64,000 nt of DNA, taken from the NCBI GenBank assembly GCA_900197625.1, contig FZLS01000005.1:1-64000 (forward strand). Direction: 5' to 3'. The notes below the pieces were generated by a model, which had not been told where the DNA came from, made no database searches, and saw nothing but the letters and a program-made list of their open reading frames with translations. Shown one piece after another: positions 1-64,000 of this stretch (the stretch's first letter is position 1; each line of letters opens with the position of its first letter). The position numbers and the translations under genes are program-made. The DNA comes from Rhodobacteraceae bacterium Water-Bin34. Its GTDB lineage: Bacteria > Pseudomonadota > Alphaproteobacteria > Rhodobacterales > Rhodobacteraceae.

Positions 1-3000
1 GGAACACAAAGAGTAAATATTGATAATAACTCTGCTGATTTCTCAGTTAATGTCTACGCACCTCGTTACTATGATTCAAATGATAATAACTATTATGTAG
101 ATCCAGCCGAAGATTCAATCATGAATAGTATTATTCTTGATGATTATGTTTATCATAATGGAAATACTAATTCTTACTTTGGTTGGGCTGCAAATAATAA
201 CTATAAGATCTTTACAAATGGTGCAGAAAGATTTAACTTAGATAACAACTCTGCTGATTTCTCAGTAAATGTTTATGCACCTCGTTATTACGATTCTAAC
301 GACAATCTATATTACGTAGATCCTGCAACTATATCGTATATGAATAACATTTCATTCGGTAAACCAGGAAATGGTACTAATACTAAAGGTCGATTCTTAT
401 CTATTGAAGGTAATGCTGATTCAAGTGGTGAAGGTTCAGCTCGCATATTCTTCTCAGAACACAACTCATCAACTGCCGCACAAGACAAATATGGTATGTC
501 TCTTGCATATCGCGGTGGATCAGCAACAGTTAATAGCGTTACTGGTCAACCAGTTACTCTAACTGGTCTTAGTAATGGTGAGTGGGGATTACTTGGTTAT
601 AATAATTCTATAAATGGCAACTGGGCAATGAAAGGCCCACGTGATAGCAGTTACGTACAAGCAAGAGGTTCATTCAGAGCTCCTATCTTCTACGATTCAA
701 ATAACACAGCTTATTACACTGACCAAGCAAGTACGTCAATTCATAATATTCAAAGAGTAAATCAGTTACAAGTAGACGTAGCTGGAAGATATATTGATTC
801 ACCATCTGGTAACTACGGTACAATTAAAGTTGAAGGTGATACTGGTGGTTGGGCAGGTTACGCAATCAGAGATGATTGGGTCTTTATGTCTAATGGTACT
901 GCTAACGCTGGTATCTATAATGATACACGAAACGAATGGTCGTTGCAGGCGCAGGACAACAGCTGGACTCGATTGTATGCAAACGGTGTACATCAACTGT
1001 CTGCACAAAATGGATATGGTTATGCACCAACAAGCATGCGTTCACCAATATTCTATGATCACGATGATACAACTTACTTCGGTGATTTTGCATCTCGTTC
1101 TAAGCTTAAAACTCTTGAGCTTGGTAATCAAGGTAACTTAACAGGTTCTGGTTCATATCCACTTGGTATCTGGCACAATAACAGATATCTTGCAGGAATG
1201 AGAAATAGTGGTGCTGGTGCTAACTATCCTTGGTTGGTACATGATAATTATAACTACAATGGTTCTGGTTCTAAAGATGCATTTATTGTACACTTTAATG
1301 GATTGGGCGATAGGTTGTTCTTAGATGAAGCTGGTAATATGCTCATTACTGGTGAGATGTCTGCTTCCAACTATAACCTCAGTGCTGGTAACGAAAACAT
1401 ATCATTGAATCCAGCATACGGCGTTGGTAAAACTGAACTTAAATTATTCGATGGTGCTAAGTACTGGGAAAAGAGAGCTATTGAAGCTCTACAAGGTATT
1501 GAAAATGCTCCAACTGGTACTACGGCAGAATATGTTAAATCGCCTGATGCTCCTGCTCCATCATCATATGTATTAAGAACTTCATCATATAGAACATTCT
1601 ATTCAGATTATATTGAAGTACAACCTGGCGAAGAAATTTTCGGTGAAATGTATGTTAAACGAATTTCAGGATCAGGTGGATTATTCTATTATGGTGTTGA
1701 AAGATTCGATAAAGATAAAAAGCCAATTGGTGGTAATACTGGTACTACATACTTTACTGCAAGTGCTCAAAACGTTACAAGTACTTCTTGGGTCAAGTAT
1801 ACAGGTTATACAACGATACCAACAACACACACGCCTTACGCCGGTTCAGATGGTGGCGGAGTAAGATATGTAAGAATGCGAGTATTAATGAACCACTCGG
1901 GTGGCGGTGCTCTTCGTGAGTTCACTCCACCGATCTTAATGAGAACAAAGGTACCTTCAAGAATACGTACAGACGAGGCAGTTTACTCGCCAATCTATTA
2001 TGATTCAAATGATACTAATTTCTACTTAGATCCAGCCTCAACATCTAAACTCAACACAGTTGATGCAAGTAACTTTAGAGATCGTGATAATACCGGTCGT
2101 TTTATGAATCCAAACTCTGGTGGTAATGTTCAGGGTTCATGGAACTGGAATAACGGTTCAATCGAAAATCTAAACAACCTTTCATTCAATGATCCTGGTC
2201 CTCAAGAAGGCATACGTTGGAAAGCTGGTAACGAATGGAAGATTTACGAATCACCAAACGACTTAGCCACAAACGGCGGAGGTAACTTACAGTTTACTTC
2301 AGGATCCGGCGCAGGCACAATGCGCGCTCGTATTGATTCTAGTGGCGATCTTTGGGCTGGTCGTTATGCACGTGCTCAACGTTTCTATGATACAAATGAC
2401 GCCGCGTATTATGTAGATCCTAATGGCACATCTATCCAGGCTGCTATTGAATTAAGAACTGGCGGCCTGAAAATGGCTCGAAATTATACCGACAATGCTA
2501 TTTGGTTTAACAAAGGTACAGATGCAAACCACGTTCTATGGAACCATTATTATGGCGGTCCTGGAGCTCGTGGCGCCGCTGGTTCTGGTGGCTTTGATGG
2601 CATTAAGTGGAATACTTATGCAGGTATCCATTTGCAAGGTGGATTGAGTGGTGCATACAACTTAGCTAAGTTCCATACAACTGGTGCAGGTAACGGTAAC
2701 GCTCATTATGTTCAGCTTTACGCAAATAACGTAGAACAACTTGGTACTCGTGGTGGTTATGGTTATGCGCCTAACTCAATGCGTTCGCCATTGTTCTACG
2801 ATCAAGACGATACAACTTACTACGGTAATTTTGCTAGCACATCTAGAATGAATGTCATTAATGCAAATATGTACAGCTTAAATGACGGCTGGGATATTTA
2901 CGATGATGACTCTGACACATTAACAATTCGTTCAAACAATGGTGACCACGGTGAGATTATATTCCGTGATTCAGGTAGTACAAATTGCGGTAGAATTTAC

Positions 3001-6000
3001 TTTGATGATGATAATCACTGGGGCTTTAAATCACCAGATAACGAATGGCAGATTTACTTAGAAAGAAATGCTCGTACCATTCTTTACTACAACGGTGGTC
3101 AGCAGGCTCGTACACAAAATGGTTACTTCGAAGCAAATAACCAGTTGCGTACTCCAATCTTCTATGATTCAAATGATACTAATTTCTACGTAGATCCAAA
3201 TGCTACTTCAAGATTGCGTGGATTAACAACAGTCGATATAATTACATCTCCAGGAATTACTGGTACCGCAGGTGCATTAAGATCTAGAGATAATAGAATA
3301 GTTGAGCCAAATGAAGATTCTGCAAGCCAAATGAAGTTTGGTTTCACATCTTGGGATAACAATAACACTGCTCCTTGGGCTGATTACTTGCACCTAAGAT
3401 CTTATGGAGATTCTTCGGGTGGTTCAGATAACCTTCTTATGTTTAAGAAGTCTGGTCGTGGAATGCGTTTATGGCAACAATCATTTAATTCAGGCACTAG
3501 ATATACTGCATACTCTAACATCGCAATATATAATGCTAATCCAGGCGGTGGTTCAAATGCATACTTCTACGCAAGTAGATACTATGATTCAGATGATACT
3601 GGTTATTACTTAGATCCAAATAGTAACTCACGTATTAAGCATCTTAAAGTTGCTGCTACAAGTGCTAATGCAAGATATGACTTTGCTGCTCTTGAAGTTA
3701 GAGAACTTAACCATGCTGGTGCTCAAAGTGCTAATGCTCAAACTGCACCAAGAATTGGTTTCCACTGGGGTGGACGAGTTGCATCGCAAATTATGCTTGA
3801 AACAAATGGTGAGATCCAGATTAGAAACAATCCTGGTACTGGCTATGAAGATTTCAGAGCACAAATTGGTTACTTCCAAGGTGATGTAAGATCTCCTCGT
3901 TATTACGATTCAAATAACACTACTTATTACGGTGACTTTGCAAGTACATCGATAATGCATACACTCGATGTTCGCTCTGAAGTTTATAACGATGGTTGGT
4001 TCCGTAACGATACTGGCGGCCGCGGTTTATATAGTACACCATACGCTATGCATTGGATGGCGGTAAATAATACCACTTGGAGAGCATACGGCGGGCAGAG
4101 TTCTGTAAAAATAGAAATGAACACCTCTGGTAATAACAGAAGAGGGTCATTCTACGCAAACAACAGCAACGAAGTTGGTATTCTATCTCAAGACAATGGT
4201 TGGGCATTACAGGCTACTAACGGTAAAGTAGATTCGCATCATAACTTCTATGCTCCTATCATGTACGATAGAAATGATAGTAACTACTATGTAGATCCTA
4301 ATAGCACGTCACGAATGAACGTTGTTCGTGCTAATAAATTTACAAATGATGGTTCAGTTTCTTCTGACGATGGCTTTGGTATATATTGGAGTTCAGATCA
4401 ATCACCAGCATACGCAATCTTTAGAGAATCTGGTGGTTGGTCTAACCCATACCCAGATATGCGTATTGCGAACCACACTGGTATTAAGATGGGTGCAAAC
4501 GCTGGCTACAATGGTATGCGTTTCTACACTGACTATCAAATGGCCGGTCAGGTTATGTCGATTAACAACTCAGCTGATCCACTTGGTGGCGGTAACGTTT
4601 ATGTTAATAATAACCTGCAAGCTGGTACATCGTTAAGAGCACCAATCTTCTACGATTCAAATAACACAGCTTATTACTTTAACGGAGCTAGCAAGTACAG
4701 CACAAGATTTGAAGGTGTTAATGCTAGAACTGAAGCATGGCTAGGAATGCCAGGTCATACTCGAAACAGTGGCCAAAACTACAGATCAAGACCGAACTTT
4801 ACAGGTGATAGCAACTATTGGACAGGTTCCTTTGGTTGGGGTCGCCAAGATATGAACGTCGTTGGTACTTGGGGTTCGGGCTTCATTGATTCATGGTCTA
4901 ATCCAGGCAACCAGCCTTCAGGTACATCTCACTGGGTTGGCATGCAAGCTTCTCACTATCGTAACTCTAATACTTCTGGTTATGGTTGGCAGTTAGTTGG
5001 TGGTCCAATTGAGAACTTAAGACTAAGAAGTTCTTGGTCAGGGTGGAGAGCATGGCGTACAGTTCCAGTACTTGATGTTAACAACGGCAATGGCGGTTCA
5101 ATGTATGCTGGTCGTTATTACGATTCAAATAACACTGGTTACTACTGCGATCCATCATCGTTCTCTAACTTTAACACCGGTGTTCGTGCTACTGAGTTTT
5201 ATGCTCGTAACTGGTTCCGTAATGATAGTTCTCGTGAAGGTATTTATAACGAAGGAACTGGTGTACATGCTTATTCATGGCAAGCCGGGTTTTACGCGAT
5301 TACTGGTAACAACAACTCTGGTTCTATGCATCTACAGCTTAGAGCAGCCAATAACGGTACAATGTGTCGTTGGATGCACGGTGATAGAACTTGGGCAGGT
5401 GATCTTAACGCTGCTGGTCAATGGCAATTACAAACACGTCACCAAGATGGTTACTCACCATCTTTAAGATTCATTGAATCTAGTAACGAATCTTGGACTG
5501 GTAACATTGGTAACGATGGTGGTAAGATTGAATATCACTCAAACCGTTTCTATATCGAAGCGGGTGGTAACTCAAACCGTATTGTTCAGTTCCGTCGTAA
5601 TGGTTCTGATAGATCTTATATTGATAACAACGGCCTATACGTTGGTACAGCTACTTCAGCTCGCTGGGCTGACTTGGCAGAAAGATATACTGCTGATGCA
5701 ATCTATGAGAATGCAACTGTTTTAGGTGTTAACCTTGACGGTGATTCTGAAGCTACTCTATGGCAGCCAGGAATGCCTCTATTAGGTGTTATCTCTACTA
5801 ACCCCGCTGTTCAAATGAATGATATGGGAATTGAACCAGGAAGTAACACTAAGAAAGCTAAAATGAATCCATTCATTGCTCTTAAAGGACGTATTCCAGT
5901 CTTAGTAGTTGGCGATGTTAAGAAAGGCCAATGGGTAATTCCAGCTGGTGACGGTAAGGCTAAGGGAGTGGACTACGGTACACCTGGTATAAATAGCTAT

Positions 6001-6060
6001 GATATAATTGGTATCGCACTAAGCGATAGTGAAAATGGTGAGGTAGAGGTGAAAGTATAA
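1..6060 (+). CDS. Giant tail-fibre protein, 5' end outside window
   Basis: The reading frame is open from base 1, so the gene begins upstream. More than 2,000 residues are visible. The body has 13 copies of a Y-Y-D-S-N-D-T-x-Y-Y-x-D-P-x-x-T-S element separated by Gly/Asn/Ser-rich segments, as in repetitive fibres of marine T4-like phages. The last 130 residues form a distinct domain starting W-A-D-L-A-E-R-Y, a C-terminal block found in other phage fibres. There is no obvious S74 autoprotease Ser/Lys signature. The protein probably forms a trimeric receptor-binding fibre. It is followed after one base by two small Cys-tail proteins that may belong to the same structure. The fibre call is secure; the receptor is unknown. 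Confidence 0.88.
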   Translation, partial: GTQRVNIDNNSADFSVNVYAPRYYDSNDNNYYVDPAEDSIMNSIILDDYVYHNGNTNSYFGWAANNNYKIFTNGAERFNLDNNSADFSVNVYAPRYYDSNDNLYYVDPATISYMNNISFGKPGNGTNTKGRFLSIEGNADSSGEGSARIFFSEHNSSTAAQDKYGMSLAYRGGSATVNSVTGQPVTLTGLSNGEWGLLGYNNSINGNWAMKGPRDSSYVQARGSFRAPIFYDSNNTAYYTDQASTSIHNIQRVNQLQVDVAGRYIDSPSGNYGTIKVEGDTGGWAGYAIRDDWVFMSNGTANAGIYNDTRNEWSLQAQDNSWTRLYANGVHQLSAQNGYGYAPTSMRSPIFYDHDDTTYFGDFASRSKLKTLELGNQGNLTGSGSYPLGIWHNNRYLAGMRNSGAGANYPWLVHDNYNYNGSGSKDAFIVHFNGLGDRLFLDEAGNMLITGEMSASNYNLSAGNENISLNPAYGVGKTELKLFDGAKYWEKRAIEALQGIENAPTGTTAEYVKSPDAPAPSSYVLRTSSYRTFYSDYIEVQPGEEIFGEMYVKRISGSGGLFYYGVERFDKDKKPIGGNTGTTYFTASAQNVTSTSWVKYTGYTTIPTTHTPYAGSDGGGVRYVRMRVLMNHSGGGALREFTPPILMRTKVPSRIRTDEAVYSPIYYDSNDTNFYLDPASTSKLNTVDASNFRDRDNTGRFMNPNSGGNVQGSWNWNNGSIENLNNLSFNDPGPQEGIRWKAGNEWKIYESPNDLATNGGGNLQFTSGSGAGTMRARIDSSGDLWAGRYARAQRFYDTNDAAYYVDPNGTSIQAAIELRTGGLKMARNYTDNAIWFNKGTDANHVLWNHYYGGPGARGAAGSGGFDGIKWNTYAGIHLQGGLSGAYNLAKFHTTGAGNGNAHYVQLYANNVEQLGTRGGYGYAPNSMRSPLFYDQDDTTYYGNFASTSRMNVINANMYSLNDGWDIYDDDSDTLTIRSNNGDHGEIIFRDSGSTNCGRIYFDDDNHWGFKSPDNEWQIYLERNARTILYYNGGQQARTQNGYFEANNQLRTPIFYDSNDTNFYVDPNATSRLRGLTTVDIITSPGITGTAGALRSRDNRIVEPNEDSASQMKFGFTSWDNNNTAPWADYLHLRSYGDSSGGSDNLLMFKKSGRGMRLWQQSFNSGTRYTAYSNIAIYNANPGGGSNAYFYASRYYDSDDTGYYLDPNSNSRIKHLKVAATSANARYDFAALEVRELNHAGAQSANAQTAPRIGFHWGGRVASQIMLETNGEIQIRNNPGTGYEDFRAQIGYFQGDVRSPRYYDSNNTTYYGDFASTSIMHTLDVRSEVYNDGWFRNDTGGRGLYSTPYAMHWMAVNNTTWRAYGGQSSVKIEMNTSGNNRRGSFYANNSNEVGILSQDNGWALQATNGKVDSHHNFYAPIMYDRNDSNYYVDPNSTSRMNVVRANKFTNDGSVSSDDGFGIYWSSDQSPAYAIFRESGGWSNPYPDMRIANHTGIKMGANAGYNGMRFYTDYQMAGQVMSINNSADPLGGGNVYVNNNLQAGTSLRAPIFYDSNNTAYYFNGASKYSTRFEGVNARTEAWLGMPGHTRNSGQNYRSRPNFTGDSNYWTGSFGWGRQDMNVVGTWGSGFIDSWSNPGNQPSGTSHWVGMQASHYRNSNTSGYGWQLVGGPIENLRLRSSWSGWRAWRTVPVLDVNNGNGGSMYAGRYYDSNNTGYYCDPSSFSNFNTGVRATEFYARNWFRNDSSREGIYNEGTGVHAYSWQAGFYAITGNNNSGSMHLQLRAANNGTMCRWMHGDRTWAGDLNAAGQWQLQTRHQDGYSPSLRFIESSNESWTGNIGNDGGKIEYHSNRFYIEAGGNSNRIVQFRRNGSDRSYIDNNGLYVGTATSARWADLAERYTADAIYENATVLGVNLDGDSEATLWQPGMPLLGVISTNPAVQMNDMGIEPGSNTKKAKMNPFIALKGRIPVLVVGDVKKGQWVIPAGDGKAKGVDYGTPGINSYDIIGIALSDSENGEVEVKV
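61..5160 (+). repeat. Thirteen degenerate fibre repeats (YYDSNDTxYYxDP)
   Basis: Copies begin near 70, 283, 688, 1051, 1996, 2383, 2794, 3160, 3580, 3900, 4261, 4648 and 5116. The nucleotide core is close to tatgattcaaatgatact. Spacing is irregular (about 210 to 950 bp), so each copy marks the boundary between different intervening domains rather than a simple tandem array. Confidence 0.85.
5988..5995 (+). promoter_or_regulatory. T4-type late promoter TATAAATA inside the fibre gene end
   Basis: An exact TATAAATA lies 66 bp before the start of the first Cys-tail gene. That spacing is similar to the late promoters of other genes in the window (31 to 75 bp). It falls within codons for G-I-N-S, so coincidence is possible. 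Confidence 0.5.
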
Positions 6061-6061
6061 T

Positions 6062-6475
6062 ATGGCAACGTATGCACAATTAAATTCTAATGCGCAAACA
6101 CAATGTGGACGGCAGCTCCGTACGTTTGATAAGACTATGGCTTTAACAGTTCAGACTTACACTAGAGGCCAATGGACTGGTGGGTCAGGATACAGATACC
6201 CAAGAACAGGCAGTAACAGTGTAGCTATTTCTAGAAATTATTATCACAGGTTTGAATATGTTAGCGCATCATATTCTGTATATAATGGTTATCTCGATGG
6301 CGGAATATACAGTGGTCAGCTTATACACGACGATGATGTATATAATACTATTTCTAGAGTTGTAAGAAGAACAGTAGATTTAATTGAAGGCAGAATGGGA
6401 ACAAGAAACGTTAGTGCTCTTGTATGTCATTCTAGTTGCCACGGTTCTTGTCATTCATCAAGAGGTAGACGCTAA
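6062..6475 (+). CDS. Small protein with C-terminal (CHxx)3-RGRR tail, copy 1
   Basis: A 137-residue protein of unknown family. Residues 1-120 are polar and aromatic with likely beta structure; shared blocks with the next gene are Q-L-R-T-F-D, R-F-E-Y and V-R-R-T-V-D. The C-terminus is CHSSCHGSCHSSRGRR: three Cys-His tetrads (Cys122, 126, 130) and a basic end. It starts one base after the fibre stop and its stop overlaps the next ATG (TAATG). Six radical-SAM genes follow, so I infer a precursor-like or metal-binding tail modified by those enzymes. The tail also reads as His-Xaa-Ser repeats, like substrates of His-Xaa-Ser radical-SAM systems. Function unproven. Confidence 0.8.
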   Translation: MATYAQLNSNAQTQCGRQLRTFDKTMALTVQTYTRGQWTGGSGYRYPRTGSNSVAISRNYYHRFEYVSASYSVYNGYLDGGIYSGQLIHDDDVYNTISRVVRRTVDLIEGRMGTRNVSALVCHSSCHGSCHSSRGRR

Positions 6476-6879
6476 TGGTTATGGAGAGAAGAGACGTCAA
6501 CTCGTGGGTTCAAACCTATGGTGGGGCGCAATTAAGAACATTTGATAGAACTGTTACATTTAGAATAACTACATACACGAGAAGTCAGCGTTTCTTTGGT
6601 AATAGCTCGGCAGGTGGTACCAGCTCTGTTACTACTGTAAATAGATACGCTCGATTTGAATATACAGGTGCATCTAATAGCATCTATAATAACTATGTAG
6701 ATTCTGGAATTAACGCCGGTAATGTAATTAATCCACAAGATATTGTGGATACGATGGAAGATTTAGTAAGAAGAACTGTTGACGTAATAGAACCAAGAAT
6801 AACTAACCGCACGGTGAATGCAAGAGTTTGTCACGGAAGTTGCCACCAAAACTGCCATTCATCACGAGGGAGAAGATAA
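6475..6879 (+). CDS. Small protein with C-terminal (CHxx)3-RGRR tail, copy 2
   Basis: A 134-residue paralogue of the preceding gene, translationally coupled to it through TAATG. The body diverges but keeps Q-L-R-T-F-D-R-T, A-R-F-E-Y, Y-N-N-Y-V-D-S-G-I and V-R-R-T-V-D. The tail is CHGSCHQNCHSSRGRR (Cys119, 123, 127), keeping the Cys spacing, the His after every Cys and the SSRGRR end exactly. Stronger conservation of the tail than of the body suggests the tail is the functional or recognised element. The first radical-SAM gene starts two bases after the stop. It could be a fibre-tip or chaperone subunit; no known family recognised. Confidence 0.8.
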   Translation: MVMERRDVNSWVQTYGGAQLRTFDRTVTFRITTYTRSQRFFGNSSAGGTSSVTTVNRYARFEYTGASNSIYNNYVDSGINAGNVINPQDIVDTMEDLVRRTVDVIEPRITNRTVNARVCHGSCHQNCHSSRGRR

Positions 6880-6880
6880 A

Positions 6881-8056
6881 ATGACAATGCAAAAATCATA
6901 CTGTAAACAAATGAGATATTCTGGTCCAGAAAGTCTCGCTCCTAAAGATCAGGATAAGTTTGATGTACTTATTCAGATGGAAGTATTATCGGGATGTGAA
7001 CAGGCATGTTTAGGTTGTTTTGTTGATAAGAATATTGATCCTGGAATGAATCAACAGATTATTGATAGAGCGAAAGAATTAGCAGATGGTGTTAAAAGAA
7101 CTGGTCTTAATTTAAGAGAGTTTGTTATTGGACCAACCGATTTCTTTACGGCATCTAACACAGAATCTGTTTTAAATAACGAAACAGTTCAAGAAATTAT
7201 GCGCGAACATACCGGCGCTCGTATTGCTGCTCCTGCAAAGTTTGATGTAGCAACTATGGAAAGGGTACAAGAAATATTTAATATTCTCGATGATGAAGAT
7301 AAATTCCGTCGAGAAATGATTATCGAATTTATTATGCCAATCGGTAAAGTAGATCAAATGCTTAATGATATAGTTTATCACCAAGAAGTAATGCGAAAAG
7401 TAAAATTCTTCAAAGAAAATACTCCTAAGCAAATGGATTGGTCTTGGACTTTACAAGCATCTAATGTTGTTGGCAAGAAAATCGATAAAGAAACATATAA
7501 TAAAATTATTCAAAAATCTGTTAATGAGTATGAAACAATTGTAGAAATGAATCCAGCTTTCTCAAGAGCAAATTCACAATTAGTACAAAGAAAGAATTTA
7601 TTCGGATGGAACGAGTTCTTAGGTAGAGTTATTGATGAAGGTAACTCTAACGAGACAGTAATGTCAATGGCTAATCTGTATTGTAACTCAATCAACTTTG
7701 TTGGTATTACAATTGTTCCAGGCGAAAACGGACCGACTACACACTTAAACGTAATGTTACATGAGCAAGCATTCTTCTTAAAGAATAAAAATCTTGATGT
7801 TACTGGTTTAACGTTTGAAGAAATCTTAGATAGAAAACACGAGCTTGTTACTAAAGGAATAAATAGATCAAGTAAAGTAAAAGATTGCAACGGTTGCCAA
7901 TTCGCAGTAGCATGTGCAAACAGGTTAATATTCGAGGCACAGGAATCATTGAATATTGATGGTTGTGTTCTTAACAAAGATGTATTAGATCATTATAATC
8001 CATTCGACTTTACATGGAATGATGATGCACTTAAAAAATTAGGAGAGGCTTCATGA
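6881..8056 (+). CDS. Radical SAM enzyme 1 (IGPTDF subgroup)
   Basis: 391 residues from the ATG at 6881, which has gggag 8 bases upstream; a longer reading from 6818 would overlap the previous gene. The radical-SAM cluster motif is C39-x3-C43-x2-C46 (C-E-Q-A-C-L-G-C). Where most family members have a GGE motif this protein has I-G-P-T-D-F-F (residues 83-89). A C-terminal auxiliary-cluster motif, C336-x2-C339-x5-C345-x16-C362, resembles a SPASM/twitch domain. Cys and glycine-motif spacing closely match the enzyme at 10017, so the two form a paralogous pair. The radical-SAM assignment is firm. Acting on the adjacent Cys-His tails is inference from context. Confidence 0.88.
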   Translation: MTMQKSYCKQMRYSGPESLAPKDQDKFDVLIQMEVLSGCEQACLGCFVDKNIDPGMNQQIIDRAKELADGVKRTGLNLREFVIGPTDFFTASNTESVLNNETVQEIMREHTGARIAAPAKFDVATMERVQEIFNILDDEDKFRREMIIEFIMPIGKVDQMLNDIVYHQEVMRKVKFFKENTPKQMDWSWTLQASNVVGKKIDKETYNKIIQKSVNEYETIVEMNPAFSRANSQLVQRKNLFGWNEFLGRVIDEGNSNETVMSMANLYCNSINFVGITIVPGENGPTTHLNVMLHEQAFFLKNKNLDVTGLTFEEILDRKHELVTKGINRSSKVKDCNGCQFAVACANRLIFEAQESLNIDGCVLNKDVLDHYNPFDFTWNDDALKKLGEAS

Positions 8057-9156
8057 TTGGCCAAAGTTATTATTATTTAAATAACAAAAAATATTTGACA
8101 AATATCACTAACTGTGGTACAATTATTAGTGAGGTAAATAATTTCTATCACACTAAAACCCCACGCTCTATTAAAATTGTAGAACCATCTGAAGAAGGAC
8201 ATCAACTTTTACCGAACCAACTTTTGGAAGAAGCAGAAGCTATGAGGACTGGTTCAACTGATTTGATTGAGTTTGTTGAATGGGAAGATGCAAGTACTAT
8301 AGAATTTATAGAAAACAGTGATAAGTGCATTGTTGCTTATACAGATGAAGCTGACATGTTGGATATATATGTTAGGTATACTCAAGGTCTATTAACGGCT
8401 TCTGGTTTTTATGCTGGTCACGAAACAAGCGTAGATCAAATCGCAGCAGAGTTTGTTACTAAGGTTTGTGAATCTGATTCTCTATTAACAATCATGAATG
8501 ATTCAACATTATTCCAAGATACTTTAGGATATTGTAATCAAATTTTAGCAGATGCAGATAAACCTGCATTTACTGTTCAATACGAAAATGGTAAGAACTT
8601 TAGTTACGATTTGTTGTTCTTCTTAAATGATTATTATCCTTGTGATGCAGTAAGGTCTCTTATTATTGAAAAGTTCACAATACATTCTAGTGAAATTACT
8701 AGAGACATTATGGAACAATTTACGGGTATGCGTAGAGATTTAGCTTATATTTGTGCAGTAATTGATTGGATGAACGCAAACGCTACAGCAGAAAATAGAT
8801 TAGCCACTGATAAAGCAGATTTTATCAATAGGGTTTTTGTAGAACCGCACACAGCAGAAAATAGAAATTGGACCGTTCCTTTCTATGCTCTTGCAGATTT
8901 ATGGAATAAAGTAAAAGATAATGCAGATTTTAAAGCAGCCCACGCCGCGAAATCAGATGGTATTACGAGTTGGGAATATAATGATGAATACAACGAACTC
9001 AATTATATGATTCCAATGACTAAAAAAATATTAGAACAAACTTGGGATATTAATAACCTATCAGCAGAATTAAAATTACTTGAAGCTGAAGTACAGTTTT
9101 TTGCTAAAAGACAAAATAGGATGCCGTATTTAATACACAAATACAGTTTAGTATAA
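8053..9156 (+). CDS. Unknown 367-residue protein in the radical-SAM locus
   Basis: It starts by ATGA overlap with radical SAM enzyme 1, so the two are translationally coupled. No recognised domain. It is acidic and mostly helical in the C-terminal half, with scattered Cys (for example near residues 21, 140 and 165) but no cluster motif, and no signal peptide or membrane segment. Its position between the two IGPTDF radical-SAM paralogues suggests a partner, recognition or scaffold protein of that pair, or a virion protein they modify. It could equally be a structural protein by itself. Function not known. Confidence 0.7.
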   Translation: MIGQSYYYLNNKKYLTNITNCGTIISEVNNFYHTKTPRSIKIVEPSEEGHQLLPNQLLEEAEAMRTGSTDLIEFVEWEDASTIEFIENSDKCIVAYTDEADMLDIYVRYTQGLLTASGFYAGHETSVDQIAAEFVTKVCESDSLLTIMNDSTLFQDTLGYCNQILADADKPAFTVQYENGKNFSYDLLFFLNDYYPCDAVRSLIIEKFTIHSSEITRDIMEQFTGMRRDLAYICAVIDWMNANATAENRLATDKADFINRVFVEPHTAENRNWTVPFYALADLWNKVKDNADFKAAHAAKSDGITSWEYNDEYNELNYMIPMTKKILEQTWDINNLSAELKLLEAEVQFFAKRQNRMPYLIHKYSLV

Positions 9157-9174
9157 TTTAAAGGTGATTATAGA

Positions 9175-10011
9175 ATGAGTAATGAAACACACTTAGACGC
9201 AGAATTTGAAGTAGTTGACGAAGAAAACAAAGTTATTAGGCACGTAGTTACAGACGTTTCCGAAAAGAAATGCTATGCGCTGCCACTGTCTCCTCAAGAT
9301 CTCGTAGCAATTTATAAAGAAAAAGGCGAAGACCCAGATAACAAATTTGTTTTGTGGGTAAACTATGCTGAGTCGAGATTAAAATTATCTCCTGCGCATA
9401 TTATGATATATCTTGCGAATACTAATTTCTACGCAACTTTTTCTGCAGTAGATGAAGATCTACTTGTTGAATATATTAAAACAGACTTTCTAGTAGATGC
9501 TCCTATCCTTGCAAGAATCCTTACAAACATTATCAAAACAAAATATGGCCATGAGTTATCAGAATTAGAAATGCAACTGTATAACCTATTTGACGAAAAT
9601 CAAATCGCTGAGTTTATTGAAAATCAAGGAGAATTGCTCGACGATCTCATTGAAAACATTAAAGGTCTTATTCCTTTTGTTCTTCAACACGCGTGGGATA
9701 ATTTAAGCGATGAAGATAAAAAGACACACTATGACTTAGAAACAACTTTAAATGATATTACTGCAGTCGATAAACCAACAAAGTGTGGCCCAAATGTTGC
9801 CATGCTAGTTCAATGTGTTTGGGATATGTTTCTTGTTATAACTACTTATGAAGGAATAAGCGATAAGTATAATACTAACTTATACAATGATAAACCAAAG
9901 TATAATGGCGCTGACTTATTCCTCATGCTAAACAATACTAATGTTATTCCAAACGTTCTTAGCTTTTTGCCACCAGGACTGCTCTTACCAGATATCGAAA
10001 ATCCGGCATAA
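9175..10011 (+). CDS. Unknown 278-residue acidic protein in the radical-SAM locus
   Basis: The ATG at 9175 follows aaaggtgatt. The protein is acidic and predicted mainly helical, with several short hydrophobic stretches (for example residues 80-92 and 160-172) that are not long enough to be clear membrane spans. It has no cofactor motif and no recognised family. It lies five bases before radical SAM enzyme 2 and 18 bases after the 367-residue protein, so it is probably co-transcribed with both. I infer an accessory role in the same pathway, with low certainty. Confidence 0.7.
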   Translation: MSNETHLDAEFEVVDEENKVIRHVVTDVSEKKCYALPLSPQDLVAIYKEKGEDPDNKFVLWVNYAESRLKLSPAHIMIYLANTNFYATFSAVDEDLLVEYIKTDFLVDAPILARILTNIIKTKYGHELSELEMQLYNLFDENQIAEFIENQGELLDDLIENIKGLIPFVLQHAWDNLSDEDKKTHYDLETTLNDITAVDKPTKCGPNVAMLVQCVWDMFLVITTYEGISDKYNTNLYNDKPKYNGADLFLMLNNTNVIPNVLSFLPPGLLLPDIENPA

Positions 10012-10016
10012 GTCTA

Positions 10017-11180
10017 ATGTCCATAATAAAGAATAATCTTTATCATGCGCTCACCACGGAAACAAAAACAAAACCAGTTTCAGCAGTAAAGTTACAACTA
10101 GATGTTCTTGATGGGTGCAAACACAAGTGCCCTGGTTGTTTTGTCCATCGCAGGGGAAACGCAAGCGACGAGCACCAATTTAAAGATGCAATAAAATTTG
10201 TAGATGATATATCATCTCGTGGTATATTAATAGATGAAATTATTATTGGTCCAACTGATTTCTTATCTTCAGAAAACTTCTATGATGTAATGCCTCATTT
10301 GGTTGATATGATCAATGAGCATTCTCCAATACTTGCTTTTATAACAACTTTAATAGATGATAAGCTTGAGCCGTGGGTTAAATGGCTTGGTAAAAATATT
10401 AACTTAAATACTGAAATTGAAATAGGGATTGCAATTGATCCTTTTAAGTTTCAAAATCAAATTAATTACGCAGAAAACATTAAACGCAAGCTCAAATATA
10501 TTAGTGATAATGTAGAACACGACGTCGTATATACATTTTTACTTAATATTAAAGACTATGGTTTAGATTATAAAAATTTGCACGATCAAGCAGTAAAAGA
10601 ATTTACTACAACCATAGACTTTATCCCTTCAGTATCTCGATCAGCCAAACCTCATGTTACGCTCGCAACTATTGATAAGTTCAACGAATATTTTGATATA
10701 TTAGCGGCTGGAACACGAATTAATAATATTATGGTCGATCATTCACACGCTGGCATGAACTACACCGTTTTAAATTACAAGAAAGGCAATTGGTGGTTAT
10801 CTCCATTCTTATATGAAAACATGGTCGTTGAAGATGATATATTTAAAATAGAATCATTTGATGATGTAGAACCAATCATGTCGTCACAATTTAACAGAGC
10901 AAAAGGTACTGAGTGCGAAACCTGCCCAATGCTATTTTCCTGTTACAACCGAAAGATTATCCTATTAAGAGATTACCTTGGCGTAGATCGCTGTATCGCA
11001 CCTAAGGAAAATATGATAAATAATCTTTTTAACTACGACTCTGCTGCTAAAGAAATGTATAACTGGTCTGAATATACGCCAGAAGCTGATAAGAACGGAT
11101 ATCGTAAGAAGTTTACATTAGCTGATGACACCGATCAAGAAGAACTCGATAGAATAAAAGACATCTTTTTCACAAATTAA
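10017..11180 (+). CDS. Radical SAM enzyme 2 (IGPTDF subgroup)
   Basis: 387 residues. The cluster motif is C34-x3-C38-x2-C41 (C-K-H-K-C-P-G-C) followed by F-V, as in enzyme 1. I-G-P-T-D-F-L (77-83) replaces the usual GGE. The C-terminal cysteines C300-x2-C303-x5-C309-x16-C326 have exactly the spacing of enzyme 1. The two enzymes are therefore diverged duplicates, reminiscent of paired radical-SAM proteins that act together on one peptide. It ends just before a promoter at 11184, closing the first transcription block. Confidence 0.88.
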   Translation: MSIIKNNLYHALTTETKTKPVSAVKLQLDVLDGCKHKCPGCFVHRRGNASDEHQFKDAIKFVDDISSRGILIDEIIIGPTDFLSSENFYDVMPHLVDMINEHSPILAFITTLIDDKLEPWVKWLGKNINLNTEIEIGIAIDPFKFQNQINYAENIKRKLKYISDNVEHDVVYTFLLNIKDYGLDYKNLHDQAVKEFTTTIDFIPSVSRSAKPHVTLATIDKFNEYFDILAAGTRINNIMVDHSHAGMNYTVLNYKKGNWWLSPFLYENMVVEDDIFKIESFDDVEPIMSSQFNRAKGTECETCPMLFSCYNRKIILLRDYLGVDRCIAPKENMINNLFNYDSAAKEMYNWSEYTPEADKNGYRKKFTLADDTDQEELDRIKDIFFTN

Positions 11181-11183
11181 CTG

Positions 11184-11212
11184 TTTACATTCCTTAAATT
11201 CTATGTTATAAT
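11184..11212 (+). promoter_or_regulatory. Sigma70-type promoter TTTACA-17-TATAAT
   Basis: TTTACA at 11184-11189 and a perfect TATAAT at 11207-11212, separated by 17 bases, in the 55-bp gap before the cupin gene. It is the only clear early-type promoter seen on the + strand. An overlapping TATAAATT at 11212-11219 is one base off the late consensus, so the site may work in both phases. Confidence 0.7.
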
Positions 11213-11235
11213 ATAAATTATGATGGAGTAGTGCA

Positions 11236-11715
11236 ATGAACTTTTTAGAGTTTGAAGATTTTGTATTGAGCGAACAATGCTACAATAACCACGACGTCTC
11301 ATATATAGACTCAAAGGGTTTGCAGCATTATTTGTTCTACGATTCATTTTGGGAATACCAGCCCAAGATGTTAAGTCTGCTCATGAGCGACAATACGATT
11401 AAAGTCGAGCAGATGGAAAAGCATTATGGATATATAAATCAAACCGCTCATATTTTCTTTAATAAGACAAATGGGCCAACTTTTGATGTTCATACAGATC
11501 CTGTAAAAGTTATCATAGAATGTTTAGATGGTACTAAGCATATGGAAATCGAAGGAAACGCAGTAGTATTGAAGCCTGGTGAGTCTGTAATAATACCGCC
11601 GAACACAGAGCACAGGGCACTAAATTATAAAAAGGCATTGATGGTGAGTTATGGCATTCGCGACACAGAAACACTTGATGGTTTACGTAAAAACAACGGA
11701 GACGTGCAATCTTAA
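11236..11715 (+). CDS. Cupin-fold protein
   Basis: 159 residues with ggag 10 bases before the ATG. The C-terminal half has a single cupin barrel: H-T-D-P-V at about residues 91-95, a Gly-rich turn (L-D-G-T-K-H-M), then L-K-P-G-E-S-V-I-I-P-P-N-T-E-H-R-A at about 118-134, the classical second cupin motif with its metal-binding His. The N-terminal 85 residues are not recognised. Cupins of this kind bind metals or sugars or act as dioxygenases. It is the first gene after the 11184 promoter and overlaps radical SAM enzyme 3, so it probably works with that group. Confidence 0.75.
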   Translation: MNFLEFEDFVLSEQCYNNHDVSYIDSKGLQHYLFYDSFWEYQPKMLSLLMSDNTIKVEQMEKHYGYINQTAHIFFNKTNGPTFDVHTDPVKVIIECLDGTKHMEIEGNAVVLKPGESVIIPPNTEHRALNYKKALMVSYGIRDTETLDGLRKNNGDVQS

Positions 11716-12685
11716 TTGCTCTCACTGTTTTACGTCAGGCAGCAAAGGTAGAAAAATATATTTTAAACCAAAGGAAACCGCTGATTGGTGTAATGGTTTA
11801 GATTCTGATACGTGCGATAAAGCTATACATTTTGAGTATCACGGTGGTGAACCGATGCTTGCTCCAATGGAAGATATTCTAGAGTTTTATAATATAACAA
11901 AAGAACATTGGGGTGATCGTTGTACTCATGGAATTACTTCCAATTTAGTATTTAAAATAAGAGACGAACATCTAAAATTCTTCGAAGAAAACATTGACTA
12001 TATGGGTACTTCTTGGGATCCAAATATAAGATTTTCTAATGAGAAGCAAAGAAAACTTTGGGAAGATAATGTTAAGCTTTTAACTTCTCGTGGAATGAAA
12101 ATTAAATGCTTTATTTCTGTATCTAAAGATGTTGTTAAAATGGATCCTCTTGAGATTGCTGATTATATGCATTCATTAGGTATATGGGATATTGCATACG
12201 AGCGTTTAACTCATAATGGTAACGCTACAATTAATCTTGATATATTCCCTCACAATCGAGAGCTCGATGATTTCTGGCTGCGCATGCACGCAAGAACAAA
12301 AGGCCACCCAGTAAAAAATTCATTCCTAGAATCTGTATACGATAAATTTGATCACGGTGAAACTCGTAACGGAACATTCTGTAGAGATTGTGAACAGAAG
12401 CTTCATACAATTAATGCCGACGGTACTATTGCTGGTTGTCCTAACTCTGCTCCTACAGATCATTATGGTCATATTAGCGAACCGGTTCCAAAGGTTCGTG
12501 GTTGTTATAAGCGTATGGAAATTATTGCTTCGGAATTACATGTGCGTGATATGAGATGCTATAGCTGTCCTGTATTCGATTTGTGTCACTCTGACTGTCA
12601 CCAATTGCAATGGATGGATGATGTATGTCCTGCTCCTAAGTCGTTAATGCTAAAGTTGGCGGAGGAAAAAAATTGGATCTCATAA
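11651..12685 (+). CDS. Radical SAM/SPASM enzyme 3
   Basis: 344 residues from 11651; a start at 11678 would give the short leader seen in the two following enzymes (nine residues before the first Cys), so the start is uncertain. Motif C19-N-L-N-C23-S-H-C26, then Y-H-G-G-E-P (canonical GGE). The C-terminus has a full SPASM pattern: F-C-R-D-C and A-G-C-P, then C-Y-S-C-P-V-F-D-L-C-H-S-D-C and a last Cys before P-A-P, suited to two auxiliary 4Fe-4S clusters. Families with this layout (anaerobic sulfatase maturases, peptide cyclases) modify Cys, Ser or other side chains in proteins. It overlaps the cupin gene by 65 bases. Confidence 0.9.
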   Translation: MAFATQKHLMVYVKTTETCNLNCSHCFTSGSKGRKIYFKPKETADWCNGLDSDTCDKAIHFEYHGGEPMLAPMEDILEFYNITKEHWGDRCTHGITSNLVFKIRDEHLKFFEENIDYMGTSWDPNIRFSNEKQRKLWEDNVKLLTSRGMKIKCFISVSKDVVKMDPLEIADYMHSLGIWDIAYERLTHNGNATINLDIFPHNRELDDFWLRMHARTKGHPVKNSFLESVYDKFDHGETRNGTFCRDCEQKLHTINADGTIAGCPNSAPTDHYGHISEPVPKVRGCYKRMEIIASELHVRDMRCYSCPVFDLCHSDCHQLQWMDDVCPAPKSLMLKLAEEKNWIS

Positions 12686-13740
12686 TTAAACCAACCGAAG
12701 CCTGCAACTTCAAATGTTCCTTTTGCTCTTCAACAGCGATCGATCCTGATAATGCGGGATTGCTTGATTTAGATTATATTTACAAATTCTTAAAAAGATA
12801 TCCTGATACAGAAACTATTATTGTAAACGGTGGTGATCCTCTAATGATTGATCCAAAATATTATTGGGATTTAATAGATCATTTAGATGAGCATGGTTAT
12901 AAGTCTTCTATTAGTTTTACTTCTAACCTTTGGCCATTTCTTGTAAAACCTGAAAAATGGAAAAAGCTATTTAATCACGAACGTATGGGTGTATGTACAT
13001 CATTCCAATATGGTGGCGGTAGATTAAAAGGTGATTTCTCAGAATTTACTGAAGAAGATTTTTGGAAATGCTCAGACGCGATGTTAGAACACTGTGGATA
13101 TAGGCCAGATTTTATTGCCGTTATTGTTGAAGAAAACTATGATAACGCAATTAAGAACGTAGAGCTTGCTAAGAAGATGGGTGTTGTGTGTAAATTAAAT
13201 TATGCATTTGCATCGGGCGTACAAGACACTACGTTGCAGTTAAGTAAGATATATGAGCTGTACGTTAAAATAGAAGAAATGGGTCTTGGTGATTGGGAAT
13301 ATAATACTGTTCAAATGAGAAATAGGTTGAATGGTAATGCTACTACTTGTCCGCAAAATAGATTTTGTGATTCAGGTATTCGTGCGTTTAATCCTGGTGG
13401 TGACTATTATTCTTGTGGCTCATTTGCTGATGAAATGGATTATCCTATTAGCTTTAAAGAAGAAGTTGAAGAGCACGGCGAAACGCAACTACCTTTAACA
13501 ATGGATCCTAATATTCAATCAATGAAAATGGCTTGTTATACTTGTCCGATGTTTGAAATATGTAATGGTTGTAAAAAGACTATTCGTGATCATAAGAGAC
13601 AAGGAATTGTGGAACAACATTGTAAGCACATGAAAACTTTAGCGCCACGCATATTAAAAATTAATGGCAAAGATGCAAGTTCAGTTACGCCTTATGTTGA
13701 CGAATCAGATCAAAATAAAATATCTGTCGCACAAATATGA
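12673..13740 (+). CDS. Radical SAM/SPASM enzyme 4, TTG start
   Basis: 355 residues. The start is TTG with ggagg 7 bases upstream, overlapping the previous gene by 13 bases. Motif C11-N-F-K-C15-S-F-C18, N-G-G-D-P as the glycine motif, and a C-terminal C-Y-T-C-P-M-F-E-I-C-N-G-C plus a later Cys in V-E-Q-H-C, a SPASM-like auxiliary site. The leader K-P-T-E-A-C-N-F-K-C aligns with enzymes 3 and 5, marking a tandem family distinct from the IGPTDF pair. It is likely a peptide-modifying enzyme; the substrate is inferred from context only. Confidence 0.9.
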   Translation: MDLIIKPTEACNFKCSFCSSTAIDPDNAGLLDLDYIYKFLKRYPDTETIIVNGGDPLMIDPKYYWDLIDHLDEHGYKSSISFTSNLWPFLVKPEKWKKLFNHERMGVCTSFQYGGGRLKGDFSEFTEEDFWKCSDAMLEHCGYRPDFIAVIVEENYDNAIKNVELAKKMGVVCKLNYAFASGVQDTTLQLSKIYELYVKIEEMGLGDWEYNTVQMRNRLNGNATTCPQNRFCDSGIRAFNPGGDYYSCGSFADEMDYPISFKEEVEEHGETQLPLTMDPNIQSMKMACYTCPMFEICNGCKKTIRDHKRQGIVEQHCKHMKTLAPRILKINGKDASSVTPYVDESDQNKISVAQI

Positions 13741-14639
13741 ATATATCAATAAACCCTACATATTATTGTAACTTTCGTTGCGACTTTTGTTATCTAACCG
13801 AGGCTCAACTGGCTGATAGGAATAAGATTAGTCCTGAAAAATTAGATGAAGTACTCAGTAAAGTTACAGATCCAATAGACCATATTGATTTATATGGTGG
13901 AGAAATATCTCTATTAACTGAAGAATATTTTTATGAAATAAAGAAAGTGATACGTAAGTACTATGACGGAAATATTAATATTAACACTAATTTTAGTGCT
14001 TTGCCAAATTATTTTTATGATGACGATATTACTATTAGTGTGTCGTATGATTTTTCTGCTCGTGAAAAAGAGCAATTTGTTTTAAATAACATGATGGCTT
14101 CGCAAAAGCCATTGTCTGTTTTAATTCTAGCATCTGAGAAGGTGTTAGCAACCGATGTAGAGTTCATGATCTTTACATTAAATATGTGTGCACAGGTACA
14201 GTCTGTAGAGATTAAACCCTACTCTACGAATCAGGCAAATGCTCACCCAGTGACACATCGAGACTTTGAAGAGCATATTAAGAAATGGATTGATGCAACA
14301 ACAGAGAAAAGATTCCAATTTATAAACCAAGAGTTAATAGAAGATGCTCTTGATGGGAAGTACTCTGCGTTCAGCGACGACCACGTATATATAACACCGA
14401 AGGGAAAGTTTGGCGTACTTGAATTTGATAAAGATGACCGAGAATATTTTAAAGAATATTCAACTTATCAAGAGTATAAACAATGGGCTGCACTTGAACC
14501 TATTAATAATGTATCTGATATATGCAGGGAATGTCCGTATTATGGCGGGTGTTTGACTGAACATTATAGATACGTAAAAGATTTAAACAATAGTTGCAAC
14601 GGATATAGGGGATTATTAGACTGGTATGATGGGAAATGA
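13737..14639 (+). CDS. Radical SAM enzyme 5 (short)
   Basis: 300 residues, starting by ATGA overlap with enzyme 4. Motif C11-N-F-R-C15-D-F-C18, Y-G-G-E-I, and a reduced C-terminal Cys set C-R-E-C-P-Y-Y-G-G-C followed by N-S-C. It is about 50 residues shorter than its neighbours, mainly in the middle of the barrel, and its auxiliary site has fewer cysteines, so it may carry one extra cluster rather than two. It belongs to the same tandem family as enzymes 3 and 4. Confidence 0.88.
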   Translation: MNISINPTYYCNFRCDFCYLTEAQLADRNKISPEKLDEVLSKVTDPIDHIDLYGGEISLLTEEYFYEIKKVIRKYYDGNININTNFSALPNYFYDDDITISVSYDFSAREKEQFVLNNMMASQKPLSVLILASEKVLATDVEFMIFTLNMCAQVQSVEIKPYSTNQANAHPVTHRDFEEHIKKWIDATTEKRFQFINQELIEDALDGKYSAFSDDHVYITPKGKFGVLEFDKDDREYFKEYSTYQEYKQWAALEPINNVSDICRECPYYGGCLTEHYRYVKDLNNSCNGYRGLLDWYDGK

Positions 14640-14640
14640 T

Positions 14641-15036
14641 ATGAAAGACTGGAAAGCAAGCCAAATGGCGTTTCACACCGCTAACAAAAATTACAAGGAC
14701 GATTTGACCGACGAGAAAATCGTTATTTCTGAAGATATCGTAGATGATGCACTCATGCATTTTGACCGATATATAGAAAACTGGGTTTATCCCGCAAAGT
14801 CATATGTAGTAGCAATATGCTATGCAAAATGGTTAGAACGAGACTTCGGAGAAGATTTCTACGATGTACTCGACGATGAGGAATTATTGTTTGGAAATGA
14901 TCCATACTTTGTTCCTTATTCAGAAGACGAACAAGTATATGATGCTATTTTAAGTGAACTCGATTTTCAGGAAGATCTAGGAATGGTTCCTGATATTTAC
15001 GAGTATTATAGAGAGGAAATGTTTTTTGGGAGTTAA
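14641..15036 (+). CDS. Unknown acidic 131-residue protein
   Basis: The start is taken at 14641 because gggaa lies 6 bases upstream; in-frame ATGs at 14626 and 14629 lack a good ribosome site. It is strongly acidic and rich in Asp, Glu and Tyr, and predicted helical, with no Cys cluster. It sits between radical SAM enzymes 5 and 6 with almost no gap on the left and 25 bases on the right. Small acidic proteins in such loci can be peptide-recognition or carrier proteins, but no RRE-like fold can be asserted by eye. Confidence 0.65.
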   Translation: MKDWKASQMAFHTANKNYKDDLTDEKIVISEDIVDDALMHFDRYIENWVYPAKSYVVAICYAKWLERDFGEDFYDVLDDEELLFGNDPYFVPYSEDEQVYDAILSELDFQEDLGMVPDIYEYYREEMFFGS

Positions 15037-15061
15037 ATTGACAGTAGGAGGCAATTTAATA

Positions 15062-16162
15062 ATGACCGATCGTCAGCAAAATAATGGGCTGGCGGTTGCG
15101 GCTGATCCTGCTGCTGATGAAGTGACTAAAATTATCCTTGAAGATAAACGTCCTGATATCGGTGAGATAGAGTTAACTCTATTTGAAAACTGTCATTTAA
15201 ATTGTTTCTTTTGTCACCACGATAAACAATCAACAGTTGGTTTATCAAGAGAAGAAATATTTTCTAAACTCAGTCTCGTTGAAGACCATTTAATTAAAAT
15301 GAAAGGTCGAGCTGAGGTTGTTCAAATCAATATGGTCGGTGGAGAGTTATTCCAAGATAGAATATCTGAATGGGCTTATCCAGTTTACTATGATTTCTTA
15401 ATTGCTATTAAAGAATTATACGACAAATACGAACATAATATTAAAGTAGTATGGGTTACATCGTTTCAGTTTATTAAAAGAGAAGCAGTACAAAAGCTTA
15501 TCGACGATTTAAACGCAGCCGATATTCCATCTTATATCATATGTTCATATGACTTTGATGGTAGACCTGTTAAAGGACCATATGGTAAGAATATAGAATA
15601 CTTTGCAGATTATATTACATCAATTAATATGGTTGCAACTGTACCTTCTATTGAAAAGTTTATGGAAGATAAGGACGAGTATTTCCATTATCTATATGAG
15701 AAGTTTGATAATTTCTACTTTGATGATTATATTCCTGATAAAGGCTTTGATCATTTAATACCAAGTGATAGTTTATATCTCGAGTTCTTAAAATTCGTAT
15801 ATCATAACTATCCTGATATTAATCCTATGAAAGATCTTATAAGTAAAGATAAGAACCATATGCATTGTTTGTCTTTAAACAAGGTTACGATCTTTCCAGA
15901 TAATAGTACATCTAATTGTCGTTGGGATAGATATACTCCCGAAGATTTTAATACACCATTGCATAGAAAAGATAATGCGTCGATGATGCAAGCTTATATG
16001 AATGAGCATGGTTGTTTATCATGTAGATGGTGGGATAAGTGTGGATTTAGATGTTATACACAATGGGACTGGAAAAATCGTGAACGTGATCTTCCTGATT
16101 GTATTATGAGAATGTGGTTTAATTATATGGAAAAAATAGAAAATGAAAAAAGTAAAGCTTGA
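15062..16162 (+). CDS. Radical SAM/SPASM enzyme 6
   Basis: 366 residues from 15062, preceded by taggagg 10 bases upstream; an earlier frame start at 15026 would overlap the previous gene. Motif C44-H-L-N-C48-F-F-C51, then V-G-G-E-L. The C-terminus has N-C-R-W-D followed by C-L-S-C-R-W-W-D-K-C-G-F-R-C and a final D-C, a SPASM pattern with Trp-rich spacing. Its N-terminal extension of about 35 residues before the core strand is longer than in the other enzymes. The stop overlaps the next gene by 20 bases. Sixth radical-SAM gene in about 9.3 kb. Confidence 0.9.
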   Translation: MTDRQQNNGLAVAADPAADEVTKIILEDKRPDIGEIELTLFENCHLNCFFCHHDKQSTVGLSREEIFSKLSLVEDHLIKMKGRAEVVQINMVGGELFQDRISEWAYPVYYDFLIAIKELYDKYEHNIKVVWVTSFQFIKREAVQKLIDDLNAADIPSYIICSYDFDGRPVKGPYGKNIEYFADYITSINMVATVPSIEKFMEDKDEYFHYLYEKFDNFYFDDYIPDKGFDHLIPSDSLYLEFLKFVYHNYPDINPMKDLISKDKNHMHCLSLNKVTIFPDNSTSNCRWDRYTPEDFNTPLHRKDNASMMQAYMNEHGCLSCRWWDKCGFRCYTQWDWKNRERDLPDCIMRMWFNYMEKIENEKSKA

Positions 16163-16847
16163 TTGCTATACATTTGATAAAAATTTACTTACACTGCAGC
16201 CGATAGTAAATAAAGTTAATAATCCATCTTGGTGGAGCAAACTTAAGAAATATTATGAGCACTTCGATGTAAGATCAGGAATAAAAACACCGGTTCCAAC
16301 TGTTAAAGTATGTCCTGGCGTTGCTGAATATATACGTGATCCAATACATCTTAAATTATGGACTGATATTATTTTCAAAGTAAAGCCTGACGGTAGAGTA
16401 ACTTTCGTTGCTCCTGATTTTCGTCAGCGCCAACACATGGACACCCACGCAAAGGAACAAACAGGAAAAGATTTATATCCAGGCAGAGCAACCGTAAAAC
16501 TTGCAAATCCTTGGGTCGTGAAAGGATCCGACAGAACAAGATTTATGGTTACGGAAAACCATTATAATGAAGATTTAAGACAGCATGGAATTATGGTATC
16601 GCCAGGAATAATTAATTTTTATGATCAGCATTCACTTAATTTATTTTTAGTCTTTCCTTTGAAAGATGAAGAATATCAAGTTGAATTAAAATATGGAACT
16701 GTTCTAGCATCATTACACGCTATGACTGATAAGGAAGTTGTTGTAAATAATCATTATACAACACCAGACGAATATAACGATATGCAGAATATGTTTCCTA
16801 GTACATTTTTTGGTAGATATTATGCAAAAAGAAAGGTGACGAAATAA
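16143..16847 (+). CDS. Unknown 234-residue protein, cupin-like features
   Basis: It starts inside the end of radical SAM enzyme 6 with a-rich spacing typical of coupled genes. A Trp-rich N-terminus (P-S-W-W-S-K-L) and a beta-rich C-terminal half containing H-S-L-N-L-F-L-V-F-P, Y-G-T-V-L-A-S-L-H-A resemble a jelly-roll core, but the metal ligands are not clear. Proteins of similar plan occur next to 2-oxoglutarate oxygenases in marine phages. Product unknown; probably a cytoplasmic enzyme or binding protein. Confidence 0.65.
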   Translation: MKKVKLDCYTFDKNLLTLQPIVNKVNNPSWWSKLKKYYEHFDVRSGIKTPVPTVKVCPGVAEYIRDPIHLKLWTDIIFKVKPDGRVTFVAPDFRQRQHMDTHAKEQTGKDLYPGRATVKLANPWVVKGSDRTRFMVTENHYNEDLRQHGIMVSPGIINFYDQHSLNLFLVFPLKDEEYQVELKYGTVLASLHAMTDKEVVVNNHYTTPDEYNDMQNMFPSTFFGRYYAKRKVTK

Positions 16848-17414
16848 ATGGAATATAAAGATCTTTGGCCTACTGCGTTTGGCATGGGTAAATTTGAATG
16901 CCCTGAAATGCTAGATTATATTTTGACTAATTATGATTTAAATGATATGTCAAAAATGACTGAAGTTAATGGATTTAATCTATTTGACCATGATCACCCA
17001 GCAATAGATACGTTTAAAAAGACGTGTATAGATAACTTTGATGAATACTTGCAGCGCAACTTAGGGAGACCTTTATCTGATTGGAGTGGCCACACCGTGA
17101 AGTCTTGGGTATCAGGGCATGGCTCAGGATATAATATGACTATACATAATCACGCAGGCGCTACTTTGTCTGCAGTGTACTATTTACTAGCAGAGGAAAA
17201 ACAATTTGGAGGAGAATGCGTATTCGATGATCCTAGAACAAATGCAAACCGAGGATATGACGAAAAGTTTAAGCCAATGTTTGAAAGATTCACACATACG
17301 CCAGAAACTGGTGATTATTTAATATTTCCTAGCTTTACATATCATCACGTAAATCCCTATACTTCATCCTTACGGTTTTGTTTGCCTGTAGATTTGTTTC
17401 TAGACGATAACTAA
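16848..17414 (+). CDS. 2-oxoglutarate/Fe(II) oxygenase
   Basis: 188 residues, adjacent to the previous stop. It resembles the putative 2OG-Fe(II) oxygenase family common in marine phages: W-V-S-G-H-G-S-G-Y-N, then H-N-H-A-G-A-T-L-S-A-V-Y-Y-L, a G-G-E-C-V-F-D-D-P-R strand, and near the C-terminus G-D-Y-L-I-F-P-S-F-T-Y-H-H-V-N-P-Y with a following Arg that would bind 2-oxoglutarate. Such enzymes hydroxylate protein side chains or small molecules. It closes the radical-SAM locus and might add a hydroxylation step, but may act elsewhere. Confidence 0.82.
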   Translation: MEYKDLWPTAFGMGKFECPEMLDYILTNYDLNDMSKMTEVNGFNLFDHDHPAIDTFKKTCIDNFDEYLQRNLGRPLSDWSGHTVKSWVSGHGSGYNMTIHNHAGATLSAVYYLLAEEKQFGGECVFDDPRTNANRGYDEKFKPMFERFTHTPETGDYLIFPSFTYHHVNPYTSSLRFCLPVDLFLDDN

Positions 17415-17418
17415 TTTA

Positions 17419-17426
17419 TATAAATA
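17419..17426 (+). promoter_or_regulatory. Late promoter TATAAATA
   Basis: Exact T4-type late element in the 87-bp gap after the oxygenase gene, 75 bp before the next ATG. Confidence 0.75.
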
Positions 17427-17501
17427 AGATAAAGTTAGAATAGATAAATAACACCATAACCTATAACTATTATAGTTAATTTAACAAATGGAGAAAAAAT
17501 A

Positions 17502-17903
17502 ATGGCTCTTACACTAGAATATTCAGTTACTAGTCTTAAAGTAAAAGACGAAGTAAATGCTGATGGAGACACACTATCAAACGCAGTTGTACAAACATAC
17601 TGGAAAGTTGTTGGTACTGACAATGGTGGAAACACTGCAGAATGGCAAGGTGCTACACCTTTTACTGCTGCTAATGTTCCTACTGGAAGCTTTACTGCTT
17701 TTGAAGACTTAACAGAAGAGACTGTCGTTGGATGGGTTCAAGCAATCGTTGATGGCGATGCTAGTTATAAAGAACACATTGAATCACAATTGACTAAGCA
17801 AATTGAAGAAGAACTTACTACCGAACCTGCACTACCTTGGGCTGAAGATGTTACACCACCTCTCCCCGAAGATGCTGTTGACCCTGAAGAAGGCGGCGAG
17901 TAA
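17502..17903 (+). CDS. Probable virion-associated small protein A
   Basis: 133 residues with ggag 8 bases before the ATG. The N-terminal 90 residues (strands around V-K-D-E-V-N-A-D-G-D-T-L-S-N-A-V-V, W-K-V-V-G-T-D) align with the next gene; the C-terminal 35 residues are acidic and proline-rich (L-P-E-D-A-V-D-P-E-E-G-G-E). Similar small proteins occur among structural genes of T4-like marine phages. A late promoter lies upstream, so a particle component is likely. Exact role unknown. Confidence 0.7.
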   Translation: MALTLEYSVTSLKVKDEVNADGDTLSNAVVQTYWKVVGTDNGGNTAEWQGATPFTAANVPTGSFTAFEDLTEETVVGWVQAIVDGDASYKEHIESQLTKQIEEELTTEPALPWAEDVTPPLPEDAVDPEEGGE

Positions 17904-17932
17904 GTAATCAATTTTAATAAAGGATTCTTATC

Positions 17933-18259
17933 GTGAATTATACGTGGAAAATATCTAAGCTTGGCTTAACAGATAAACTCGGGACAGATGATGTTCTGCT
18001 CGAGAATGCTATTGTTAATATCAAGTGGAAAAGAATCGCGACAGACGCAGATGGAATAAAAACAAGTTATGTTGGTAATACATCTTTAGATGCTGAAATG
18101 GCATCTTCAGATTTTATTGCGTTAAACGACGTAACCGCCGAGAATGTTACTAGTTGGCTTGAAGCAGCACTTACTGCTGCTGGCGTTGAAAACGTTGATA
18201 GAAAATTGGTAGCTAAAGTTGAACGAAAAAGGTTGCGTAATATCTCACCAAGCTGGTAG
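17933..18259 (+). CDS. Probable virion-associated small protein B, GTG start
   Basis: 108 residues. The start is GTG at 17933 with aaaggatt 7 bases upstream. It is a paralogue of the preceding protein: N-A-I-V-N-I-K-W-K-R-I-A-T-D-A-D-G matches N-A-V-V-Q-T-Y-W-K-V-V-G-T-D, and V-T-S-W-L-E-A-A-L matches V-V-G-W-V-Q-A-I-V. It lacks the acidic proline-rich tail and ends in a basic segment (K-V-E-R-K-R-L-R-N). The two may form a heteromer or recognise different partners. Confidence 0.68.
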   Translation: MNYTWKISKLGLTDKLGTDDVLLENAIVNIKWKRIATDADGIKTSYVGNTSLDAEMASSDFIALNDVTAENVTSWLEAALTAAGVENVDRKLVAKVERKRLRNISPSW

Positions 18260-18260
18260 A

Positions 18261-18268
18261 GATAAATA
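18261..18268 (+). promoter_or_regulatory. Variant late promoter GATAAATA
   Basis: One base different from TATAAATA, 38 bp before the next start, in an otherwise AT-rich 47-bp gap. Confidence 0.45.
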
Positions 18269-18306
18269 AAGTTAAATAAACAATCTTTTTATATTATGGA
18301 GGTGAC

Positions 18307-19356
18307 ATGCACGATTTGCATATGGGTGGCTTAGCGGCTTGGGCTCTTAAAAGAGGTGGGTCGCTCCATCCAGTATTATTACCAAAAGAAGTAACTGGTA
18401 ATGAAACTGGTATCATGAACCCGTCTATCTTTGCCCACAAAGGCAAGCTTCTTTTAAACATCAGACACATCAATTATATCCTCTATCACAGTGAGGGTAA
18501 AAAGTTTCCACATCAGTGGGGACCTCTTGTATATGTGCATCCAGAAAATGACGTAACTCTAACAACACATAATGTTATGTGTGAACTCGATAGTGCGCTT
18601 AATTTAAAGTCAGCACAAAGAGTTAATATGGCTCTTGATACTGGCAAGCCTACATGGAATTTTGTTGGTTTAGAAGATGCTCGTTTATTTGAATGGGAAG
18701 ACAAATTATATCTTTGTGGAGTACGGCGAGATGCTTATGACGACAAAGGTACAGGCCGTATGGAATTATGCCAAATTGATTTTGTAGATGGTCAATGGAC
18801 TGAGCAATCACGACATCCTATTCCAGCACCAGGCGATGATCTATCTTTTTGCGAAAAGAATTGGATGCCTATTATGGATATGCCGTATCACTTTGTTAAA
18901 TGGACTAATCCTACTCAGGTTGTTAAATTTAATATTGAAGAAGGCACAACTGAAGTTGTACATGAAGATGATTTTGAAAATCGCAAACCGTTTTCTAAAG
19001 ATTTCCGTGGTGGTTCACAAGTCATTCGTATTAATGATCAGCAACGTATGGCATTTATCCACGAAACAAATCTATTAAGAGATCCCTTTGGTCGTAAAGA
19101 TGGTGATTATTCTCATCGTATAGTAATATGGGATAATGACTGGAATTTAATACACGCTTCTCGTAAGTTCCATTTTATGGGTACATACTTTGATCATGTA
19201 TCTGGAGAAGATTATAATATTGAATTTGTTACTGGAATGACTATACATCCTGAAACTGGTGATATGCTAATATCGTTTGGTTTCCAAGATAATGCAACGT
19301 TTATTTTGAGAATGCCTCAAAAATTATTTTTAGATTTTTTAAGTGATAAGGGATAA
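18307..19356 (+). CDS. GH130-like beta-propeller glycan enzyme
   Basis: 349 residues with ggaggtgac before the ATG. It shows the pattern of GH130-type five-bladed propellers: N-P-S-I-F-A-H-K-G-K (residues 38-47), G-L-E-D-A-R-L-F-E-W (119-128), E-K-N-W-M-P-I, F-R-G-G-S-Q-V-I and A-F-I-H-E. Family members phosphorolyse or hydrolyse mannosides or other glycosides; some phage and bacterial relatives sit next to glycosyltransferases. Here it is first in a three-gene sugar block. Which glycan it handles, and whether it is catalytic, cannot be read from sequence. Confidence 0.72.
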   Translation: MHDLHMGGLAAWALKRGGSLHPVLLPKEVTGNETGIMNPSIFAHKGKLLLNIRHINYILYHSEGKKFPHQWGPLVYVHPENDVTLTTHNVMCELDSALNLKSAQRVNMALDTGKPTWNFVGLEDARLFEWEDKLYLCGVRRDAYDDKGTGRMELCQIDFVDGQWTEQSRHPIPAPGDDLSFCEKNWMPIMDMPYHFVKWTNPTQVVKFNIEEGTTEVVHEDDFENRKPFSKDFRGGSQVIRINDQQRMAFIHETNLLRDPFGRKDGDYSHRIVIWDNDWNLIHASRKFHFMGTYFDHVSGEDYNIEFVTGMTIHPETGDMLISFGFQDNATFILRMPQKLFLDFLSDKG

Positions 19357-19360
19357 TCGT

Positions 19361-20587
19361 ATGAAAATGAATTTACAACTTTTAAATGATGTAGTACTAG
19401 ATTACGATAATCCAGATAAAGTATATGCGTTAGCTCGAGAATACGATAGATTAGAACAAGGATCAGGCGCGTTTAGTTTTTACTTACGTGCTGCTGATAT
19501 GTCACCCGGAAAAACATTCGAAGAAAAATGGCTTCAATATAAATCAATAATCTTTTCTGCATTCATCTATAAAAGAAATAGGAATCGCCAGCTAAGTGTT
19601 GAAGGGCTACTTAAAATTGCTATTGAAACATTACCTGAAAGACCAGAAGCTTATTACTTTCTTGCACAAGAAAAAAGAGAAAGAGATGATTGGCGTGAAT
19701 GCTTAATGTATTCAAAGATTGGTATTACTAATATTGCTGATAAAGCACCCGACAGAGATCTACCGTATCCAGGCGACATGGCATTACGTTTATTATATGC
19801 TCGCGCTAAGTGGAAAACCGATGGTAGAGATGAATCTAAAAACCTTGCATTTGATATTAGATATAAGTCAAGACTCAGAGCTGATGATCTTCTAGAAGCT
19901 GATACATTACTAAGAGAGCACGGCTACCCAAGTACATTACCTTACACACCAGAATTATTAGATCGTTATAAGTTTAAGTTTGATGGTATAGAAAATATTG
20001 AAACAAACTATTCTCGCCATTTTCAAGATATGTTTGTATTGTCTGTATTGGACGGTAAGCGTAATGGTACGTTTGTAGAGATTGGATCAGGTCACCCAAC
20101 ACTATTTAATAATACAAAATTATTAGAAGAAGAGTTTGATTGGAAAGGTGTATCCGTTGATAATTCAGAAAGATTTGCTCATATATTCTCAAGAGAAAGA
20201 AACACTACAATGATTTTTGCTGATGCAGCTACTTCTAATTATGAAGGATTGTTTAAGCAGCATTGCCTTGAAGAACATATTGATTTCTTACGTATTAATG
20301 CCGAAGGTGCTTCAATTGCTGCTCTTAATCAAATACCGTTCGCAAAACACGAGTTTGGTATTATTCAATTCCAACATAACGCGTGTTGGTGGGGTGAAGA
20401 GATTAGAGAAGAATCTCGTAAGAAACTTCAAGAAATTGGATATGTATTATTAGTACATGATGTTGCAGTTGACGGCAGTCAAAATTACGAAGATTGGTGG
20501 GTACATCCAATGCACGCTAACCGTAAGAAGCACATGCAATCTAATAAAATTAATTTCGCTTGGAATTATATGATGGAGCAACTATAA
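19361..20587 (+). CDS. TPR-like plus FkbM-type methyltransferase
   Basis: 408 residues from 19361 (aaggga 7 bases upstream). The N-terminal 210 residues are helical and resemble TPR-like repeats (Y-Y-F-L-A-Q-E-K-R-E-R-D-D-W-R-E-C-L). The C-terminal half has an FkbM-like Rossmann methyltransferase core: G-T-F-V-E-I-G-S-G-H-P (SAM loop), W-K-G-V-S-V-D-N as strand 2, and I-D-F-L-R-I-N-A-E-G-A. FkbM enzymes often methylate sugars. It lies between a glycan propeller and a nucleotidyltransferase, so sugar methylation is the favoured role. Confidence 0.75.
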   Translation: MKMNLQLLNDVVLDYDNPDKVYALAREYDRLEQGSGAFSFYLRAADMSPGKTFEEKWLQYKSIIFSAFIYKRNRNRQLSVEGLLKIAIETLPERPEAYYFLAQEKRERDDWRECLMYSKIGITNIADKAPDRDLPYPGDMALRLLYARAKWKTDGRDESKNLAFDIRYKSRLRADDLLEADTLLREHGYPSTLPYTPELLDRYKFKFDGIENIETNYSRHFQDMFVLSVLDGKRNGTFVEIGSGHPTLFNNTKLLEEEFDWKGVSVDNSERFAHIFSRERNTTMIFADAATSNYEGLFKQHCLEEHIDFLRINAEGASIAALNQIPFAKHEFGIIQFQHNACWWGEEIREESRKKLQEIGYVLLVHDVAVDGSQNYEDWWVHPMHANRKKHMQSNKINFAWNYMMEQL

Positions 20588-21348
20588 TGAAACCAGTATT
20601 AATAACGGGAGGATTCGATCCTATCCATTCAGGACATATCGCATATATGAAAGCGGCCAAAGAACTGGGGTCTATTCTATACGTTGGTGTAAATTCTGAT
20701 GAATGGTTAACTCGTAAGAAAGGTCGTCCGTTTATGTCACTCGAAGAAAGAATGGCAATTATTAAAGAGATTGGTTGTGTAGGACACGTATTCTCTTTTA
20801 ATGATGACGACGATACGGCTATTAATGCTATTGAATATGTAAAACATTCCGCTCCTCGTGGCGCTGAAATTATCTTTGCAAACGGCGGAGATCGTACAAA
20901 AGGTAATATCCCCGAAATGTTTAGTGGCGGAGATCAAGTAAAATTTGTGTTTGGTGTTGGTGGAGATGATAAAAAGAATAGCTCATCTTGGATTTTAAAA
21001 GAATGGGATAAGCCAACTACTCAAAGACTGTGGGGAAAGTACAGAGATTTAGATTCTAATGGTCATTGGAAAGTAAAAGAGTTATCTATTGATGTGGGTA
21101 AGTCTTTATCAGACCAGCAACACTTTAAAAGATCTGAACATTGGCACATTGTTGATGGTACTTTGGAGATGAATCTTGAATTTGCTGACGGAACCACTAC
21201 ATCTAACATATATAAAACTGGTAGTAGTATCGATATTCCAATAAATACATGGCATAAAGCAACTAATGTTGGTAGCTGTCCTGTAAAGGTTATCGAAGTT
21301 TGGATGGGATACGAACTATCTGAAGAAGATATAGAAAGAAGATCTTAG
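20587..21348 (+). CDS. Nucleotidyltransferase-cupin fusion (sugar nucleotide type)
   Basis: 253 residues; the ATG overlaps the previous stop (TAATG). Residues 1-140 form a cytidylyltransferase fold: G-G-F-D-P-I-H-S-G-H with the HxGH nucleotide-binding motif, and a downstream N-S-D-E-W-L-T-R-K-K-G-R-P. Residues 155-253 form a cupin like the C-terminal domain of type II mannose-6-phosphate isomerase: H-F-K-R-S-E-H-W-H-I-V-D-G-T and I-P-I-N-T-W-H. The combination suggests synthesis of an activated sugar or polyol for a virion or host-surface glycan. Confidence 0.82.
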   Translation: MKPVLITGGFDPIHSGHIAYMKAAKELGSILYVGVNSDEWLTRKKGRPFMSLEERMAIIKEIGCVGHVFSFNDDDDTAINAIEYVKHSAPRGAEIIFANGGDRTKGNIPEMFSGGDQVKFVFGVGGDDKKNSSSWILKEWDKPTTQRLWGKYRDLDSNGHWKVKELSIDVGKSLSDQQHFKRSEHWHIVDGTLEMNLEFADGTTTSNIYKTGSSIDIPINTWHKATNVGSCPVKVIEVWMGYELSEEDIERRS

Positions 21349-21371
21349 TATTATTTTAAAGGTCATACCTT

Positions 21372-21400
21372 ATTATACCACGGCTATCAAAGGTTGTCAA
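21372..21400 (-). promoter_or_regulatory. Consensus sigma70 promoter on the minus strand, antisense to the sugar genes
   Basis: Read leftward: TTGACA (21400-21395), 17 bases, TATAAT (21377-21372), preceded by TGG as an extended -10, with an A-tract upstream of the -35. It matches the cassette used in the 41-60 kb region, but the genes to its left are all on the + strand. Confidence 0.7.
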
Positions 21401-21409
21401 CTGTTTTTT

Positions 21410-21417
21410 TATAAATA
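21410..21417 (+). promoter_or_regulatory. Late promoter TATAAATA
   Basis: Exact late element 37 bp before the next ATG. It overlaps the upstream A-tract of the opposing minus-strand promoter. Confidence 0.8.
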
Positions 21418-21454
21418 CCTATAAATTAATCTATTTTAAACAAAGGAGACGATG

Positions 21455-21862
21455 ATGGCTTTTCAGTTATCAGTAGCAGCAAGAAACGCTACCCTAGCCG
21501 CGATCGAAACAGAAATTGGTGTAAACCCTATCTTAACTATTTCAACTGGCTCAAAACCTGCCGATGCTGCAACAGCTAACACAGGTACGGTTCTAGCGAC
21601 AATGGTTTTACCAAGTGATTGGTTAGGTGCCGCTACTTCTGGATCTATTGCATTATCAGGTACTTGGCAAGACTTATCAGCTGATGATTCCGGTACTGCT
21701 GGTTATTTCAGATTGCACAACAACGCTGGCACAGAATGTCATATGCAAGGTTCTATTAGTGCTACGGGTGCTGGTGGAGATATGCAATTAGATAATACTA
21801 ATATTGCAACAGGTCAGCAAATTAATATAACCACATTTACGATCACTGCTGGTGGGGCTTAA
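21455..21862 (+). CDS. Probable virion protein, 135 residues
   Basis: The start is taken at the second ATG (21455) because aaaggag is 6 bases upstream; the ATG at 21452 is only 3 bases away. Ala/Thr/Gly-rich and beta-rich, with the pattern A-A-T-S-G-S-I-A-L-S-G-T-W-Q-D-L-S-A-D-D typical of small phage structural proteins. A late promoter precedes it and structural genes follow. Specific role not recognised. Confidence 0.68.
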   Translation: MAFQLSVAARNATLAAIETEIGVNPILTISTGSKPADAATANTGTVLATMVLPSDWLGAATSGSIALSGTWQDLSADDSGTAGYFRLHNNAGTECHMQGSISATGAGGDMQLDNTNIATGQQINITTFTITAGGA

Positions 21863-21884
21863 CTTTAACATAAGGTAAAGCCAC

Positions 21885-22472
21885 ATGTCTGCAAATGGTG
21901 CGGTTACAACAACAGTAGATTTTACATATTTTGGCGGTGGTTACGTCCAAGTATCTGGAGAAGTATCGGGTGTAATTGGTACTTCTTTTGTATTTGATGG
22001 TGTTGCTCCAATCTATGGCGAAATTCAACCCGTTACTATTGACTTTGGTTTTAGTGCAGGCGTTGAAACACCTACGATCTATGCTACAGCAGATGTTGGC
22101 TTTGATTTTGCCTCATATTCCTTTATTGAGTTTGGTGTACAGCGATATGCATCTGTCGCAAATAACGTATTATTTGACTACACCGCAAACTCATCTGGTT
22201 ATGTTACAACACACGTTAACTTTAATCCTACATTAGACTTTACGCTCGATACCAACCTATACATATTTTCTTTAGGTGATGGCTCGGGCACGTTTTCATT
22301 TGATATCGAAAGTCTAGGTTATAATATATCTACCAGAGAATATTCAAAAACTGGTGGAAACTATGTTTCTTTTGATGGAATTGACAAAAATGCAACAAAT
22401 GTGATCAATCCAACAAACGGAATTAAATTACTCAACAACGGAATATCGAAAGCTGAGATTCTACAGACATAG
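21885..22472 (+). CDS. Probable virion protein, 195 residues
   Basis: Beta-rich, acidic and aromatic protein with many alternating Y/F, G and T residues. No Cys and no membrane segment. It starts 22 bases after the previous gene with aaggtaaag before the ATG. The composition suggests a decoration or fibre-like component. Its place between late promoters and neck genes supports a structural role; no family recognised. Confidence 0.65.
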   Translation: MSANGAVTTTVDFTYFGGGYVQVSGEVSGVIGTSFVFDGVAPIYGEIQPVTIDFGFSAGVETPTIYATADVGFDFASYSFIEFGVQRYASVANNVLFDYTANSSGYVTTHVNFNPTLDFTLDTNLYIFSLGDGSGTFSFDIESLGYNISTREYSKTGGNYVSFDGIDKNATNVINPTNGIKLLNNGISKAEILQT

Positions 22473-22481
22473 TTTACTTTT

Positions 22482-22500
22482 AATAAATATCTAATAAATA
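22482..22500 (+). promoter_or_regulatory. Two variant late elements AATAAATA
   Basis: AATAAATA at 22482-22489 and again at 22493-22500, 24 bp before the next ATG. The first base differs from the T4 consensus. Confidence 0.42.
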
Positions 22501-22524
22501 AAAGTATAACTCGGAGATAAACAA

Positions 22525-22857
22525 ATGGCGGCTAGCTTTTACATAAAACAAAACGATACTGCACCGTCTATTGAAGCAGGCCTTACAGATTCTAATGGTA
22601 GAACTAAATCTATGGCTAACGCTTCTGCAGTCGTGTTTCACATGCAAGACGAGAATGGTAACGTTCTTATCGAAGACGGTGTTGGAACTATTAAAAATCC
22701 TGCAAAAGGAATCGTTGCATACGATTGGCAAGCTGGTGATACTTCAAACACTGGCATTCATAGTGCTGAGTTCCAAATAACATATAATAATGGTCAAATC
22801 GAAACGTTCCCTAATACTGGTTACATTAAAGTAATCGTTAAAGACGAATTGGCTTAA
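22525..22857 (+). CDS. BppU-like N-terminal domain protein
   Basis: 110 residues with cggag 9 bases upstream. The sequence F-Y-I-K-Q-N-D-T-A-P-S-I-E-A, V-V-F-H-M-Q-D, A-Y-D-W-Q-A-G-D-T and F-Q-I-T-Y-N-N-G fits the BppU N-terminal immunoglobulin-like domain (baseplate upper protein). Such domains attach receptor-binding parts to tails or heads. Here it stands alone just before gp13, so it may be a neck or whisker attachment module. Confidence 0.7.
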   Translation: MAASFYIKQNDTAPSIEAGLTDSNGRTKSMANASAVVFHMQDENGNVLIEDGVGTIKNPAKGIVAYDWQAGDTSNTGIHSAEFQITYNNGQIETFPNTGYIKVIVKDELA

Positions 22858-22869
22858 AGGAAAAATACA

Positions 22870-23613
22870 ATGGCACAACCACAATCAAGAGAAGAATTTA
22901 AAGATTATTGTTTAAGAAAAATCGGTGCACCAGTAATCGATATTAATGTTTCTGAAGAACAGGTTGAAGATCGTGTAGATGAAGCTGTATCTTTTTGGAG
23001 AGATTATCATTACAACGGCAGCCAATTAGTATATCTTAAGCACCAATTAACAGCCCAAGACGTAGAAAACGGATATATTAACTTACCACAAAAGCTCCTT
23101 GGTATTTCAAGAATATTCCCACTCGATACTTCTATTTCAACAGGTAGTGGTATATTCAATGTAAATTATCAATTCGTTTTAAATAACCTGAATGATCTTA
23201 CAGGATATACAATTCAAAATTACTATATGACGATGTCGCATTTAACTTTCTTGCAAGAATGGCTTGTAGGTAAACCGCTTATTCGTTATAACAAACACGT
23301 GAATAAACTTTATATCGATGCTGGTAAAGCATCTTTACGTGAAGGTAAGTATATTATTATTGAAGCATACGACGTCGTTGATGAAGATGCTTATCCTGAC
23401 GTATTTGGAGATCGTTGGTTACAAAACTATGCTACGGTTCTTATCAGAGAACAGTGGGGTTTAAACCTAACTAAATTTACAAACATGCAGTTGGTAGGTG
23501 GCGTAAGCTTTAACGGAGAGCAAATTTTGCAGGAAGCAAGAGCTGAAAGAGAAAAAATGGAAGAAGAAGCAATACGGTCTCTTCAACCTCTCACGTATAA
23601 TTTCATTGGATAA
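22870..23613 (+). CDS. 13: gp13-like neck (head completion) protein
   Basis: 247 residues, shorter than T4 gp13 (309). R-E-E-F-K-D-Y-C-L-R-K-I-G-A-P-V at the N-terminus and V-D-E-A-V-S-F-W-R-D-Y-H are typical of gp13 of marine T4-like phages. It joins gp14 in the collar that closes the packaged head and receives the tail. gp14 follows three bases later, the conserved order. aaaggaaa precedes the ATG. Confidence 0.9.
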   Translation: MAQPQSREEFKDYCLRKIGAPVIDINVSEEQVEDRVDEAVSFWRDYHYNGSQLVYLKHQLTAQDVENGYINLPQKLLGISRIFPLDTSISTGSGIFNVNYQFVLNNLNDLTGYTIQNYYMTMSHLTFLQEWLVGKPLIRYNKHVNKLYIDAGKASLREGKYIIIEAYDVVDEDAYPDVFGDRWLQNYATVLIREQWGLNLTKFTNMQLVGGVSFNGEQILQEARAEREKMEEEAIRSLQPLTYNFIG

Positions 23614-23616
23614 AAA

Positions 23617-24297
23617 ATGGCAACGAATGCATACTTTAGGAATTACGACAATTTCAACGAGCAGAATTTAATTGATGATCTAGTAATAGAATCAATTAAA
23701 ATGTATGGCGTTGACGTTAAATACCTAAGTGGTAAATTTAACAATGTCGATGATGTCTTTAACGAAGACGATACACCTCTATATGATGAGATGTATGGCT
23801 TTGAAGTATATGTCAAAAATGTTGATGGCTTTGAAGGTGAGGGTGATTTCCTATCTAAGTTTGGTTTACAAATTCGAGATCAGGTTACATTCACAGTTGC
23901 TATACGAACGTTTGAAAGATACGTTACCCGTAAGGATACAGAAAAAGTCCGCCCAAGAGAAAACGATATCATTTGGTTGCCACTTAATCAGAAAATGTAC
24001 AGAATTACTTACGTAGAACATGAGGCTGTATTCTATCAATCTGGTAAGTTACAAACTTATGATATTAAATGCGAACTCATGGAGTTCTCAAACGAAAGAT
24101 TCGACACAGGCCGATACGAAATCGATCATTACTTTGATGATATTAAATCTACGACCGACGTTGTACAAACACTTGAAGACGTTGCTAATAACGATCCTAT
24201 CGCTCAAAACTTTGAGTTTGAAAAACTTGCAGATGATATATTAGACTTTTCTGAGGTTGATCCATTTAGTGAAAATCTTAGCATAGAGGATTCATAG
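23617..24297 (+). CDS. 14: gp14-like neck protein
   Basis: 226 residues (T4 gp14: 256). N-A-Y-F-R-N-Y at the N-terminus and a beta-rich core with D-I-I-W-L-P-L-N-Q-K-M-Y-R-I-T-Y-V-E-H are characteristic of gp14 in this phage group. The C-terminal 50 residues are acidic. It binds gp13 to form the neck. The next gene (gp15) starts one base after the stop, so neck and tail-completion proteins are co-translated. Confidence 0.9.
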   Translation: MATNAYFRNYDNFNEQNLIDDLVIESIKMYGVDVKYLSGKFNNVDDVFNEDDTPLYDEMYGFEVYVKNVDGFEGEGDFLSKFGLQIRDQVTFTVAIRTFERYVTRKDTEKVRPRENDIIWLPLNQKMYRITYVEHEAVFYQSGKLQTYDIKCELMEFSNERFDTGRYEIDHYFDDIKSTTDVVQTLEDVANNDPIAQNFEFEKLADDILDFSEVDPFSENLSIEDS

Positions 24298-24298
24298 A

Positions 24299-26386
24299 AT
24301 GGCAATTGCAAATTACTTTTATAACGAGACTACACGAAGATACGTTGCGCTATTCGGTACTTTATTTAATCAAATAAAAATTGAAAGATCAGATAATGCT
24401 GGCAATAACGTGCAATCAATGATTGTACCATTGTCTTATGCACCAGCTCAAAAAGTTCTTTCAAGATTGAGAGATGATCCCGATCTATTAAACAGTAGAA
24501 AGACTGCAATAACACTTCCACGCATGTCTTTTGAAATTACGAGTTTAAACTATGATCCACAAAGAAAGATTGGATCTACTCAAAAGATGGTTAAAACAGC
24601 AAAAGCAGAGTCTGATGCATCTCGTAACTTTGTACATAGTTCGGTACCATACAACGTAGAATTTTCATTGTACATTATGACTAAGTATAGTGAAGATGCT
24701 ACAAAGATCTTAGAACAAATTATTCCATTCTTTACTCCTGATTGGACTGTTACGGCGAAGATGGTTAACGATTTAGATCCTATCGACATTCCAATTGTAT
24801 TGAACTCAGTGACTACTGAAGACCTTTACGAAGGTGATTATGAATCACGACAAACTGTTCTATACACACTAACTTTTACTTTAAAAGGTTGGTACTTTGG
24901 ACCAGAGAAGAAACAAAAAGTAATTAAGTTCATTGACATAGATATGATGACCGACTCGGCATCTAACGCACCTCGCCAAGAAGGTGTTACAATTAAGCCA
25001 GGACTAGATTCAAACGGTAATCCATTAACAGAAGATGGTGTGGGTGCAACCGCAACTGCAGTTCTTGATAATGGATCAGTAGGCGGAGTTATCATTACAA
25101 ATGATGGTGAAAACTATAACGCTAATAACGATATATCAATATCTATTGCAGCTCCGGATGCTTTAGATGCAGATATTTCAGCCGTAATTACTAACACAAC
25201 CATTGGTTCTATTGCAATAAACGAGGCTGGCGGGTTTTATTCTTCACCTCCTAATATCTCTATTACCGCTCCAGACCTACCTGCTACGACTGCTGAGGCC
25301 ACTCAGGTGCTCACAGATGGTGTTATAACAGGAATAGATGTATCTAATGGCGGAACATATTATAGTTCTGGCACAATCACAATATCAGAACCACCAGCTC
25401 AATCTCCATATGTTAAGTTTGGAGATGATGCTTTATATCACGACGACCATGCAGACACGACATTCCTACACACGACAGGAATTAATCTTGTTACTGCTGG
25501 ATCTGGTTTTGAAATAGATTTCTGGATATATCCAACAGAATTTAATGCCGCGGATTCTCACGTAATACATTTTCCCGGCACTACAATGAGAATAGAATTA
25601 GAAGCAGACGGTGAAGCAGTTTATAGACCTAACTTTAACGCAGCTCCTACAAGATCAAACGAACAATTAAATCTTAACGAATGGAACCATTGCCGAATTG
25701 AACACGTTGGTACTGTTACTAGATGGTGTGTTAACGGAGTAGCAGATACAGGTGGTACTGGTCCTCAAGGATTTATTCTTGGAGGTGGTGCAACTATTAA
25801 CGCCGGTTCAAGATCAGCAGGCGAAAAGAGTTTCCTCGGCGCTTTAGATAATATAACATTAAGCGTACGTTCAGCGTTAACACCAGCAGGTTCATACACA
25901 GTACCAACGTCACCAACATCTGGCGATGATTATACTGGCAACTTCGATAAAGATATTGCTACAGCCGATCTCGTAATTACTGACGGTGAAGTTACTGCAG
26001 TTACAATGAGTAATGGCGGTGCTAGGTATGACGCTAATACAGTTATTACAATATCAGCTCCGGATGGAACTCCATCTACATTCCAAGCATCAGCTACTGC
26101 TGTTCTTGTTAACGGGGGAGTAGATTCAGTAGTGATAAATAATAATGGGAAGTTCTATTCCACGGCAAACGTTACTATCGATTCAGTTGTTGCTAACACG
26201 GCTACTGCTGAAGTTGTAATTGACGGAACAGATCAAGTCGGTTCGATAAATATAACGAATGCTGGCTCTGGATATAGAACAACTCCTGCAGTTACAATTG
26301 GTGGACCAGCAGCAACATCAGTTCCATATACACAAATTGAATTTGATGATGACTGGGGTATTATTACAATATTTGAGGATGAATAA
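24299..26386 (+). CDS. 15: gp15-like tail completion protein with inserted repeats and LamG-like domain
   Basis: 695 residues; T4 gp15 is about 270. Residues 1-245 and the last 20 (Y-T-Q-I-E-F-D-D-D-W-G) look like gp15, the hexameric cap of the tail tube and sheath. Between them are six repeats of about 35 residues (A-x-V-x-x-G-x-V-x-x-I-x-I-x-N-x-G-x-x-Y), three before and three after a LamG/concanavalin-like domain at about 370-525 (E-I-D-F-W-I-Y-P, N-E-W-N-H-C-R-I-E, S-F-L-G-A-L-D-N-I). The insert would project from the neck and might bind glycans. No frame break is seen. Confidence 0.88.
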   Translation: MAIANYFYNETTRRYVALFGTLFNQIKIERSDNAGNNVQSMIVPLSYAPAQKVLSRLRDDPDLLNSRKTAITLPRMSFEITSLNYDPQRKIGSTQKMVKTAKAESDASRNFVHSSVPYNVEFSLYIMTKYSEDATKILEQIIPFFTPDWTVTAKMVNDLDPIDIPIVLNSVTTEDLYEGDYESRQTVLYTLTFTLKGWYFGPEKKQKVIKFIDIDMMTDSASNAPRQEGVTIKPGLDSNGNPLTEDGVGATATAVLDNGSVGGVIITNDGENYNANNDISISIAAPDALDADISAVITNTTIGSIAINEAGGFYSSPPNISITAPDLPATTAEATQVLTDGVITGIDVSNGGTYYSSGTITISEPPAQSPYVKFGDDALYHDDHADTTFLHTTGINLVTAGSGFEIDFWIYPTEFNAADSHVIHFPGTTMRIELEADGEAVYRPNFNAAPTRSNEQLNLNEWNHCRIEHVGTVTRWCVNGVADTGGTGPQGFILGGGATINAGSRSAGEKSFLGALDNITLSVRSALTPAGSYTVPTSPTSGDDYTGNFDKDIATADLVITDGEVTAVTMSNGGARYDANTVITISAPDGTPSTFQASATAVLVNGGVDSVVINNNGKFYSTANVTIDSVVANTATAEVVIDGTDQVGSINITNAGSGYRTTPAVTIGGPAATSVPYTQIEFDDDWGIITIFEDE

Positions 26387-26883
26387 TGAGCGACGAAAAG
26401 ATTTCTTCTGCACTTGGCATCAGGCCAATGTCAGAAATTGATGAAGATGAAAAGCAAGAGCAAGTACCTACAGTAATACCTGCTGTTAAAAACGAGGTTG
26501 CTGAAGCATCACCTCAATTGCCTGCTGTTTTATCTGACGTTGAAAAAGAGAATTTAGAAGACATTGAACATGTCCGTCAAAACGTCGCTGAAGTTATAGA
26601 AACTGGTAAAAGTGCTATGGAAGAAATGTTAGAAATAGCCAAGCAATCAGAACAGCCTCGAGCATTTGAAGTAGTTTCTACTTTAATGAAAACATTATTA
26701 GATGCTAACAAAGATTACGCTGATATATCTACTAAAAAGAAATTTGCTAAAGAAGAAATAAACGAGCCTAAAGAAGCAGCGGGCGGTAACACAGTTACTA
26801 ATAATAATCTCATTGTATCGACATCAGATCTTCTCAGAATGTTAAAAGATCAGGAAGATGATAAAGGTGTAATTGATGGGTGA
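26386..26883 (+). CDS. 16: gp16-like small terminase
   Basis: 165 residues, nearly the length of T4 gp16 (164). The central helical segment (E-H-V-R-Q-N-V-A-E-V-I-E-T-G-K-S-A-M-E-E-M) and the position immediately before gp17 identify it. It forms a ring that regulates cutting and packaging by the large subunit. It starts on the last base of gp15 (TAATG) and overlaps gp17 by 8 bases. Confidence 0.88.
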   Translation: MSDEKISSALGIRPMSEIDEDEKQEQVPTVIPAVKNEVAEASPQLPAVLSDVEKENLEDIEHVRQNVAEVIETGKSAMEEMLEIAKQSEQPRAFEVVSTLMKTLLDANKDYADISTKKKFAKEEINEPKEAAGGNTVTNNNLIVSTSDLLRMLKDQEDDKGVIDG

Positions 26884-28471
26884 TGGATATCTAGGCAATT
26901 CACACCTTAAAAAGGTTCAGGAACAGATTGAATGGACTCCTGAGCTTCTTAAGGAATATATGAAGTGCGCTGATGATCCTGTTTATTTTGCAAAAGAATA
27001 TATTAAAATTGTACATGTGGATCGAGGATTAGTTCCCTTTGATATGTACGATTATCAAAAAGAGATTTGTGATAAGATTTTTAAAGAAAGAAGAGTTGCA
27101 GTTTTAACAGCTCGTCAGTCAGGTAAGACCACTACAGCAGTGGCAGTTATTCTACATTATATCTTATTCAACGAATTTAAAACTGTAGCTATCCTTGCGA
27201 ATAAAGGAGATGCCTCTAGAGAGGTTATGGCTAGAGTTAAGTTAGCATATGAAGCATTGCCAAAATGGTTACAGCAGGGCATCGAGGAGTGGAATAAAGG
27301 TAACATAGCACTCGAGAATGGATGCCAAGTACTAGCAGGAACAACATCTTCCAGCGCTATTCGTGGTAAATCAGTTAACTTTCTATACCTAGATGAGGTT
27401 GCCTTTATTGAAGGATACGATGAGTTTTTCGCATCAGTATATCCAACTATTTCATCTGGTGAGAGCACTAAGCTATTAATGACTTCTACACCTAATGGAT
27501 TAAATCATTTTTGGAAAACCTGTAAAGGAGCCAAAGAAGGTACAAACGGTTATGAATATCAAGAAGTAATGTGGTATGATGTTCCTGGTCGAGATGATAA
27601 ATGGAAACGAGAAACACTTGAAGCTTTAGATCACGATGAACAAAAGTTTAACCAAGAATATTGTTGTGAGTTTCTTGGTTCTTCGGGTACACTTGTTTCA
27701 GGAGCTAAGCTCAAAGAACTTTATGCTGAAAAACCTATTGCTCAAAGCGAAGGGTTTATTCAATATGAAAAACCTGAAAAAGATAAAAATTATGTAATAA
27801 CTGCAGACGTTGCAAGAGGTAAAGGTTTAGATTATTCAACTTTTACTGTTTTTGATATTACTGATATGCCATATAGACAGGTCGCTGTTTATAGAGATAA
27901 TTATATCGGTCCAATAGATTTTGCATCTGTATTGAATAGATGTGGTAAACTATATAATGAAGCAGGTGTATTAGTAGAAATTAACGATATCGGCGGGCAA
28001 GTTGTCGATGTTTTACACATAGACTATGGTTATGAGAATTTACTTTATACGCAAAACTCTGGGCGGAGTGGTAAAGTACTTAGTGGCGGATTCGGAAAAA
28101 ACGTAGAAAATGGTATAAGAACAACAAAACTTGTAAAGGGAACTGGTTGTTCTATGTTAAAAATGCTCGTTGAACAAAACCAATTGTTTATACGAGACCA
28201 TGAAACAATACAAGAATTGAGCAGGTTTTCTAGAAAAGCTAACTCATTCGAAGCAGAATCCGGTTTTCATGATGATTTAGTAATGAATTTAGTATTGTTT
28301 GCTTGGATGACCGAGCAGGCCTACTTTAAAGATATGACTGACATAAATACATTAAAGAAGCTCAGAGAAAAAACAGAAGAGCAAATTGAAGAAGAAATGC
28401 TACCGTTTGGTTTTATCGATGATGGAGACAATGATGATGGATTCTATCACGATGATGGCCTTCGACTATGA
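26876..28471 (+). CDS. 17: gp17-like large terminase (ATPase/nuclease)
   Basis: 531 residues from the ATG at 26876 (a TTG three bases earlier is in frame); ggtg lies 6 bases upstream. The N-terminal ATPase has Walker A A-R-Q-S-G-K-T-T (about residues 81-88) and Walker B N-F-L-Y-L-D-E-V. The C-terminal RNase H-like nuclease has V-I-T-A-D-V-A-R-G-K-G-L-D-Y-S, and H-D-D-L-V-M near the end supplies a further acidic residue. It drives headful packaging. Confidence 0.96.
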   Translation: MGDGYLGNSHLKKVQEQIEWTPELLKEYMKCADDPVYFAKEYIKIVHVDRGLVPFDMYDYQKEICDKIFKERRVAVLTARQSGKTTTAVAVILHYILFNEFKTVAILANKGDASREVMARVKLAYEALPKWLQQGIEEWNKGNIALENGCQVLAGTTSSSAIRGKSVNFLYLDEVAFIEGYDEFFASVYPTISSGESTKLLMTSTPNGLNHFWKTCKGAKEGTNGYEYQEVMWYDVPGRDDKWKRETLEALDHDEQKFNQEYCCEFLGSSGTLVSGAKLKELYAEKPIAQSEGFIQYEKPEKDKNYVITADVARGKGLDYSTFTVFDITDMPYRQVAVYRDNYIGPIDFASVLNRCGKLYNEAGVLVEINDIGGQVVDVLHIDYGYENLLYTQNSGRSGKVLSGGFGKNVENGIRTTKLVKGTGCSMLKMLVEQNQLFIRDHETIQELSRFSRKANSFEAESGFHDDLVMNLVLFAWMTEQAYFKDMTDINTLKKLREKTEEQIEEEMLPFGFIDDGDNDDGFYHDDGLRL

Positions 28472-28479
28472 AAAGCTCA

Positions 28480-28510
28480 TATAAATAGCAAATCGAGTAA
28501 TTTATAAATA
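28480..28510 (+). promoter_or_regulatory. 18: Tandem late promoters TATAAATA
   Basis: Exact TATAAATA at 28480-28487 and 28503-28510, 57 bp before the gp18 ATG. Two copies fit the large amount of sheath protein needed. Confidence 0.82.
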
Positions 28511-28567
28511 GAAACAGTTATAACAATTAAATTAAAACGCGTTTCTAATTAAATAAAGGAGAAAAAC

Positions 28568-30526
28568 ATGGCTTTTTCCGTAAGTCCTTCCGTCATTGTT
28601 CGTGAAGTGGATGCGAGTCAGGCAGTACCAGGCGTTGCAACAGCTCCAGCGGCAATAGCTGGCATATTCAAGTGGGGTCCAACTAACGATCCTATTTTAA
28701 TTACTTCCGAAAATCAATTAGTAGATCGCTTTGGTACACCAACCGACGACAACTACGAGACATTTTTCACAGCAACAGACTACCTCTCATATTCAAATGC
28801 CCTTTACGTGGCACGAGCAGATGATGGATCATTAACCGCCTCAGGTACTACCGAAGTACTTGATGCAAATAACAACGTAATTGCAGAAGACAGTACATAT
28901 GCAGCTTTTGACGCTAAATACGCTGGTGCTTTAGGTAACTCAATTGAGGTATCTTGGGCCACGGCAGGTTCCTTCACGGATACCGTAGCAGCTGTAGGTG
29001 ATATTGAAAATAATGGAATTTCTAACAACTCAGTAACACAGACAATTGATTTTAATGCTTCAGCGTTAACCTTTGAAACTGCAAATACAGTAGCAGCCCC
29101 ATCAGTATATGTTGGCGATGTTCTTGTAATTGGTAATTCAAGCGTTGGGTTCCAAGAGCTGACTGTTGCAACAGTAGCTTCAACTGATATCGATGAAGAG
29201 TTTGGTTCAGGTAATACCGCAGTAACAGCTACTGTTGGTACAACAACTGAACTTACATTCAACACAAGATATACACTGGCTGAAACATCTTTAAACAAAT
29301 TATCAATCGTTAAAAAGTGGCAATACAATTCAACTTTTGGTAAAGCTCCTGCAACTGGTAACATCCACGTGGCTGTTATCGATAAAGACGGCTTGATTTC
29401 TGGAACTCCAAACGAAGTATTAGAAGTATTTGATAATCTTTCTACTACCGCAGGTTCTGTAGATCCACAAGGTGCTTCAAACTTCTATGAAACAGTAATC
29501 GAAAACAGTTCATCTTGGATTAAAGTTGCTAATACAGCGGTAGTTACTGCAGCAATGACCAACGAAGATAGTGTTGGTACAGAAAAGCTTAACCAATACG
29601 AACGTATGGCAGGCGGTACTGATGCTTCCACTGAATCATCGGCAACGTTGAGTTCATTAGCATTTGCTTGGGATACATTCAAAAATACAAACGAAATCGA
29701 TATTTCCTTTATCCTTCAAGGTAAAGGTGATGATCTAGGTGTAAGAGCTAACTATATTATCTCTAACGTTGCAGATTATCGCAGAGATTGCGTTGCTTTC
29801 ATATCCCCATCTAAAGAAGCAGTAGTTGACGAATTAAAAACTAATTCTAAAATGGAAAATGCTATTGCATATCGTAACAAGATTCAAAATTCTTCTTACG
29901 CGTTCATTGATAGTGGTTATAAATACCGTTATGATAAGTACAACGACAAGTATCGTTGGACTCCATTGAACGGTGACATGGCAGGTCTTTCAGCAAGAGT
30001 AGATCCTTGGGAATCACCAGCCGGTTACAGAAAGGGTATCATTAAGAATATCGTTAAATTAGCGTTTAACCCAAGTAAACCACAAAGAGATGTTTTATAT
30101 AGCTCGGATGTTAATCCAGTTATGTCTCAAGCAGGTCGTGGAATTGTATTATTTGGTGATAAAACTGGTCTTGGTATTAATAGTGCTTTTGACAGATTGA
30201 ATGTTCGTAGATTGTTCATCGCTGTTGAGAAAAGTATCGCGACTGCAGCTGAAAGCTTCTTGTTCGAGTTTAATGATGATTTTACACAAACTCAATTCAA
30301 GAACATCGTTGATCCATTCCTTCGGGATATCCAAGGACGTCGTGGAATTATTGACTATCGTGTTGTTTCTGACGCATCAGTTAATACCCCCGAAGTTGTA
30401 GATGCAAACAAATTCCGTGCAAGCATATTCATTAAACCAGCTCGTTCTATTAACGTTATCGAATTAACATTCGTGGCAACTAGAACTGGTGTAGAGTTTG
30501 ACGAAATTGTTGGTCAGATCGCGTAA
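28568..30526 (+). CDS. 18: gp18-like tail sheath protein
   Basis: 652 residues (T4: 659). The N-terminus (V-S-P-S-V-I-V-R-E-V-D, then V-P-G-V-A-T-A-P-A-A-I-A-G-I-F-K-W-G-P) and C-terminus (F-I-K-P-A-R-S-I-N-V-I-E-L-T-F-V-A-T-R-T-G-V) are classic for contractile sheath subunits; these ends form the handshake strands linking subunits. aaaggag stands 7 bases before the ATG. It is followed by the tube gene, as in T4. Confidence 0.96.
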   Translation: MAFSVSPSVIVREVDASQAVPGVATAPAAIAGIFKWGPTNDPILITSENQLVDRFGTPTDDNYETFFTATDYLSYSNALYVARADDGSLTASGTTEVLDANNNVIAEDSTYAAFDAKYAGALGNSIEVSWATAGSFTDTVAAVGDIENNGISNNSVTQTIDFNASALTFETANTVAAPSVYVGDVLVIGNSSVGFQELTVATVASTDIDEEFGSGNTAVTATVGTTTELTFNTRYTLAETSLNKLSIVKKWQYNSTFGKAPATGNIHVAVIDKDGLISGTPNEVLEVFDNLSTTAGSVDPQGASNFYETVIENSSSWIKVANTAVVTAAMTNEDSVGTEKLNQYERMAGGTDASTESSATLSSLAFAWDTFKNTNEIDISFILQGKGDDLGVRANYIISNVADYRRDCVAFISPSKEAVVDELKTNSKMENAIAYRNKIQNSSYAFIDSGYKYRYDKYNDKYRWTPLNGDMAGLSARVDPWESPAGYRKGIIKNIVKLAFNPSKPQRDVLYSSDVNPVMSQAGRGIVLFGDKTGLGINSAFDRLNVRRLFIAVEKSIATAAESFLFEFNDDFTQTQFKNIVDPFLRDIQGRRGIIDYRVVSDASVNTPEVVDANKFRASIFIKPARSINVIELTFVATRTGVEFDEIVGQIA

Positions 30527-30532
30527 TAAATA
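30525..30532 (+). promoter_or_regulatory. 19: Variant late element AATAAATA before gp19
   Basis: Overlaps the gp18 stop codon, 21 bp before the gp19 ATG. First base A in place of T. Confidence 0.4.
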
Positions 30533-30553
30533 TACTTAAAAGGAGAAGAACAC

Positions 30554-31087
30554 ATGGCATTTAACATTAATCAGTTCAAATCAGAACTAGTTGGTGGCGG
30601 TGCACGTCCTACGCTCTTCCAATGTCAGATCACCAACCCGGTTAATCAGACTGCCGACATTAAAGTACCATTTATGGTACGGGCAGCTGGAATCCCTGAG
30701 TCTTCAGTAGGGCAGTATTCTGTTCCCTACTTTGGACGACAGGTTAAATATGCCGGTGATAGGATATTCGCGGACTGGACAGTTACCGTAATCAATGACG
30801 AAGACTTTGCTATCAGAAACGCAATGGAAGAGTGGATGAACTTCATCAACTCTCATGATTCAAATTCAAGAGGCTTGCCTCAACAGTACAAATCTAACGG
30901 TCAAATTACTCAGTTTAGTAAAGATGGTTCAGTATTACGTACTTACATTTTTGAAGGCATGTTCCCAATTGCTATTGATGGCATTCAAATGGATTGGTCC
31001 GCTACTGATTCTATTGAAGAATTTAGTATTACATTCCAGTACGATTTATGGAGAGTTGAAGGTAATACTGGCGTACCAACTACATAA
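30554..31087 (+). CDS. 19: gp19-like tail tube protein
   Basis: 177 residues (T4: 163). N-Q-F-K-S-E-L-V-G-G-G-A-R-P-T-L-F-Q-C at the N-terminus, then R-Q-V-K-Y-A-G-D-R and D-W-T-V-T-V-I-N-D-E-D-F as in tube subunits of T4-like phages. It forms hexamer rings stacked into the inner tube through which DNA passes. The upstream ribosome site is aaaaggag. Confidence 0.95.
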   Translation: MAFNINQFKSELVGGGARPTLFQCQITNPVNQTADIKVPFMVRAAGIPESSVGQYSVPYFGRQVKYAGDRIFADWTVTVINDEDFAIRNAMEEWMNFINSHDSNSRGLPQQYKSNGQITQFSKDGSVLRTYIFEGMFPIAIDGIQMDWSATDSIEEFSITFQYDLWRVEGNTGVPTT

Positions 31088-31114
31088 TTTATTATATAAT
31101 GTGAGGATTGAAAA

Positions 31115-32674
31115 TTGAAATTATTTGGGTTTGAAATAAACAGAGAAAGCGAAGAGATCGTAGCTCCGGTCTCTTTCGCTGAACCATTGAACGATGACGG
31201 TGCTATTACCGTTGGAAACGCAGTGGGTGGATTCTATAGTACTATTCTAGATTTAGAAGGTACTGCTAAGACTGAGTCCGAGCTAGTGACAAAATATCGT
31301 GGTCTCGCCATGAATCCCGAAATTACTCAAGCGGTGGATGAAATCGTTAATGAAGCAATTTCGGTCGATTTAGCAGACAAAGTTGTAGATATTGTTATGG
31401 ACGACTCAGATCTTCCAGATAAGGTCAAGGATAGAGTTTCAGAAACTTTCCAAGAAGTACTTACTCTATTGGATTTTTCTAATACTGGCTACGATACTTT
31501 TTCAAAGTTTTATATTGATGGTAGAGTTAATTATCACTGTATCATTAATGAAGAAGATCTTAAAACCGGTATTCAAGAGCTACGTTATGTTGATCCACGT
31601 AAATTAAAACTTATTCGTGAAATGGATAAGAAAAATATGGATAAGCATTCTGGAGTTCCAGTTAAAAAGATTAAATCTGAGTACTACATGTATTCAGAAA
31701 ATGGTTTTGGTAGCGAAAAAGGATCAGGAACTTCTGGTTCTCAGGGATATAAAATTGCAAAAGACTCTATTGCCCGTATTACATCGGGTCAAATGAGTGA
31801 AAATAATGCTCTTGTTTTATCACATTTGCATGCAGCAATTAAGCCAATTAACCAGTTAAGGATGCTCGAAGATGCGACAATCATCTATACTTTAACAAGA
31901 GCACCTGAAAGAAGAATTTTTTATATTGATGTCGGTAACTTACCTAAGTCTAAAGCCGAGCAATATTTAAGAGATATGATGGTTCGTCACAAGAACAAGC
32001 TACAGTATAATTCATCTACTGGTGAAATTACAGATGCTCGTAAGATGATGACTATGACAGAAGATTTTTGGTTCCCTCGCCGTGGTGGTGAGAGAACTAC
32101 TGAAGTGGATACATTAGCAGGTGGTAATGCTCAAGGTTTAACTAATGATGAAAACCTACAGTACTTCCAGCGTAAACTATATAAATCGCTTAAGGTTCCA
32201 CTATCACGTTTAGAACCAGAAACAATGTACTCTTTTGGTCGTGTTTCTGAAATTACTCGAGATGAACTTAAGTTTAGCAAATTTATTCAACGTTTAAGAA
32301 ATCGCTTTTCATCTTTGTTTACTCAAATTTTAGAAAAGCAGCTTATTCTTAAAGGTATTATGACACCAGAAGAATTTGCAGAATTAAAACCAGCTTTAAG
32401 ATACGACTTTATTAAAGACAATTATTTTACTGAATTGAAAGAAGCTGAAATTGCACGTGAAAGATTAACAACTCTAAGAGAAGTTGACGAGCATATCGGC
32501 ACATATTATTCAAGAGAATGGGTTCGTAAAAATGTTCTTCGTATGACTGATGATGATATTAAAGATATGGAGAAACAAATCGCCGCAGAAGCTGGAACTG
32601 AAGATGCTCCAGATGGTGGCGAAGATGATGAAGATACGAATCGCGAAGAGGATTCAAAAGTCGTTAATGGATAA
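31115..32674 (+). CDS. 20: gp20-like portal protein, TTG start
   Basis: 519 residues (T4: 524). The start is TTG at 31115 with tgagga 8 bases upstream; no in-frame ATG lies at the N-terminus. Typical gp20 segments are present: Y-R-G-L-A-M-N-P-E-I-T-Q-A-V-D-E-I-V-N-E, then R-A-P-E-R-R-I-F-Y-I-D-V-G-N-L-P and D-F-W-F-P-R-R-G-G. It forms the dodecameric portal vertex and initiates prohead assembly. The C-terminus is acidic. Confidence 0.95.
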   Translation: MKLFGFEINRESEEIVAPVSFAEPLNDDGAITVGNAVGGFYSTILDLEGTAKTESELVTKYRGLAMNPEITQAVDEIVNEAISVDLADKVVDIVMDDSDLPDKVKDRVSETFQEVLTLLDFSNTGYDTFSKFYIDGRVNYHCIINEEDLKTGIQELRYVDPRKLKLIREMDKKNMDKHSGVPVKKIKSEYYMYSENGFGSEKGSGTSGSQGYKIAKDSIARITSGQMSENNALVLSHLHAAIKPINQLRMLEDATIIYTLTRAPERRIFYIDVGNLPKSKAEQYLRDMMVRHKNKLQYNSSTGEITDARKMMTMTEDFWFPRRGGERTTEVDTLAGGNAQGLTNDENLQYFQRKLYKSLKVPLSRLEPETMYSFGRVSEITRDELKFSKFIQRLRNRFSSLFTQILEKQLILKGIMTPEEFAELKPALRYDFIKDNYFTELKEAEIARERLTTLREVDEHIGTYYSREWVRKNVLRMTDDDIKDMEKQIAAEAGTEDAPDGGEDDEDTNREEDSKVVNG

Positions 32675-32677
32675 ATA
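32670..32677 (+). promoter_or_regulatory. Variant late promoter GATAAATA
   Basis: Overlaps the gp20 stop region, 33 bp before the next ATG. Confidence 0.45.
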
Positions 32678-32710
32678 TAATCAAATCAAAGTAAATCTAG
32701 GAGATTTCAA

Positions 32711-34177
32711 ATGAAGTCCTTTAAACAAATAATTTCGGAAGTAGCACAGCCAAAAGAAAAAGGTGCTCACGAAGAGCAAGCCTTTAAGGATCAACATACT
32801 TACGAAGTAAAGCCACACCCAGTTGCGTTGGATACTCAATTCACTGGTGATATTCAAAAGCCTCAGGCCATGCGTAAAGCTGACCAGAAAGGCGATGCTA
32901 ATTACGACAAAGCATATTCAAAAGGTATCTTTGAAGAAGAAGCTAATCTTCAAGAAGATCCTTCTCAAGAAATTCCAATGATGGAAAAGCAATTAGACTT
33001 TATCAGTCAAGCTGTTTCAGAAATTAAAGATTCTCTTGGTAACGGTGATCCAAAAGAATGGTATCAAAACAAATTAACTGCAGCTTATGAAGCGGTTAAA
33101 ACTTTGCATGCTAACCTTCAAACCGAAGCATTATCAGGTGGTCAAAAAGAACTTGATACTGATTCAGATGGCGACATCGATGCTAAGGATCTTGCAGCAC
33201 TCAGAGCTCGTAAAAAAAAGAAAACAAATGAAGAATTAGATGAAGATATGAATAAGGTTCACACCGTTGATATCGATCACGACGGCAGTAAAGATGCTAA
33301 TGCAAAGAAGCACAATATTACTTTAAAGAAAACCGGCGATTATTCTCATAATGCTACTGGTAAGAAAAAAGATCTTCACAAGTATTTAGCTAAGCACTAT
33401 GATTCACACGATGATGCTAAAGAGCTACATCCAGAATTGCATGAAGCAGACAAGCTAAGTGTTAAAAAAGCAATTGGTATTGCAACTGATAAGAGATACA
33501 AAGGTGGTAACATGTCTGGCGCTGTAAAGGCAATGGATAAAATGAAGCCCGGTATTTCAGATCACCCACAAGTTAGAGCTGTTCTTAAAAGAGTAAATGA
33601 ATCGCTTTTTGAACTTGACGAAGATATGAATAAGGTTCACACCGTTGATATCGATCATACAGGCGATCATGATGCAAATGCTAAAAAGCATAACATTACT
33701 TTAAAGAAATCTAAAGGTACTGCCGATTCACACAGTGCTACTGGTAAGAAAAAAGATCTTCAAAAGTATTTAGCAAAACATTACGATTCACACGATGATG
33801 CAAAAGATATTCATCCTGAAGTACATGAAACAACTATGTCTGCTACTAAAAAGCCAGTAACAATGACTGGTCCAGATGGTAAGACTCGTACAGTTATGAA
33901 AACTACTAAAGTAAAAAATACTGACGATTCAGGTCAAGATAAAATCATTACTAACGAATCTATTCTTGCACAATTAGAAGAAAACATTAAGTTTAAAGTA
34001 GGTATGTTAAGACTTAAAAATGGTAAATCTGTAACTATCAAGAAGCAAGATTCTGATTTGCTTAACCAAATGTTTAAAGATCTTTCACCTACAAACCGTA
34101 GAAAACTTGGTGCAGTAGCTATGAAAGACGAAGCTGGATTTAAAGAAATCCTTGGATTTGCAAGAGAAGCGTTGTAA
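32711..34177 (+). CDS. Prohead-region protein with duplicated lysine-rich module
   Basis: 488 residues between gp20 and gp21, where T4 carries core genes 67 and 68. A module of about 65 residues occurs twice (about 177-241 and 307-371): each starts L-D-E-D-M-N-K-V-H-T-V-D-I-D-H and ends K-H-Y-D-S-H-D-D-A-K, rich in Lys and His with D-x-D-x-D-like loops. Residues near 152-160 (D-T-D-S-D-G-D-I-D) resemble a dockerin/EF-type calcium loop. Probably an internal head or core protein. No known family is certain. Confidence 0.7.
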   Translation: MKSFKQIISEVAQPKEKGAHEEQAFKDQHTYEVKPHPVALDTQFTGDIQKPQAMRKADQKGDANYDKAYSKGIFEEEANLQEDPSQEIPMMEKQLDFISQAVSEIKDSLGNGDPKEWYQNKLTAAYEAVKTLHANLQTEALSGGQKELDTDSDGDIDAKDLAALRARKKKKTNEELDEDMNKVHTVDIDHDGSKDANAKKHNITLKKTGDYSHNATGKKKDLHKYLAKHYDSHDDAKELHPELHEADKLSVKKAIGIATDKRYKGGNMSGAVKAMDKMKPGISDHPQVRAVLKRVNESLFELDEDMNKVHTVDIDHTGDHDANAKKHNITLKKSKGTADSHSATGKKKDLQKYLAKHYDSHDDAKDIHPEVHETTMSATKKPVTMTGPDGKTRTVMKTTKVKNTDDSGQDKIITNESILAQLEENIKFKVGMLRLKNGKSVTIKKQDSDLLNQMFKDLSPTNRRKLGAVAMKDEAGFKEILGFAREAL

Positions 34178-34179
34178 AA

Positions 34180-34422
34180 ATGGCCTGGGTAGAAGTTCCT
34201 GGATCATACCACGCTGTTAGCAATACTCATATTTGGGAGTATGATAACGCCGCCACAGCAGCAAGTACATATGTAGATGCTAATGGAACAACGGCAAATG
34301 GCATAAGAAGTTTTACACCACCGGGTGGAACCGCACAAGAAATATACGTAAAGGTGCGTAAAACAGGTGAAACCGCAGAACGCGGCGAGTTAAGTAAAAC
34401 ATATTATGACGCAAGAGTATAA
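34180..34422 (+). CDS. Small structural-region protein, 80 residues
   Basis: It starts two bases after the previous stop. Sequence features: W-V-E-V-P-G-S-Y-H and a closing Y-D-A-R-V; beta-rich and rich in Ala/Thr. Similar short proteins occur in the portal-protease interval of marine T4-like phages. No motif allows a precise function. It lacks a separate promoter and is probably translated with the upstream head-core gene. Confidence 0.65.
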   Translation: MAWVEVPGSYHAVSNTHIWEYDNAATAASTYVDANGTTANGIRSFTPPGGTAQEIYVKVRKTGETAERGELSKTYYDARV

Positions 34423-34429
34423 AAAGAAT

Positions 34430-34437
34430 TATAAATA
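34430..34437 (+). promoter_or_regulatory. 21: Late promoter TATAAATA before gp21
   Basis: Exact late element 31 bp before the protease ATG. Confidence 0.8.
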
Positions 34438-34468
34438 TAACTGAATAGTATAAAGATAGAGGCACAAA

Positions 34469-35161
34469 ATGAAACTTATTACAGAAGTTGTAGAAGAATG
34501 TAATGTTATTACAGATCTCAATGAAGAAACTGGCGAAAAGTCGTACTTCATTGAAGGTATCTTCATGCAAGGAGATATCAAGAATCGTAACGGGCGCATT
34601 TATCCTTCTGCGGTTCTAGAAAAAGAAATGAATCGTTATAATAAAGATTTCATTGGTACTAAAAGAGCACTTGGTGAGTTGGGACACCCCGATGGACCAG
34701 CTATTAACGGAGATAGAGTATCACACCTTATCACCGAAATGTCAAAAGATGGCTCTAATTTTACCGGCAAAGCAAAGATTTTAGGTACTCCGATGGGTAA
34801 CATCGTCAAAACATTAATGGACGAAGGTGTTCTTATTGGTGTATCTACAAGAGGACTTGGTTCTGTTAAGCAAGGCAAAGACGGAATCATGGAAGTACAA
34901 AACGATTTCCATTTAGCTACTGTTGATATTGTAACAGATCCATCTGGACCGAATTGTTTCGTAAATGGCATTATGGAAAATGCGGAATATTTCTACGATA
35001 TTGCTTCAGGTAACTGGCTTCCTCAGGACGTTTCGGTTGAAGAAGTAATTGAAGAAATCCAGCAAACAGTAGAGAAAGAAGTTAGAAGAACAGTTCGTCG
35101 AGTAGATGAAAGCACAGCCGCTGCGTTATTCGAGCGATTTGTGTCTGGTCTTAGAAAATAA
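34469..35161 (+). CDS. 21: gp21-like prohead maturation protease
   Basis: 230 residues (T4: 212). It has the herpesvirus-type protease layout: G-E-L-G-H-P with the catalytic His near residue 73, and G-V-S-T-R-G-L-G-S-V with the Ser near 130. The N-terminal F-M-Q-G-D-I-K-N-R-N-G-R-I-Y-P is typical. The protease cleaves scaffold, core and capsid proteins after L/I-x-E and is itself degraded. The order gp21-gp22-gp23 matches T4. Confidence 0.95.
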   Translation: MKLITEVVEECNVITDLNEETGEKSYFIEGIFMQGDIKNRNGRIYPSAVLEKEMNRYNKDFIGTKRALGELGHPDGPAINGDRVSHLITEMSKDGSNFTGKAKILGTPMGNIVKTLMDEGVLIGVSTRGLGSVKQGKDGIMEVQNDFHLATVDIVTDPSGPNCFVNGIMENAEYFYDIASGNWLPQDVSVEEVIEEIQQTVEKEVRRTVRRVDESTAAALFERFVSGLRK

Positions 35162-35167
35162 CTTTTT

Positions 35168-35175
35168 AATAAATA
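35168..35175 (+). promoter_or_regulatory. 22: Variant late element AATAAATA before gp22
   Basis: 44 bp before the gp22 ATG; first base A in place of T. Confidence 0.42.
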
Positions 35176-35219
35176 GTAAACATATAGAATAACCAATTAA
35201 GTTAAAAGGAGTAGAACAT

Positions 35220-36200
35220 ATGTCAAATGAGTTAGACGAAAAGTTCGTTGAGAAATCTGGTGGCGACGTTGTTCCTGCAGCAGAAGTGCAGGATACCGTA
35301 TCTCCAGAAGGCGGCGAAATCAAGAAGAAAAAGGCAGATGTCAAAAAATCAGTAGATCCAAAAGCTGACAAAGTAGACAAAGTCACTCCAGGCCAAGGCG
35401 CTGTTGCAGAAGAAGCTGAAGAAGCTGATGCTGAAGCGGTTGTTGAAGAAGTAGTTGAAATTGAGGAATCAATCCAAGCTATGTTCGAAGGCGTGGACCT
35501 CTCAGAAGAATTCAAATCAAAAGTAACATTAGTCTTTGAAGCAGCTGTTCATGAAGCAGCAACTGCAAAAGCTGAAGTTGTAATTGCAGAGAAAACTGAA
35601 GCTCTAGAAGTAGAGATGAAAGAATCAGTAGATACTGCAGTTGAAAAAATCGTTGAAAATCTTGATTCTTATCTCGACTACGTAGTAGAAGAGTGGATGA
35701 AAGAGAACGAGCTTGCTATTGAAACCGGCGTTAAGGTAGAAATGGCAGAGTCATTAATGACTGGTCTTAAAGGATTATTCGAAGAGCACAACATCGAAGT
35801 CGATGATGAAACTATCGACGTAGTTGCTGGCTTGGAAGAAGAAGTTCAAGAACTTAAGACTACTGCTAATGAAAAGATCAGTGAAAACGTTGAACTACAT
35901 AAGCAGATTGCATCACTTAATGCAGATAGAGTATTTGACGAAATGACCGAAGACTTGACTATCACCCAGCGTGAGAGACTTAAAGTTCTTTCTGAGAAAC
36001 TCGACGTACAAGATATTGCGGAATACAAAACCGATCTTTCAACACTTAAGGAATCTTTCTTTGCTAAGAAAGCTACTGTAGTTGAGGAAGTTGAGGAAGA
36101 GCAAGAAATCATTACTGAAGAAACAGCGGTTAAGAGACCAGTCTCTGATCACTCTTCAATTAATGCTCTCGTTGAGTCTCTAAACGCAAGAAACAAATAA
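35220..36200 (+). CDS. 22: gp22-like prohead scaffold
   Basis: 326 residues, strongly acidic and helical, with long Glu/Val/Ala-rich coiled-coil segments (about 60-115 and 200-240) as expected for the core scaffold. Several L-x-E or I-x-E positions could be gp21 cleavage sites. It starts with aaaggag 9 bases upstream. It forms the internal core around which gp23 assembles and is degraded on maturation. Confidence 0.92.
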   Translation: MSNELDEKFVEKSGGDVVPAAEVQDTVSPEGGEIKKKKADVKKSVDPKADKVDKVTPGQGAVAEEAEEADAEAVVEEVVEIEESIQAMFEGVDLSEEFKSKVTLVFEAAVHEAATAKAEVVIAEKTEALEVEMKESVDTAVEKIVENLDSYLDYVVEEWMKENELAIETGVKVEMAESLMTGLKGLFEEHNIEVDDETIDVVAGLEEEVQELKTTANEKISENVELHKQIASLNADRVFDEMTEDLTITQRERLKVLSEKLDVQDIAEYKTDLSTLKESFFAKKATVVEEVEEEQEIITEETAVKRPVSDHSSINALVESLNARNK

Positions 36201-36216
36201 CCCAAAACAATAATAT

Positions 36217-36224
36217 TATAAATA
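36217..36224 (+). promoter_or_regulatory. 23: Late promoter TATAAATA before gp23
   Basis: Exact late element 40 bp before the major capsid ATG. Confidence 0.83.
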
Positions 36225-36264
36225 GATCCAGATAGAACTTATTTAAACAAGGAGATAGACAATT

Positions 36265-37608
36265 ATGGCACAGTCAAACTATCAAGCTCTTGTGGAGAAG
36301 TGGGGCCCCATTTTGGAGCACGACTCTTTTTCACCAATTGCAGATCAACACAAGAAATCTGTCACTGCGACAATTCTTGAAAACACAGAAAAGGCTCTCG
36401 TAGAATCAGGTGATATCTCTGCTTCTATGACTGGTCTTCTTAGCGAAACTACAGTAACAGGCGATGGCGGCTTCGGTTCAGCTTCAACTGCTGCTGGTCC
36501 AACTGCTGGTTACGATCCAGTATTAATCTCATTAGTACGTCGTGCAATGCCTAATCTTATGGCATACGACATTGCTGGTGTACAGCCAATGACAGGTCCA
36601 ACAGGACTTATCTTTGCAATGCGTTCAACTTACACTAACCAAGCTGGCGGCGAAGCTTTCTACAACGAAGCTGATACTGACTTCTCTGGTACAGGTGCTC
36701 ATAGCGCGAAACTAGGCGAAGGTTCAGAAACTACTGGTGTAGGCCTTGACACTGACGATGCTGAAGCATTGGGAACTCTCCCAATCGTAGGCGGAACCGG
36801 TGCTGCTGGTGACCCAGTTGCTCCAACTACTTCATTCGGCGAAATGGCCTTCTCAATCGAGAAAGTTACGGTTGCTGCGAAGTCAAGAGCTCTGAAAGCT
36901 GAATACACTACTGAGCTTGCTCAGGACCTTAAAGCAGTTCACGGCTTAGATGCTGAAACTGAATTAGCCAACATTCTCCAGTCTGAAATCTTAGTTGAGA
37001 TCAACAGAGAATTGGTTCGTACAATCTACTCAAATGCTGTTGCTGGTGCAACTGCTACCGCCGCTCCGGGTACATTCGACTTAGACGTTGATGCAAACGG
37101 TCGTTGGTCAGTAGAGAAGTTCAAAGGTTTAATGTTCCAAATCGAGCAAGAAGCTAACGCTATTGCAAAAGGAACCAGACGTGGTAAAGGTAACATCGTA
37201 ATTTGTTCTTCAGACGTAGCTTCTGCATTGCAAATGGCCGGTGTACTTGATTACACTCCTGCTCTTAACAGCAACGCTCTTTCAGTAGATGATACTGGTA
37301 ATACTTTTGCTGGTGTACTTAACGGTCGCTACAAAGTATATATCGATCCATATGCTGGTGCAAACTACCTAGTTGTAGGCTATAAAGGTTCTTCATCTTT
37401 CGATGCTGGTATCTTCTATTGCCCATACGTTCCATTACAAATGGTTCGTGCAGTTGGTGAGAATAGCTTCCAACCGAAAATTGGTTTCAAAACCCGTTAC
37501 GGTATGGTCTCTAACCCATATGCTAAAGGAATCACACAAGGTTCTGGTGCATTGGATGCCAACAGCAACGTATACTACCGTAGAGTTGCTATCGCAAACC
37601 TTTTCTAG
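36265..37608 (+). CDS. 23: gp23-like major capsid protein
   Basis: 447 residues (T4: 521), HK97 fold. The N-terminal propeptide probably ends after Glu61 in L-L-S-E, a gp21-type cleavage site. Conserved segments include Q-P-M-T-G-P-T-G-L-I-F-A-M-R, K-S-R-A-L-K-A-E-Y-T-T-E-L-A-Q-D and K-I-G-F-K-T-R-Y-G-M-V. It is about 70 residues shorter than the T4 protein, so some surface insertion seems to be missing. A terminator follows 58 bases after the stop. Confidence 0.97.
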   Translation: MAQSNYQALVEKWGPILEHDSFSPIADQHKKSVTATILENTEKALVESGDISASMTGLLSETTVTGDGGFGSASTAAGPTAGYDPVLISLVRRAMPNLMAYDIAGVQPMTGPTGLIFAMRSTYTNQAGGEAFYNEADTDFSGTGAHSAKLGEGSETTGVGLDTDDAEALGTLPIVGGTGAAGDPVAPTTSFGEMAFSIEKVTVAAKSRALKAEYTTELAQDLKAVHGLDAETELANILQSEILVEINRELVRTIYSNAVAGATATAAPGTFDLDVDANGRWSVEKFKGLMFQIEQEANAIAKGTRRGKGNIVICSSDVASALQMAGVLDYTPALNSNALSVDDTGNTFAGVLNGRYKVYIDPYAGANYLVVGYKGSSSFDAGIFYCPYVPLQMVRAVGENSFQPKIGFKTRYGMVSNPYAKGITQGSGALDANSNVYYRRVAIANLF

Positions 37609-37632
37609 GATTTGTAGATATAATAATAAGAA

Positions 37633-37694
37633 GGGTGGGTCAAACCACCCCATTATTAATAAGATTAGAGAGTTCTTTGGAACTCTCTTTTTTT
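37633..37694 (+). terminator. Tandem hairpins ending the capsid operon
   Basis: Hairpin 1: gggtgg (37633-37638) with ccaccc (37645-37650). Hairpin 2: agagagttc (37667-37675), loop tttg, gaactctct (37680-37688), then six T. The second is a strong intrinsic terminator at the meeting point of the + and - transcription units. Confidence 0.9.
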
Positions 37695-37708
37695 ATGTGT
37701 GTGATTTG

Positions 37709-38461
37709 TTACGCTAAGTATTCTGTCAGTCGATCGACTTTTTTACAGAAATCGTGATATGCACTAGTGACTTTATAGTGATTGTAGAATAGAGCTTTCT
37801 TTATTCTTTCCCACAAGCTTTTTTCAAGCATGGGATAACCAAACGAGAATACAATACATTCATAGTGCTGATAGTTACGACACGTTTGAATATTCCAAAA
37901 TTTAGTTAGCTCTCCGTCCGTATATGGCTTTTCTCGTTTTTCCATTTGAGATGAATTTTCATAATTATCATCGTCATATACAATGTGTAAAGTAATGCCA
38001 CCTTCAGACCACCAAGGTACTTCCTTGCGAGGTCTCTCAACAGTGTTAATAACATTATCATACCAATAGATATCACACCTCAGATCCCTCATCTCACGCA
38101 TGAATTGGCCTTTTTGCTCTTTAGTGTTGAATACTATACCAATATATCGATGCTTAGAATCATCATGACCTTGACAACTAGTGAACGTTAGATAACCTTT
38201 TTTCTGTAAAGCAAGGACTGCGTCTTTAACTCCTGGCTCAAGGTTCTTTTCCATAATATCAGAATACTGACTTACGAAAGAAGATACATATTTTCCAAAC
38301 TCGTCTTTATACACATACGTACGACCATTGTCGAAATGCTCATTGCCCTTAACGAACATAGCATAATGGTGACGATCTTCGGGAGTATTTAAAGCTGGTA
38401 AGGTTTCTTCTTGAACGTATTGTTGTTCGTATTGAACACGATATTCGTATTGAGATTTCAT
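37709..38461 (-). CDS. Unknown 250-residue phage protein (FTSCQGH motif)
   Basis: It contains G-Y-L-T-F-T-S-C-Q-G-H-D-D at about residues 91-103, a motif seen in uncharacterised phage proteins, and a Trp/Tyr-rich middle. No membrane segment. A ribosome site tggag lies 7 bases before the ATG. It is the last gene of the minus-strand region and converges on the capsid operon. A variant late element and a terminator lie just upstream, so it may be expressed late. Function unknown. Confidence 0.75.
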   Translation of the reverse strand: MKSQYEYRVQYEQQYVQEETLPALNTPEDRHHYAMFVKGNEHFDNGRTYVYKDEFGKYVSSFVSQYSDIMEKNLEPGVKDAVLALQKKGYLTFTSCQGHDDSKHRYIGIVFNTKEQKGQFMREMRDLRCDIYWYDNVINTVERPRKEVPWWSEGGITLHIVYDDDNYENSSQMEKREKPYTDGELTKFWNIQTCRNYQHYECIVFSFGYPMLEKSLWERIKKALFYNHYKVTSAYHDFCKKVDRLTEYLA

Positions 38462-38475
38462 CTGAGCTCCATGAA

Positions 38476-38503
38476 TAAAAAAAGGAGAGCCTAAGCCCTC
38501 CTT
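38476..38503 (-). terminator. Intrinsic terminator after the DsbA-like gene
   Basis: Read leftward: aaggagggc, loop ttag, gctctcctt, then a T run. Nine base pairs with one G-T. It overlaps the downstream flank of a GATAAATA element at 38505-38512. Confidence 0.82.
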
Positions 38504-38504
38504 C

Positions 38505-38512
38505 TATTTATC
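38505..38512 (-). promoter_or_regulatory. Variant late promoter GATAAATA, minus strand
   Basis: 44 bp before the ATG at 38461; the expected start point would fall inside the terminator stem. Confidence 0.4.
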
Positions 38513-38524
38513 ACCTATAGACTA

Positions 38525-38821
38525 TTAATCTACTTGCTGCTCGATTCCTTTTACAGGCTCTAATACTGCTTCTGCAAATTGCATAAACTCTTCACTCTTA
38601 GCTGCTTCTTGAGCTAAGTTAGAAGCATGATAGATACGTGCTAGTTTATTGAAATCTTTCTTTGGGACCAAACAATCTTCGAGAATTTTCTCAGCAATTG
38701 CTTTCATATGGTCTTTTTCAGCTTCAATTCTTACCATCGAGTTAGACATTTCCTTCAAAGCATTTTGAATTTGTGTTCTATTCTTTTCGGTAATAATTGT
38801 TGGTAGTGTTTCGTCACTCAT
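38525..38821 (-). CDS. dsbA: DsbA-like late-transcription DNA-binding protein
   Basis: 98 residues, helical. The C-terminal region (C-L-V-P-K-K-D-F-N-K-L-A-R-I-Y-H, then E-A-V-L-E-P) resembles T4 DsbA (89 residues), where M-F-N-R-L-L-A-L-Y-H occupies the same place. T4 DsbA binds double-stranded DNA near late promoters. This matches the many late promoters in the window. The similarity is short, so the assignment is moderate. Confidence 0.68.
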   Translation of the reverse strand: MSDETLPTIITEKNRTQIQNALKEMSNSMVRIEAEKDHMKAIAEKILEDCLVPKKDFNKLARIYHASNLAQEAAKSEEFMQFAEAVLEPVKGIEQQVD

Positions 38822-38834
38822 AATATAACTCCAG

Positions 38835-38990
38835 TTAGGTTGTACTTGCGATTAAATTAATTAAAGCCATAGCACCAAACATAAACGCAAGTACGACAAA
38901 TTGTACTATTGAGGCATAAGCTGCCTGTCTGATTGGATGCATTTCAGCCAGTTTTTCTAAAACAGATTCGTTTTCTATATCCTTATTCAT
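38835..38990 (-). CDS. Small single-span membrane protein, 51 residues
   Basis: Short gene with a strong ribosome site (agggag, 4 bases before the ATG at 38990). The first 22 residues are charged; residues 23-47 form one hydrophobic span (A-A-Y-A-S-I-V-Q-F-V-V-L-A-F-M-F-G-A-M-A). No family recognised. It fills the gap between the DsbA-like and adenylyltransferase-like genes. Likely an inner-membrane peptide of early infection. Confidence 0.7.
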   Translation of the reverse strand: MNKDIENESVLEKLAEMHPIRQAAYASIVQFVVLAFMFGAMALINLIASTT

Positions 38991-39075
38991 ATATCTCCCT
39001 AGTTAATGACACAAATCTTCATACATGCCAGAATACTTACGGTGATGGCTCTGATCTCCATCATGTATTTTAATG

Positions 39076-39501
39076 TTATAGTTCCCCAGCTTCTCTAAGT
39101 TGGGCCCTGATTTTCGTTGCCGAAATTTCGTGAATGTCTGACCCAAGGTCATGTTCTGTAAATGTGTAGCCGACACCGCGACCATAGCTGATATCCACAA
39201 TATTAGGAACGCAGATAATAATATATTCATATCCATTTTCATATCCTTCTTTTCGTAATCCATTCTCGATTGCTTCAACTACTTGAATCTCGCCAAACGG
39301 ATTATCATCTTGTGTTTGGGTTCTTCCGCCACCGGCATCTTTGTCAACTATACCGCCTACGTCTCGAACCATTATAGCAACTTGTCCAGTGACTTCTAAG
39401 GCACGTTTGAACAGTGCTGTATGGCCATCATGCCAAGGTTGCCAACGCCCGAGCATTTGAGCTGTGGGCTTCTGATAATCAAAAAACTCTTTTTCTATCA
39501 T
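39076..39501 (-). CDS. Adenylyl/cytidylyltransferase-like protein
   Basis: 141 residues. G-R-W-Q-P-W-H-D-G-H (residues 18-27) is the HxGH nucleotide-binding motif of the nucleotidyltransferase superfamily; I-S-A-T-K-I-R near the C-terminus corresponds to the second motif (ISxTxxR). The length suits a minimal enzyme, such as NMN or pantetheine-phosphate type adenylyltransferases or a sugar-phosphate cytidylyltransferase. Next to a small kinase, it may belong to nucleotide or cofactor metabolism. Substrate unknown. Confidence 0.8.
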   Translation of the reverse strand: MIEKEFFDYQKPTAQMLGRWQPWHDGHTALFKRALEVTGQVAIMVRDVGGIVDKDAGGGRTQTQDDNPFGEIQVVEAIENGLRKEGYENGYEYIIICVPNIVDISYGRGVGYTFTEHDLGSDIHEISATKIRAQLREAGEL

Positions 39502-39502
39502 T

Positions 39503-39721
39503 TTATCTCCTATTTAAACCAATTCTAATATACTTATACCACAATCTTTCATGGCCGTAGTACAAAACAAATTTAATAACGAGATCTGCTAGAAATACCA
39601 TGCCAACCGCTTTCGGTGGTAAGCCAAAATACCAAGCAATAATTGCTGTGGTTATACTAGCTATTATACGCCATGTTACGGCTTTTGTCAAATGTCGAAT
39701 CTTACTTACTGACTCTGTCAT
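39503..39721 (-). CDS. DUF2061 small membrane protein
   Basis: 72 residues with two hydrophobic segments (about 17-33 and 39-54). The motif K-A-V-T-W-R-I-I-A-S-I-T-T and the closing Y-G-H-E-R-L-W fit DUF2061, a family of small membrane proteins in bacteria and marine phages. ATGA overlap with the kinase gene upstream shows co-translation. Function unknown. Confidence 0.85.
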   Translation of the reverse strand: MTESVSKIRHLTKAVTWRIIASITTAIIAWYFGLPPKAVGMVFLADLVIKFVLYYGHERLWYKYIRIGLNRR

Positions 39722-40170
39722 TTTTCAATGTTCAAAGTAAACGCAAGCTGCGGGTTTCGCTTCATGAACGTGGCGACAACTAGCATTAAAGTTGAGGGTG
39801 TATCTTCAAACCATTCGGATACATGATAATCAACTTTTTCTGGTGGCACAAACATTTTATTTGTATCTTCAAATCGGCCTTCTTCTATCGTATCCATCCA
39901 AACAGTAAAGTCTGGATCAAAGGCTTCTCGAGCTGCTTCAGTAGGACATACAAAATCAGTAACAACAATCTTACCTGCTAATGCTGCACCATCACTTAAG
40001 TGGCGCATACGATTTGCTTGTCTCATACGACCTTCAGGACTAAAGTCCCAATCATCGTAATGCTTACGAACTTGATCTGCATTAATATGAACTGCATCAA
40101 GAAGTCCAGCCAGTGGTTTTGCTAAAGTAGTTTTCCCACTACCTGGCAAACCAAAAATCAATATTTTCAC
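39718..40170 (-). CDS. P-loop kinase, adenylylsulfate-kinase-like, GTG start
   Basis: 150 residues. It starts with GTG at 40170, preceded by aaaggag 8 bases upstream. Walker A is G-L-P-G-S-G-K-T-T (7-15), followed by N-A-D-Q-V-R-K-H-Y, as in APS-kinase-like (CysC-like) proteins. The substrate may be a nucleotide or small metabolite. It is co-translated with the DUF2061 gene and lies two genes from a nucleotidyltransferase. Confidence 0.78.
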   Translation of the reverse strand: MKILIFGLPGSGKTTLAKPLAGLLDAVHINADQVRKHYDDWDFSPEGRMRQANRMRHLSDGAALAGKIVVTDFVCPTEAAREAFDPDFTVWMDTIEEGRFEDTNKMFVPPEKVDYHVSEWFEDTPSTLMLVVATFMKRNPQLAFTLNIEK

Positions 40171-40197
40171 TCAACATTCTCCTTTATAAGTTGGTGT

Positions 40198-40221
40198 AAA
40201 AAAGGGAGCCCGAAGGCTCCC
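40198..40221 (-). terminator. Intrinsic terminator with TTCG loop
   Basis: Read leftward: gggagcc, loop ttcg, ggctccc, then six or more T. It ends the DUF932 transcript. Confidence 0.92.
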
Positions 40222-40234
40222 AATAGAGGGGGAA

Positions 40235-41191
40235 TTAAGCAGCTTCTGCCATCTCAATTGCAATGTCCAATGCTTTAACTTTACGATTTGCATTGCCACC
40301 AAACCATGCTGACGCCATACGAGTATCCGCTGAACGACATAGCTTGTGATCTGCCATGTATGTTACTGCGTTGTATGCATTCCACCATGAGCCTGGACGG
40401 AAGTGATCACCTGGTTGGTTCTCAACATATTGCATGGCTTGCTCAGCAGTTCGTGATAATGTCTTATCTTCACGAGAAGACTCACCAAAGACTTTAGCCA
40501 TGAAACGTTCAAGTGCTTGTTGATCCTTGTATTGCTTAGAGCCAAGGAACTCAGCAGCTTCTTTGAATTTCTCAACTTTATTGTGAGATAAACCAAGTGC
40601 TTCTTTAACAATGTCGGCATTGAATTTAGAACGGTGATTGATTCGAATCGATGGCTGATTTTTCTCGCTAAGAGCTACTGCCAAAGTATTGTTACAAACA
40701 ACTCGTTCCATTACAAACTTAACATCAATTGCTTTACCGTACTGGTGTGGATTAGAGAAAAGCATATAACCTTTCACTTCATCACCATTGAACAATGAGA
40801 AGCCGTCTTTAACGTCAGCCAATGCCCATACGATTTGTCCATCTTTAAGAGATCCAGCGGTATCCATTACCATGTCGCCTGCTTTTACGAAGTCTGTAAA
40901 GAAGTCGAAAGCTTCAGAGTTTTGTACTGGATTCCAGCCTTTACCCACCTGTGTCAACACTTTAGAATCGGTAGAACGTACCAACGCTTGCTGACCTGTT
41001 GGAAGTGTGTCACCCTTGTGACGGAATAGAGTATCGATCTTTTCAACTTCCCAGTCAAGTCCTGCAGCAACCTGCATTTCTCGTGGAGTCATGTCGTCCG
41101 ATACCGGAGTACCAAGGCCATGCCAAGGTAGGCCATTGGATTCGCGATATGCCATTTGGGCTACGCCATTTATCATTTCAAGTTCATGCAT
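40235..41191 (-). CDS. DUF932 phage/plasmid-like protein
   Basis: 318 residues. N-G-L-P-W-H-G-L-G-T-P-V near the N-terminus and the domain up to F-R-P-G-S-W-W-N-A-Y-N-A-V-T-Y-M-A-D-H-K match DUF932 (TIGR03299-type), widespread in large phages and plasmids. Biochemical role not established. It has its own early promoter (41227-41255) and terminator (40198-40221), so it is a single-gene transcription unit. Confidence 0.88.
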   Translation of the reverse strand: MHELEMINGVAQMAYRESNGLPWHGLGTPVSDDMTPREMQVAAGLDWEVEKIDTLFRHKGDTLPTGQQALVRSTDSKVLTQVGKGWNPVQNSEAFDFFTDFVKAGDMVMDTAGSLKDGQIVWALADVKDGFSLFNGDEVKGYMLFSNPHQYGKAIDVKFVMERVVCNNTLAVALSEKNQPSIRINHRSKFNADIVKEALGLSHNKVEKFKEAAEFLGSKQYKDQQALERFMAKVFGESSREDKTLSRTAEQAMQYVENQPGDHFRPGSWWNAYNAVTYMADHKLCRSADTRMASAWFGGNANRKVKALDIAIEMAEAA

Positions 41192-41226
41192 AATATAGTT
41201 TCCTTAGTTTTTCATTTGATAAGATA

Positions 41227-41255
41227 ATAATATATCGTTTAAGAACGAATGTCAA
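41227..41255 (-). promoter_or_regulatory. Early promoter TTGACA-17-TATTAT
   Basis: -35 at 41255-41250, -10 at 41232-41227; A-tract upstream. Serves the DUF932 gene. Confidence 0.85.
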
Positions 41256-41264
41256 CTGTTTTTT

Positions 41265-41453
41265 TTAAAAATTTGCAGGTTGACTCATAGGATCTTCAGC
41301 ATCTAAGATGTCGAATAGATCCATTTTTAACTCTGCAAGAGCTCGTTTTACGGCTGGACTGAAAGTGTAAGAAGCAATGCTTTCAACTGAGGCAATCGCA
41401 CCTTGTGCTTCACTAATCGCGTCCATCTTTTCTTTAACATTTTCAATTTTCAT
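41265..41453 (-). CDS. Small unknown protein, 62 residues
   Basis: The start is set at 41453, where aaaggatt precedes the ATG; a further in-frame ATG at 41471 lacks a ribosome site. Helical, with K-M-D-A-I-S-E-A-Q-G-A and a C-terminal acidic segment. Single gene behind its own early promoter at 41483-41511. No family recognised. Confidence 0.65.
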   Translation of the reverse strand: MKIENVKEKMDAISEAQGAIASVESIASYTFSPAVKRALAELKMDLFDILDAEDPMSQPANF

Positions 41454-41482
41454 AACTAATCCTTTTATCAATTTACTGTACC

Positions 41483-41511
41483 ATTATATTCGGTTTAAGA
41501 ACAAATGTCAA
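41483..41511 (-). promoter_or_regulatory. Early promoter TTGACA-17-TATAAT
   Basis: -35 at 41511-41506, -10 at 41488-41483. Nearly identical over about 50 bp to the promoter at 41950-41978. Confidence 0.88.
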
Positions 41512-41542
41512 CTGTTTTTTTGATTTTATTTGAAGTTTTTTG

Positions 41543-41914
41543 TTAAGCAGCTCGCTGCAAGTAAGTTGCTAAGACTTGGAATCCTGTACCGTCGTAGAGT
41601 TTGTTAACGAGCCATTGAGTTCCATCCCACAAGTAAAGATATTCGGCACCCCAGTTGTCGGCCTTCTCATATGCATCTTTACTGCCGAAGAAATCAGCTG
41701 GATCGTCATTTACTGCACTTTCTTTAGACTCAGAGTATGAGTCACTTAAAGATGAAAGATAACCGCCTTTAGCAACCATGTTAGCTTCAGCATCAGAGTT
41801 ATAAGAGTCTAACAACGTAGCTCCAACTCCTTCTAAATAACCATCATAGTGACAATAGCTTGCAGTAACAGTACCATTATCGTTTAAAGTTCCAATCATT
41901 GAACGTGTACCCAT
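41543..41914 (-). CDS. Unknown 123-residue phage protein (MGTRS family)
   Basis: The N-terminus M-G-T-R-S-M-I-G-T-L and Y-C-H-Y-D-G-Y-L-E-G-V-G mark a family of small proteins common in large phages. The C-terminal half contains E-Y-L-Y-L-W-D-G-T-Q-W. Possibly an enzyme-like fold, but no function is known. aggaaa before the ATG; own early promoter at 41950-41978. Confidence 0.75.
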   Translation of the reverse strand: MGTRSMIGTLNDNGTVTASYCHYDGYLEGVGATLLDSYNSDAEANMVAKGGYLSSLSDSYSESKESAVNDDPADFFGSKDAYEKADNWGAEYLYLWDGTQWLVNKLYDGTGFQVLATYLQRAA

Positions 41915-41949
41915 AACAAATTTCCTTCTTTATTTGATTTGATATAGTA

Positions 41950-41978
41950 ATTATATTCGGTTTAAGAACAAATGTCAA
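41950..41978 (-). promoter_or_regulatory. Early promoter TTGACA-17-TATAAT
   Basis: -35 at 41978-41973, -10 at 41955-41950. It lies over the 3' end of the upstream coding sequence, whose last codons and stop are part of it. Confidence 0.88.
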
Positions 41979-42420
41979 CTGTTTTTTTCATTTTATTTGA
42001 TAAAAATTCAAATTTATTTGGGATATCTAGATCAGGAATTGGATCAAATCCCCAGTGGAGTAGAGCCTGTCGCTGTTTTAAGCGCTTAGAAAGATCGCCA
42101 TTTCCGTTCTTTTTTACTTGAGCTCCATGCCTTGCTCCGAAGGACCGCCAGCGTTTAATCTGGTGAGCATCTAGAGCTTCGATTCTACGACCTTGATAGT
42201 ATCGTAGGTACCACTGGAACCATCCCATCGGGTCTTCTGGAGTGATCCAGCCACGCTCTTGCCACACCTCTAGAGGCTGTGAAGCACCCTCCATAAACAA
42301 GTTTGTTTTAGTGATTATAGGCTTGCGATCGAAATCAGGATTAGTATCCAGATAATATGAACCATCAAAGATGCCCAGTTCGAGCATCTCATATGGTGTG
42401 AAGGTAGGATTAAACTCCAT
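41962..42420 (-). CDS. Unknown 152-residue phage protein, W-rich
   Basis: Contains P-M-G-W-F-Q-W-Y-L-R-Y-Y-Q-G-R-R and I-K-R-W-R-S-F-G-A-R-H, conserved in uncharacterised proteins of T4-like marine phages. The last residues (K-K-T-V-D-I-C-S) are encoded by the -35 region and spacer of the next promoter. It overlaps the upstream gene by 11 bases. Function unknown; basic Trp/Arg segments may bind nucleic acid. Confidence 0.75.
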   Translation of the reverse strand: MEFNPTFTPYEMLELGIFDGSYYLDTNPDFDRKPIITKTNLFMEGASQPLEVWQERGWITPEDPMGWFQWYLRYYQGRRIEALDAHQIKRWRSFGARHGAQVKKNGNGDLSKRLKQRQALLHWGFDPIPDLDIPNKFEFLSNKMKKTVDICS

Positions 42421-42709
42421 TTGTTACACTGTATCCAAGAGTAAGCTCAACCCATTGTTTGCCGAGATCTTCAGCAAATGCTACAATTAGGTTCTCACGT
42501 GGATCAGTGTCCATATATTGTATATGATCAGAAAGAGCCATATCGTCAGCTTTACGGAAGTACTCTACAGCTTTTCTAAAGTCGGCTTGATCGTCGACAT
42601 ACAGCTCTTTAAGGTTTTCACTAGCTCGTTCGATATACCCGTCATATGATTTGATGAGAGTTTCAACGTGTGAAAGTTTTGCGTTGGTCCAAAATTCTTG
42701 AGTTGTCAT
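42410..42709 (-). CDS. Unknown 99-residue protein
   Basis: The start is taken at 42709 because ggag lies 6 bases upstream; the ATG at 42721 is part of that site. Helical and acidic, with K-S-Y-D-G-Y-I-E-R-A-S-E-N-L-K-E-L-Y. Promoter at 42736-42764. Coupled by overlap to the following gene. No recognised domain. Confidence 0.68.
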   Translation of the reverse strand: MTTQEFWTNAKLSHVETLIKSYDGYIERASENLKELYVDDQADFRKAVEYFRKADDMALSDHIQYMDTDPRENLIVAFAEDLGKQWVELTLGYSVTNGV

Positions 42710-42735
42710 ATAAAGCTCCATTAATTTATAGTACT

Positions 42736-42764
42736 ATTATACATCATTTGAAAACGAATGTCAA
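42736..42764 (-). promoter_or_regulatory. Early promoter TTGACA-17-TATAAT
   Basis: -35 at 42764-42759, -10 at 42741-42736, in a 107-bp gap between genes. Confidence 0.86.
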
Positions 42765-42828
42765 CAGTTATTTAGATCAAAAAGTTATAAGAACTTCAAT
42801 CTTTAGAACTTTTAGTTATATGGCTTAT

Positions 42829-43200
42829 TTAGTGAACGATCTCAGATTGCATTGGTAAACAGTCAATCAAATCCCATGCGTATTTTCCATAGCCAGATTT
42901 AACGATGTTTACGACGTCAGCATAAGGACCTTTTGAATTATCAAAGACTGGAGCGATAAATGCTTTTGGGCACCTTCGTTTTAGATATATTCTCCAGTAT
43001 TCTTCAGCATCTTCCTTATCAAAAAAGCCAACTGCTTTCGTAATTTCAAATGGATTGTGAGTAGAGAACAGAGCAACCAAGCGCTTGTCCGTTGGGTCTT
43101 GATCCATGAACGTCATATCCTCGTTTTTTGCAGTGCCTAAGAATATTCCTTCTTCTGGATCTATAATAATAAACTTTTCTTGATAGTCATCATTCACCAT
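42829..43200 (-). CDS. Unknown 123-residue protein
   Basis: Acidic start (M-V-N-D-D-Y-Q-E-K-F-I-I-I-D-P-E-E-G-I-F-L-G), then a mixed alpha/beta chain with F-F-D-K-E-D-A-E-E-Y-W-R-I-Y-L-K-R-R-C-P. Similar short proteins occur in early regions of marine T4-like phages. It overlaps the upstream gene by 11 bases, so it is in the same operon. No function assigned. Confidence 0.68.
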   Translation of the reverse strand: MVNDDYQEKFIIIDPEEGIFLGTAKNEDMTFMDQDPTDKRLVALFSTHNPFEITKAVGFFDKEDAEEYWRIYLKRRCPKAFIAPVFDNSKGPYADVVNIVKSGYGKYAWDLIDCLPMQSEIVH

Positions 43201-43384
43201 GTTTCACCAGCTCTACTTCTCCATTTTCATCTAGTCTGGTTTTTACGTATCCATCTTCAATAAGACGATCAATTGTGGCTTCAATAAGTTTGTTAATGTC
43301 TTGGCGAACTACGTTGGATTGCATCCATTTTCCCACGTAAGTAAAGATAACTGCCGTAGCTAATAACCATAATTCTGTGTTCAT
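43190..43384 (-). CDS. Small membrane-anchored protein, 64 residues
   Basis: The start is set at 43384 because aaggag lies 10 bases upstream and the ATG overlaps the previous stop (ATGA). Residues 4-18 (L-W-L-L-A-T-A-V-I-F-T-Y-V-G-K) form one likely membrane helix, followed by an amphipathic cytoplasmic helix and an acidic tail. Function unknown. Confidence 0.65.
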   Translation of the reverse strand: MNTELWLLATAVIFTYVGKWMQSNVVRQDINKLIEATIDRLIEDGYVKTRLDENGEVELVKHGE

Positions 43385-43953
43385 GCTACTTGCTCTCCTT
43401 GATAACCTTCCCACCACGACGGTGCCGGTCTACCTTTAACCCACTTTGCAAAATACTTTGATTCGTGGTAGTAGTTACGATATGCTTTTACTGCGTCACC
43501 TTTAACGATGCATTGCGGATATTGCGCCATTGCTTGAGCAAATTCAGTTAAGCCAATATCAGGCATATTTGCTGGACACTCTTTAAGGAAGTCCTTAAGC
43601 TTTTGATATGTTAGGTGTTGCTTATTGAAACGATACTCAAACTCACTGCAGAGTGCTAGAAAGTGCTCATAGTGCCAATCATAATTAGCCTTAGAAGCCA
43701 TAGTCCAAACAGTACAAGGGTGACCAGCATGTACGGATTTGTACATGATTGCTTCCTTAGCAGAATCTGGGAGCAAGTAATGTTTAACCATTCGCTTACC
43801 AGATTTAGAAGGTGCTTGGTACTCTTTACCATCAAGAATACGATGGGCCGTGGAAAGCATTTGAGCTGACTCTACGATCATTTTTGGAATGTGTTTGTCG
43901 CACATCATTTTTGCTGATTCGACAGGACATTCGGATAATACAAATACGTTCAT
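43381..43953 (-). CDS. Conserved phage protein, 190 residues, CDKH motif
   Basis: Residues 1-40 show V-E-S-A-K-M-M-C-D-K-H-I-P-K-M-I-V-E-S-A-Q-M-L-S-T-A-H-R, strongly conserved in a family of uncharacterised phage proteins; the C-terminal K-W-V-K-G-R-P-A-P-S-W-W also recurs. The Cys-Asp-x-His set and His-rich core suggest a metal or enzyme site, but no reaction is known. It precedes the 64-residue membrane protein with ATGA coupling. Confidence 0.75.
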   Translation of the reverse strand: MNVFVLSECPVESAKMMCDKHIPKMIVESAQMLSTAHRILDGKEYQAPSKSGKRMVKHYLLPDSAKEAIMYKSVHAGHPCTVWTMASKANYDWHYEHFLALCSEFEYRFNKQHLTYQKLKDFLKECPANMPDIGLTEFAQAMAQYPQCIVKGDAVKAYRNYYHESKYFAKWVKGRPAPSWWEGYQGEQVA

Positions 43954-44168
43954 TACTTCACCCAGTGGTGGTTGTATTTTGAAGGAAGATTTTCACAACT
44001 ATATGAATCGCCTTCTTCATAATTAGATACTGAAACACATTCATTAGCTGAATAACTAACGTAAACATCTGGTAGCATTAGAGTATCCATAGAAACCTTT
44101 GCTGCAAACGCTGCACCAGCGATAACGAGGAACCAAAGAACAATACTAGATTTGTATATGTTTTGCAT
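43953..44168 (-). CDS. Small exported or anchored protein, 71 residues
   Basis: N-terminal hydrophobic segment (I-V-L-W-F-L-V-I-A-G-A-A-F-A-A, residues 9-23) consistent with a signal peptide or anchor, then a polar domain with two cysteines (C-V-S-V and S-C-E-N) that could form a disulfide in the periplasm. Promoter at 44200-44228. No family recognised. Confidence 0.68.
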   Translation of the reverse strand: MQNIYKSSIVLWFLVIAGAAFAAKVSMDTLMLPDVYVSYSANECVSVSNYEEGDSYSCENLPSKYNHHWVK

Positions 44169-44199
44169 GAGCTTTTCCTTTATTTTAATTTATATATAA

Positions 44200-44228
44200 A
44201 TTCTAATTCATTTAAAAATGAATGTCAA
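44200..44228 (-). promoter_or_regulatory. Early promoter TTGACA-17-TAGAAT
   Basis: -35 at 44228-44223, -10 at 44205-44200. The -35 contains the TGA stop of the upstream small gene. Confidence 0.82.
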
Positions 44229-44401
44229 CTGTTATTTTCAATTAAATTGTTTGTTTCAGGATATACGTCGAGAGGGCAATCTTTTTCTTGTTCAAACTTG
44301 TTAGCCCAATCAAGATCAGTCATTGGTTCAGAAGAACCATCGTTGGCCATGCCATCAAATTCCTGTTCAACAGCATCGCCTTTATTTTTTTCATTATCCA
44401 T
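44225..44401 (-). CDS. Small acidic protein, 58 residues
   Basis: Short gene with aaaggatt before the ATG at 44401. Acidic, no membrane segment, with D-L-D-W-A-N-K-F-E-Q-E-K-D in the middle. Its stop codon TGA is within the -35 element (TTGACA) of the downstream promoter. It lies between two small unknown genes and has no recognised family. Coding status rests on the ribosome site and tight packing. Confidence 0.62.
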   Translation of the reverse strand: MDNEKNKGDAVEQEFDGMANDGSSEPMTDLDWANKFEQEKDCPLDVYPETNNLIENNS

Positions 44402-44415
44402 AATAGAATCCTTTC

Positions 44416-44637
44416 TTATTTTGATAGGTAAGCATCGGCAGCTGAATCGAAAGCTTCAGCCAGATCAGCAAGAACAATTCCTGCTTCGTCATGTTTTAAA
44501 ACATCCATGTAAACGTCAGCTTCAACAAAATTCCAGTTAATGCTATCGTCAGAATTGCGGTTTTCTTTGGAAGCTACAGCTGCTTCAAAAGACTTATTGA
44601 GTGTGGGCATCCAAACGCTACGAGATAAAATTTCCAT
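44416..44637 (-). CDS. Small unknown protein, 73 residues
   Basis: Helical; ends V-L-A-D-L-A-E-A-F-D-S-A-A-D-A-Y-L-S-K. Ribosome site ggagtagg before the ATG, and an early promoter at 44676-44704. The next small gene starts 14 bases after its stop. No domain recognised. Confidence 0.65.
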   Translation of the reverse strand: MEILSRSVWMPTLNKSFEAAVASKENRNSDDSINWNFVEADVYMDVLKHDEAGIVLADLAEAFDSAADAYLSK

Positions 44638-44675
44638 AACCTACTCCAACTTTTATTAATTAATTTCATATAGCT

Positions 44676-44704
44676 ATTATATTTCATTTAAAAACAAATG
44701 TCAA
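44676..44704 (-). promoter_or_regulatory. Early promoter TTGACA-17-TATAAT
   Basis: -35 at 44704-44699, -10 at 44681-44676. The upstream gene's TGA stop lies in the -35. Confidence 0.86.
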
Positions 44705-44949
44705 GGCTTTTTTTGAGTTATTTCCATATAATCTGAAAAGAGCTCTGAGTGGTGTGCATGCTCAAAGTAAACAGTATCTTCATAAACACTCGTAAACTTT
44801 GTATGCTCCCATTGATACTTTTCAAAATTTGACTTACAAAAATCTATAGCATTAGATCTCCAGTCAGAATGATGCCTAACTGGGTTTGCGTTCCCAGTAG
44901 ACATCCACTTCTGTTTGTATTCAAAGATTTGAACCGGAGTCATCTTCAT
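44701..44949 (-). CDS. Small unknown protein, 82 residues
   Basis: Aromatic and His-rich (V-R-H-H-S-D-W-R, F-E-H-A-H-H-S-E-L-F). Starts by TAATG overlap with the upstream gene and ends inside the -35 of the next promoter. Possibly metal-binding because of the paired histidines, but this is speculative. No family recognised. Confidence 0.65.
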   Translation of the reverse strand: MKMTPVQIFEYKQKWMSTGNANPVRHHSDWRSNAIDFCKSNFEKYQWEHTKFTSVYEDTVYFEHAHHSELFSDYMEITQKKP

Positions 44950-45281
44950 TATTTCTTACCTTTATATCCAAGAGCTTCCATTGCATAGACCGGAGAACCA
45001 TTAGTTTCATAACCATACTTTTCAGAGTAAAATTTGTTTTTATGGTTAGACAGTTCAAGATATTTCTCAACAGTCACGTTCTTCACTAGGAAGTTAACCC
45101 ACGCTTTCCAAGGCTTATAACCATACTTAAAACGAGCGATAAACTCAGGCTTTGGCAAACCAACCCAAGAAGGGTGACAGTTAGGATTAGCCACTTCCAT
45201 ATTAACAGACTCAGTATGCTTACCACGATACATCAAATACATACCGTCCCAAGTAAAATCGTCTTTATTAAATGCTGTCAT
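44949..45281 (-). CDS. Conserved phage protein, 110 residues
   Basis: Trp-rich: F-T-W-D-G-M-Y-L-M-Y-R-G-K at the N-terminus and K-P-W-K-A-W-V-N-F-L. Similar proteins are found in early regions of T4-like marine phages. Early promoter at 45311-45339, aaggag before the ATG. Function unknown. Confidence 0.7.
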   Translation of the reverse strand: MTAFNKDDFTWDGMYLMYRGKHTESVNMEVANPNCHPSWVGLPKPEFIARFKYGYKPWKAWVNFLVKNVTVEKYLELSNHKNKFYSEKYGYETNGSPVYAMEALGYKGKK

Positions 45282-45310
45282 AACAAACTCCTTAATTAAT
45301 TTATATGTAT

Positions 45311-45339
45311 ATTATATTCAATCTAAGAGCGAATGTCAA
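45311..45339 (-). promoter_or_regulatory. Early promoter TTGACA-17-TATAAT
   Basis: -35 at 45339-45334, -10 at 45316-45311, with seven A upstream. Confidence 0.88.
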
Positions 45340-45358
45340 CTGTTTTTTTGATTTAATT

Positions 45359-45532
45359 TCAAGTTTTTTTAGACCATTCTGTTATATAGGACAAAGAAAA
45401 CATACTAAAAGGGAATAAGACAATAAAAACAAACAATACCCAGTTCTCTGCCGCACCGTAGGTGACTCTCTGGTACGATGCGACTGCTATTACAATTGCC
45501 CATAAAACTAAAATACCAACGTTCTTAACCAT
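45359..45532 (-). CDS. Small two-span membrane protein, 57 residues
   Basis: The start is set at 45532, where gagg lies about 9 bases upstream; an earlier ATG at 45547 has no ribosome site. Hydrophobic spans at about 4-17 (V-G-I-L-V-L-W-A-I-V-I-A-V) and 30-47 (W-V-L-F-V-F-I-V-L-F-P-F-S-M-F). Possibly a host-membrane modulator. No family recognised. Confidence 0.65.
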   Translation of the reverse strand: MVKNVGILVLWAIVIAVASYQRVTYGAAENWVLFVFIVLFPFSMFSLSYITEWSKKT

Positions 45533-45713
45533 CTTTATATGCCTCATGTTTGCTCATTACATCAGCTGCATCATCCACAGCCGAATATGAATGTTTAATT
45601 TCCTCAATGGTGTAAAATTCATCATCTCTGATGCTTGTCTTGTATGGCTCAGTGTCTTCTATACGTGTACACATGCATACCATATCACCTTTATTATCAC
45701 GAACTACAAACAT
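45525..45713 (-). CDS. Small unknown protein, 62 residues
   Basis: Starts M-F-V-V-R-D-N-K-G-D-M-V-C-M-C-T-R; gagg precedes the ATG. Two cysteines near the N-terminus and an acidic helical C-terminus. It is packed between neighbouring small genes (one base after the upstream stop, 8-base overlap downstream), which supports that it is translated. Confidence 0.65.
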   Translation of the reverse strand: MFVVRDNKGDMVCMCTRIEDTEPYKTSIRDDEFYTIEEIKHSYSAVDDAADVMSKHEAYKDG

Positions 45714-45714
45714 A

Positions 45715-45951
45715 TCATACCTCTAATATTGCGGTTTTAAGAAATTCTTCGTCTAGATCAGTACCAATTATCTCAGTAAGCAAATTTGCTATTACGACAT
45801 AATCTCTAGATCTAAACACGTAACACTCTCTTCCAGTATCTGGACCTTCAGCTATCTTAGCAACAGTGCAAGTGCAACCATGTTCTAAAGCTAATTCCTC
45901 GATATGAGGATCTGATGATCCATACGAAGTGGGCATAGAAACCATGTACAT
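45715..45951 (-). CDS. Small unknown protein, 78 residues
   Basis: The start is set at 45951 (TAATG overlap with the upstream stop; ggagg 11 bases before it); a GTG at 45969 would lie on the ribosome site. Contains H-I-E-E-L-A-L-E-H-G-C-T-C and G-R-E-C-Y-V-F-R-S-R-D-Y, a ferredoxin-like alpha/beta pattern. Function unknown. Confidence 0.65.
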   Translation of the reverse strand: MYMVSMPTSYGSSDPHIEELALEHGCTCTVAKIAEGPDTGRECYVFRSRDYVVIANLLTEIIGTDLDEEFLKTAILEV

Positions 45952-46256
45952 TACGACTGTTTCCTCCACGGCTTTTTAGCACCATCTTGTGGTCTGCCGT
46001 CTTGAGCCATTTCGCTTTTATACCCGTTGAGTATAAAGTTCAATTTGTATTGATCTATACCACGAGTAGTTTCGATAGCCTTTTTAACAGCGTTCAGTTC
46101 AAGGTCACGCTCTGGTCTGTTAGACTTTTGCTTCTCCTTGTGTACCACACCATACAGTTCGTAAAGTTTAGTCATTGATAAAGGTTTAATTAGATTGCGA
46201 GCTTCCAAAGCATAATTACGTTTTTCAGATTCTTCTTGATGTCTCCATTTACTCAT
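45951..46256 (-). CDS. Unknown 101-residue basic protein
   Basis: Rich in Lys, Arg and Glu; mostly helical (E-S-E-K-R-N-Y-A-L-E-A-R-N-L-I-K-P-L). The basic C-terminus (K-K-P-W-R-K-Q-S) could contact nucleic acid. Early promoter at 46290-46318 lies 34 bp upstream. Operon leader of the 45.3-46.3 kb set. Confidence 0.68.
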   Translation of the reverse strand: MSKWRHQEESEKRNYALEARNLIKPLSMTKLYELYGVVHKEKQKSNRPERDLELNAVKKAIETTRGIDQYKLNFILNGYKSEMAQDGRPQDGAKKPWRKQS

Positions 46257-46289
46257 AACTTGATTCCTTAATTAAGTCAATATACTGTC

Positions 46290-46318
46290 ATTATACATCG
46301 TTTGAGATCAAATGTCAA
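46290..46318 (-). promoter_or_regulatory. Early promoter TTGACA-17-TATAAT
   Basis: -35 at 46318-46313, -10 at 46295-46290, immediately after the nuclease stop codon. Confidence 0.88.
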
Positions 46319-46987
46319 CTATACGTTATACATTTCTTTATATTTTTTTCGAACTGATAAGAAGTGTTCTAAGTAATCAAAAGTATTCACTTTAAAGACT
46401 TGTGACTCATGATCGTCAACTGCAACTAAAATGACTGCTTGTTTGATTGCAACACCAGTTCTTTCGAGAAAGGCGGCGGCATAGAAGCATGCTTGAATGA
46501 AGTAACCTTCAATCCATTCTTCTTTCTTTGGTTTACGAGAAGTTTTGAAATCGATGATGGATAGAACACCATCATATTCGGCGATACAGTCAACTTGACC
46601 TGCCGTTTTGAGTTTGTCACTGTATAGGAAAGATTCTTGCATCCATACATTATCTAAACGACCATCTATGATCTTTCTTAAATCATTAAATGTGTTGAGA
46701 TTGGCAGGCATTTGTTTACCTTTCCAATCTTCTTCGTTGTTGATATAATCTTCAGCAAGTTTGTGAACTGCAGTACCACGACCAGCTGCTTGGCGAGAGA
46801 TCTTATTAGCTTCTTCTTCGCCAACACGTGCTCGCCATGCCATAATACCTTCTTTTGAAAGTATTCCTAAAACTGTTGTGATTGATGGATATGCGTTACC
46901 TTCAGGAGTAAAGTATCTACGGCCTGCTTCGGTAGTCTTACGTGTTAACGTTGGTAACTCTATGCCGTGATCGACGTGGGTAAACAT
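46319..46987 (-). CDS. PD-(D/E)XK exonuclease, RecB/Cas4-like
   Basis: 222 residues. Motifs: G-R-G-T-A-V-H-K-L-A-E (about 69-79), A-G-Q-V-D-C-I-A-E-Y (about 128-137) and L-S-I-I-D-F-K-T-S (about 141-149), then E-G-Y-F-I-Q-A-C-F-Y, together the PD-(D/E)XK core with the QxxxY-like element. No Cys cluster as in full Cas4. Likely a recombination or host-DNA-degrading nuclease. Own promoter at 47019-47047. Confidence 0.86.
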   Translation of the reverse strand: MFTHVDHGIELPTLTRKTTEAGRRYFTPEGNAYPSITTVLGILSKEGIMAWRARVGEEEANKISRQAAGRGTAVHKLAEDYINNEEDWKGKQMPANLNTFNDLRKIIDGRLDNVWMQESFLYSDKLKTAGQVDCIAEYDGVLSIIDFKTSRKPKKEEWIEGYFIQACFYAAAFLERTGVAIKQAVILVAVDDHESQVFKVNTFDYLEHFLSVRKKYKEMYNV

Positions 46988-47018
46988 AATATAGCCTCAT
47001 TTTTTTCATATATTACAT

Positions 47019-47047
47019 ATTATAACAAAAGAGAAACGAAATGTCAA
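47019..47047 (-). promoter_or_regulatory. Early promoter TTGACA-17-TATAAT
   Basis: -35 at 47047-47042, -10 at 47024-47019; 31 bp before the nuclease ATG. Confidence 0.87.
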
Positions 47048-47095
47048 CAGTTAATTTTGTTTCATATAATGTACAATGTATAGCTTATGAAACGT

Positions 47096-49087
47096 TTAGT
47101 GCAATGCTTCCCACGTGAAACCAGTATACACTTCGAGCTTTTGGCTAGTAGTATTCCATATTACCATACCAGTTTGTGTCTGGAGCTGGCCTCGTTCAGT
47201 GCTGCTCAAGTTAGCAAATACTACTGGAAGATTAGATATTGTAACGCGACGAGCAAAATTACTTCCGCCGCCACCGGTAATAGTAATACCATCATCAAGA
47301 TTGCCAGCGCTGTCTTCTGTCATCAGCGATATAGTTTCCCTACTTAGGTTTCCGCCAATATTAATTTCCGCAGTGGCAGCACTACCAAGCAGCCACTGCA
47401 TAGTTAATTCGGCAGAGGTGTCGTTAGTTATTTTGTAACCATTCATATCTAGGTTACTTGACATCGACCCACTCAAGTGAGGAGAGAAACTAAATTCACC
47501 GTTTACTGATGAATAACTTAGTGCGCCTCCAGGAGTTGGTGCACCCGTAGAAACAGAAAGATCGGTATAAACGATTCCATTATCTGGTCCTTGGAGACCT
47601 TGCAAGCCTTGTAAACCTTGAACACCTTGAACGCCCGGATCACCAATACCAGCAATACCCTGAACTGATTCAGGACCTTGAACACCTTGAAGACCTTGAG
47701 CGCCTGTTTGACCGATACCAGTTGCTCCTTGTAAACCACCTACACCTTGTAAGCCATTTGGTCCTGGAACAGCTTCTCCTTGCAGACCTTGAACACCCGC
47801 GCCTTGTAGACCTTGAACACCCTGTGGACCAACATCTCCAACTAAACCTTGAGCGCCCGAACCTGCTGGGCCTTGTACACCAGGATCGCCTACACCAAGT
47901 AGACCTTGAATACCTTGCACGGAACCAGCTGGTCCTTGAATACCCTGATTACCTAGTGGCCCATCGCCACCTTCTGTACCCTGTGGTCCTTGTGCACCTT
48001 CAGCATCTATACCTTGAACACCCTGTGGACCAGTTCCGCCTGGACCAATTAAACCTTGTGTTCCTTGGTGGCCTTGCAATCCAAAACCTGCTGGACCAGT
48101 ATCACCTTGAACACCTTGAATGCCTGTGCCGCTAGTACCTTGGTTACCCTGCAATCCAAAACCTGCCGGACCTTCTGGGCCATCACTACCTTGAACACCT
48201 TGAACTGTTGCGCCAGCTGGAGCAGACGGTCCTTGAATACCTTGAGGACCAAAATCACCTGGGTCACCAGCATTACCGTCAGCACCTTGCAAACCAGTTT
48301 GACCTTGAATGCCCTGTGATCCTGATGTACCAAAACCAATTGGTCCTTGTAATCCATCAGTACCTTGAATACCTTGTACGCCTTGGTCTCCACCGCCGCC
48401 TCCGCCACCAGCTCCAGCGGGACCTTGAACACCTTGGTTACCAGATAATCCAATACCATTTGTACCTTGAGCGCCAGTTGTTCCTTGTGGGCCTGGATCT
48501 CCACCAGAACCAACAAAGCCTTGAAGACCTTGTAGTCCACCACCGCCGCCATCGGTAATTCCGTAACCAGCTAATGTTGTTGGTGTATTTGTAATAGTAG
48601 ACCAAGCTTGGTTATGAGAACTTGGTGGGAAAGATGATGGTACGCCTGTTAAGCTTGAATACGCAAAATCTTGTGATATGCCGGCAGCATTAATAGTAAC
48701 ACTGTCGTTTGTTGAATTTGTTGTAAGAGTAATGTTTGAACCAGCAATGAACTCTAAGGTATCTGTTGCTGTGTCGGCAGAAACACTTGCTTGCCCTGCG
48801 ACTGATACAATACTGAAAGCGTTTTGGTTAACGTCACCGCCACCACCGCCTCCGCCACCCGATCCTAGGCTTCCCCAAGCACCGTTTTGATAGCCCTCAA
48901 AAGAGTTAAGACTTGTGTTGTATCTTAGGTATCCATCAATTGGTGTGCTGTCTCTATCACCAGTTGTACCTGCTGGAATTTCAATTGAACCTGTTTCGGA
49001 AGTACGCGGAGCGATCGCATCGAAATTGTCGTCCATCTCGTTATATGTGAGGGCAGATCCCTTATCACCGCGTTTAATAATTGACAT
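47096..49087 (-). CDS. Collagen-like tail fibre protein
   Basis: 663 residues. N-terminus [13 protein letters not shown], a fibre attachment motif of marine phages, then a poly-Gly linker (about 77-88), then roughly 340 residues of Gly-x-y repeats (about 190-530) dominated by V-Q-G-x-Q-G and P-A-G. The last 130 residues form a globular tip ending L-E-V-Y-T-G-F-T-W. Collagen-like repeats form trimeric shafts. Two TATAAATA elements lie in the gene just upstream, so late expression is likely, in the opposite direction to the main late operon. Confidence 0.9.
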
Positions 49088-49524
49088 TATGTCGAGTCCC
49101 CTTGATCGTTATAATATTTACCCACGTAAGAAATAAACCCAGTTGGGTAATTTGAAGGTATCTGTATATTTATATAATTTTCTTCAACATATCCTTCCAA
49201 AACATATTCGAAGCTTGGTGGATACTCTATATTTATATAACCTGCCTCTGCATAGTTCGGCATAGCATAACGATGTGAATAAGTATATGTTACTCCTTCA
49301 GCCGCAGTTACGTACCCTGGATTATCTACTACGTAATCATCTACCGTAAAATTAAATAGTTCTATTTCTGCTGGTGTAAGTAAGTAATCATCTACAGTCT
49401 CACCTTCAGGTAATGGAGAAGGTGGAGTGAAAGTATACGCTTGCGCTTGTAGATCTGCTTTAACGGCAGGATCTGTTTCTATTGCTATTTGAGCAAATAG
49501 TGCAGCGTAATTTGGTTTAGGCAT
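49087..49524 (-). CDS. Unknown fibre-locus protein with Y-I-N-I repeats
   Basis: 145 residues. Two copies of a G/N-Y-I-N-I element near the C-terminus (about 96-101 and 116-121). The DNA coding for each Y-I-N-I contains TATAAATA, matching the late promoter on this strand. The N-terminal part has [16 protein letters not shown]. It overlaps the fibre start (TAATG) and starts one base after the PAAR gene. Possibly a fibre chaperone or adaptor. Confidence 0.7.
49167..49174 (-). promoter_or_regulatory. Late promoter TATAAATA inside coding sequence (proximal)
   Basis: Exact element, 79 bp before the collagen-like fibre ATG. Confidence 0.5.
49230..49237 (-). promoter_or_regulatory. Late promoter TATAAATA inside coding sequence (distal)
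   Basis: Second exact element, 63 bp further from the fibre ATG, in the other Y-I-N-I codon block. Confidence 0.45.
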
Positions 49525-49525
49525 T

Positions 49526-49825
49526 TTATCCTCCGGCTAAACACGTAAACGAGCCGGAAGCACATATATTCGGTAACCACGATCCGTGGCCTGATGTTGC
49601 GTCTAATACTCGATGCACTGGAACTCCGCCAGCAAAAACTCTTGATGAACCGGTTACTGCGATATCCCCGCATGCTGTAGCACCGCCGATTGTTACTGCA
49701 AGAGATCCGTTAACGAAAACTCTTCCTTGCGCTGACGATACATAAGGTGTTTTATGAAATGGGTTGCCGGTTGGACTAGCGTGTCCTAAATGTGAATCCA
49801 TTCCTACTCGTGCCATTGGCATCAT
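49526..49825 (-). CDS. PAAR-like spike tip protein (gp5.4-like)
   Basis: 99 residues from 49825, with aggag 8 bases upstream; an in-frame ATG at 49864 lies in a terminator stem and is unlikely to be used. Short, Gly/His-rich: H-L-G-H-A-S-P-T-G, G-S-L-A-V-T-I-G-G-A-T-A-C-G-D and S-G-H-G-S-W. These fit PAAR-type tips that sharpen the tail spike in T4 (gp5.4) and bind a metal ion through His/Cys. Next to fibre genes, as expected for tail parts. Confidence 0.8.
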   Translation of the reverse strand: MMPMARVGMDSHLGHASPTGNPFHKTPYVSSAQGRVFVNGSLAVTIGGATACGDIAVTGSSRVFAGGVPVHRVLDATSGHGSWLPNICASGSFTCLAGG

Positions 49826-49838
49826 TTTACTGTCTCCT

Positions 49839-49867
49839 AAAAGTAAGAATGGCCCGAAGGCCATTCT
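49839..49867 (-). terminator. Intrinsic terminator or hairpin after phoH
   Basis: Read leftward: agaatggcc, loop ttcg, ggccattct, then tacttttag. Very stable stem; the T run is interrupted, so termination may be partial and allow read-through into the PAAR gene. Confidence 0.72.
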
Positions 49868-49883
49868 CTGTTAAATTAACTAG

Positions 49884-50636
49884 CTAAGCCGCTATTTGAA
49901 TGCGTTCCTTTGCTAATATATATTCTTTTACGAGACCCGACCGGACAATGTCTTCGGGAGTAAATTGAATAGTTTCAAAACTATCTACTTTTTGGATTAC
50001 CCGTAAAAAATCTCTGAGACCGGAAACTTCTGCTCGATTCCTCGATGTCGCTAAGTCATCTTGCCTTGTGTCTCCGCAGAATACAATCTTGGACGATTCT
50101 CCTACTCGTGTGATAATTGTATCTAATTCGTGGTACGTCATAGATTGACATTCGTCAACAATAATAATTGAATTATCGAATGTTAAACCTCTGACAAATG
50201 AGGATGTCATAAACTTGACCATGCCTTTTTGCTTTAAGATTTGATATGCATCTCCACGACCGAATAAGTCGTTGACGATATCTGAATAAGGTACTGAATA
50301 AAGTGCCTCTTTTTGCTCTTTGCTTCCTGGCATGAAGCCTTGTTCGCGTGTCTGAACTGCAGATCTAACTACGATGATTTGTTCATATCCTCCTTTCTTA
50401 AGTACGTCGTTTAGTGCTAAATACATAGCACACATCGTTTTTCCTGTACCTGCTGTTCCGATGGCCGCGATGTTGTTACCCTGTTGATAAGATTTAAACA
50501 TATCCTCTTGAGTTGGTGTTAATGGTGTTATGTGTCTCATACCAAAGTTTTGATTTAAGATTCCTACCATATGCTCCTGATCTCGTTGTTGACGTTGTTT
50601 TTCTCTTCTGGATAATCTTCGCTGTTTAGCTGCCAT
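49884..50636 (-). CDS. phoH: PhoH-like ATPase
   Basis: 250 residues. Walker A G-T-A-G-T-G-K-T (about residues 60-67), Walker B I-I-I-V-D-E-C-Q-S-M, and G-D-T-R-Q-D-D-L as a sensor segment, the pattern of PhoH/RNA-helicase-like ATPases common in marine phages. A basic N-terminus (R-R-L-S-R-R-E-K-Q-R-Q-Q-R). Its role in infection is unresolved; RNA processing has been proposed for the family. Confidence 0.92.
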   Translation of the reverse strand: MAAKQRRLSRREKQRQQRDQEHMVGILNQNFGMRHITPLTPTQEDMFKSYQQGNNIAAIGTAGTGKTMCAMYLALNDVLKKGGYEQIIVVRSAVQTREQGFMPGSKEQKEALYSVPYSDIVNDLFGRGDAYQILKQKGMVKFMTSSFVRGLTFDNSIIIVDECQSMTYHELDTIITRVGESSKIVFCGDTRQDDLATSRNRAEVSGLRDFLRVIQKVDSFETIQFTPEDIVRSGLVKEYILAKERIQIAA

Positions 50637-50680
50637 TGAACTCTCCTAGTTGTTTGTAGGATAAACTTTCAAATCGATCA

Positions 50681-50923
50681 TTACCAAGTATTAATGTTAT
50701 CCTTTTTATGGTGGTGTTTTACGTTTTTGAGAACATCACGAAAGCCGTCATCAGGCTTGATTAGCCCAAGACGGTGCGCATCTCCAATTGACGGAGCGCG
50801 TACAATTCTTTGTTGTAAATGGGGGTTGTCGAGCTTGAACTGATCTAGCTCTGCGATCTTCATGGTGATTTCCATGAATTCTTCTGGTTCTTTTGTTGTG
50901 TCTGCAAATGTATATATTGGCAT
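50681..50923 (-). CDS. FmdB-like small protein lacking zinc cysteines
   Basis: 80 residues. The N-terminus M-P-I-Y-T-F resembles the start of FmdB zinc-ribbon proteins (compare M-P-T-Y-S-Y at 56646), but there is no cysteine at all. The C-terminal K-P-D-D-G-F-R-D-V-L-K recurs in related cyanophage proteins of this type. It lies between a terminator and phoH. Function unknown. Confidence 0.65.
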   Translation of the reverse strand: MPIYTFADTTKEPEEFMEITMKIAELDQFKLDNPHLQQRIVRAPSIGDAHRLGLIKPDDGFRDVLKNVKHHHKKDNINTW

Positions 50924-50945
50924 ACATTCTCCTATTCTATAATAT

Positions 50946-50978
50946 AAAAAAAGCCAACTAGATAATACATAGTCGGCT
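50946..50978 (-). terminator. Intrinsic terminator downstream of the nucleotidase gene
   Basis: Read leftward: agccgacta, nine-base loop, tagttggct, then seven T. Nine pairs with one G-T. Confidence 0.85.
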
Positions 50979-51015
50979 CAAACGTTTGTTAGTGATAGAC
51001 TGTATTATATGATTA

Positions 51016-51023
51016 TATTTATA
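51016..51023 (-). promoter_or_regulatory. Late promoter TATAAATA, minus strand
   Basis: Exact element between the nucleotidase stop and the terminator at 50946-50978; probable late promoter for the 50923-47096 fibre/PhoH block. Confidence 0.55.
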
Positions 51024-51046
51024 ATCGTAATACACTCAAGAGGGCA

Positions 51047-51640
51047 TTATCCAACAATTATTTCATATATTTCTTTCCAGTTCGTGACCCGCTGAGCCTT
51101 ACCTGAATAGTCTTTATTGAACGTATGTCCCATTAAAATAGACTCTAATCCGAGCTCTACACCAAGGTCTGCATTTTCTGGCTTATCTTCAATCCACCAA
51201 CATTCTGTTCCACGGTATTGTTCCAAAGCTTCGTCTTTATCAGCACCAGTATCTAAGTAAACAAACGTATCAAATACGCTTGGTCCAAACATTTCAATTA
51301 GATTCTTTGTTCTTAGATGTTGTGCATAGTAATCATTGCTTAGAGAACTAATCACTCTGAAGACATATCCGTGCTCTTCATGAAGCTTTTTCATATACTT
51401 AATAGTATCACGTAGAGGAGGTAGGCAACGTATCCAAGCAGACTCGTTGAACATACGAACTAAACGTTCTTTTTCAACATGATCTAATCCATAACGCTTG
51501 GTAACGTCGTATTCTTTTTCAGCGCCAGGCACTGTTTCGTAACCGTGTTTATCCATCCATTGTGTGAAGGAAAATAGCCAATCGAGTAGTACTCCATCGA
51601 CGTCGGTTAATATTACTTTTTCACTTAAACTCATATTCAT
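51047..51640 (-). CDS. HAD-family 5'-nucleotidase-like hydrolase
   Basis: 197 residues. V-I-L-T-D-V-D-G-V-L-L-D-W is motif I (two Asp, DxDG); R-V-I-S-S-L-S carries the motif II Ser/Thr; W-W-I-E-D-K-P-E-N-A is motif IV. The cap region and length match phage 5'(3')-deoxyribonucleotidases or related HAD phosphatases that recycle nucleotides. Promoter at 51668-51696. Confidence 0.82.
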   Translation of the reverse strand: MNMSLSEKVILTDVDGVLLDWLFSFTQWMDKHGYETVPGAEKEYDVTKRYGLDHVEKERLVRMFNESAWIRCLPPLRDTIKYMKKLHEEHGYVFRVISSLSNDYYAQHLRTKNLIEMFGPSVFDTFVYLDTGADKDEALEQYRGTECWWIEDKPENADLGVELGLESILMGHTFNKDYSGKAQRVTNWKEIYEIIVG

Positions 51641-51667
51641 ACTTTCTTTGTTATTTAATTTAATACT

Positions 51668-51696
51668 ATTATAACAAAAAAGGGGCTGAATGTCAA
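51668..51696 (-). promoter_or_regulatory. Early promoter TTGACA-17-TATAAT within a terminator hairpin
   Basis: -35 at 51696-51691, -10 at 51673-51668. The -35 lies in the loop of the hairpin at 51676-51705. Confidence 0.86.
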
Positions 51697-51705
51697 CCCC
51701 TTTTT
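51676..51705 (-). terminator. Terminator hairpin aaaaagggg/cccctttttt overlapping a promoter
   Basis: Stem of nine pairs with an 11-base loop and A/T flanks on both sides, so it can act in either direction; ends the transcript of the 120-residue gene upstream. Confidence 0.8.
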
Positions 51706-51725
51706 CACTTTAATTTAAACTAAAT

Positions 51726-52088
51726 TTATGATGAGAACTTAAACTTAGCTTGTTGAGCAGAACACTTGTAACGCTTACCGGTTGTTCCACATGTGTATTG
51801 GTAAGGATAAGCTTTAGCTCTTGTATTGTAACCAGTAAGTTGGTCACCATTAGAGTTGGTCATTGCTAGACCAGCTTGTTTAGCCATCATTTCTAAAATG
51901 CTATCAGATCGTGTAGTAGCACCTTTGATCTTAGCTTCAACCTTGATAGTAACCTCAGCTTCAGAGAATCTCATGTTACCAACATTGATATCTAAGTTTG
52001 TTTTAACAGCATACTTGTTCATTACTTCTTGCATTTCTGAACGAAGGGCGTTAAGAGTAGCTTTGTCAAATTTAGCGAATTTAGTCAT
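51726..52088 (-). CDS. Unknown 120-residue phage protein
   Basis: Alpha/beta protein with I-N-V-G-N-M-R-F-S-E-A-E-V-T-I-K-V-E-A-K and a C-terminal segment T-C-G-T-T-G-K-R-Y-K-C-S-A-Q-Q holding two cysteines. Related proteins occur in marine T4-like phages. Two tandem early promoters (52123-52151 and 52218-52246) stand upstream, suggesting high early expression. Function unknown. Confidence 0.7.
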   Translation of the reverse strand: MTKFAKFDKATLNALRSEMQEVMNKYAVKTNLDINVGNMRFSEAEVTIKVEAKIKGATTRSDSILEMMAKQAGLAMTNSNGDQLTGYNTRAKAYPYQYTCGTTGKRYKCSAQQAKFKFSS

Positions 52089-52122
52089 AATATAGTTCCT
52101 TGTTTAATCAATTTATATATGT

Positions 52123-52151
52123 ATTATAAGCTATTTTGAACCGTTTGTCAA
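52123..52151 (-). promoter_or_regulatory. Early promoter TTGACA-17-TATAAT (proximal)
   Basis: -35 at 52151-52146, -10 at 52128-52123. Confidence 0.87.
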
Positions 52152-52217
52152 CTGTTTTTTTCATTTAATTTCAAATTAATTTCAAAAAACTAGCTTATTT
52201 CCTCATTTGTTAGATAC

Positions 52218-52246
52218 ATTATAAGTCATTTGAAAGGAAATGTCAA
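52218..52246 (-). promoter_or_regulatory. Early promoter TTGACA-17-TATAAT (distal)
   Basis: -35 at 52246-52241, -10 at 52223-52218; 95 bp further upstream than the proximal copy. Confidence 0.86.
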
Positions 52247-52270
52247 GGCTTTTTTTCATTTAATTACAAA

Positions 52271-52468
52271 TTATTTGCCTTTTTTGGGCTTTCTTTTGAT
52301 ATTATTGTCAGAGTCGTACCATCGATCTGAGAACTTCTGCCTACGGGCCTCTTTTACAGCCCGTTGCTTACCACCTTTGTTTTTACCTTTGGTCTTGTAA
52401 TCGTCGTCAGTACCCCACTCATCATCTTCCCAAGCGTCGCGGAATTTCTTGATGCGCTTCTTACTCAT
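52271..52468 (-). CDS. Small very basic protein, 65 residues
   Basis: About half of the residues are Lys, Arg, Asp or Glu: K-K-R-I-K-K-F-R-D at the start, K-G-K-N-K-G-G-K-Q-R in the middle, K-R-K-P-K-K-G-K at the end. Probably binds nucleic acid or ribosomes and is disordered. gggtaaatca precedes the ATG. No family recognised. Confidence 0.66.
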   Translation of the reverse strand: MSKKRIKKFRDAWEDDEWGTDDDYKTKGKNKGGKQRAVKEARRQKFSDRWYDSDNNIKRKPKKGK

Positions 52469-52485
52469 GTTGATTTACCCTTATA

Positions 52486-52911
52486 TCATTCTTTTATTAA
52501 GTTTGGAAATGCTTCTGTTATAACTTTCTTAGATAACCCTTTAAATGGCTTCTTAGATATCATCTGAACCAGCGTTTTAGCATCGTCATTGTCTACATCT
52601 TCTAATAAACTAATGAATAGCTGCTCACGCTTAATTTGCTTCAAATTATCATATCCGCCACCTTCAACAAAAATTCTTAGACGACGAGCCTCTGAATATA
52701 ACAGTGCTTTTGCTTCGTCTTCATATTCATTTTCATTCCACGGTGGTGGAGTATCAGGTACTAAGAATTTAATATTACTGTCATATGTATAAGATATGAT
52801 AGTTCTCAAAGGCTGATTGTCATGCTTTTGAAGGAATGCTACCTTCGCCTTAGCTGATTTCTCTGCACCTGCTCCAGCGAGTATTTCGCTGATTGATATT
52901 CGTACCGCCAT
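52486..52911 (-). CDS. Conserved T4-like phage protein, 141 residues
   Basis: Helical; contains A-K-V-A-F-L-Q-K-H-D-N-Q-P-L-R-T-I-I and F-L-V-P-D-T-P-P-P-W, conserved in uncharacterised proteins located next to RNase H in marine T4-like phages. It starts one base after the RNase H stop, so the two are co-expressed. A replication-linked role is inferred from context only. Confidence 0.75.
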   Translation of the reverse strand: MAVRISISEILAGAGAEKSAKAKVAFLQKHDNQPLRTIISYTYDSNIKFLVPDTPPPWNENEYEDEAKALLYSEARRLRIFVEGGGYDNLKQIKREQLFISLLEDVDNDDAKTLVQMISKKPFKGLSKKVITEAFPNLIKE

Positions 52912-52912
52912 G

Positions 52913-53773
52913 TTAAAAGTCCTGTATGTCTGTGATCAAGTGCTTTAATTTCTTTTCTACAAAGAAGTTGAATAGGCGTTCCCTGCCAACACTTGATTCT
53001 TTATTATATGATTCAAGAACTAAATCTTGATACTTTTGTGGAATCTGAGAAAGGTCGATCATCATTTTATTACGATGGAATCGACGAAGAGTTTCTTCAT
53101 CCATAACCTCTGGGCCTTGTGAATAAAGTGCTAGACGCTTTTTAGTCATAGGACTTTGACGTTCACCAACAGCCAAGCAATTATCTGGGGATAAGATGTT
53201 TGGAACACCATCACCGGTATCACCCTTTAGAATATGCTCATTGAGATAGTTAACGGGCTGATCATTACGAATCCAGCGTTTGCGGATAGGATCATACTGA
53301 TCGACGTTAGCATATTTTTGCAACTGGATAAAATCCTTATCAGCTGAAAGAATCAAGAACTTTTCAGAACCAATGTTCAATTCAGATCCATATTCATTAA
53401 TAACTGCACCGATAATATCGTCAGCTTCACAATGTTCAATATGGATTACTTTATAAGGAAAGTACTCATCCATTTCAGAACGCACGTTATTCATAATTTG
53501 AAATAGTGCATTCCAATCCATGCCTGATTTATCCCTACCAGCTTTACGATTTGCCTTGTAGTAAGGATATGCCTCTTTGCGCCACGTATTTTTACCGTCG
53601 CAACAAACTACGATTTCACCATACTCTTCTGAGAATTTTTTGCGGTTTGATCGTATTGAGTTTAAAAACATGTGGCGAATGATTGATTCATCTGCTGCCA
53701 CATCCGTGTGGTTACCAATACTTGCAAATAAAGACGCAAGGATAACCTGATTGTAGTCTACTAATATAGCCAT
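52913..53773 (-). CDS. rnh: RNase H / 5'-3' exonuclease (T4 Rnh-like)
   Basis: 286 residues (T4 Rnh: 305). FEN-type nuclease motifs: I-L-V-D-Y-N-Q at the N-terminus, V-V-C-C-D-G-K-N-T-W-R, C-E-A-D-D-I-I-G-A-V, S-A-D-K-D-F-I-Q-L and K-G-D-T-G-D-G-V-P-N-I (helix-hairpin region). It removes RNA primers during lagging-strand synthesis. Promoter at 53807-53835. Confidence 0.92.
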   Translation of the reverse strand: MAILVDYNQVILASLFASIGNHTDVAADESIIRHMFLNSIRSNRKKFSEEYGEIVVCCDGKNTWRKEAYPYYKANRKAGRDKSGMDWNALFQIMNNVRSEMDEYFPYKVIHIEHCEADDIIGAVINEYGSELNIGSEKFLILSADKDFIQLQKYANVDQYDPIRKRWIRNDQPVNYLNEHILKGDTGDGVPNILSPDNCLAVGERQSPMTKKRLALYSQGPEVMDEETLRRFHRNKMMIDLSQIPQKYQDLVLESYNKESSVGRERLFNFFVEKKLKHLITDIQDF

Positions 53774-53806
53774 AATATTTTCCGTTTCATTTAATCTTCA
53801 TAGATC

Positions 53807-53835
53807 ATAATAACCTATGTAGATCCAATTGTCAA
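53807..53835 (-). promoter_or_regulatory. Early promoter TTGACA-17-TATTAT
   Basis: -35 at 53835-53830, -10 at 53812-53807, between the glycosyltransferase stop and the RNase H start. Confidence 0.8.
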
Positions 53836-53839
53836 CCTT

Positions 53840-54796
53840 TTATTTGGTGGCAGCTTTTTCTCTAAGGATTTTAGTCCATAGATTAGAAAAGCTGTCAATG
53901 TCATTGGCTACAAGTCCAAATTTATCTGATCTTGTAAACCGGTTAAAGAATTGAGGATCGTTCTTTTGAGCTTCCAACACACTCTTAGTAACTGCATATG
54001 CAATCGATGCGTGTTTAGTTGGATCTTCGGTATAGTCATACATAACTGTAGCACTTGCCGCTGTTTCGGCCAAAGCACCATAGTTTGGATGAATACAAAT
54101 CAATCCAGATCGAATTGCTTCAATAAGAGCAATACACGACGTTTCTTTCCAAACATTGGGATATAAGAAAATGTGTGATCTATCTAATGCTTCGAGTACT
54201 TCTTTATTAGAAACATTACCATGATTTGTCATTTTTGGATGATCTTCGATTTGTTTAAAGATCTTAGCATATGGTTCATCTCTTTGAGGCCAACCATAAA
54301 TGCCGAAAGAAGAATAAACATCAAGATGAATGTTATCATATTCTTTTGATAAAGCATCAAATGCTGGTATCAATAGCTCTAAACCACGGTGTGGAGTAGT
54401 ATGATAAACGAATCGAATTGTTTGTGTATTCTTTTCTTCTGCTTCATACCGTTTTTCAATAGCATTAGGAATAACTGAACACTTTGAATACGGAATGCCA
54501 AAATAAGCAATGTATTGATCACGCTGCCATGAGGTCACAAAAACAAAGTGATCGAACTTAGTCCAACCATTATCAACTAAGATTTTGTTTTCAGGATCTT
54601 CGGCTAGGTCGTGACAGTACAAAATGTTTTTCACATCTTCAGGAATATCCCTAGGACGTGAAAAGTGGATTGCATAACCTTGTAATAATTCAGGTTGAAC
54701 AGTATCGAGAAGACGCTTGCGCATCATCTCGGTACCACCTTTTGAATTTTTAGACAGCTCGGTTTCTACAACCTCACCTTTGTAAATCATACTCAT
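53840..54796 (-). CDS. GT4-type glycosyltransferase
   Basis: 318 residues. GT-B fold: S-V-I-P-N-A-I-E at the inter-domain hinge, I-R-F-V-Y-H-T-T-P-H-R-G-L-E-L-L opening the second domain, and L-Y-P-N-V-W-K-E-T-S-C-I-A-L-I-E-A the EX7E-like region that binds the sugar nucleotide. It may glycosylate phage DNA, virion proteins or host surface molecules. Next to a kinase-like gene. Confidence 0.85.
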   Translation of the reverse strand: MSMIYKGEVVETELSKNSKGGTEMMRKRLLDTVQPELLQGYAIHFSRPRDIPEDVKNILYCHDLAEDPENKILVDNGWTKFDHFVFVTSWQRDQYIAYFGIPYSKCSVIPNAIEKRYEAEEKNTQTIRFVYHTTPHRGLELLIPAFDALSKEYDNIHLDVYSSFGIYGWPQRDEPYAKIFKQIEDHPKMTNHGNVSNKEVLEALDRSHIFLYPNVWKETSCIALIEAIRSGLICIHPNYGALAETAASATVMYDYTEDPTKHASIAYAVTKSVLEAQKNDPQFFNRFTRSDKFGLVANDIDSFSNLWTKILREKAATK

Positions 54797-54799
54797 TGC

Positions 54800-55705
54800 T
54801 TACCCCGCTTGAAAAGCTTTGATAGAGTCCCAACGGAATGATCGCCAACCAGCGTTATCAACATCATAAACCGCCAAAACATTTGGATTAGGTTTCTTAG
54901 GTGCCGGTGGTGTTTCACCTTCGGCAAGTACTTTTTCTACTACAGCGGGTAATAGTTCAGCCTTGAGAGTGGCCGCCATTACACGTTCATCACCATTTAC
55001 TTTTGTAAACGTAACTGAACATACACCTGCGTGTAGTGCGCTTTGAATTTCTTCTTTCTTTAATTGCATATTATTGCTCCTTATCACATTGATATTTATT
55101 TCATTTTCAAAAATTTCTTTGAGAGCTCCATTGAAGTCCTCTACAGTAGAATTGTTGTGGATTCTATATGATTGTACATCAAACTTGTGCGGAAGTACAT
55201 ACTTTTTTTCAATACTTGTTGCATGATTAAGTACGTATTCCTTTGTAATATTTCCATCGAAATATCTACGTGAGTCTGATGAGAAATCATGTCCTTCACG
55301 AGTAAGTTGAACTAAGCGGAAATTTTCTTTACCAACCTTTTCAACTACTGGCAACAACTCATCGATAAAGCCGCCATCAGAGATAGCATAATCTTTTGTA
55401 AGATCGATCTCATCAGCAACGAGTTTACCAAAATAGTCTAAACCCATACGAGGTTTAATTACTTTTTCTGATACATATATCATTGCTTCACGGCATGACA
55501 TATGCCCTAAGTCTTGACAGCGTACTTCTTTTAAATCACGATTTTCGTAACGATCCATAAACCATTCTTTATCTACATTAAAGTATTTGATGGTTTCTTC
55601 ATATAGACGATACTTAAAAGAAAGGTGTTTATATCCTTTAGCTTTAAAGAAATCTGCTGCGTGGTCTTTACCACATGCTGGAGGGCCATTAAAAAGTATT
55701 ATCAA
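54800..55705 (-). CDS. NMP-kinase-like protein fused to DUF2693-type domain, TTG start
   Basis: 301 residues. The start is TTG at 55705 with ggagg 6 bases upstream. Residues 1-205 form a P-loop kinase (F-N-G-P-P-A-C-G-K-D-H) like phage deoxynucleoside monophosphate kinases. Residues 213-301 (from M-Q-L-K-K-E-E-I-Q-S-A-L) match a small stand-alone phage family, with W-R-S-F-R-W-D-S near the end. Between them the DNA reads aaggagcaataatatg, a good ribosome site and start, so the second domain may also be made separately. Confidence 0.75.
   Translation of the reverse strand: MIILFNGPPACGKDHAADFFKAKGYKHLSFKYRLYEETIKYFNVDKEWFMDRYENRDLKEVRCQDLGHMSCREAMIYVSEKVIKPRMGLDYFGKLVADEIDLTKDYAISDGGFIDELLPVVEKVGKENFRLVQLTREGHDFSSDSRRYFDGNITKEYVLNHATSIEKKYVLPHKFDVQSYRIHNNSTVEDFNGALKEIFENEININVIRSNNMQLKKEEIQSALHAGVCSVTFTKVNGDERVMAATLKAELLPAVVEKVLAEGETPPAPKKPNPNVLAVYDVDNAGWRSFRWDSIKAFQAG
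55057..55078 (-). promoter_or_regulatory. Internal ribosome site and start for the C-terminal domain
   Basis: aaggag followed by caataat and ATG (Met213 of the fusion, around 55069). In the shifted frame the preceding bases read TGA TAA, the remains of a likely former stop. Confidence 0.6.
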
Positions 55706-55707
55706 GT

Positions 55708-55953
55708 CTATCCTCCAAACTTATCATTAACAATTGCTTGTAGTTCAGACGAGAACGCATCTTTTAATTCTTTATCAGTAATACCAACCATGATGAAATC
55801 ACGATCTTGAGAATTTAAATAGGGCATAGCATCAGTAATAGAAACTGCACCAGTTTCATACAAAGCTAGATCGCGGGGTTTTACAGTGATCGTTCTTGTG
55901 CGGGTTTTGCCGGTAAGAACGCTTTTTCGAGTCACATCCATAATATTCTCCAT
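55708..55953 (-). CDS. Unknown 81-residue protein
   Basis: V-T-R-K-S-V-L-T-G-K-T-R-T-R-T-I-T-V basic N-terminal part, acidic helical C-terminus. Promoter at 55978-56006; stop two bases before the TTG of the next gene. Similar small proteins with a basic start occur in marine T4-like phages. Function unknown. Confidence 0.68.
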   Translation of the reverse strand: MENIMDVTRKSVLTGKTRTRTITVKPRDLALYETGAVSITDAMPYLNSQDRDFIMVGITDKELKDAFSSELQAIVNDKFGG

Positions 55954-55977
55954 TGAAAGATAATTGGTATATTATCT

Positions 55978-56006
55978 AATATAACACAGCTTTAAACAAA
56001 TGTCAA
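55978..56006 (-). promoter_or_regulatory. Early promoter TTGACA-17-TATATT
   Basis: -35 at 56006-56001, -10 at 55983-55978. The TGA stop of the GIY-YIG gene lies in the -35. Confidence 0.82.
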
Positions 56007-56419
56007 CTGTTTTTTAAGCTTTTTACATGATTCCTATGTATCTTACATTGGATAATTCCGTTATAAAAATCATCTCTTAATAGTACATCATGTTCAAATT
56101 GGTACTTGGCTTCTAGATAACCAAGTTCACCTTTACTTTTACATAAGGTTAAGATCTCTCTATGAAAGTTATCTGCACCTTTTTCTTCTACCATCAATTT
56201 AACTTCTTCAGAAGAACCGTAGTACTTTTGCCAATCGGTTTCTTTTACTACAGTTCTTCGTCTTTTCTTGCCTTTGAGAGGTGGAAGCTTTCGCTTTGAA
56301 GTAAGTAACTTTTTACCAACGTATTTCATACCGTTTGATTTGTCGGTAATCAAGTACACAAAGCCTACCCATTCTTCAATCATTTCAGAGGTGAACTCTT
56401 CACCCTTATACAGCCACAT
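56003..56419 (-). CDS. GIY-YIG-type nuclease
   Basis: 138 residues. G-F-V-Y-L-I-T-D-K-S-N-G-M-K-Y-V-G-K-K (about 18-36) is the GIY-YIG core with V-Y-L and Y-V-G; a basic insertion (K-G-K-K-R-R-R-T) and Y-Y-G-S-S follow. Stand-alone nucleases of this type may be homing endonucleases or T4 DenA-like enzymes that cut host DNA. A late promoter TATAAATA stands at 56449-56456. Confidence 0.78.
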   Translation of the reverse strand: MWLYKGEEFTSEMIEEWVGFVYLITDKSNGMKYVGKKLLTSKRKLPPLKGKKRRRTVVKETDWQKYYGSSEEVKLMVEEKGADNFHREILTLCKSKGELGYLEAKYQFEHDVLLRDDFYNGIIQCKIHRNHVKSLKNS

Positions 56420-56448
56420 AATAACTCCATAGTTAATTCATATAGAGT

Positions 56449-56456
56449 TATTTATA
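56449..56456 (-). promoter_or_regulatory. Late promoter TATAAATA, minus strand
   Basis: Exact element 29 bp before the GIY-YIG gene, just after the stop of the zinc-ribbon gene. Confidence 0.6.
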
Positions 56457-56457
56457 G

Positions 56458-56646
56458 TCAATAGCCACCGGTCTTGAACCACCCTTTTCCTTTAAGTGCA
56501 AAGCCTCCATCGCCAGCTTTAATTACTTTTTTCAATTCATCTTTTGCTTTACATTCAGGACAGTCAGTAAGTGCATCATCAACTATCCTTTGAACGATAT
56601 CAAATTCATGTCCGCATTTTTTACATTCATATGAATATGTTGGCAT
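56458..56646 (-). CDS. FmdB-type zinc-ribbon protein
   Basis: 62 residues. M-P-T-Y-S-Y-E-C-K-K-C-G-H-E-F and later C-P-E-C give a four-cysteine zinc ribbon as in FmdB-family regulators. The Gly-rich end (G-K-G-W-F-K-T-G-G-Y) is also typical. aggag before the ATG; follows glyA by seven bases. May act as a transcription factor. Confidence 0.85.
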   Translation of the reverse strand: MPTYSYECKKCGHEFDIVQRIVDDALTDCPECKAKDELKKVIKAGDGGFALKGKGWFKTGGY

Positions 56647-56653
56647 GGTTCTC

Positions 56654-57793
56654 CTACGACAATACGTCTACAATTACTTGAGCAATTTCTCTAAATCGCT
56701 TTTCATCAAAGCCACGCGTTGTTTCAGCAGCCGTACCAATACGAATACCACTTGTTTCCATGAATGGACGAGGATCATTTGGAATACCATTTTTGTTAAC
56801 AGTAATTCCAGCATGTTCAAGTCTATCAGCAGCTTCTCTACCAGAATATTTGCTTTCACTTAAATCCATTAGAATAATATGAGAATCAGTTCCACCTGTT
56901 TGTACTGGGAAACCTTTTTCTTCAAATACTTCACACATTGCTTTAGCATTTGCGATAACTTGATCGGCGTATTGAGCAAATTCATTAGTAGATGCTTCAA
57001 TAAAACACTGAGCTTTTGCTGCAATGATATGCATCAATGGACCACCTTGCGTTCCTGGGAATATAGCACTATTAATCTTTCGTGTATAGTCTGGGTTATT
57101 CCATAAGATAATTCCACCACGAGGACCACGAAGTGTTTTATGAGTGGTAGATGTTACTACATCAGCAAAAGGTACTGGATTATAGTAACTTAAGCCTGCA
57201 ACTAGACCAGAGTAGTGAGCCATATCTACAAGTAACAATGCTCCTACTTCATCAGCTATTTCCCTAAACATTTTCCAATCAATTTGACGAGGATATGCGC
57301 TTGCACCAGCAACAATCATCTGTGGTTCCAATTCAAGTGCTTGTTCACGAATAGCTTTGTAATCTAATAAACCCTCTTCGTTAACACCGTAAGTATGTGA
57401 ACTAAACCAAGATCCCGATACGTTGACTTTAGCTCCATGCGATAAGTGACCGCCACTCGCAAGATCCATACCTAGAACGGTATCACCTGGTTTTAGAAAA
57501 GCTTTAAATACAGCAAGGTTAGCGTTAGCTCCTGAGTGTGGCTGTACATTTGCAAACTTAGCACCAAACAACTTTGTAACGGTATCAATTGCAAGTTGTT
57601 CTACATCATCACAGTTATCACATCCATTATAATATCTTTTTGCTGGATAACCTTCAGCATACTTGTTAGTAAATATACTACCTGATAACTCCATTACTGC
57701 ATCACTTGCATAGTTTTCACTTGCAATCAGTTCTACTGTTTCTTCTTGCCTTTTTTCTTCAGCGTTGAGAATGTCTCTAATTCTTTGGTCCAT
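56654..57793 (-). CDS. glyA: Serine hydroxymethyltransferase
   Basis: 379 residues; bacterial GlyA is about 417, the phage enzyme lacking roughly 20 residues at the start and 25 at the end. E-L-I-A-S-E-N-Y-A-S, P-H-S-G-A-N-A-N-L-A, H-L-S-H-G, V-D-M-A-H-Y-S-G-L and V-T-S-T-T-H-K-T-L-R-G-P-R-G-G with the PLP lysine. It makes glycine and methylene-tetrahydrofolate from serine, feeding dTMP or hydroxymethyl-pyrimidine synthesis. An auxiliary metabolic gene. Confidence 0.95.
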   Translation of the reverse strand: MDQRIRDILNAEEKRQEETVELIASENYASDAVMELSGSIFTNKYAEGYPAKRYYNGCDNCDDVEQLAIDTVTKLFGAKFANVQPHSGANANLAVFKAFLKPGDTVLGMDLASGGHLSHGAKVNVSGSWFSSHTYGVNEEGLLDYKAIREQALELEPQMIVAGASAYPRQIDWKMFREIADEVGALLLVDMAHYSGLVAGLSYYNPVPFADVVTSTTHKTLRGPRGGIILWNNPDYTRKINSAIFPGTQGGPLMHIIAAKAQCFIEASTNEFAQYADQVIANAKAMCEVFEEKGFPVQTGGTDSHIILMDLSESKYSGREAADRLEHAGITVNKNGIPNDPRPFMETSGIRIGTAAETTRGFDEKRFREIAQVIVDVLS

Positions 57794-57800
57794 TTTTTTA

Positions 57801-58922
57801 TTAATCCTCTCGTTGTCCTATACCCCAATCGATAACAACTGGGAACCTTGGTATGCCATCAGGCGTTAGTTGGAAGTATCTCAGTGTAGCCCAATCAGGC
57901 GATACTCCAGATTCGAATAATGCAGCCAATACTGTTTGATTGCCTCTTACACCAGCTCCGAACTCTTGGCCATTGATTTGTAATACAAATCGTTTGACGT
58001 GACCTGCCCAATTGCCTTTTCCTTCTTCTACTCTAAGAACGTTAAATTCTTCAGTAATAAATTCTTTTCGTTTTAATAACGATTTTGATCTTTTATTTTG
58101 TTGGTATGGATCATTTGTACGAATCATTTGACCTTCATAGCCATCTTCAGTATATTCACCATATAACTGATCCATATCTTCTTGATTAGAAATAGAACGA
58201 GTAGATACGGTTTTAACTGATTCGTATTCAGATAGTTTACTTAAAACAGTAATACGCTTTTTAAATGATGCCGTTGGAGTAATCAAATCATACACGTGAT
58301 ACTCTACTAAACCCGCAGCTTCAGCAATATCTTCGGGTGTTGGTTTAGTTTTACGAACTAAAGAAGTAATCTTATTAAAATTATCTTTAAGATCATGATT
58401 ATATAACTCACCATCGAGAATAGCATCTGGATTTTCTTCAAAGTATGGCTTTAAGCTTTCAAAAATATGTGGTACACCAATTATTTCTTTACCTGCACGA
58501 GACCACAATCCATTAGCACGAGCAATACAACGAATGCCATCTAGTTTAGGTTGAGAAAAGTATTCATTGTTATCCCAATCAAACTTAGCGTCTTCATATT
58601 TTGCTGCTAACATTGGTTTAATCTTATCAAAAGAATCAATGTCTTGCTTCAATCTAAAGTAACCACGTTCAAGTCTCTTCTTAAAATCGGCAAGCATTTC
58701 TTGTTCAGCTTGACCTTGCAAAGATGTCTCGTTAGCTTTACCAACATTCTTTTGTTCTACGATTTTCCAACCAGACTCGACTTGTTTGCCTTCCTCTAAA
58801 CCAGAAACTGTACGCCAATAATAACTACCATTCTCTTCACTTACTTCACCACGCCACATTCTAACTTGACCTTTAGAGTCTCGTTTATATAGTGGAGCTG
58901 TACCTGCAATAATATTATTCAT
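57801..58922 (-). CDS. ATP-dependent DNA ligase
   Basis: 373 residues (T4 gp30: 487). Nucleotidyltransferase motifs: Q-P-K-L-D-G-I-R-C with the adenylated lysine (about 126), D-A-I-L-D-G-E-L-Y (motif III), E-D-G-Y-E-G-Q-M-I-R (motif IV), L-L-K-R-K-E-F (motif V), then a small OB-type C-terminal domain. Seals nicks during replication together with the RNase H. It overlaps the upstream gene by one base (TAATG). Confidence 0.92.
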   Translation of the reverse strand: MNNIIAGTAPLYKRDSKGQVRMWRGEVSEENGSYYWRTVSGLEEGKQVESGWKIVEQKNVGKANETSLQGQAEQEMLADFKKRLERGYFRLKQDIDSFDKIKPMLAAKYEDAKFDWDNNEYFSQPKLDGIRCIARANGLWSRAGKEIIGVPHIFESLKPYFEENPDAILDGELYNHDLKDNFNKITSLVRKTKPTPEDIAEAAGLVEYHVYDLITPTASFKKRITVLSKLSEYESVKTVSTRSISNQEDMDQLYGEYTEDGYEGQMIRTNDPYQQNKRSKSLLKRKEFITEEFNVLRVEEGKGNWAGHVKRFVLQINGQEFGAGVRGNQTVLAALFESGVSPDWATLRYFQLTPDGIPRFPVVIDWGIGQRED

Positions 58923-59365
58923 TATCTTCTCATCCTAGCTATGTCTTTAGCTTGTTCTGTTCCTCGCATGACTGGAACTGCGTTTGATTTGTGCATTTGT
59001 CCGATCCCGACAATGAGATCTCCGGTATATTGTTGCGGCTCTCGCTTTCGTCCTGAGTCTGGAATTGAACCCGTCGCCTTGCTGATTGGCGCGCTTGGAT
59101 AATTCGGCGATTTGCGTTGGTACGATTCCTCTGGGACATAGGGCTTAAATTCCTTTTTATTTTTGGGTTTAGTTTCGCCGAAGACGTATGCTTGATACTC
59201 TTCAAATGTTTTGTATTGTAAGTTATGGCAGTTAGACCTACGCATAGCTTTATTATGCTGTCGCCAGCTTACTTCCATTTCAGCAAGTTTCTTTTGAGTT
59301 AACTTACGTCTTTTCTTTTTTGAATTGCCGTGTACTTGCACGCCTTGAATCATATGCATTGTCAT
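58922..59365 (-). CDS. Unknown 147-residue basic protein
   Basis: Basic N-terminus (N-S-K-K-K-R-R-K-L-T-Q-K-K-L), then W-R-Q-H-N-K-A-M-R-R-S-N-C, and a Pro/Ser-rich middle likely disordered. It is conserved in marine T4-like phages, where it neighbours DNA ligase. Promoter at 59400-59428. It may bind nucleic acid; no function known. Confidence 0.7.
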   Translation of the reverse strand: MTMHMIQGVQVHGNSKKKRRKLTQKKLAEMEVSWRQHNKAMRRSNCHNLQYKTFEEYQAYVFGETKPKNKKEFKPYVPEESYQRKSPNYPSAPISKATGSIPDSGRKREPQQYTGDLIVGIGQMHKSNAVPVMRGTEQAKDIARMRR

Positions 59366-59399
59366 ATGAGCACCTCACTATCATCATTATATAACTACC

Positions 59400-59428
59400 A
59401 TTATAACAAAGGGCTGACGTAATGTCAA
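59400..59428 (-). promoter_or_regulatory. Early promoter TTGACA-17-TATAAT
   Basis: -35 at 59428-59423, -10 at 59405-59400. A short aaggg/ccctt stem encloses the -35, as at 51676-51705 but weaker. Confidence 0.84.
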
Positions 59429-59437
59429 CCCTTATTT

Positions 59438-59695
59438 TTACAAACTATGACCAGTTCCGGTATATCCTGTATCTTCTACATATTGTAGAAGCTCTTTATA
59501 TCCACCAATGTATTGTTGATCGATAAAAATCTGTGGTACACTTTTAACCGCTACTGGAGCTCTATCCATTAATTCAGCTAAAAGGTTTTGTGCTCTGCCT
59601 ACATCCTTATATTCATACGTAAGGCTTCGGTTCTCTGCAAAGGTCTTTGCTTTTGTACAAAAACCACAATTTGCTTTTCCATAAATTGTAATCAT
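59438..59695 (-). CDS. Glutaredoxin
   Basis: 85 residues. C-G-F-C at 10-13 is the dithiol active site; S-V-P-Q-I-F gives the cis-proline; G-G-Y-K-E-L the glutathione-binding end. Reduces ribonucleotide reductase or other disulfides. ATGA overlap with the upstream gene. Confidence 0.94.
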   Translation of the reverse strand: MITIYGKANCGFCTKAKTFAENRSLTYEYKDVGRAQNLLAELMDRAPVAVKSVPQIFIDQQYIGGYKELLQYVEDTGYTGTGHSL

Positions 59696-59928
59696 TCTTC
59701 TCTTTCCTCTTCTAATTGATATGCGCCTGCTGGTAACTTAAAAGCTTTCATCAGCGCTAACATTTGTTTTGGCGAGATAATGCAATAATCGTAATGTTCT
59801 GAGTCAAAATCGAATTGTCTTATATAAACAACTTCTTCGTGCATTATGATTTGCACATCTTCGTATTCACCGCCTGGGTCTAGTATAGTGATCGAAGTTT
59901 CGTCCCAGTCCATTTCAATTGTAAACAA
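59692..59928 (-). CDS. Unknown 78-residue acidic protein
   Basis: Acidic, beta-rich (F-T-I-E-M-D-W-D-E-T-S-I-T-I-L-D-P-G-G) with a helical end (Q-M-L-A-L-M-K-A-F-K-L). Co-translated with glutaredoxin through ATGA. Similar to small uncharacterised proteins of marine T4-like phages. No function known. Confidence 0.68.
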   Translation of the reverse strand: MFTIEMDWDETSITILDPGGEYEDVQIIMHEEVVYIRQFDFDSEHYDYCIISPKQMLALMKAFKLPAGAYQLEEEREE

Positions 59929-59934
59929 ATTAAC

Positions 59935-60129
59935 TCACCATAATCCTAACATTTTACTATTACCTGCTATAATAAAAAAGCAAGTTACGATATGTACAGT
60001 CCACCAAAAAGTTCTTATCATGGCTACAAAATCGGCTTGTCTATCTGACTCACCAACCTTTTCACCCAAGCTTTGAGCCCAGATACGCCACCATTTATTT
60101 AATTTTTTTCTAATCCCATAGAGACTCAT
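59935..60129 (-). CDS. Small membrane protein, 64 residues
   Basis: Amphipathic basic N-terminus (K-K-L-N-K-W-W-R-I-W) and one hydrophobic span at about 40-57 (F-W-W-T-V-H-I-V-T-C-F-F-I-I-A-G). Overlaps the upstream gene by 20 bases. It recurs in marine T4-like phages; function unknown. Confidence 0.7.
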   Translation of the reverse strand: MSLYGIRKKLNKWWRIWAQSLGEKVGESDRQADFVAMIRTFWWTVHIVTCFFIIAGNSKMLGLW

Positions 60130-60733
60130 AATATTTCCCGAACAATTTGAACCCGTTAGTCATGCGTTCTTGATGTGCGTGTCGCCCTTCATCATCCGTC
60201 CATTCAAATGCACCACTTAATGGTCCATCTTTTCCTTCTATATAGTCACCGTAGTATTCTTCTTCCCAATGGTCTTTGCACTTTTGTTCAAACGCCCAGA
60301 TCATTTCGCCTATTACATAATCCCAACGATCATGCCATTTAACATCAGTTTCAGCTTCTTCTAAATAACGCTTTTCTTGCTTTTTAGTAAGACGAAGTTC
60401 CTTTGGTACATCTGCATTGTCTACAAACGGAGAACCATGTTTAGTTTCTTTTAGCTGCTTTAACATTGGAAGGATAATTGGAGCAAGAGTATTATCCATG
60501 CTCCAAGTATCGTGACTGTCTATACGAATAAATTGCTTCTGTTCACGTCGATCAAACCACAATCTATTAACTATATTATATACATCTTGCCAGAATTTGT
60601 CAACTGCTTCATAGTAATAATCTTCGAAATCACCTTTATCAGGCCACTCAAACATGCCATATTTATTATTCATATGGCGCTGATACATATTACAAGTTAG
60701 CCTATAAGGATATTTTCCAATTTTTATTTTCAT
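60110..60733 (-). CDS. Unknown 207-residue phage protein
   Basis: Trp/Asp/Glu-rich (W-P-D-K-G-D-F-E-D-Y-Y-Y-E-A-V-D-K-F-W, W-A-F-E-Q-K-C-K-D-H-W-E-E-E). Helical, soluble. It follows the peroxiredoxin gene by one base and is probably in the same operon. Homologues occur in marine T4-like phages without known function. Confidence 0.7.
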   Translation of the reverse strand: MKIKIGKYPYRLTCNMYQRHMNNKYGMFEWPDKGDFEDYYYEAVDKFWQDVYNIVNRLWFDRREQKQFIRIDSHDTWSMDNTLAPIILPMLKQLKETKHGSPFVDNADVPKELRLTKKQEKRYLEEAETDVKWHDRWDYVIGEMIWAFEQKCKDHWEEEYYGDYIEGKDGPLSGAFEWTDDEGRHAHQERMTNGFKLFGKYYESLWD

Positions 60734-60734
60734 A

Positions 60735-61268
60735 TTACTGCCCGGCTAAATAAGCCATTACTGTTTCTGGAGAAGACTCACCATATGGATCTTCATTTTC
60801 CTTAGTGGCCGCTGGCTCCACAAACATTTTTTCTACTTCGTTATCGTTAATTACTACGGCAAATCTTTTCGATCTTGAACCAAAGCCAATAACACTAAAA
60901 TCACCGAGCTGTCCTAGCGCTTCGGCAAAATACCCATTACCATCTGGGATAACTTTAACTTTCTCAACACCGAGCTTTTCAGCCCAAGCGTTCATTACAA
61001 ATCCATCGTTTACAGAAGAAACATAGATTTCATCAATACCCATCTCTTTAATAGCTTCGTAGTTTTCTTCAAAGCCAGGAAGTTGTTGAGATGAACACGT
61101 CGGTGTAAACGCGCCTGGTAAAGAAAATACAATTGTACGTTTACCACCAAACATTTCAATTGAGTCCATAGGCAACCAACTACCACCAATAGGGCATCCA
61201 CCATCTTCAGGTTCTACATCTCCGGTTCTGGCCATAAATGTAATTTGCGGGATCATATCTTTAATCAT
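60735..61268 (-). CDS. Peroxiredoxin (Prx5-type)
   Basis: 177 residues. F-S-L-P-G-A-F-T-P-T-C-S-S-Q-Q-L-P carries the peroxidatic Cys (about 59) in the P-x-x-x-T/S-x-x-C setting; an Arg near 127 completes the site. A 15-residue insertion (G-G-C-P-I-G-G-S-W) sits in the N-terminal strand. Reduces peroxides, probably with the glutaredoxin 1 kb downstream. Overlaps the HAD gene (ATGA). Confidence 0.9.
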   Translation of the reverse strand: MIKDMIPQITFMARTGDVEPEDGGCPIGGSWLPMDSIEMFGGKRTIVFSLPGAFTPTCSSQQLPGFEENYEAIKEMGIDEIYVSSVNDGFVMNAWAEKLGVEKVKVIPDGNGYFAEALGQLGDFSVIGFGSRSKRFAVVINDNEVEKMFVEPAATKENEDPYGESSPETVMAYLAGQ

Positions 61269-61978
61269 GTTGTTAACTCCTCAAGTTGTTTCCACGTATC
61301 ACGCCAATCTTTTACTTGGTGCGATTTTCCATTTGTGCGTTCTTCTATTGCTTTTGCTATTGACCAATCATTACCTGAAGGAAATATTGAATCACCAAAG
61401 AAATGAATCTTTTCTCGATAGTTTTGAAAGTCTTCAAGTATCTGGCTTTTATCTGAACCAGTGGGGTGAATATCAATACCAGTTTCACCACCAACAGTTG
61501 CGGTAATATCCTTATAGTAAGAATTGATTATGTGAGCAATAGTTTCACGCTCTTTATTTAACGTATCATATTCTACGTACTCTGCACGTTGTTCTTTTGT
61601 TGCGTTACGCCCAACAACAGAAAAGTTCATCATTCCAGGCCGTTCTTCTTTATGGTTACCTGTTCTTACAGGAAATCTACTGGCTTGAAGCCAACCATCA
61701 AGAATACGATGCATAGAAGGAGGAACTTTCCAAGCAGAAGATCGTACTTTTTCTGATCCGGAATATACGTCACTACCAGAGCAGTTGTAAACTTTCTTAC
61801 AAAGATTATAAGTTGGTTCACTAATTTGTTCAATTGTTTTATCTCGATCTGAACCAGTTACGAGGTAAACATCATTTACTAAACAGAAAGTATTAAACCA
61901 AGCTTTAAAGTCTAAATCAATAATACCTCTACTTGGCGTTAAAGTACCATCTACATCAAATACATATTTTGTGCTCAT
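61265..61978 (-). CDS. HAD phosphatase (HAD-IIB/PMM-like)
   Basis: 237 residues. F-D-V-D-G-T-L-T-P-S-R motif I; L-V-T-G-S-D-R-D motif II; H-F-F-G-D-S near the C-terminus motif IV with cap domain between, resembling phosphomannomutase or sugar-phosphatase HADs. It could act in sugar-nucleotide supply with the cytidylyltransferase 1 kb upstream. ATGA overlaps on both sides. Confidence 0.85.
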   Translation of the reverse strand: MSTKYVFDVDGTLTPSRGIIDLDFKAWFNTFCLVNDVYLVTGSDRDKTIEQISEPTYNLCKKVYNCSGSDVYSGSEKVRSSAWKVPPSMHRILDGWLQASRFPVRTGNHKEERPGMMNFSVVGRNATKEQRAEYVEYDTLNKERETIAHIINSYYKDITATVGGETGIDIHPTGSDKSQILEDFQNYREKIHFFGDSIFPSGNDWSIAKAIEERTNGKSHQVKDWRDTWKQLEELTT

Positions 61979-62166
61979 GTCTCGTCCGTTCTAATACACT
62001 GCAACTCAGATTCGAGTGGAAGCTTGTATCTTTCCTCAAATATAATTCTAGCTGTTTCACAAGCTAACCTATCTTCATACATATGAAGAGGATGGTACAC
62101 GATAGTATCAGGTGCTACCATATAGTTTGCTTGTATTGTTGTTATAAGAAATAATCCCCAAAACAT
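61975..62166 (-). CDS. Small exported protein, 63 residues
   Basis: M-F-W-G-L-F-L-I-T-T-I-Q-A start resembles a short signal peptide; the rest is polar with two cysteines (L-A-C-E-T and L-Q-C-I), able to form a disulfide. Overlaps neighbours by TAATG and ATGA. No family recognised. Confidence 0.66.
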   Translation of the reverse strand: MFWGLFLITTIQANYMVAPDTIVYHPLHMYEDRLACETARIIFEERYKLPLESELQCIRTDET

Positions 62167-62294
62167 TAGTAGTTACTCCATTCATCTTCAGGTTGTTCAA
62201 GACCCAGCCTGTGCTGGAAGTAATGTGCTTTACCATTTACTCTATATCCTATCGGGATACCTAAAAAATCTTCGTAAATAATATAACAAACCAT
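62166..62294 (-). CDS. Very small protein, 42 residues
   Basis: A short gene: ATG at 62294 follows a TAG stop with no gap, and its TAA overlaps the next ATG. Sequence V-C-Y-I-I-Y-E-D-F-L-G-I-P-I-G-Y-R-V-N-G then a polar end. The gapless packing supports real translation by coupling. Confidence 0.65.
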   Translation of the reverse strand: MVCYIIYEDFLGIPIGYRVNGKAHYFQHRLGLEQPEDEWSNY

Positions 62295-62474
62295 CTATTC
62301 AGCTCCAGTCCAATGTAATCGATCATGGGCTTTTCTTGTAAGCTTAGAAAACCTTTCAGCTAATCTCATAACAAACTCGTCGTCTGATTTGTTAGCCATG
62401 TCGTGCAAAAAGCTTTCCATGTCTTGATCATCTTTGCGGATTTGTGTTAACTCTTCTCTACTTATCTGGGGCAT
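62295..62474 (-). CDS. Small unknown protein, 59 residues
   Basis: The start is set at 62474 because aggat lies 6 bases upstream; an ATG at 62480 is also in frame. Helical, charged (R-E-E-L-T-Q-I-R-K-D-D-Q-D-M-E-S-F). No family recognised; part of a tightly coupled chain. Confidence 0.64.
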   Translation of the reverse strand: MPQISREELTQIRKDDQDMESFLHDMANKSDDEFVMRLAERFSKLTRKAHDRLHWTGAE

Positions 62475-62649
62475 AATCATATCCTAGACTAAAAGTCACT
62501 GTTGGTTGTTCATATTTAATAGTAAAGTTACCAAAACCATTATCATTTACTACTGACCAATTCAGTTGAGGATAATCCAAAGGTAACTCAATTTGTTCTG
62601 GGTAGATATCGTAAAACTTAAATTCTAATTGTTCTTCTTTAATTGACAT
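62458..62649 (-). CDS. Small unknown protein, 63 residues
   Basis: Acidic and aromatic (F-K-F-Y-D-I-Y-P-E-Q-I-E-L-P-L-D-Y), beta-rich C-terminus. It overlaps neighbours on both sides (11 and 17 bases). Function unknown. Confidence 0.65.
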   Translation of the reverse strand: MSIKEEQLEFKFYDIYPEQIELPLDYPQLNWSVVNDNGFGNFTIKYEQPTVTFSLGYDYAPDK

Positions 62650-63061
62650 GTTCGCATACCCTCTTTTTTAAATCGCTTGAACTAAAGCGATGGTCTCTTT
62701 TGTTGAAGTAAAGATCAATATCACGTTTGCGACATATATCTCTGCCAGTAAAATCCTTATCCCTGTACTCTTCTCCTAATATTCTAACATCGAGATCAAG
62801 CATTGTCAATATATCTTCAACATCTTTTTCAGAATTATATGGGATAATCTCATCGACATAACTGATACCATTCAGTTGAGTATAGCGTTCAACTATAGTT
62901 TGAACAGGAGCATTCTTTTCTTTGCGATCTTGAGATGGATCCATTTGTAATCCACAAATAAGATAATCGCATTGAGCTTTTGCTTCTCTTAACATTGACA
63001 CGTGGCCTGCATGTAACAGATCAAATGTACTAAAGGTTATACCTACAATCATATTCGCCAA
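62639..63061 (-). CDS. Glycerol-3-phosphate/sugar cytidylyltransferase-like
   Basis: 140 residues. F-S-T-F-D-L-L-H-A-G-H (about 10-20) is the HxGH motif with the TagD-type context; R-F-S-S-S-D-L-K-K near the end is the second motif. A TTG at 63061 has ggag 5 bases upstream; the alternative ATG is at 63052. Makes an activated CDP-alcohol or sugar. Fits the HAD phosphatase nearby. Confidence 0.85.
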   Translation of the reverse strand: MANMIVGITFSTFDLLHAGHVSMLREAKAQCDYLICGLQMDPSQDRKEKNAPVQTIVERYTQLNGISYVDEIIPYNSEKDVEDILTMLDLDVRILGEEYRDKDFTGRDICRKRDIDLYFNKRDHRFSSSDLKKRVCEHVN

Positions 63062-63372
63062 TTGATCTCCGTAATATTATCTGGCATTTCAAGCGGATTA
63101 AAATGCTCGGTTTGGCGAGACCAGCTTTTTAGCATTCCTTGGCCATAGGTAGTTACTCCATATGAATCTTTATCGCATTCATAAGTTGAGCCAGAATAAC
63201 CTTTAAAAATAAACTTATTCTCTGTTTCTTCAACACCCGTGATGCCGCTATTTAAACGCCAAGCATCTGGATTATAAGGATTTCCTTCATACCAAGTACC
63301 AAAGATTCTATAATGAGGATCAGTGCCAGTAATTTCAACTAGCATCCATTTATCTGGTCTGTAATTACTCAC
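63049..63372 (-). CDS. Unknown 107-residue protein, GTG start
   Basis: The start is chosen at the GTG at 63372 with ggaaag 6 bases upstream; longer reading from 63450 would overlap the previous gene by 86 bases. Beta-rich, with W-M-L-V-E-I-T-G-T-D-P-H-Y-R-I-F-G-T-W-Y-E-G. Ends over the start of the cytidylyltransferase. Function unknown. Confidence 0.66.
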   Translation of the reverse strand: MSNYRPDKWMLVEITGTDPHYRIFGTWYEGNPYNPDAWRLNSGITGVEETENKFIFKGYSGSTYECDKDSYGVTTYGQGMLKSWSRQTEHFNPLEMPDNITEINWRI

Positions 63373-63700
63373 TGGTATCTTTCCAATCTGCGATGAAGTC
63401 GAGCTTTTGATTGCGAGTCCATTCTTTAAGATAATCATTGTCACGATCAAATAGATTCACGATACGCTCTTCATCTAAAATCATACCATCGATGATTTGT
63501 TCGCCAATCCACTTTTGAGAGAACTCTTTTACATCTTCACATGTAACATTATCTTTTGCCCATTCAATTTGTTTGGCTGGGTCAGCGCTAATATCTATAT
63601 CTGGGTTTAAAGCCTGAAGCTCAGATACGGGAACAGCATATCGCTGTCTAAATTGAGATACCGTTGTTACTACGACGTAACGTTCTTTAGGATTCGACAT
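63365..63700 (-). CDS. Unknown 111-residue protein
   Basis: K-E-R-Y-V-V-V-T-T-V-S-Q-F-R-Q-R-Y-A-V-P at the N-terminus; acidic helical remainder (W-A-K-D-N-V-T-C-E-D-V-K-E-F). It overlaps neighbours by 14 and 8 bases. No function known. Confidence 0.68.
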   Translation of the reverse strand: MSNPKERYVVVTTVSQFRQRYAVPVSELQALNPDIDISADPAKQIEWAKDNVTCEDVKEFSQKWIGEQIIDGMILDEERIVNLFDRDNDYLKEWTRNQKLDFIADWKDTSE

Positions 63701-64000
63701 TTACAAACTCTCCATTTTTAACTTTAAAGATACCATCAAGTCCAGTAGATCTGATATAAGCTCTACCACCATCGATCATTTTACCATCTATAAAAAGACA
63801 ATCATGATGGCAAGAGGAATAATGCCAATCACCATCTTTGTTTTGAATCATACCAAACTCATAGTCTTCTACGATATCAGCATTAGTAATAAGCACACGA
63901 TCATCGCTAGTACTGCGTAGACCAAAGTATTTATTGCCAAACTCAGGGTGAGGAGTTTCTCTATAGAAAATGTCTAATGGTTGGTCACTATTTTGCAAAT
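63687..64000 (-). CDS. Unknown protein, 5' end outside window
   Basis: Open to the window edge; at least 104 codons. Contains K-Y-F-G-L-R-S-T and H-Y-S-S-C-H-H-D-C-L-F, a Cys/His cluster that could bind metal. Ends over the start of the following gene. A TTG at 63998 is possible but the true start probably lies beyond 64000. Confidence 0.65.
   Translation of the reverse strand, partial: LQNSDQPLDIFYRETPHPEFGNKYFGLRSTSDDRVLITNADIVEDYEFGMIQNKDGDWHYSSCHHDCLFIDGKMIDGGRAYIRSTGLDGIFKVKNGEFVNVES

Follow-up and report, generated by a model that had tools for sequence, protein, structure and literature searches.

A candidate radical-SAM maturation pathway for the C-terminal (C)HxS core of fibre-associated proteins in phages and bacteria

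The radical-SAM locus behind a long fibre gene

Why a run of radical-SAM genes should follow a long fibre gene, and whether the enzymes act on the tails of two small proteins encoded in between, is the question raised by the locus at the start of the window (by which we mean the whole 64-kb stretch of DNA analysed). The initial annotation reported two paralogous proteins (T1 and T2) with (CHxx)3RGRR ends followed by six radical-SAM genes in 9.3 kb, an arrangement that was borne out when the ORFs were checked; the start position that it gave, 5988, falls within the fibre gene (121-6060). The cupin and the 2OG oxygenase that it listed both score above their Pfam cut-offs. The features of the locus, all on the forward strand, are as follows.

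121..6060, + strand: fibre gene, 1979 aa; PHROG 19602 (tail fiber), 1.5e-5
6062..6475, + strand: T1, candidate substrate 1, ORF of 137 aa; PHROG 35144, 4e-5, over the C-terminus
6425..6472, + strand: T1 core, CHSSCHGSCHSSRGRR, at the end of T1
6475..6879, + strand: T2, candidate substrate 2, ORF of 134 aa; PHROG 35144, 5.8e-8
6829..6876, + strand: T2 core, CHGSCHQNCHSSRGRR, at the end of T2
6881..8056, + strand: E1, radical SAM, class rA (CEQACLGC); C-terminal CX2CX5C-gap-C
8053..9156, + strand: U1, 367 aa; putative partner protein
9175..10011, + strand: U2, 278 aa; putative partner protein, most constant accessory
10017..11180, + strand: E2, radical SAM, class rA (CKHKCPGC)
11236..11715, + strand: cupin, upstream of E3; Pfam Cupin_2, 35.1 bits against a cut-off of 27.2
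11651..12685, + strand: E3, SPASM radical-SAM maturase; most diagnostic enzyme
12673..13740, + strand: E4, radical SAM (CNFKCSFC); C-terminal CX2CX5C-gap-C; Pfam Radical_SAM, 38.7 bits
13737..14639, + strand: E5, radical SAM (CNFRCDFC); Pfam Radical_SAM, 34.2 bits
14626..15036, + strand: small protein, likely E5 partner, 136 aa; PHROG 20737, 1e-40
15026..16162, + strand: E6, radical SAM (CHLNCFFC); PHROG 1802, 6.8e-22
16143..16847, + strand: protein without named function; PHROG 7084
16848..17414, + strand: 2OG-Fe(II) oxygenase; Pfam PF13759 (2OG-FeII_Oxy_5), 50.2 bits against a cut-off of 27

The fibre protein contains YYDSNDTxYYxDP-like repeats and matches no Pfam family, and a single base separates its gene from T1. 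Its C-terminal module (..GRxPVxVxGxVxKG..GxAL..) was also recognised by eye in fibre genes next to other T genes. A homolog of T2 is present in Burkholderia jumbo phages; a weak TssE/gp25-type match of T2 was judged to be due to chance.

The six ORFs with a CX3CX2C motif, E1 to E6, span 9.28 kb, and among the 40 ORFs of at least 180 aa in the window no others carry this motif in their first 150 residues; as a control, it was found in 0 of 36 ORFs of a 49-kb stretch of phage Atu_ph07. Each of the six enzymes also contains, as a minimum, CX2CX5C-gap-C. The start of E1 was taken as 6881 (the longest ORF runs from 6818; relatives begin at MxMQKS), and that of E6 is likely to lie near 15062. Only E4 and E5 pass the Pfam Radical_SAM cut-off, E2 and E3 scoring below it and E1 and E6 giving no score at all against this model. 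E3, E4, E5 and E6 match PHROG 1802 (radical SAM), the only PHROG match of E1 is to the unnamed PHROG 31457, and E2 matches PHROG 31457 and, weakly, PHROG 626. E4 shares 51% identity with its chromosomal ortholog in genome G129, and E6 36% with its ortholog in G106. E5 and its small partner share 50% and 47% identity, respectively, with orthologs in G073, and in locus L147 the small partner is fused to an E5-type enzyme.

The canonical SPASM pattern reads CX9-15GX4C - gap - CX2CX5CX3C - gap - C. E3 has these cysteines at C247-x10-G258-x4-C263, C303x2C306x5C312x3C316 and C326, and they are invariant in 25/25 sequences of alignment A6. Against the SPASM model TIGR04085, E3 (24.5 bits) and E4 (21.0 bits) come near to the cut-off of 27 bits but remain below it.

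Three genes absent from the initial annotation, U1, U2 and that of the small protein at 14626-15036, recur in related loci. U1 and its counterpart U1b are linked by hhalign with a probability of 31.7% (E 5e-4). Profile searches with U1b and U2 did not point consistently to any Pfam family, and gave no relative in the PDB at E<=0.1. The AF2 model of U2 (pLDDT 89) found no match at E<=0.001 in a fold search of the PDB, and a second fold comparison (VIA) gave a best Z of 3.6 over 56 residues.

The tail core and the genes that accompany it

In IMG/VR the tail motif forms the exact C-terminus of a protein in 118 of 120 stretches among the matches listed, the other two of those listed containing no motif-bearing ORF of at least 60 aa. 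The genome_contigs scan placed it at the exact C-terminus in 12/15 stretches; the other three comprise one internal match and two stretches without an ORF of at least 60 aa carrying the motif. Chance was rejected as the origin of the motif, the whole genome_contigs scan having yielded three chance-type matches, none of them C-terminal. The 191 strict-tail loci reduce to 128 by tail sequence, and since many IMG/VR loci overlap or are near-identical, the raw counts 118, 47 and 191 given here are not independent.

Median pairwise identity among 60 sampled T proteins is 81% over the last 16 aa, where the C, H and RGRR positions were fixed by the search pattern, and 27% over the body. The search left the fourth CHxx position free, yet among 156 distinct tails Ser stands there 147 times in the first repeat, 130 times in the second and 141 times in the third. 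One variant tail, CHSSHSSHSSHSSRGRR, keeps the His-x-Ser (HSS) repeats and has lost the inner Cys; another core has FPPP in place of a whole repeat. The suggestion that the tails can also be read as H-x-S repeats thus gains support from the unsearched Ser and from the HSS variant. Attachment of c-type haem was considered and rejected: CHxxCH reads as CX3CH, and the CHSSHSS variant breaks the pattern. Full-length T proteins have 120-364 aa, and a model of one of them shows, with moderate confidence (pLDDT 76), an ordered body; it gave no Foldseek match at E<=0.001 in PDB or BFVD. The tail alignment A1 gave weak matches only against NCBIfam.

To count the accompanying genes we relied on the loci to which T alone had led, 117 distinct ones, and among these on the 26 that are well covered (at least 9 kb downstream). 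All 26 contain 3-8 radical-SAM genes and U2, and U1 or U1b is present in 24; several such enzymes in one locus, which had been called extraordinary, are usual for the system. An E3 ortholog is found in 12/12 MAG genomes carrying the tail, and a T gene in 47 of the 48 IMG/VR loci with E1. Tails lacking radical-SAM neighbours, proposed at the outset as the finding that would tell against a link, were sought, and the 26/26 loci and 12/12 genomes did not refute it. Five of the 117 loci show no radical-SAM gene, each with at most 1.8 kb downstream; in three (L084, L158 and L127) the contigs encode E1 or E3 according to other loci, the remaining two being L148 and L152. A wider count of 46 well-covered loci (3-9 radical-SAM genes, U2 in 45, U1 or U1b in 43) is partly circular, because 27 of the 46 were found through the radical-SAM enzyme E1.

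Other members of the cluster are less constant. A 2OG-type gene (from either of two clusters) occurs in 15 and the cupin in 8 of the 26 well-covered loci, so that neither looks essential; counted over all 191 loci, overlapping ones included, the cupin is present in 86. The PHROG 7084 protein occurs in 23/191 loci and is a cluster member in some T4-like loci.

The association was also followed in the reverse direction, from E3. T is the gene next to E3 in the two isolate phages not known before to carry it, Atu_ph07 and Phosso. The seven isolate records with E3 represent six phages (Atu_ph07 occurs twice, one of its records having been read), including FLC6, FLC8, SURPRISE13 and DT01, which were already known to carry T, and T adjoins E3 in all. 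T lies directly downstream in 3/3 new IMG/VR contigs with enough DNA, and in 12/12 when nine contigs that the T scan had already revealed are included. Thirteen genomes are E3-positive, five of them known beforehand to have T; among the eight that provide new tests, which belong to one bacterial class, seven have a variant core within about 4 kb of E3. In G102, no tail protein was found in the 27.9-kb contig, and the enzyme cluster begins at the contig end. An A1 search of 16 E3-bearing fragments recovered T in one, a result that gives no support either way because T there lies more than 5 kb from E3 and the contigs are short; in five of the T-negative fragments T would fall past the contig end, judging the coordinates by eye. 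Likewise, the flank of only 5 kb used for 65 loci (L199-L263) is too short where T is more than 5 kb from E3.

Fibre neighbourhood and carriers

Of the T-found loci, 75 have 2.5 kb or more of upstream sequence. In 59 of these a gene of a fibre/virion cluster (six clusters, labelled by us) lies within the four genes before T, in 19 directly before it; in the other 16, no such gene was found within four genes. The available portion of PMC6102473 describes, from virion mass spectrometry of Atu_ph07, a virion-protein cluster of CDS 170-215. We checked the numbering, and gp170, the first gene of this cluster, is the T gene; given these cluster limits as the available text reports them, gp170 is presumably present in Atu_ph07 virions. 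The place of T in the particle is suggested by its gene neighbourhood.

Phage carriers include marine T4-like phages and jumbo phages of Burkholderia, Pseudomonas, Agrobacterium and Sinorhizobium. The system is not confined to phages: it also occurs on bacterial chromosomes, in a class to which Bacteriovorax-type bacteria belong. There, T genes lie near genes for pilin/Peptidase_S74 proteins, the S74 domain sitting on a protein with a prepilin N-terminus close to T and the radical-SAM genes. E3 is absent, at E<=1e-40, from 60 genomes related to the window's own assembly, and the window contig therefore probably comes from a phage that was binned with that assembly. E3 is borne by two further contigs there, and contig C48 repeats the whole gene order, with two T genes.

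A proposed maturation pathway and its relation to known systems

Taken together, we consider it probable that the (C)HxS core at the C-terminus of the fibre-associated protein T is modified by several enzymes that form a pathway dedicated to it. The grounds are the co-occurrence of core and enzymes on unrelated replicons, the exact C-terminal position of the core, the SPASM architecture of E3 and the fibre neighbourhood. That the tails are the substrate of the enzymes, as the initial annotation proposed, is a prediction that this co-occurrence supports; the position of T at the fibre end and the chemistry are likewise predicted. The substrate would be the core [CHxS]3-R-G/S-R-R at the end of a small structural protein (T1 and T2 in the window) whose gene neighbours that of a long fibre. 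Several radical-SAM enzymes that have auxiliary-cluster cysteines in their C-terminal parts, among which E3 and E6 are most often seen, joined by E4, E5 and at least one rA-class enzyme (here E1 and E2), would act stepwise on the His-x-Ser/Cys repeats, with U1, U2, the small E5 partner, the cupin and the 2OG oxygenase as putative helpers. The most likely products would be cross-links or C-H functionalisations, plus hydroxylations, and would leave the tail rigid, protease-resistant and perhaps metal-binding. Finished T would then be mounted on an adhesion fibre, the tail fibre in phages and possibly a pilin-anchored S74 fibre in bacteria of predatory groups.

The His-x-Ser unit, conserved though it was not searched for, recalls the His-Xaa-Ser (Hxs) system (HxsA/B/C/D), which likewise combines His-x-Ser repeats with more than one radical-SAM maturase, and the loci described here could be a phage branch of it. 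The core of locus L307 matches HxsA (TIGR03979; 16 bits, cut-off 121.65, E 0.009), HxsA3 (E 0.16) and HxsA2 (E 1.4), over the C-terminus only; E3 matches HxsB (TIGR03978; 1e-7, 31.1 bits, cut-off 370), and E4 (1e-5, 24.3 bits) and E5 (18.4 bits) match HxsC (TIGR03977; cut-off 267.9). However, every score is far under the curated cut-off, other radical-SAM models score equally well or better, HxsA has no match for 56 A1 members or for 9 of the 10 other T proteins, and no HxsD match was found among U1, U2, the cupin, the 2OG oxygenase and the 14626 and 16143 proteins. Together with the 3-9 radical-SAM genes seen here instead of two, the fibre neighbourhood, and U1 and U2, these differences make a phage branch of Hxs unlikely. 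We give slightly less weight still to the idea that the enzymes act on a different target (a glycan, a lipid or another virion protein), T being merely a passenger in the same operon. Sugar-type genes do follow further along the window (18307-21348), and for a target of 16 residues six enzymes seem a large number, but the link between T and the enzymes holds across phage backbones and chromosomes with differing flanks and gene orders, the tail is kept while T bodies diverge, and E3 is of the SPASM type.

The tip of T4 gp37 binds iron through HxH motifs. An unmodified tail, with three Cys and three His per chain, could similarly bind metal at a trimeric fibre tip while the radical-SAM genes serve otherwise, which would suit the Cys/His-rich exact C-terminus and the fibre neighbourhood. 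We think this very unlikely, since it would leave unexplained the radical-SAM genes in 26/26 well-covered loci, E3 in 12/12 genomes and the conservation of Ser, and variant cores drop Cys while keeping HxS, or swap a whole repeat for FPPP. RiPP systems typically combine SPASM enzymes with repeat cores, and the loci here show a conserved core, with a basic RGRR, and co-occurring enzymes. We nevertheless hold it highly improbable that T is a RiPP precursor from which the modified tail would be cleaved to act as a free small molecule, cofactor or toxin: T is larger, and its modelled body more ordered, than a short leader peptide, it is encoded near fibre/virion-cluster genes and opens the Atu_ph07 virion cluster as described in the available text, and the cluster proteins of the window, several of which have no known function, yielded neither a protease nor a transporter family.

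Most known cases of radical-SAM maturation concern secreted peptides and enzyme cofactors. We tentatively suggest, as an idea with somewhat less than an even chance of holding, that modification of the T core may represent a new class of protein maturation common to tailed phages and predatory bacteria, in which a mobile SPASM-type cassette and the new-family proteins U1 and U2 build a chemically rewritten (C)HxS tail on proteins mounted on fibres. Some 16 residues of a viral structural protein seem to have a large, conserved set of enzymes to themselves. If so, virions would hold covalent chemistry that escapes genome annotation and standard proteomics, tail chemistry may be needed for phage attachment, and the device would have been exchanged between phages and predatory-group bacteria, giving both kinds of hunter a post-translational warhead or adhesive at the tips of tail fibres and of pilin-anchored S74 fibres. 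The system would further provide a naturally occurring group of radical-SAM enzymes that cooperate on a short, defined substrate.

The excerpts of open-access literature searched contain no description of this system, in viruses or otherwise, and no account of it appears in the portions consulted of PMC8066314, PMC11898562, PMC5468394, PMC11242549, PMC9062424, PMC8446631, PMC10783043 and PMC9301287. Radical-SAM cassettes inside the host-recognition cluster of pelagimyophages are described in the available sections of PMC7029224, which propose no tail motif, substrate or function for them. The Bdellovibrio MAT chimeric fibres are, in the available text of PMC10769870, trimeric S74 fibres of the predator related to phage tail fibres; the words 'pilin' and 'radical SAM' are absent from the main text, and unlike these fibres, S74 is found here on a prepilin-type protein near T and radical-SAM genes.

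The window T1 shares its position directly after the fibre gene with gp38, the T4-type fibre adhesin, whose gene directly follows the distal fibre gene. This position is not the rule, since it holds in only 19 of the 75 T-found loci, and T shows no adhesin match in Pfam or PHROG and no Foldseek match at E<=0.001. With the SPASM peptide maturases (PapB, DynA, AmcB and anSME), E3 has in common the CX3CX2C motif and the canonical SPASM cysteines, and its best NCBIfam matches are PapB (1e-11), DynA (6e-10) and AmcB (1e-9). It differs from them in that its whole-protein scores reach about a tenth of their cut-offs and in that it presumably acts on the tail of a larger protein.

Organisation of the window locus

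The window covers the opening 64 kb of a contig of 91.8 kb, which belongs to a T4-like myovirus, with terminase-, sheath-, portal- and capsid-like proteins (identified by eye) encoded at ~22.5-37.6 kb. T1 and T2, two small genes with a one-base overlap, encode the candidate substrates, whose C-termini are CHSSCHGSCHSSRGRR and CHGSCHQNCHSSRGRR, respectively, and T1 starts one base past the gene for a 1979-aa fibre. The order after T2 is E1, U1, U2, E2, cupin, E3, E4, E5, a 136-aa protein, E6, a PHROG-7084 protein and a 2OG oxygenase, with gene ends that overlap or nearly touch in most cases. CX3CX2C occurs in 6 of the 40 window ORFs of at least 180 aa, namely the radical-SAM genes E1-E6 only, each of which also carries CX2CX5C-gap-C close to its C-terminus; E3 has the complete canonical SPASM cysteine set, which all 25 aligned relatives keep unchanged. 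Two further contigs of the same assembly bear E3:

C48 (L315): entire gene order repeated, two T genes
C81 (L316): stops after E5

Elsewhere in the window we observed the following:

32711-34177 (+): protein within which a large stretch is duplicated, EDMNKVHTVDIDH..GKKKDLxKYLAKHYDSHDDAK.. being present twice (by eye)
47096-49087 (-): 663-aa collagen-like GxQG-repeat protein on the opposite strand, perhaps a second fibre (by eye)
56654-57793 (-): phage-borne serine hydroxymethyltransferase-like gene (by eye)
60735-61268 (-): phage-borne peroxiredoxin-like gene (by eye)
20560-21348 (+): fusion of a cytidylyltransferase with a mannose-6-phosphate-isomerase-type cupin, adjoined by FkbM-like and glycosidase-like genes (the latter two named by eye)

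Co-occurrence of the tail and the enzyme set

The tail (CHxx)3RGRR was searched as a degenerate DNA pattern in IMG/VR and in one genome per species from 84,980 species. At least 120 stretches match in IMG/VR, the motif being the exact protein C-terminus in 118 of the 120 listed, and 12 of the 15 matches in the genome scan are likewise exact C-termini. T is present in 47 of 48 IMG/VR loci with E1; in the sole exception the E1 match covers just 82 residues, at a contig end. Removal of repeated tails leaves 128 loci, part of them collected via E1. The 117 distinct loci found through T include 26 with at least 9 kb downstream, all of which contain 3-8 radical-SAM genes and the partner protein U2, with U1 or U1b in 24, a 2OG protein in 15 and a cupin in 8. 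In a wider set of 46, which adds E1-found loci, isolates and the window, there are 3-9 radical-SAM genes, with U2 in 45 and U1/U1b in 43; the counts from T-found loci only are unbiased, smaller yet equally one-sided. Short motifs place E3 in 80 of the 128 loci, E6 in 79, rA (the class of E1 and E2) in 51, E4 in 50 and E5 in 46; most of these loci are truncated, and the motifs overlook some members. E3 is present in all 12 MAG genomes with T. One locus carries a fusion which suggests that E5 and the 136-aa partner act as a pair:

L147, 10930 (+), 448 aa: E5-type radical SAM fused to a PHROG-20737-like domain

Among 60 sampled of the 156 distinct T proteins, the bodies have a median pairwise identity of 27% and the last 16 residues one of 81%, the latter owing in part to the search pattern, in which C, H and RGRR are fixed. 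Serine occupies the fourth unit position, left free by the pattern, in 147, 130 and 141 of the 156 for the three units.

E3 served as bait in the prediction tests. The phages collection, searched at E<=1e-8, holds seven records with E3; T was known beforehand in FLC6, FLC8, SURPRISE13 and DT01, and the new cases were Phosso and Atu_ph07 (read in one of its two records), in both of which the gene next to E3 is T, with a tail ending in RSRR that lies outside the search pattern. Among 15 IMG/VR loci of the E3-next-to-T type, T is directly downstream in 12 (9 contigs already in the T scan, 3 new) and the other 3 are cut off. The class that contains G024 and the Bacteriovorax MAG G019 was searched in 129 genomes, and E3 (E<=1e-40) was found in 13. 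A tail profile recovered T in five, all known from the pattern scan, and the neighbourhoods of the remaining eight revealed a variant core in seven: CHGNFPPPCHGSRGRR in four genomes (two near-identical) and, in a single genome apiece, CHTNVPTPPPCHASRGRR (from a contig of 4.15 Mb), CHSSHSSHSSHSSRGRR and CHSNHCSHSNHGSRGRR. No variant core was found in the E3 neighbourhood of the eighth, G102. At new places only, the tests thus gave 2/2 isolate phages, 3/3 IMG/VR contigs and 7/8 genomes of this class. The first CH and the last H-x-S-R-G-R-R are constant in the cores, and His-x-Ser units are retained in more cases than Cys.

Fibre genes and chromosomal loci

Of the loci collected through T, 75 have 2.5 kb or more of upstream sequence; in 59 of these 75, at least one of the four genes before T belongs to one of six fibre/virion clusters (labels assigned by us), and in 19 it is the gene immediately before T. 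Nine such phage proteins were scanned: three have collagen repeats and four have weak Peptidase_G2 autoproteolysis matches, all under the cut-off. Mass spectrometry of Atu_ph07 particles places a virion-protein cluster at CDS 170-215 (PMC6102473); judged by these limits, T of this phage (gp170) opens the cluster, the numbering being verified by baseplate gp181, portal gp198 and capsid gp215.

The radical-SAM cluster lies amid ordinary chromosomal genes (named by eye) in G019, G024 and G027, three genomes of the Bacteriovorax class, and a protein with a prepilin-like N-terminus is nearby in 8 of 12 loci read by eye. Of four such proteins scanned, three have N_methyl and Peptidase_S74 above the cut-off and one S74 alone. 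A chain with both domains may be a pilus-anchored, phage-like fibre. Small proteins of 122-125 aa with an MNRRxFxxxI-type N-terminus recur in the interval that separates the radical-SAM genes from the pilin-S74 gene; Pfam gave no family for two similar proteins, and NCBIfam no credible family for one.

Single-chain proteins that join a prepilin N-terminal methylation motif to a Peptidase_S74 fibre chaperone domain:
L281:7958-9142 (-)
L284:9628-10917 (+)
L303:10579-11703 (+)
Small protein, MNRRxFxxxI-type N-terminus:
L303:10118-10495 (-)
L302:10000-10368 (-)

Identity between window and Bacteriovorax-class proteins is 51% for E4, 50% for E5, 47% for the 136-aa partner, 36% for E6, 24% over 155 aa for U2 and 19-23% for the rA enzymes, so the two share a large part of the pathway rather than a single gene.

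Proposed maturation and known systems

The tail is associated with the enzymes and placed exactly at the C-terminus, in a fibre neighbourhood and alongside a SPASM architecture. We propose that the tail core of T would be the enzyme substrate, that several enzymes may act on it in turn and that the finished product would be mounted on the adhesion fibre; the likeliest guesses on chemistry are Cys/His/Ser cross-links, or C-H functionalisation then hydroxylation. U2 is well predicted (pLDDT 89), and its predicted structure has no match in the PDB at E<=0.001; from its constancy we would guess at a role in presenting the substrate.

Radical-SAM genes are mentioned in the literature portions available to us for phages FLC6, S13 and RP12/RP31, and pelagimyophage host-recognition clusters hold radical-SAM cassettes (PMC7029224); these mentions, within those portions, make no tie to a tail peptide. 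The repeat unit of His-Xaa-Ser (Hxs) systems resembles the T tail unit, but the window system falls under every Hxs cut-off tested, and in an NCBIfam scan of the cores the HSS variant alone touches HxsA, at 16 bits versus a cut-off of 121.65. We rate the system as probably a radical-SAM maturation of a ribosomal peptide, of a known kind and here in variant form, with a reasonable chance that it merits its own class.
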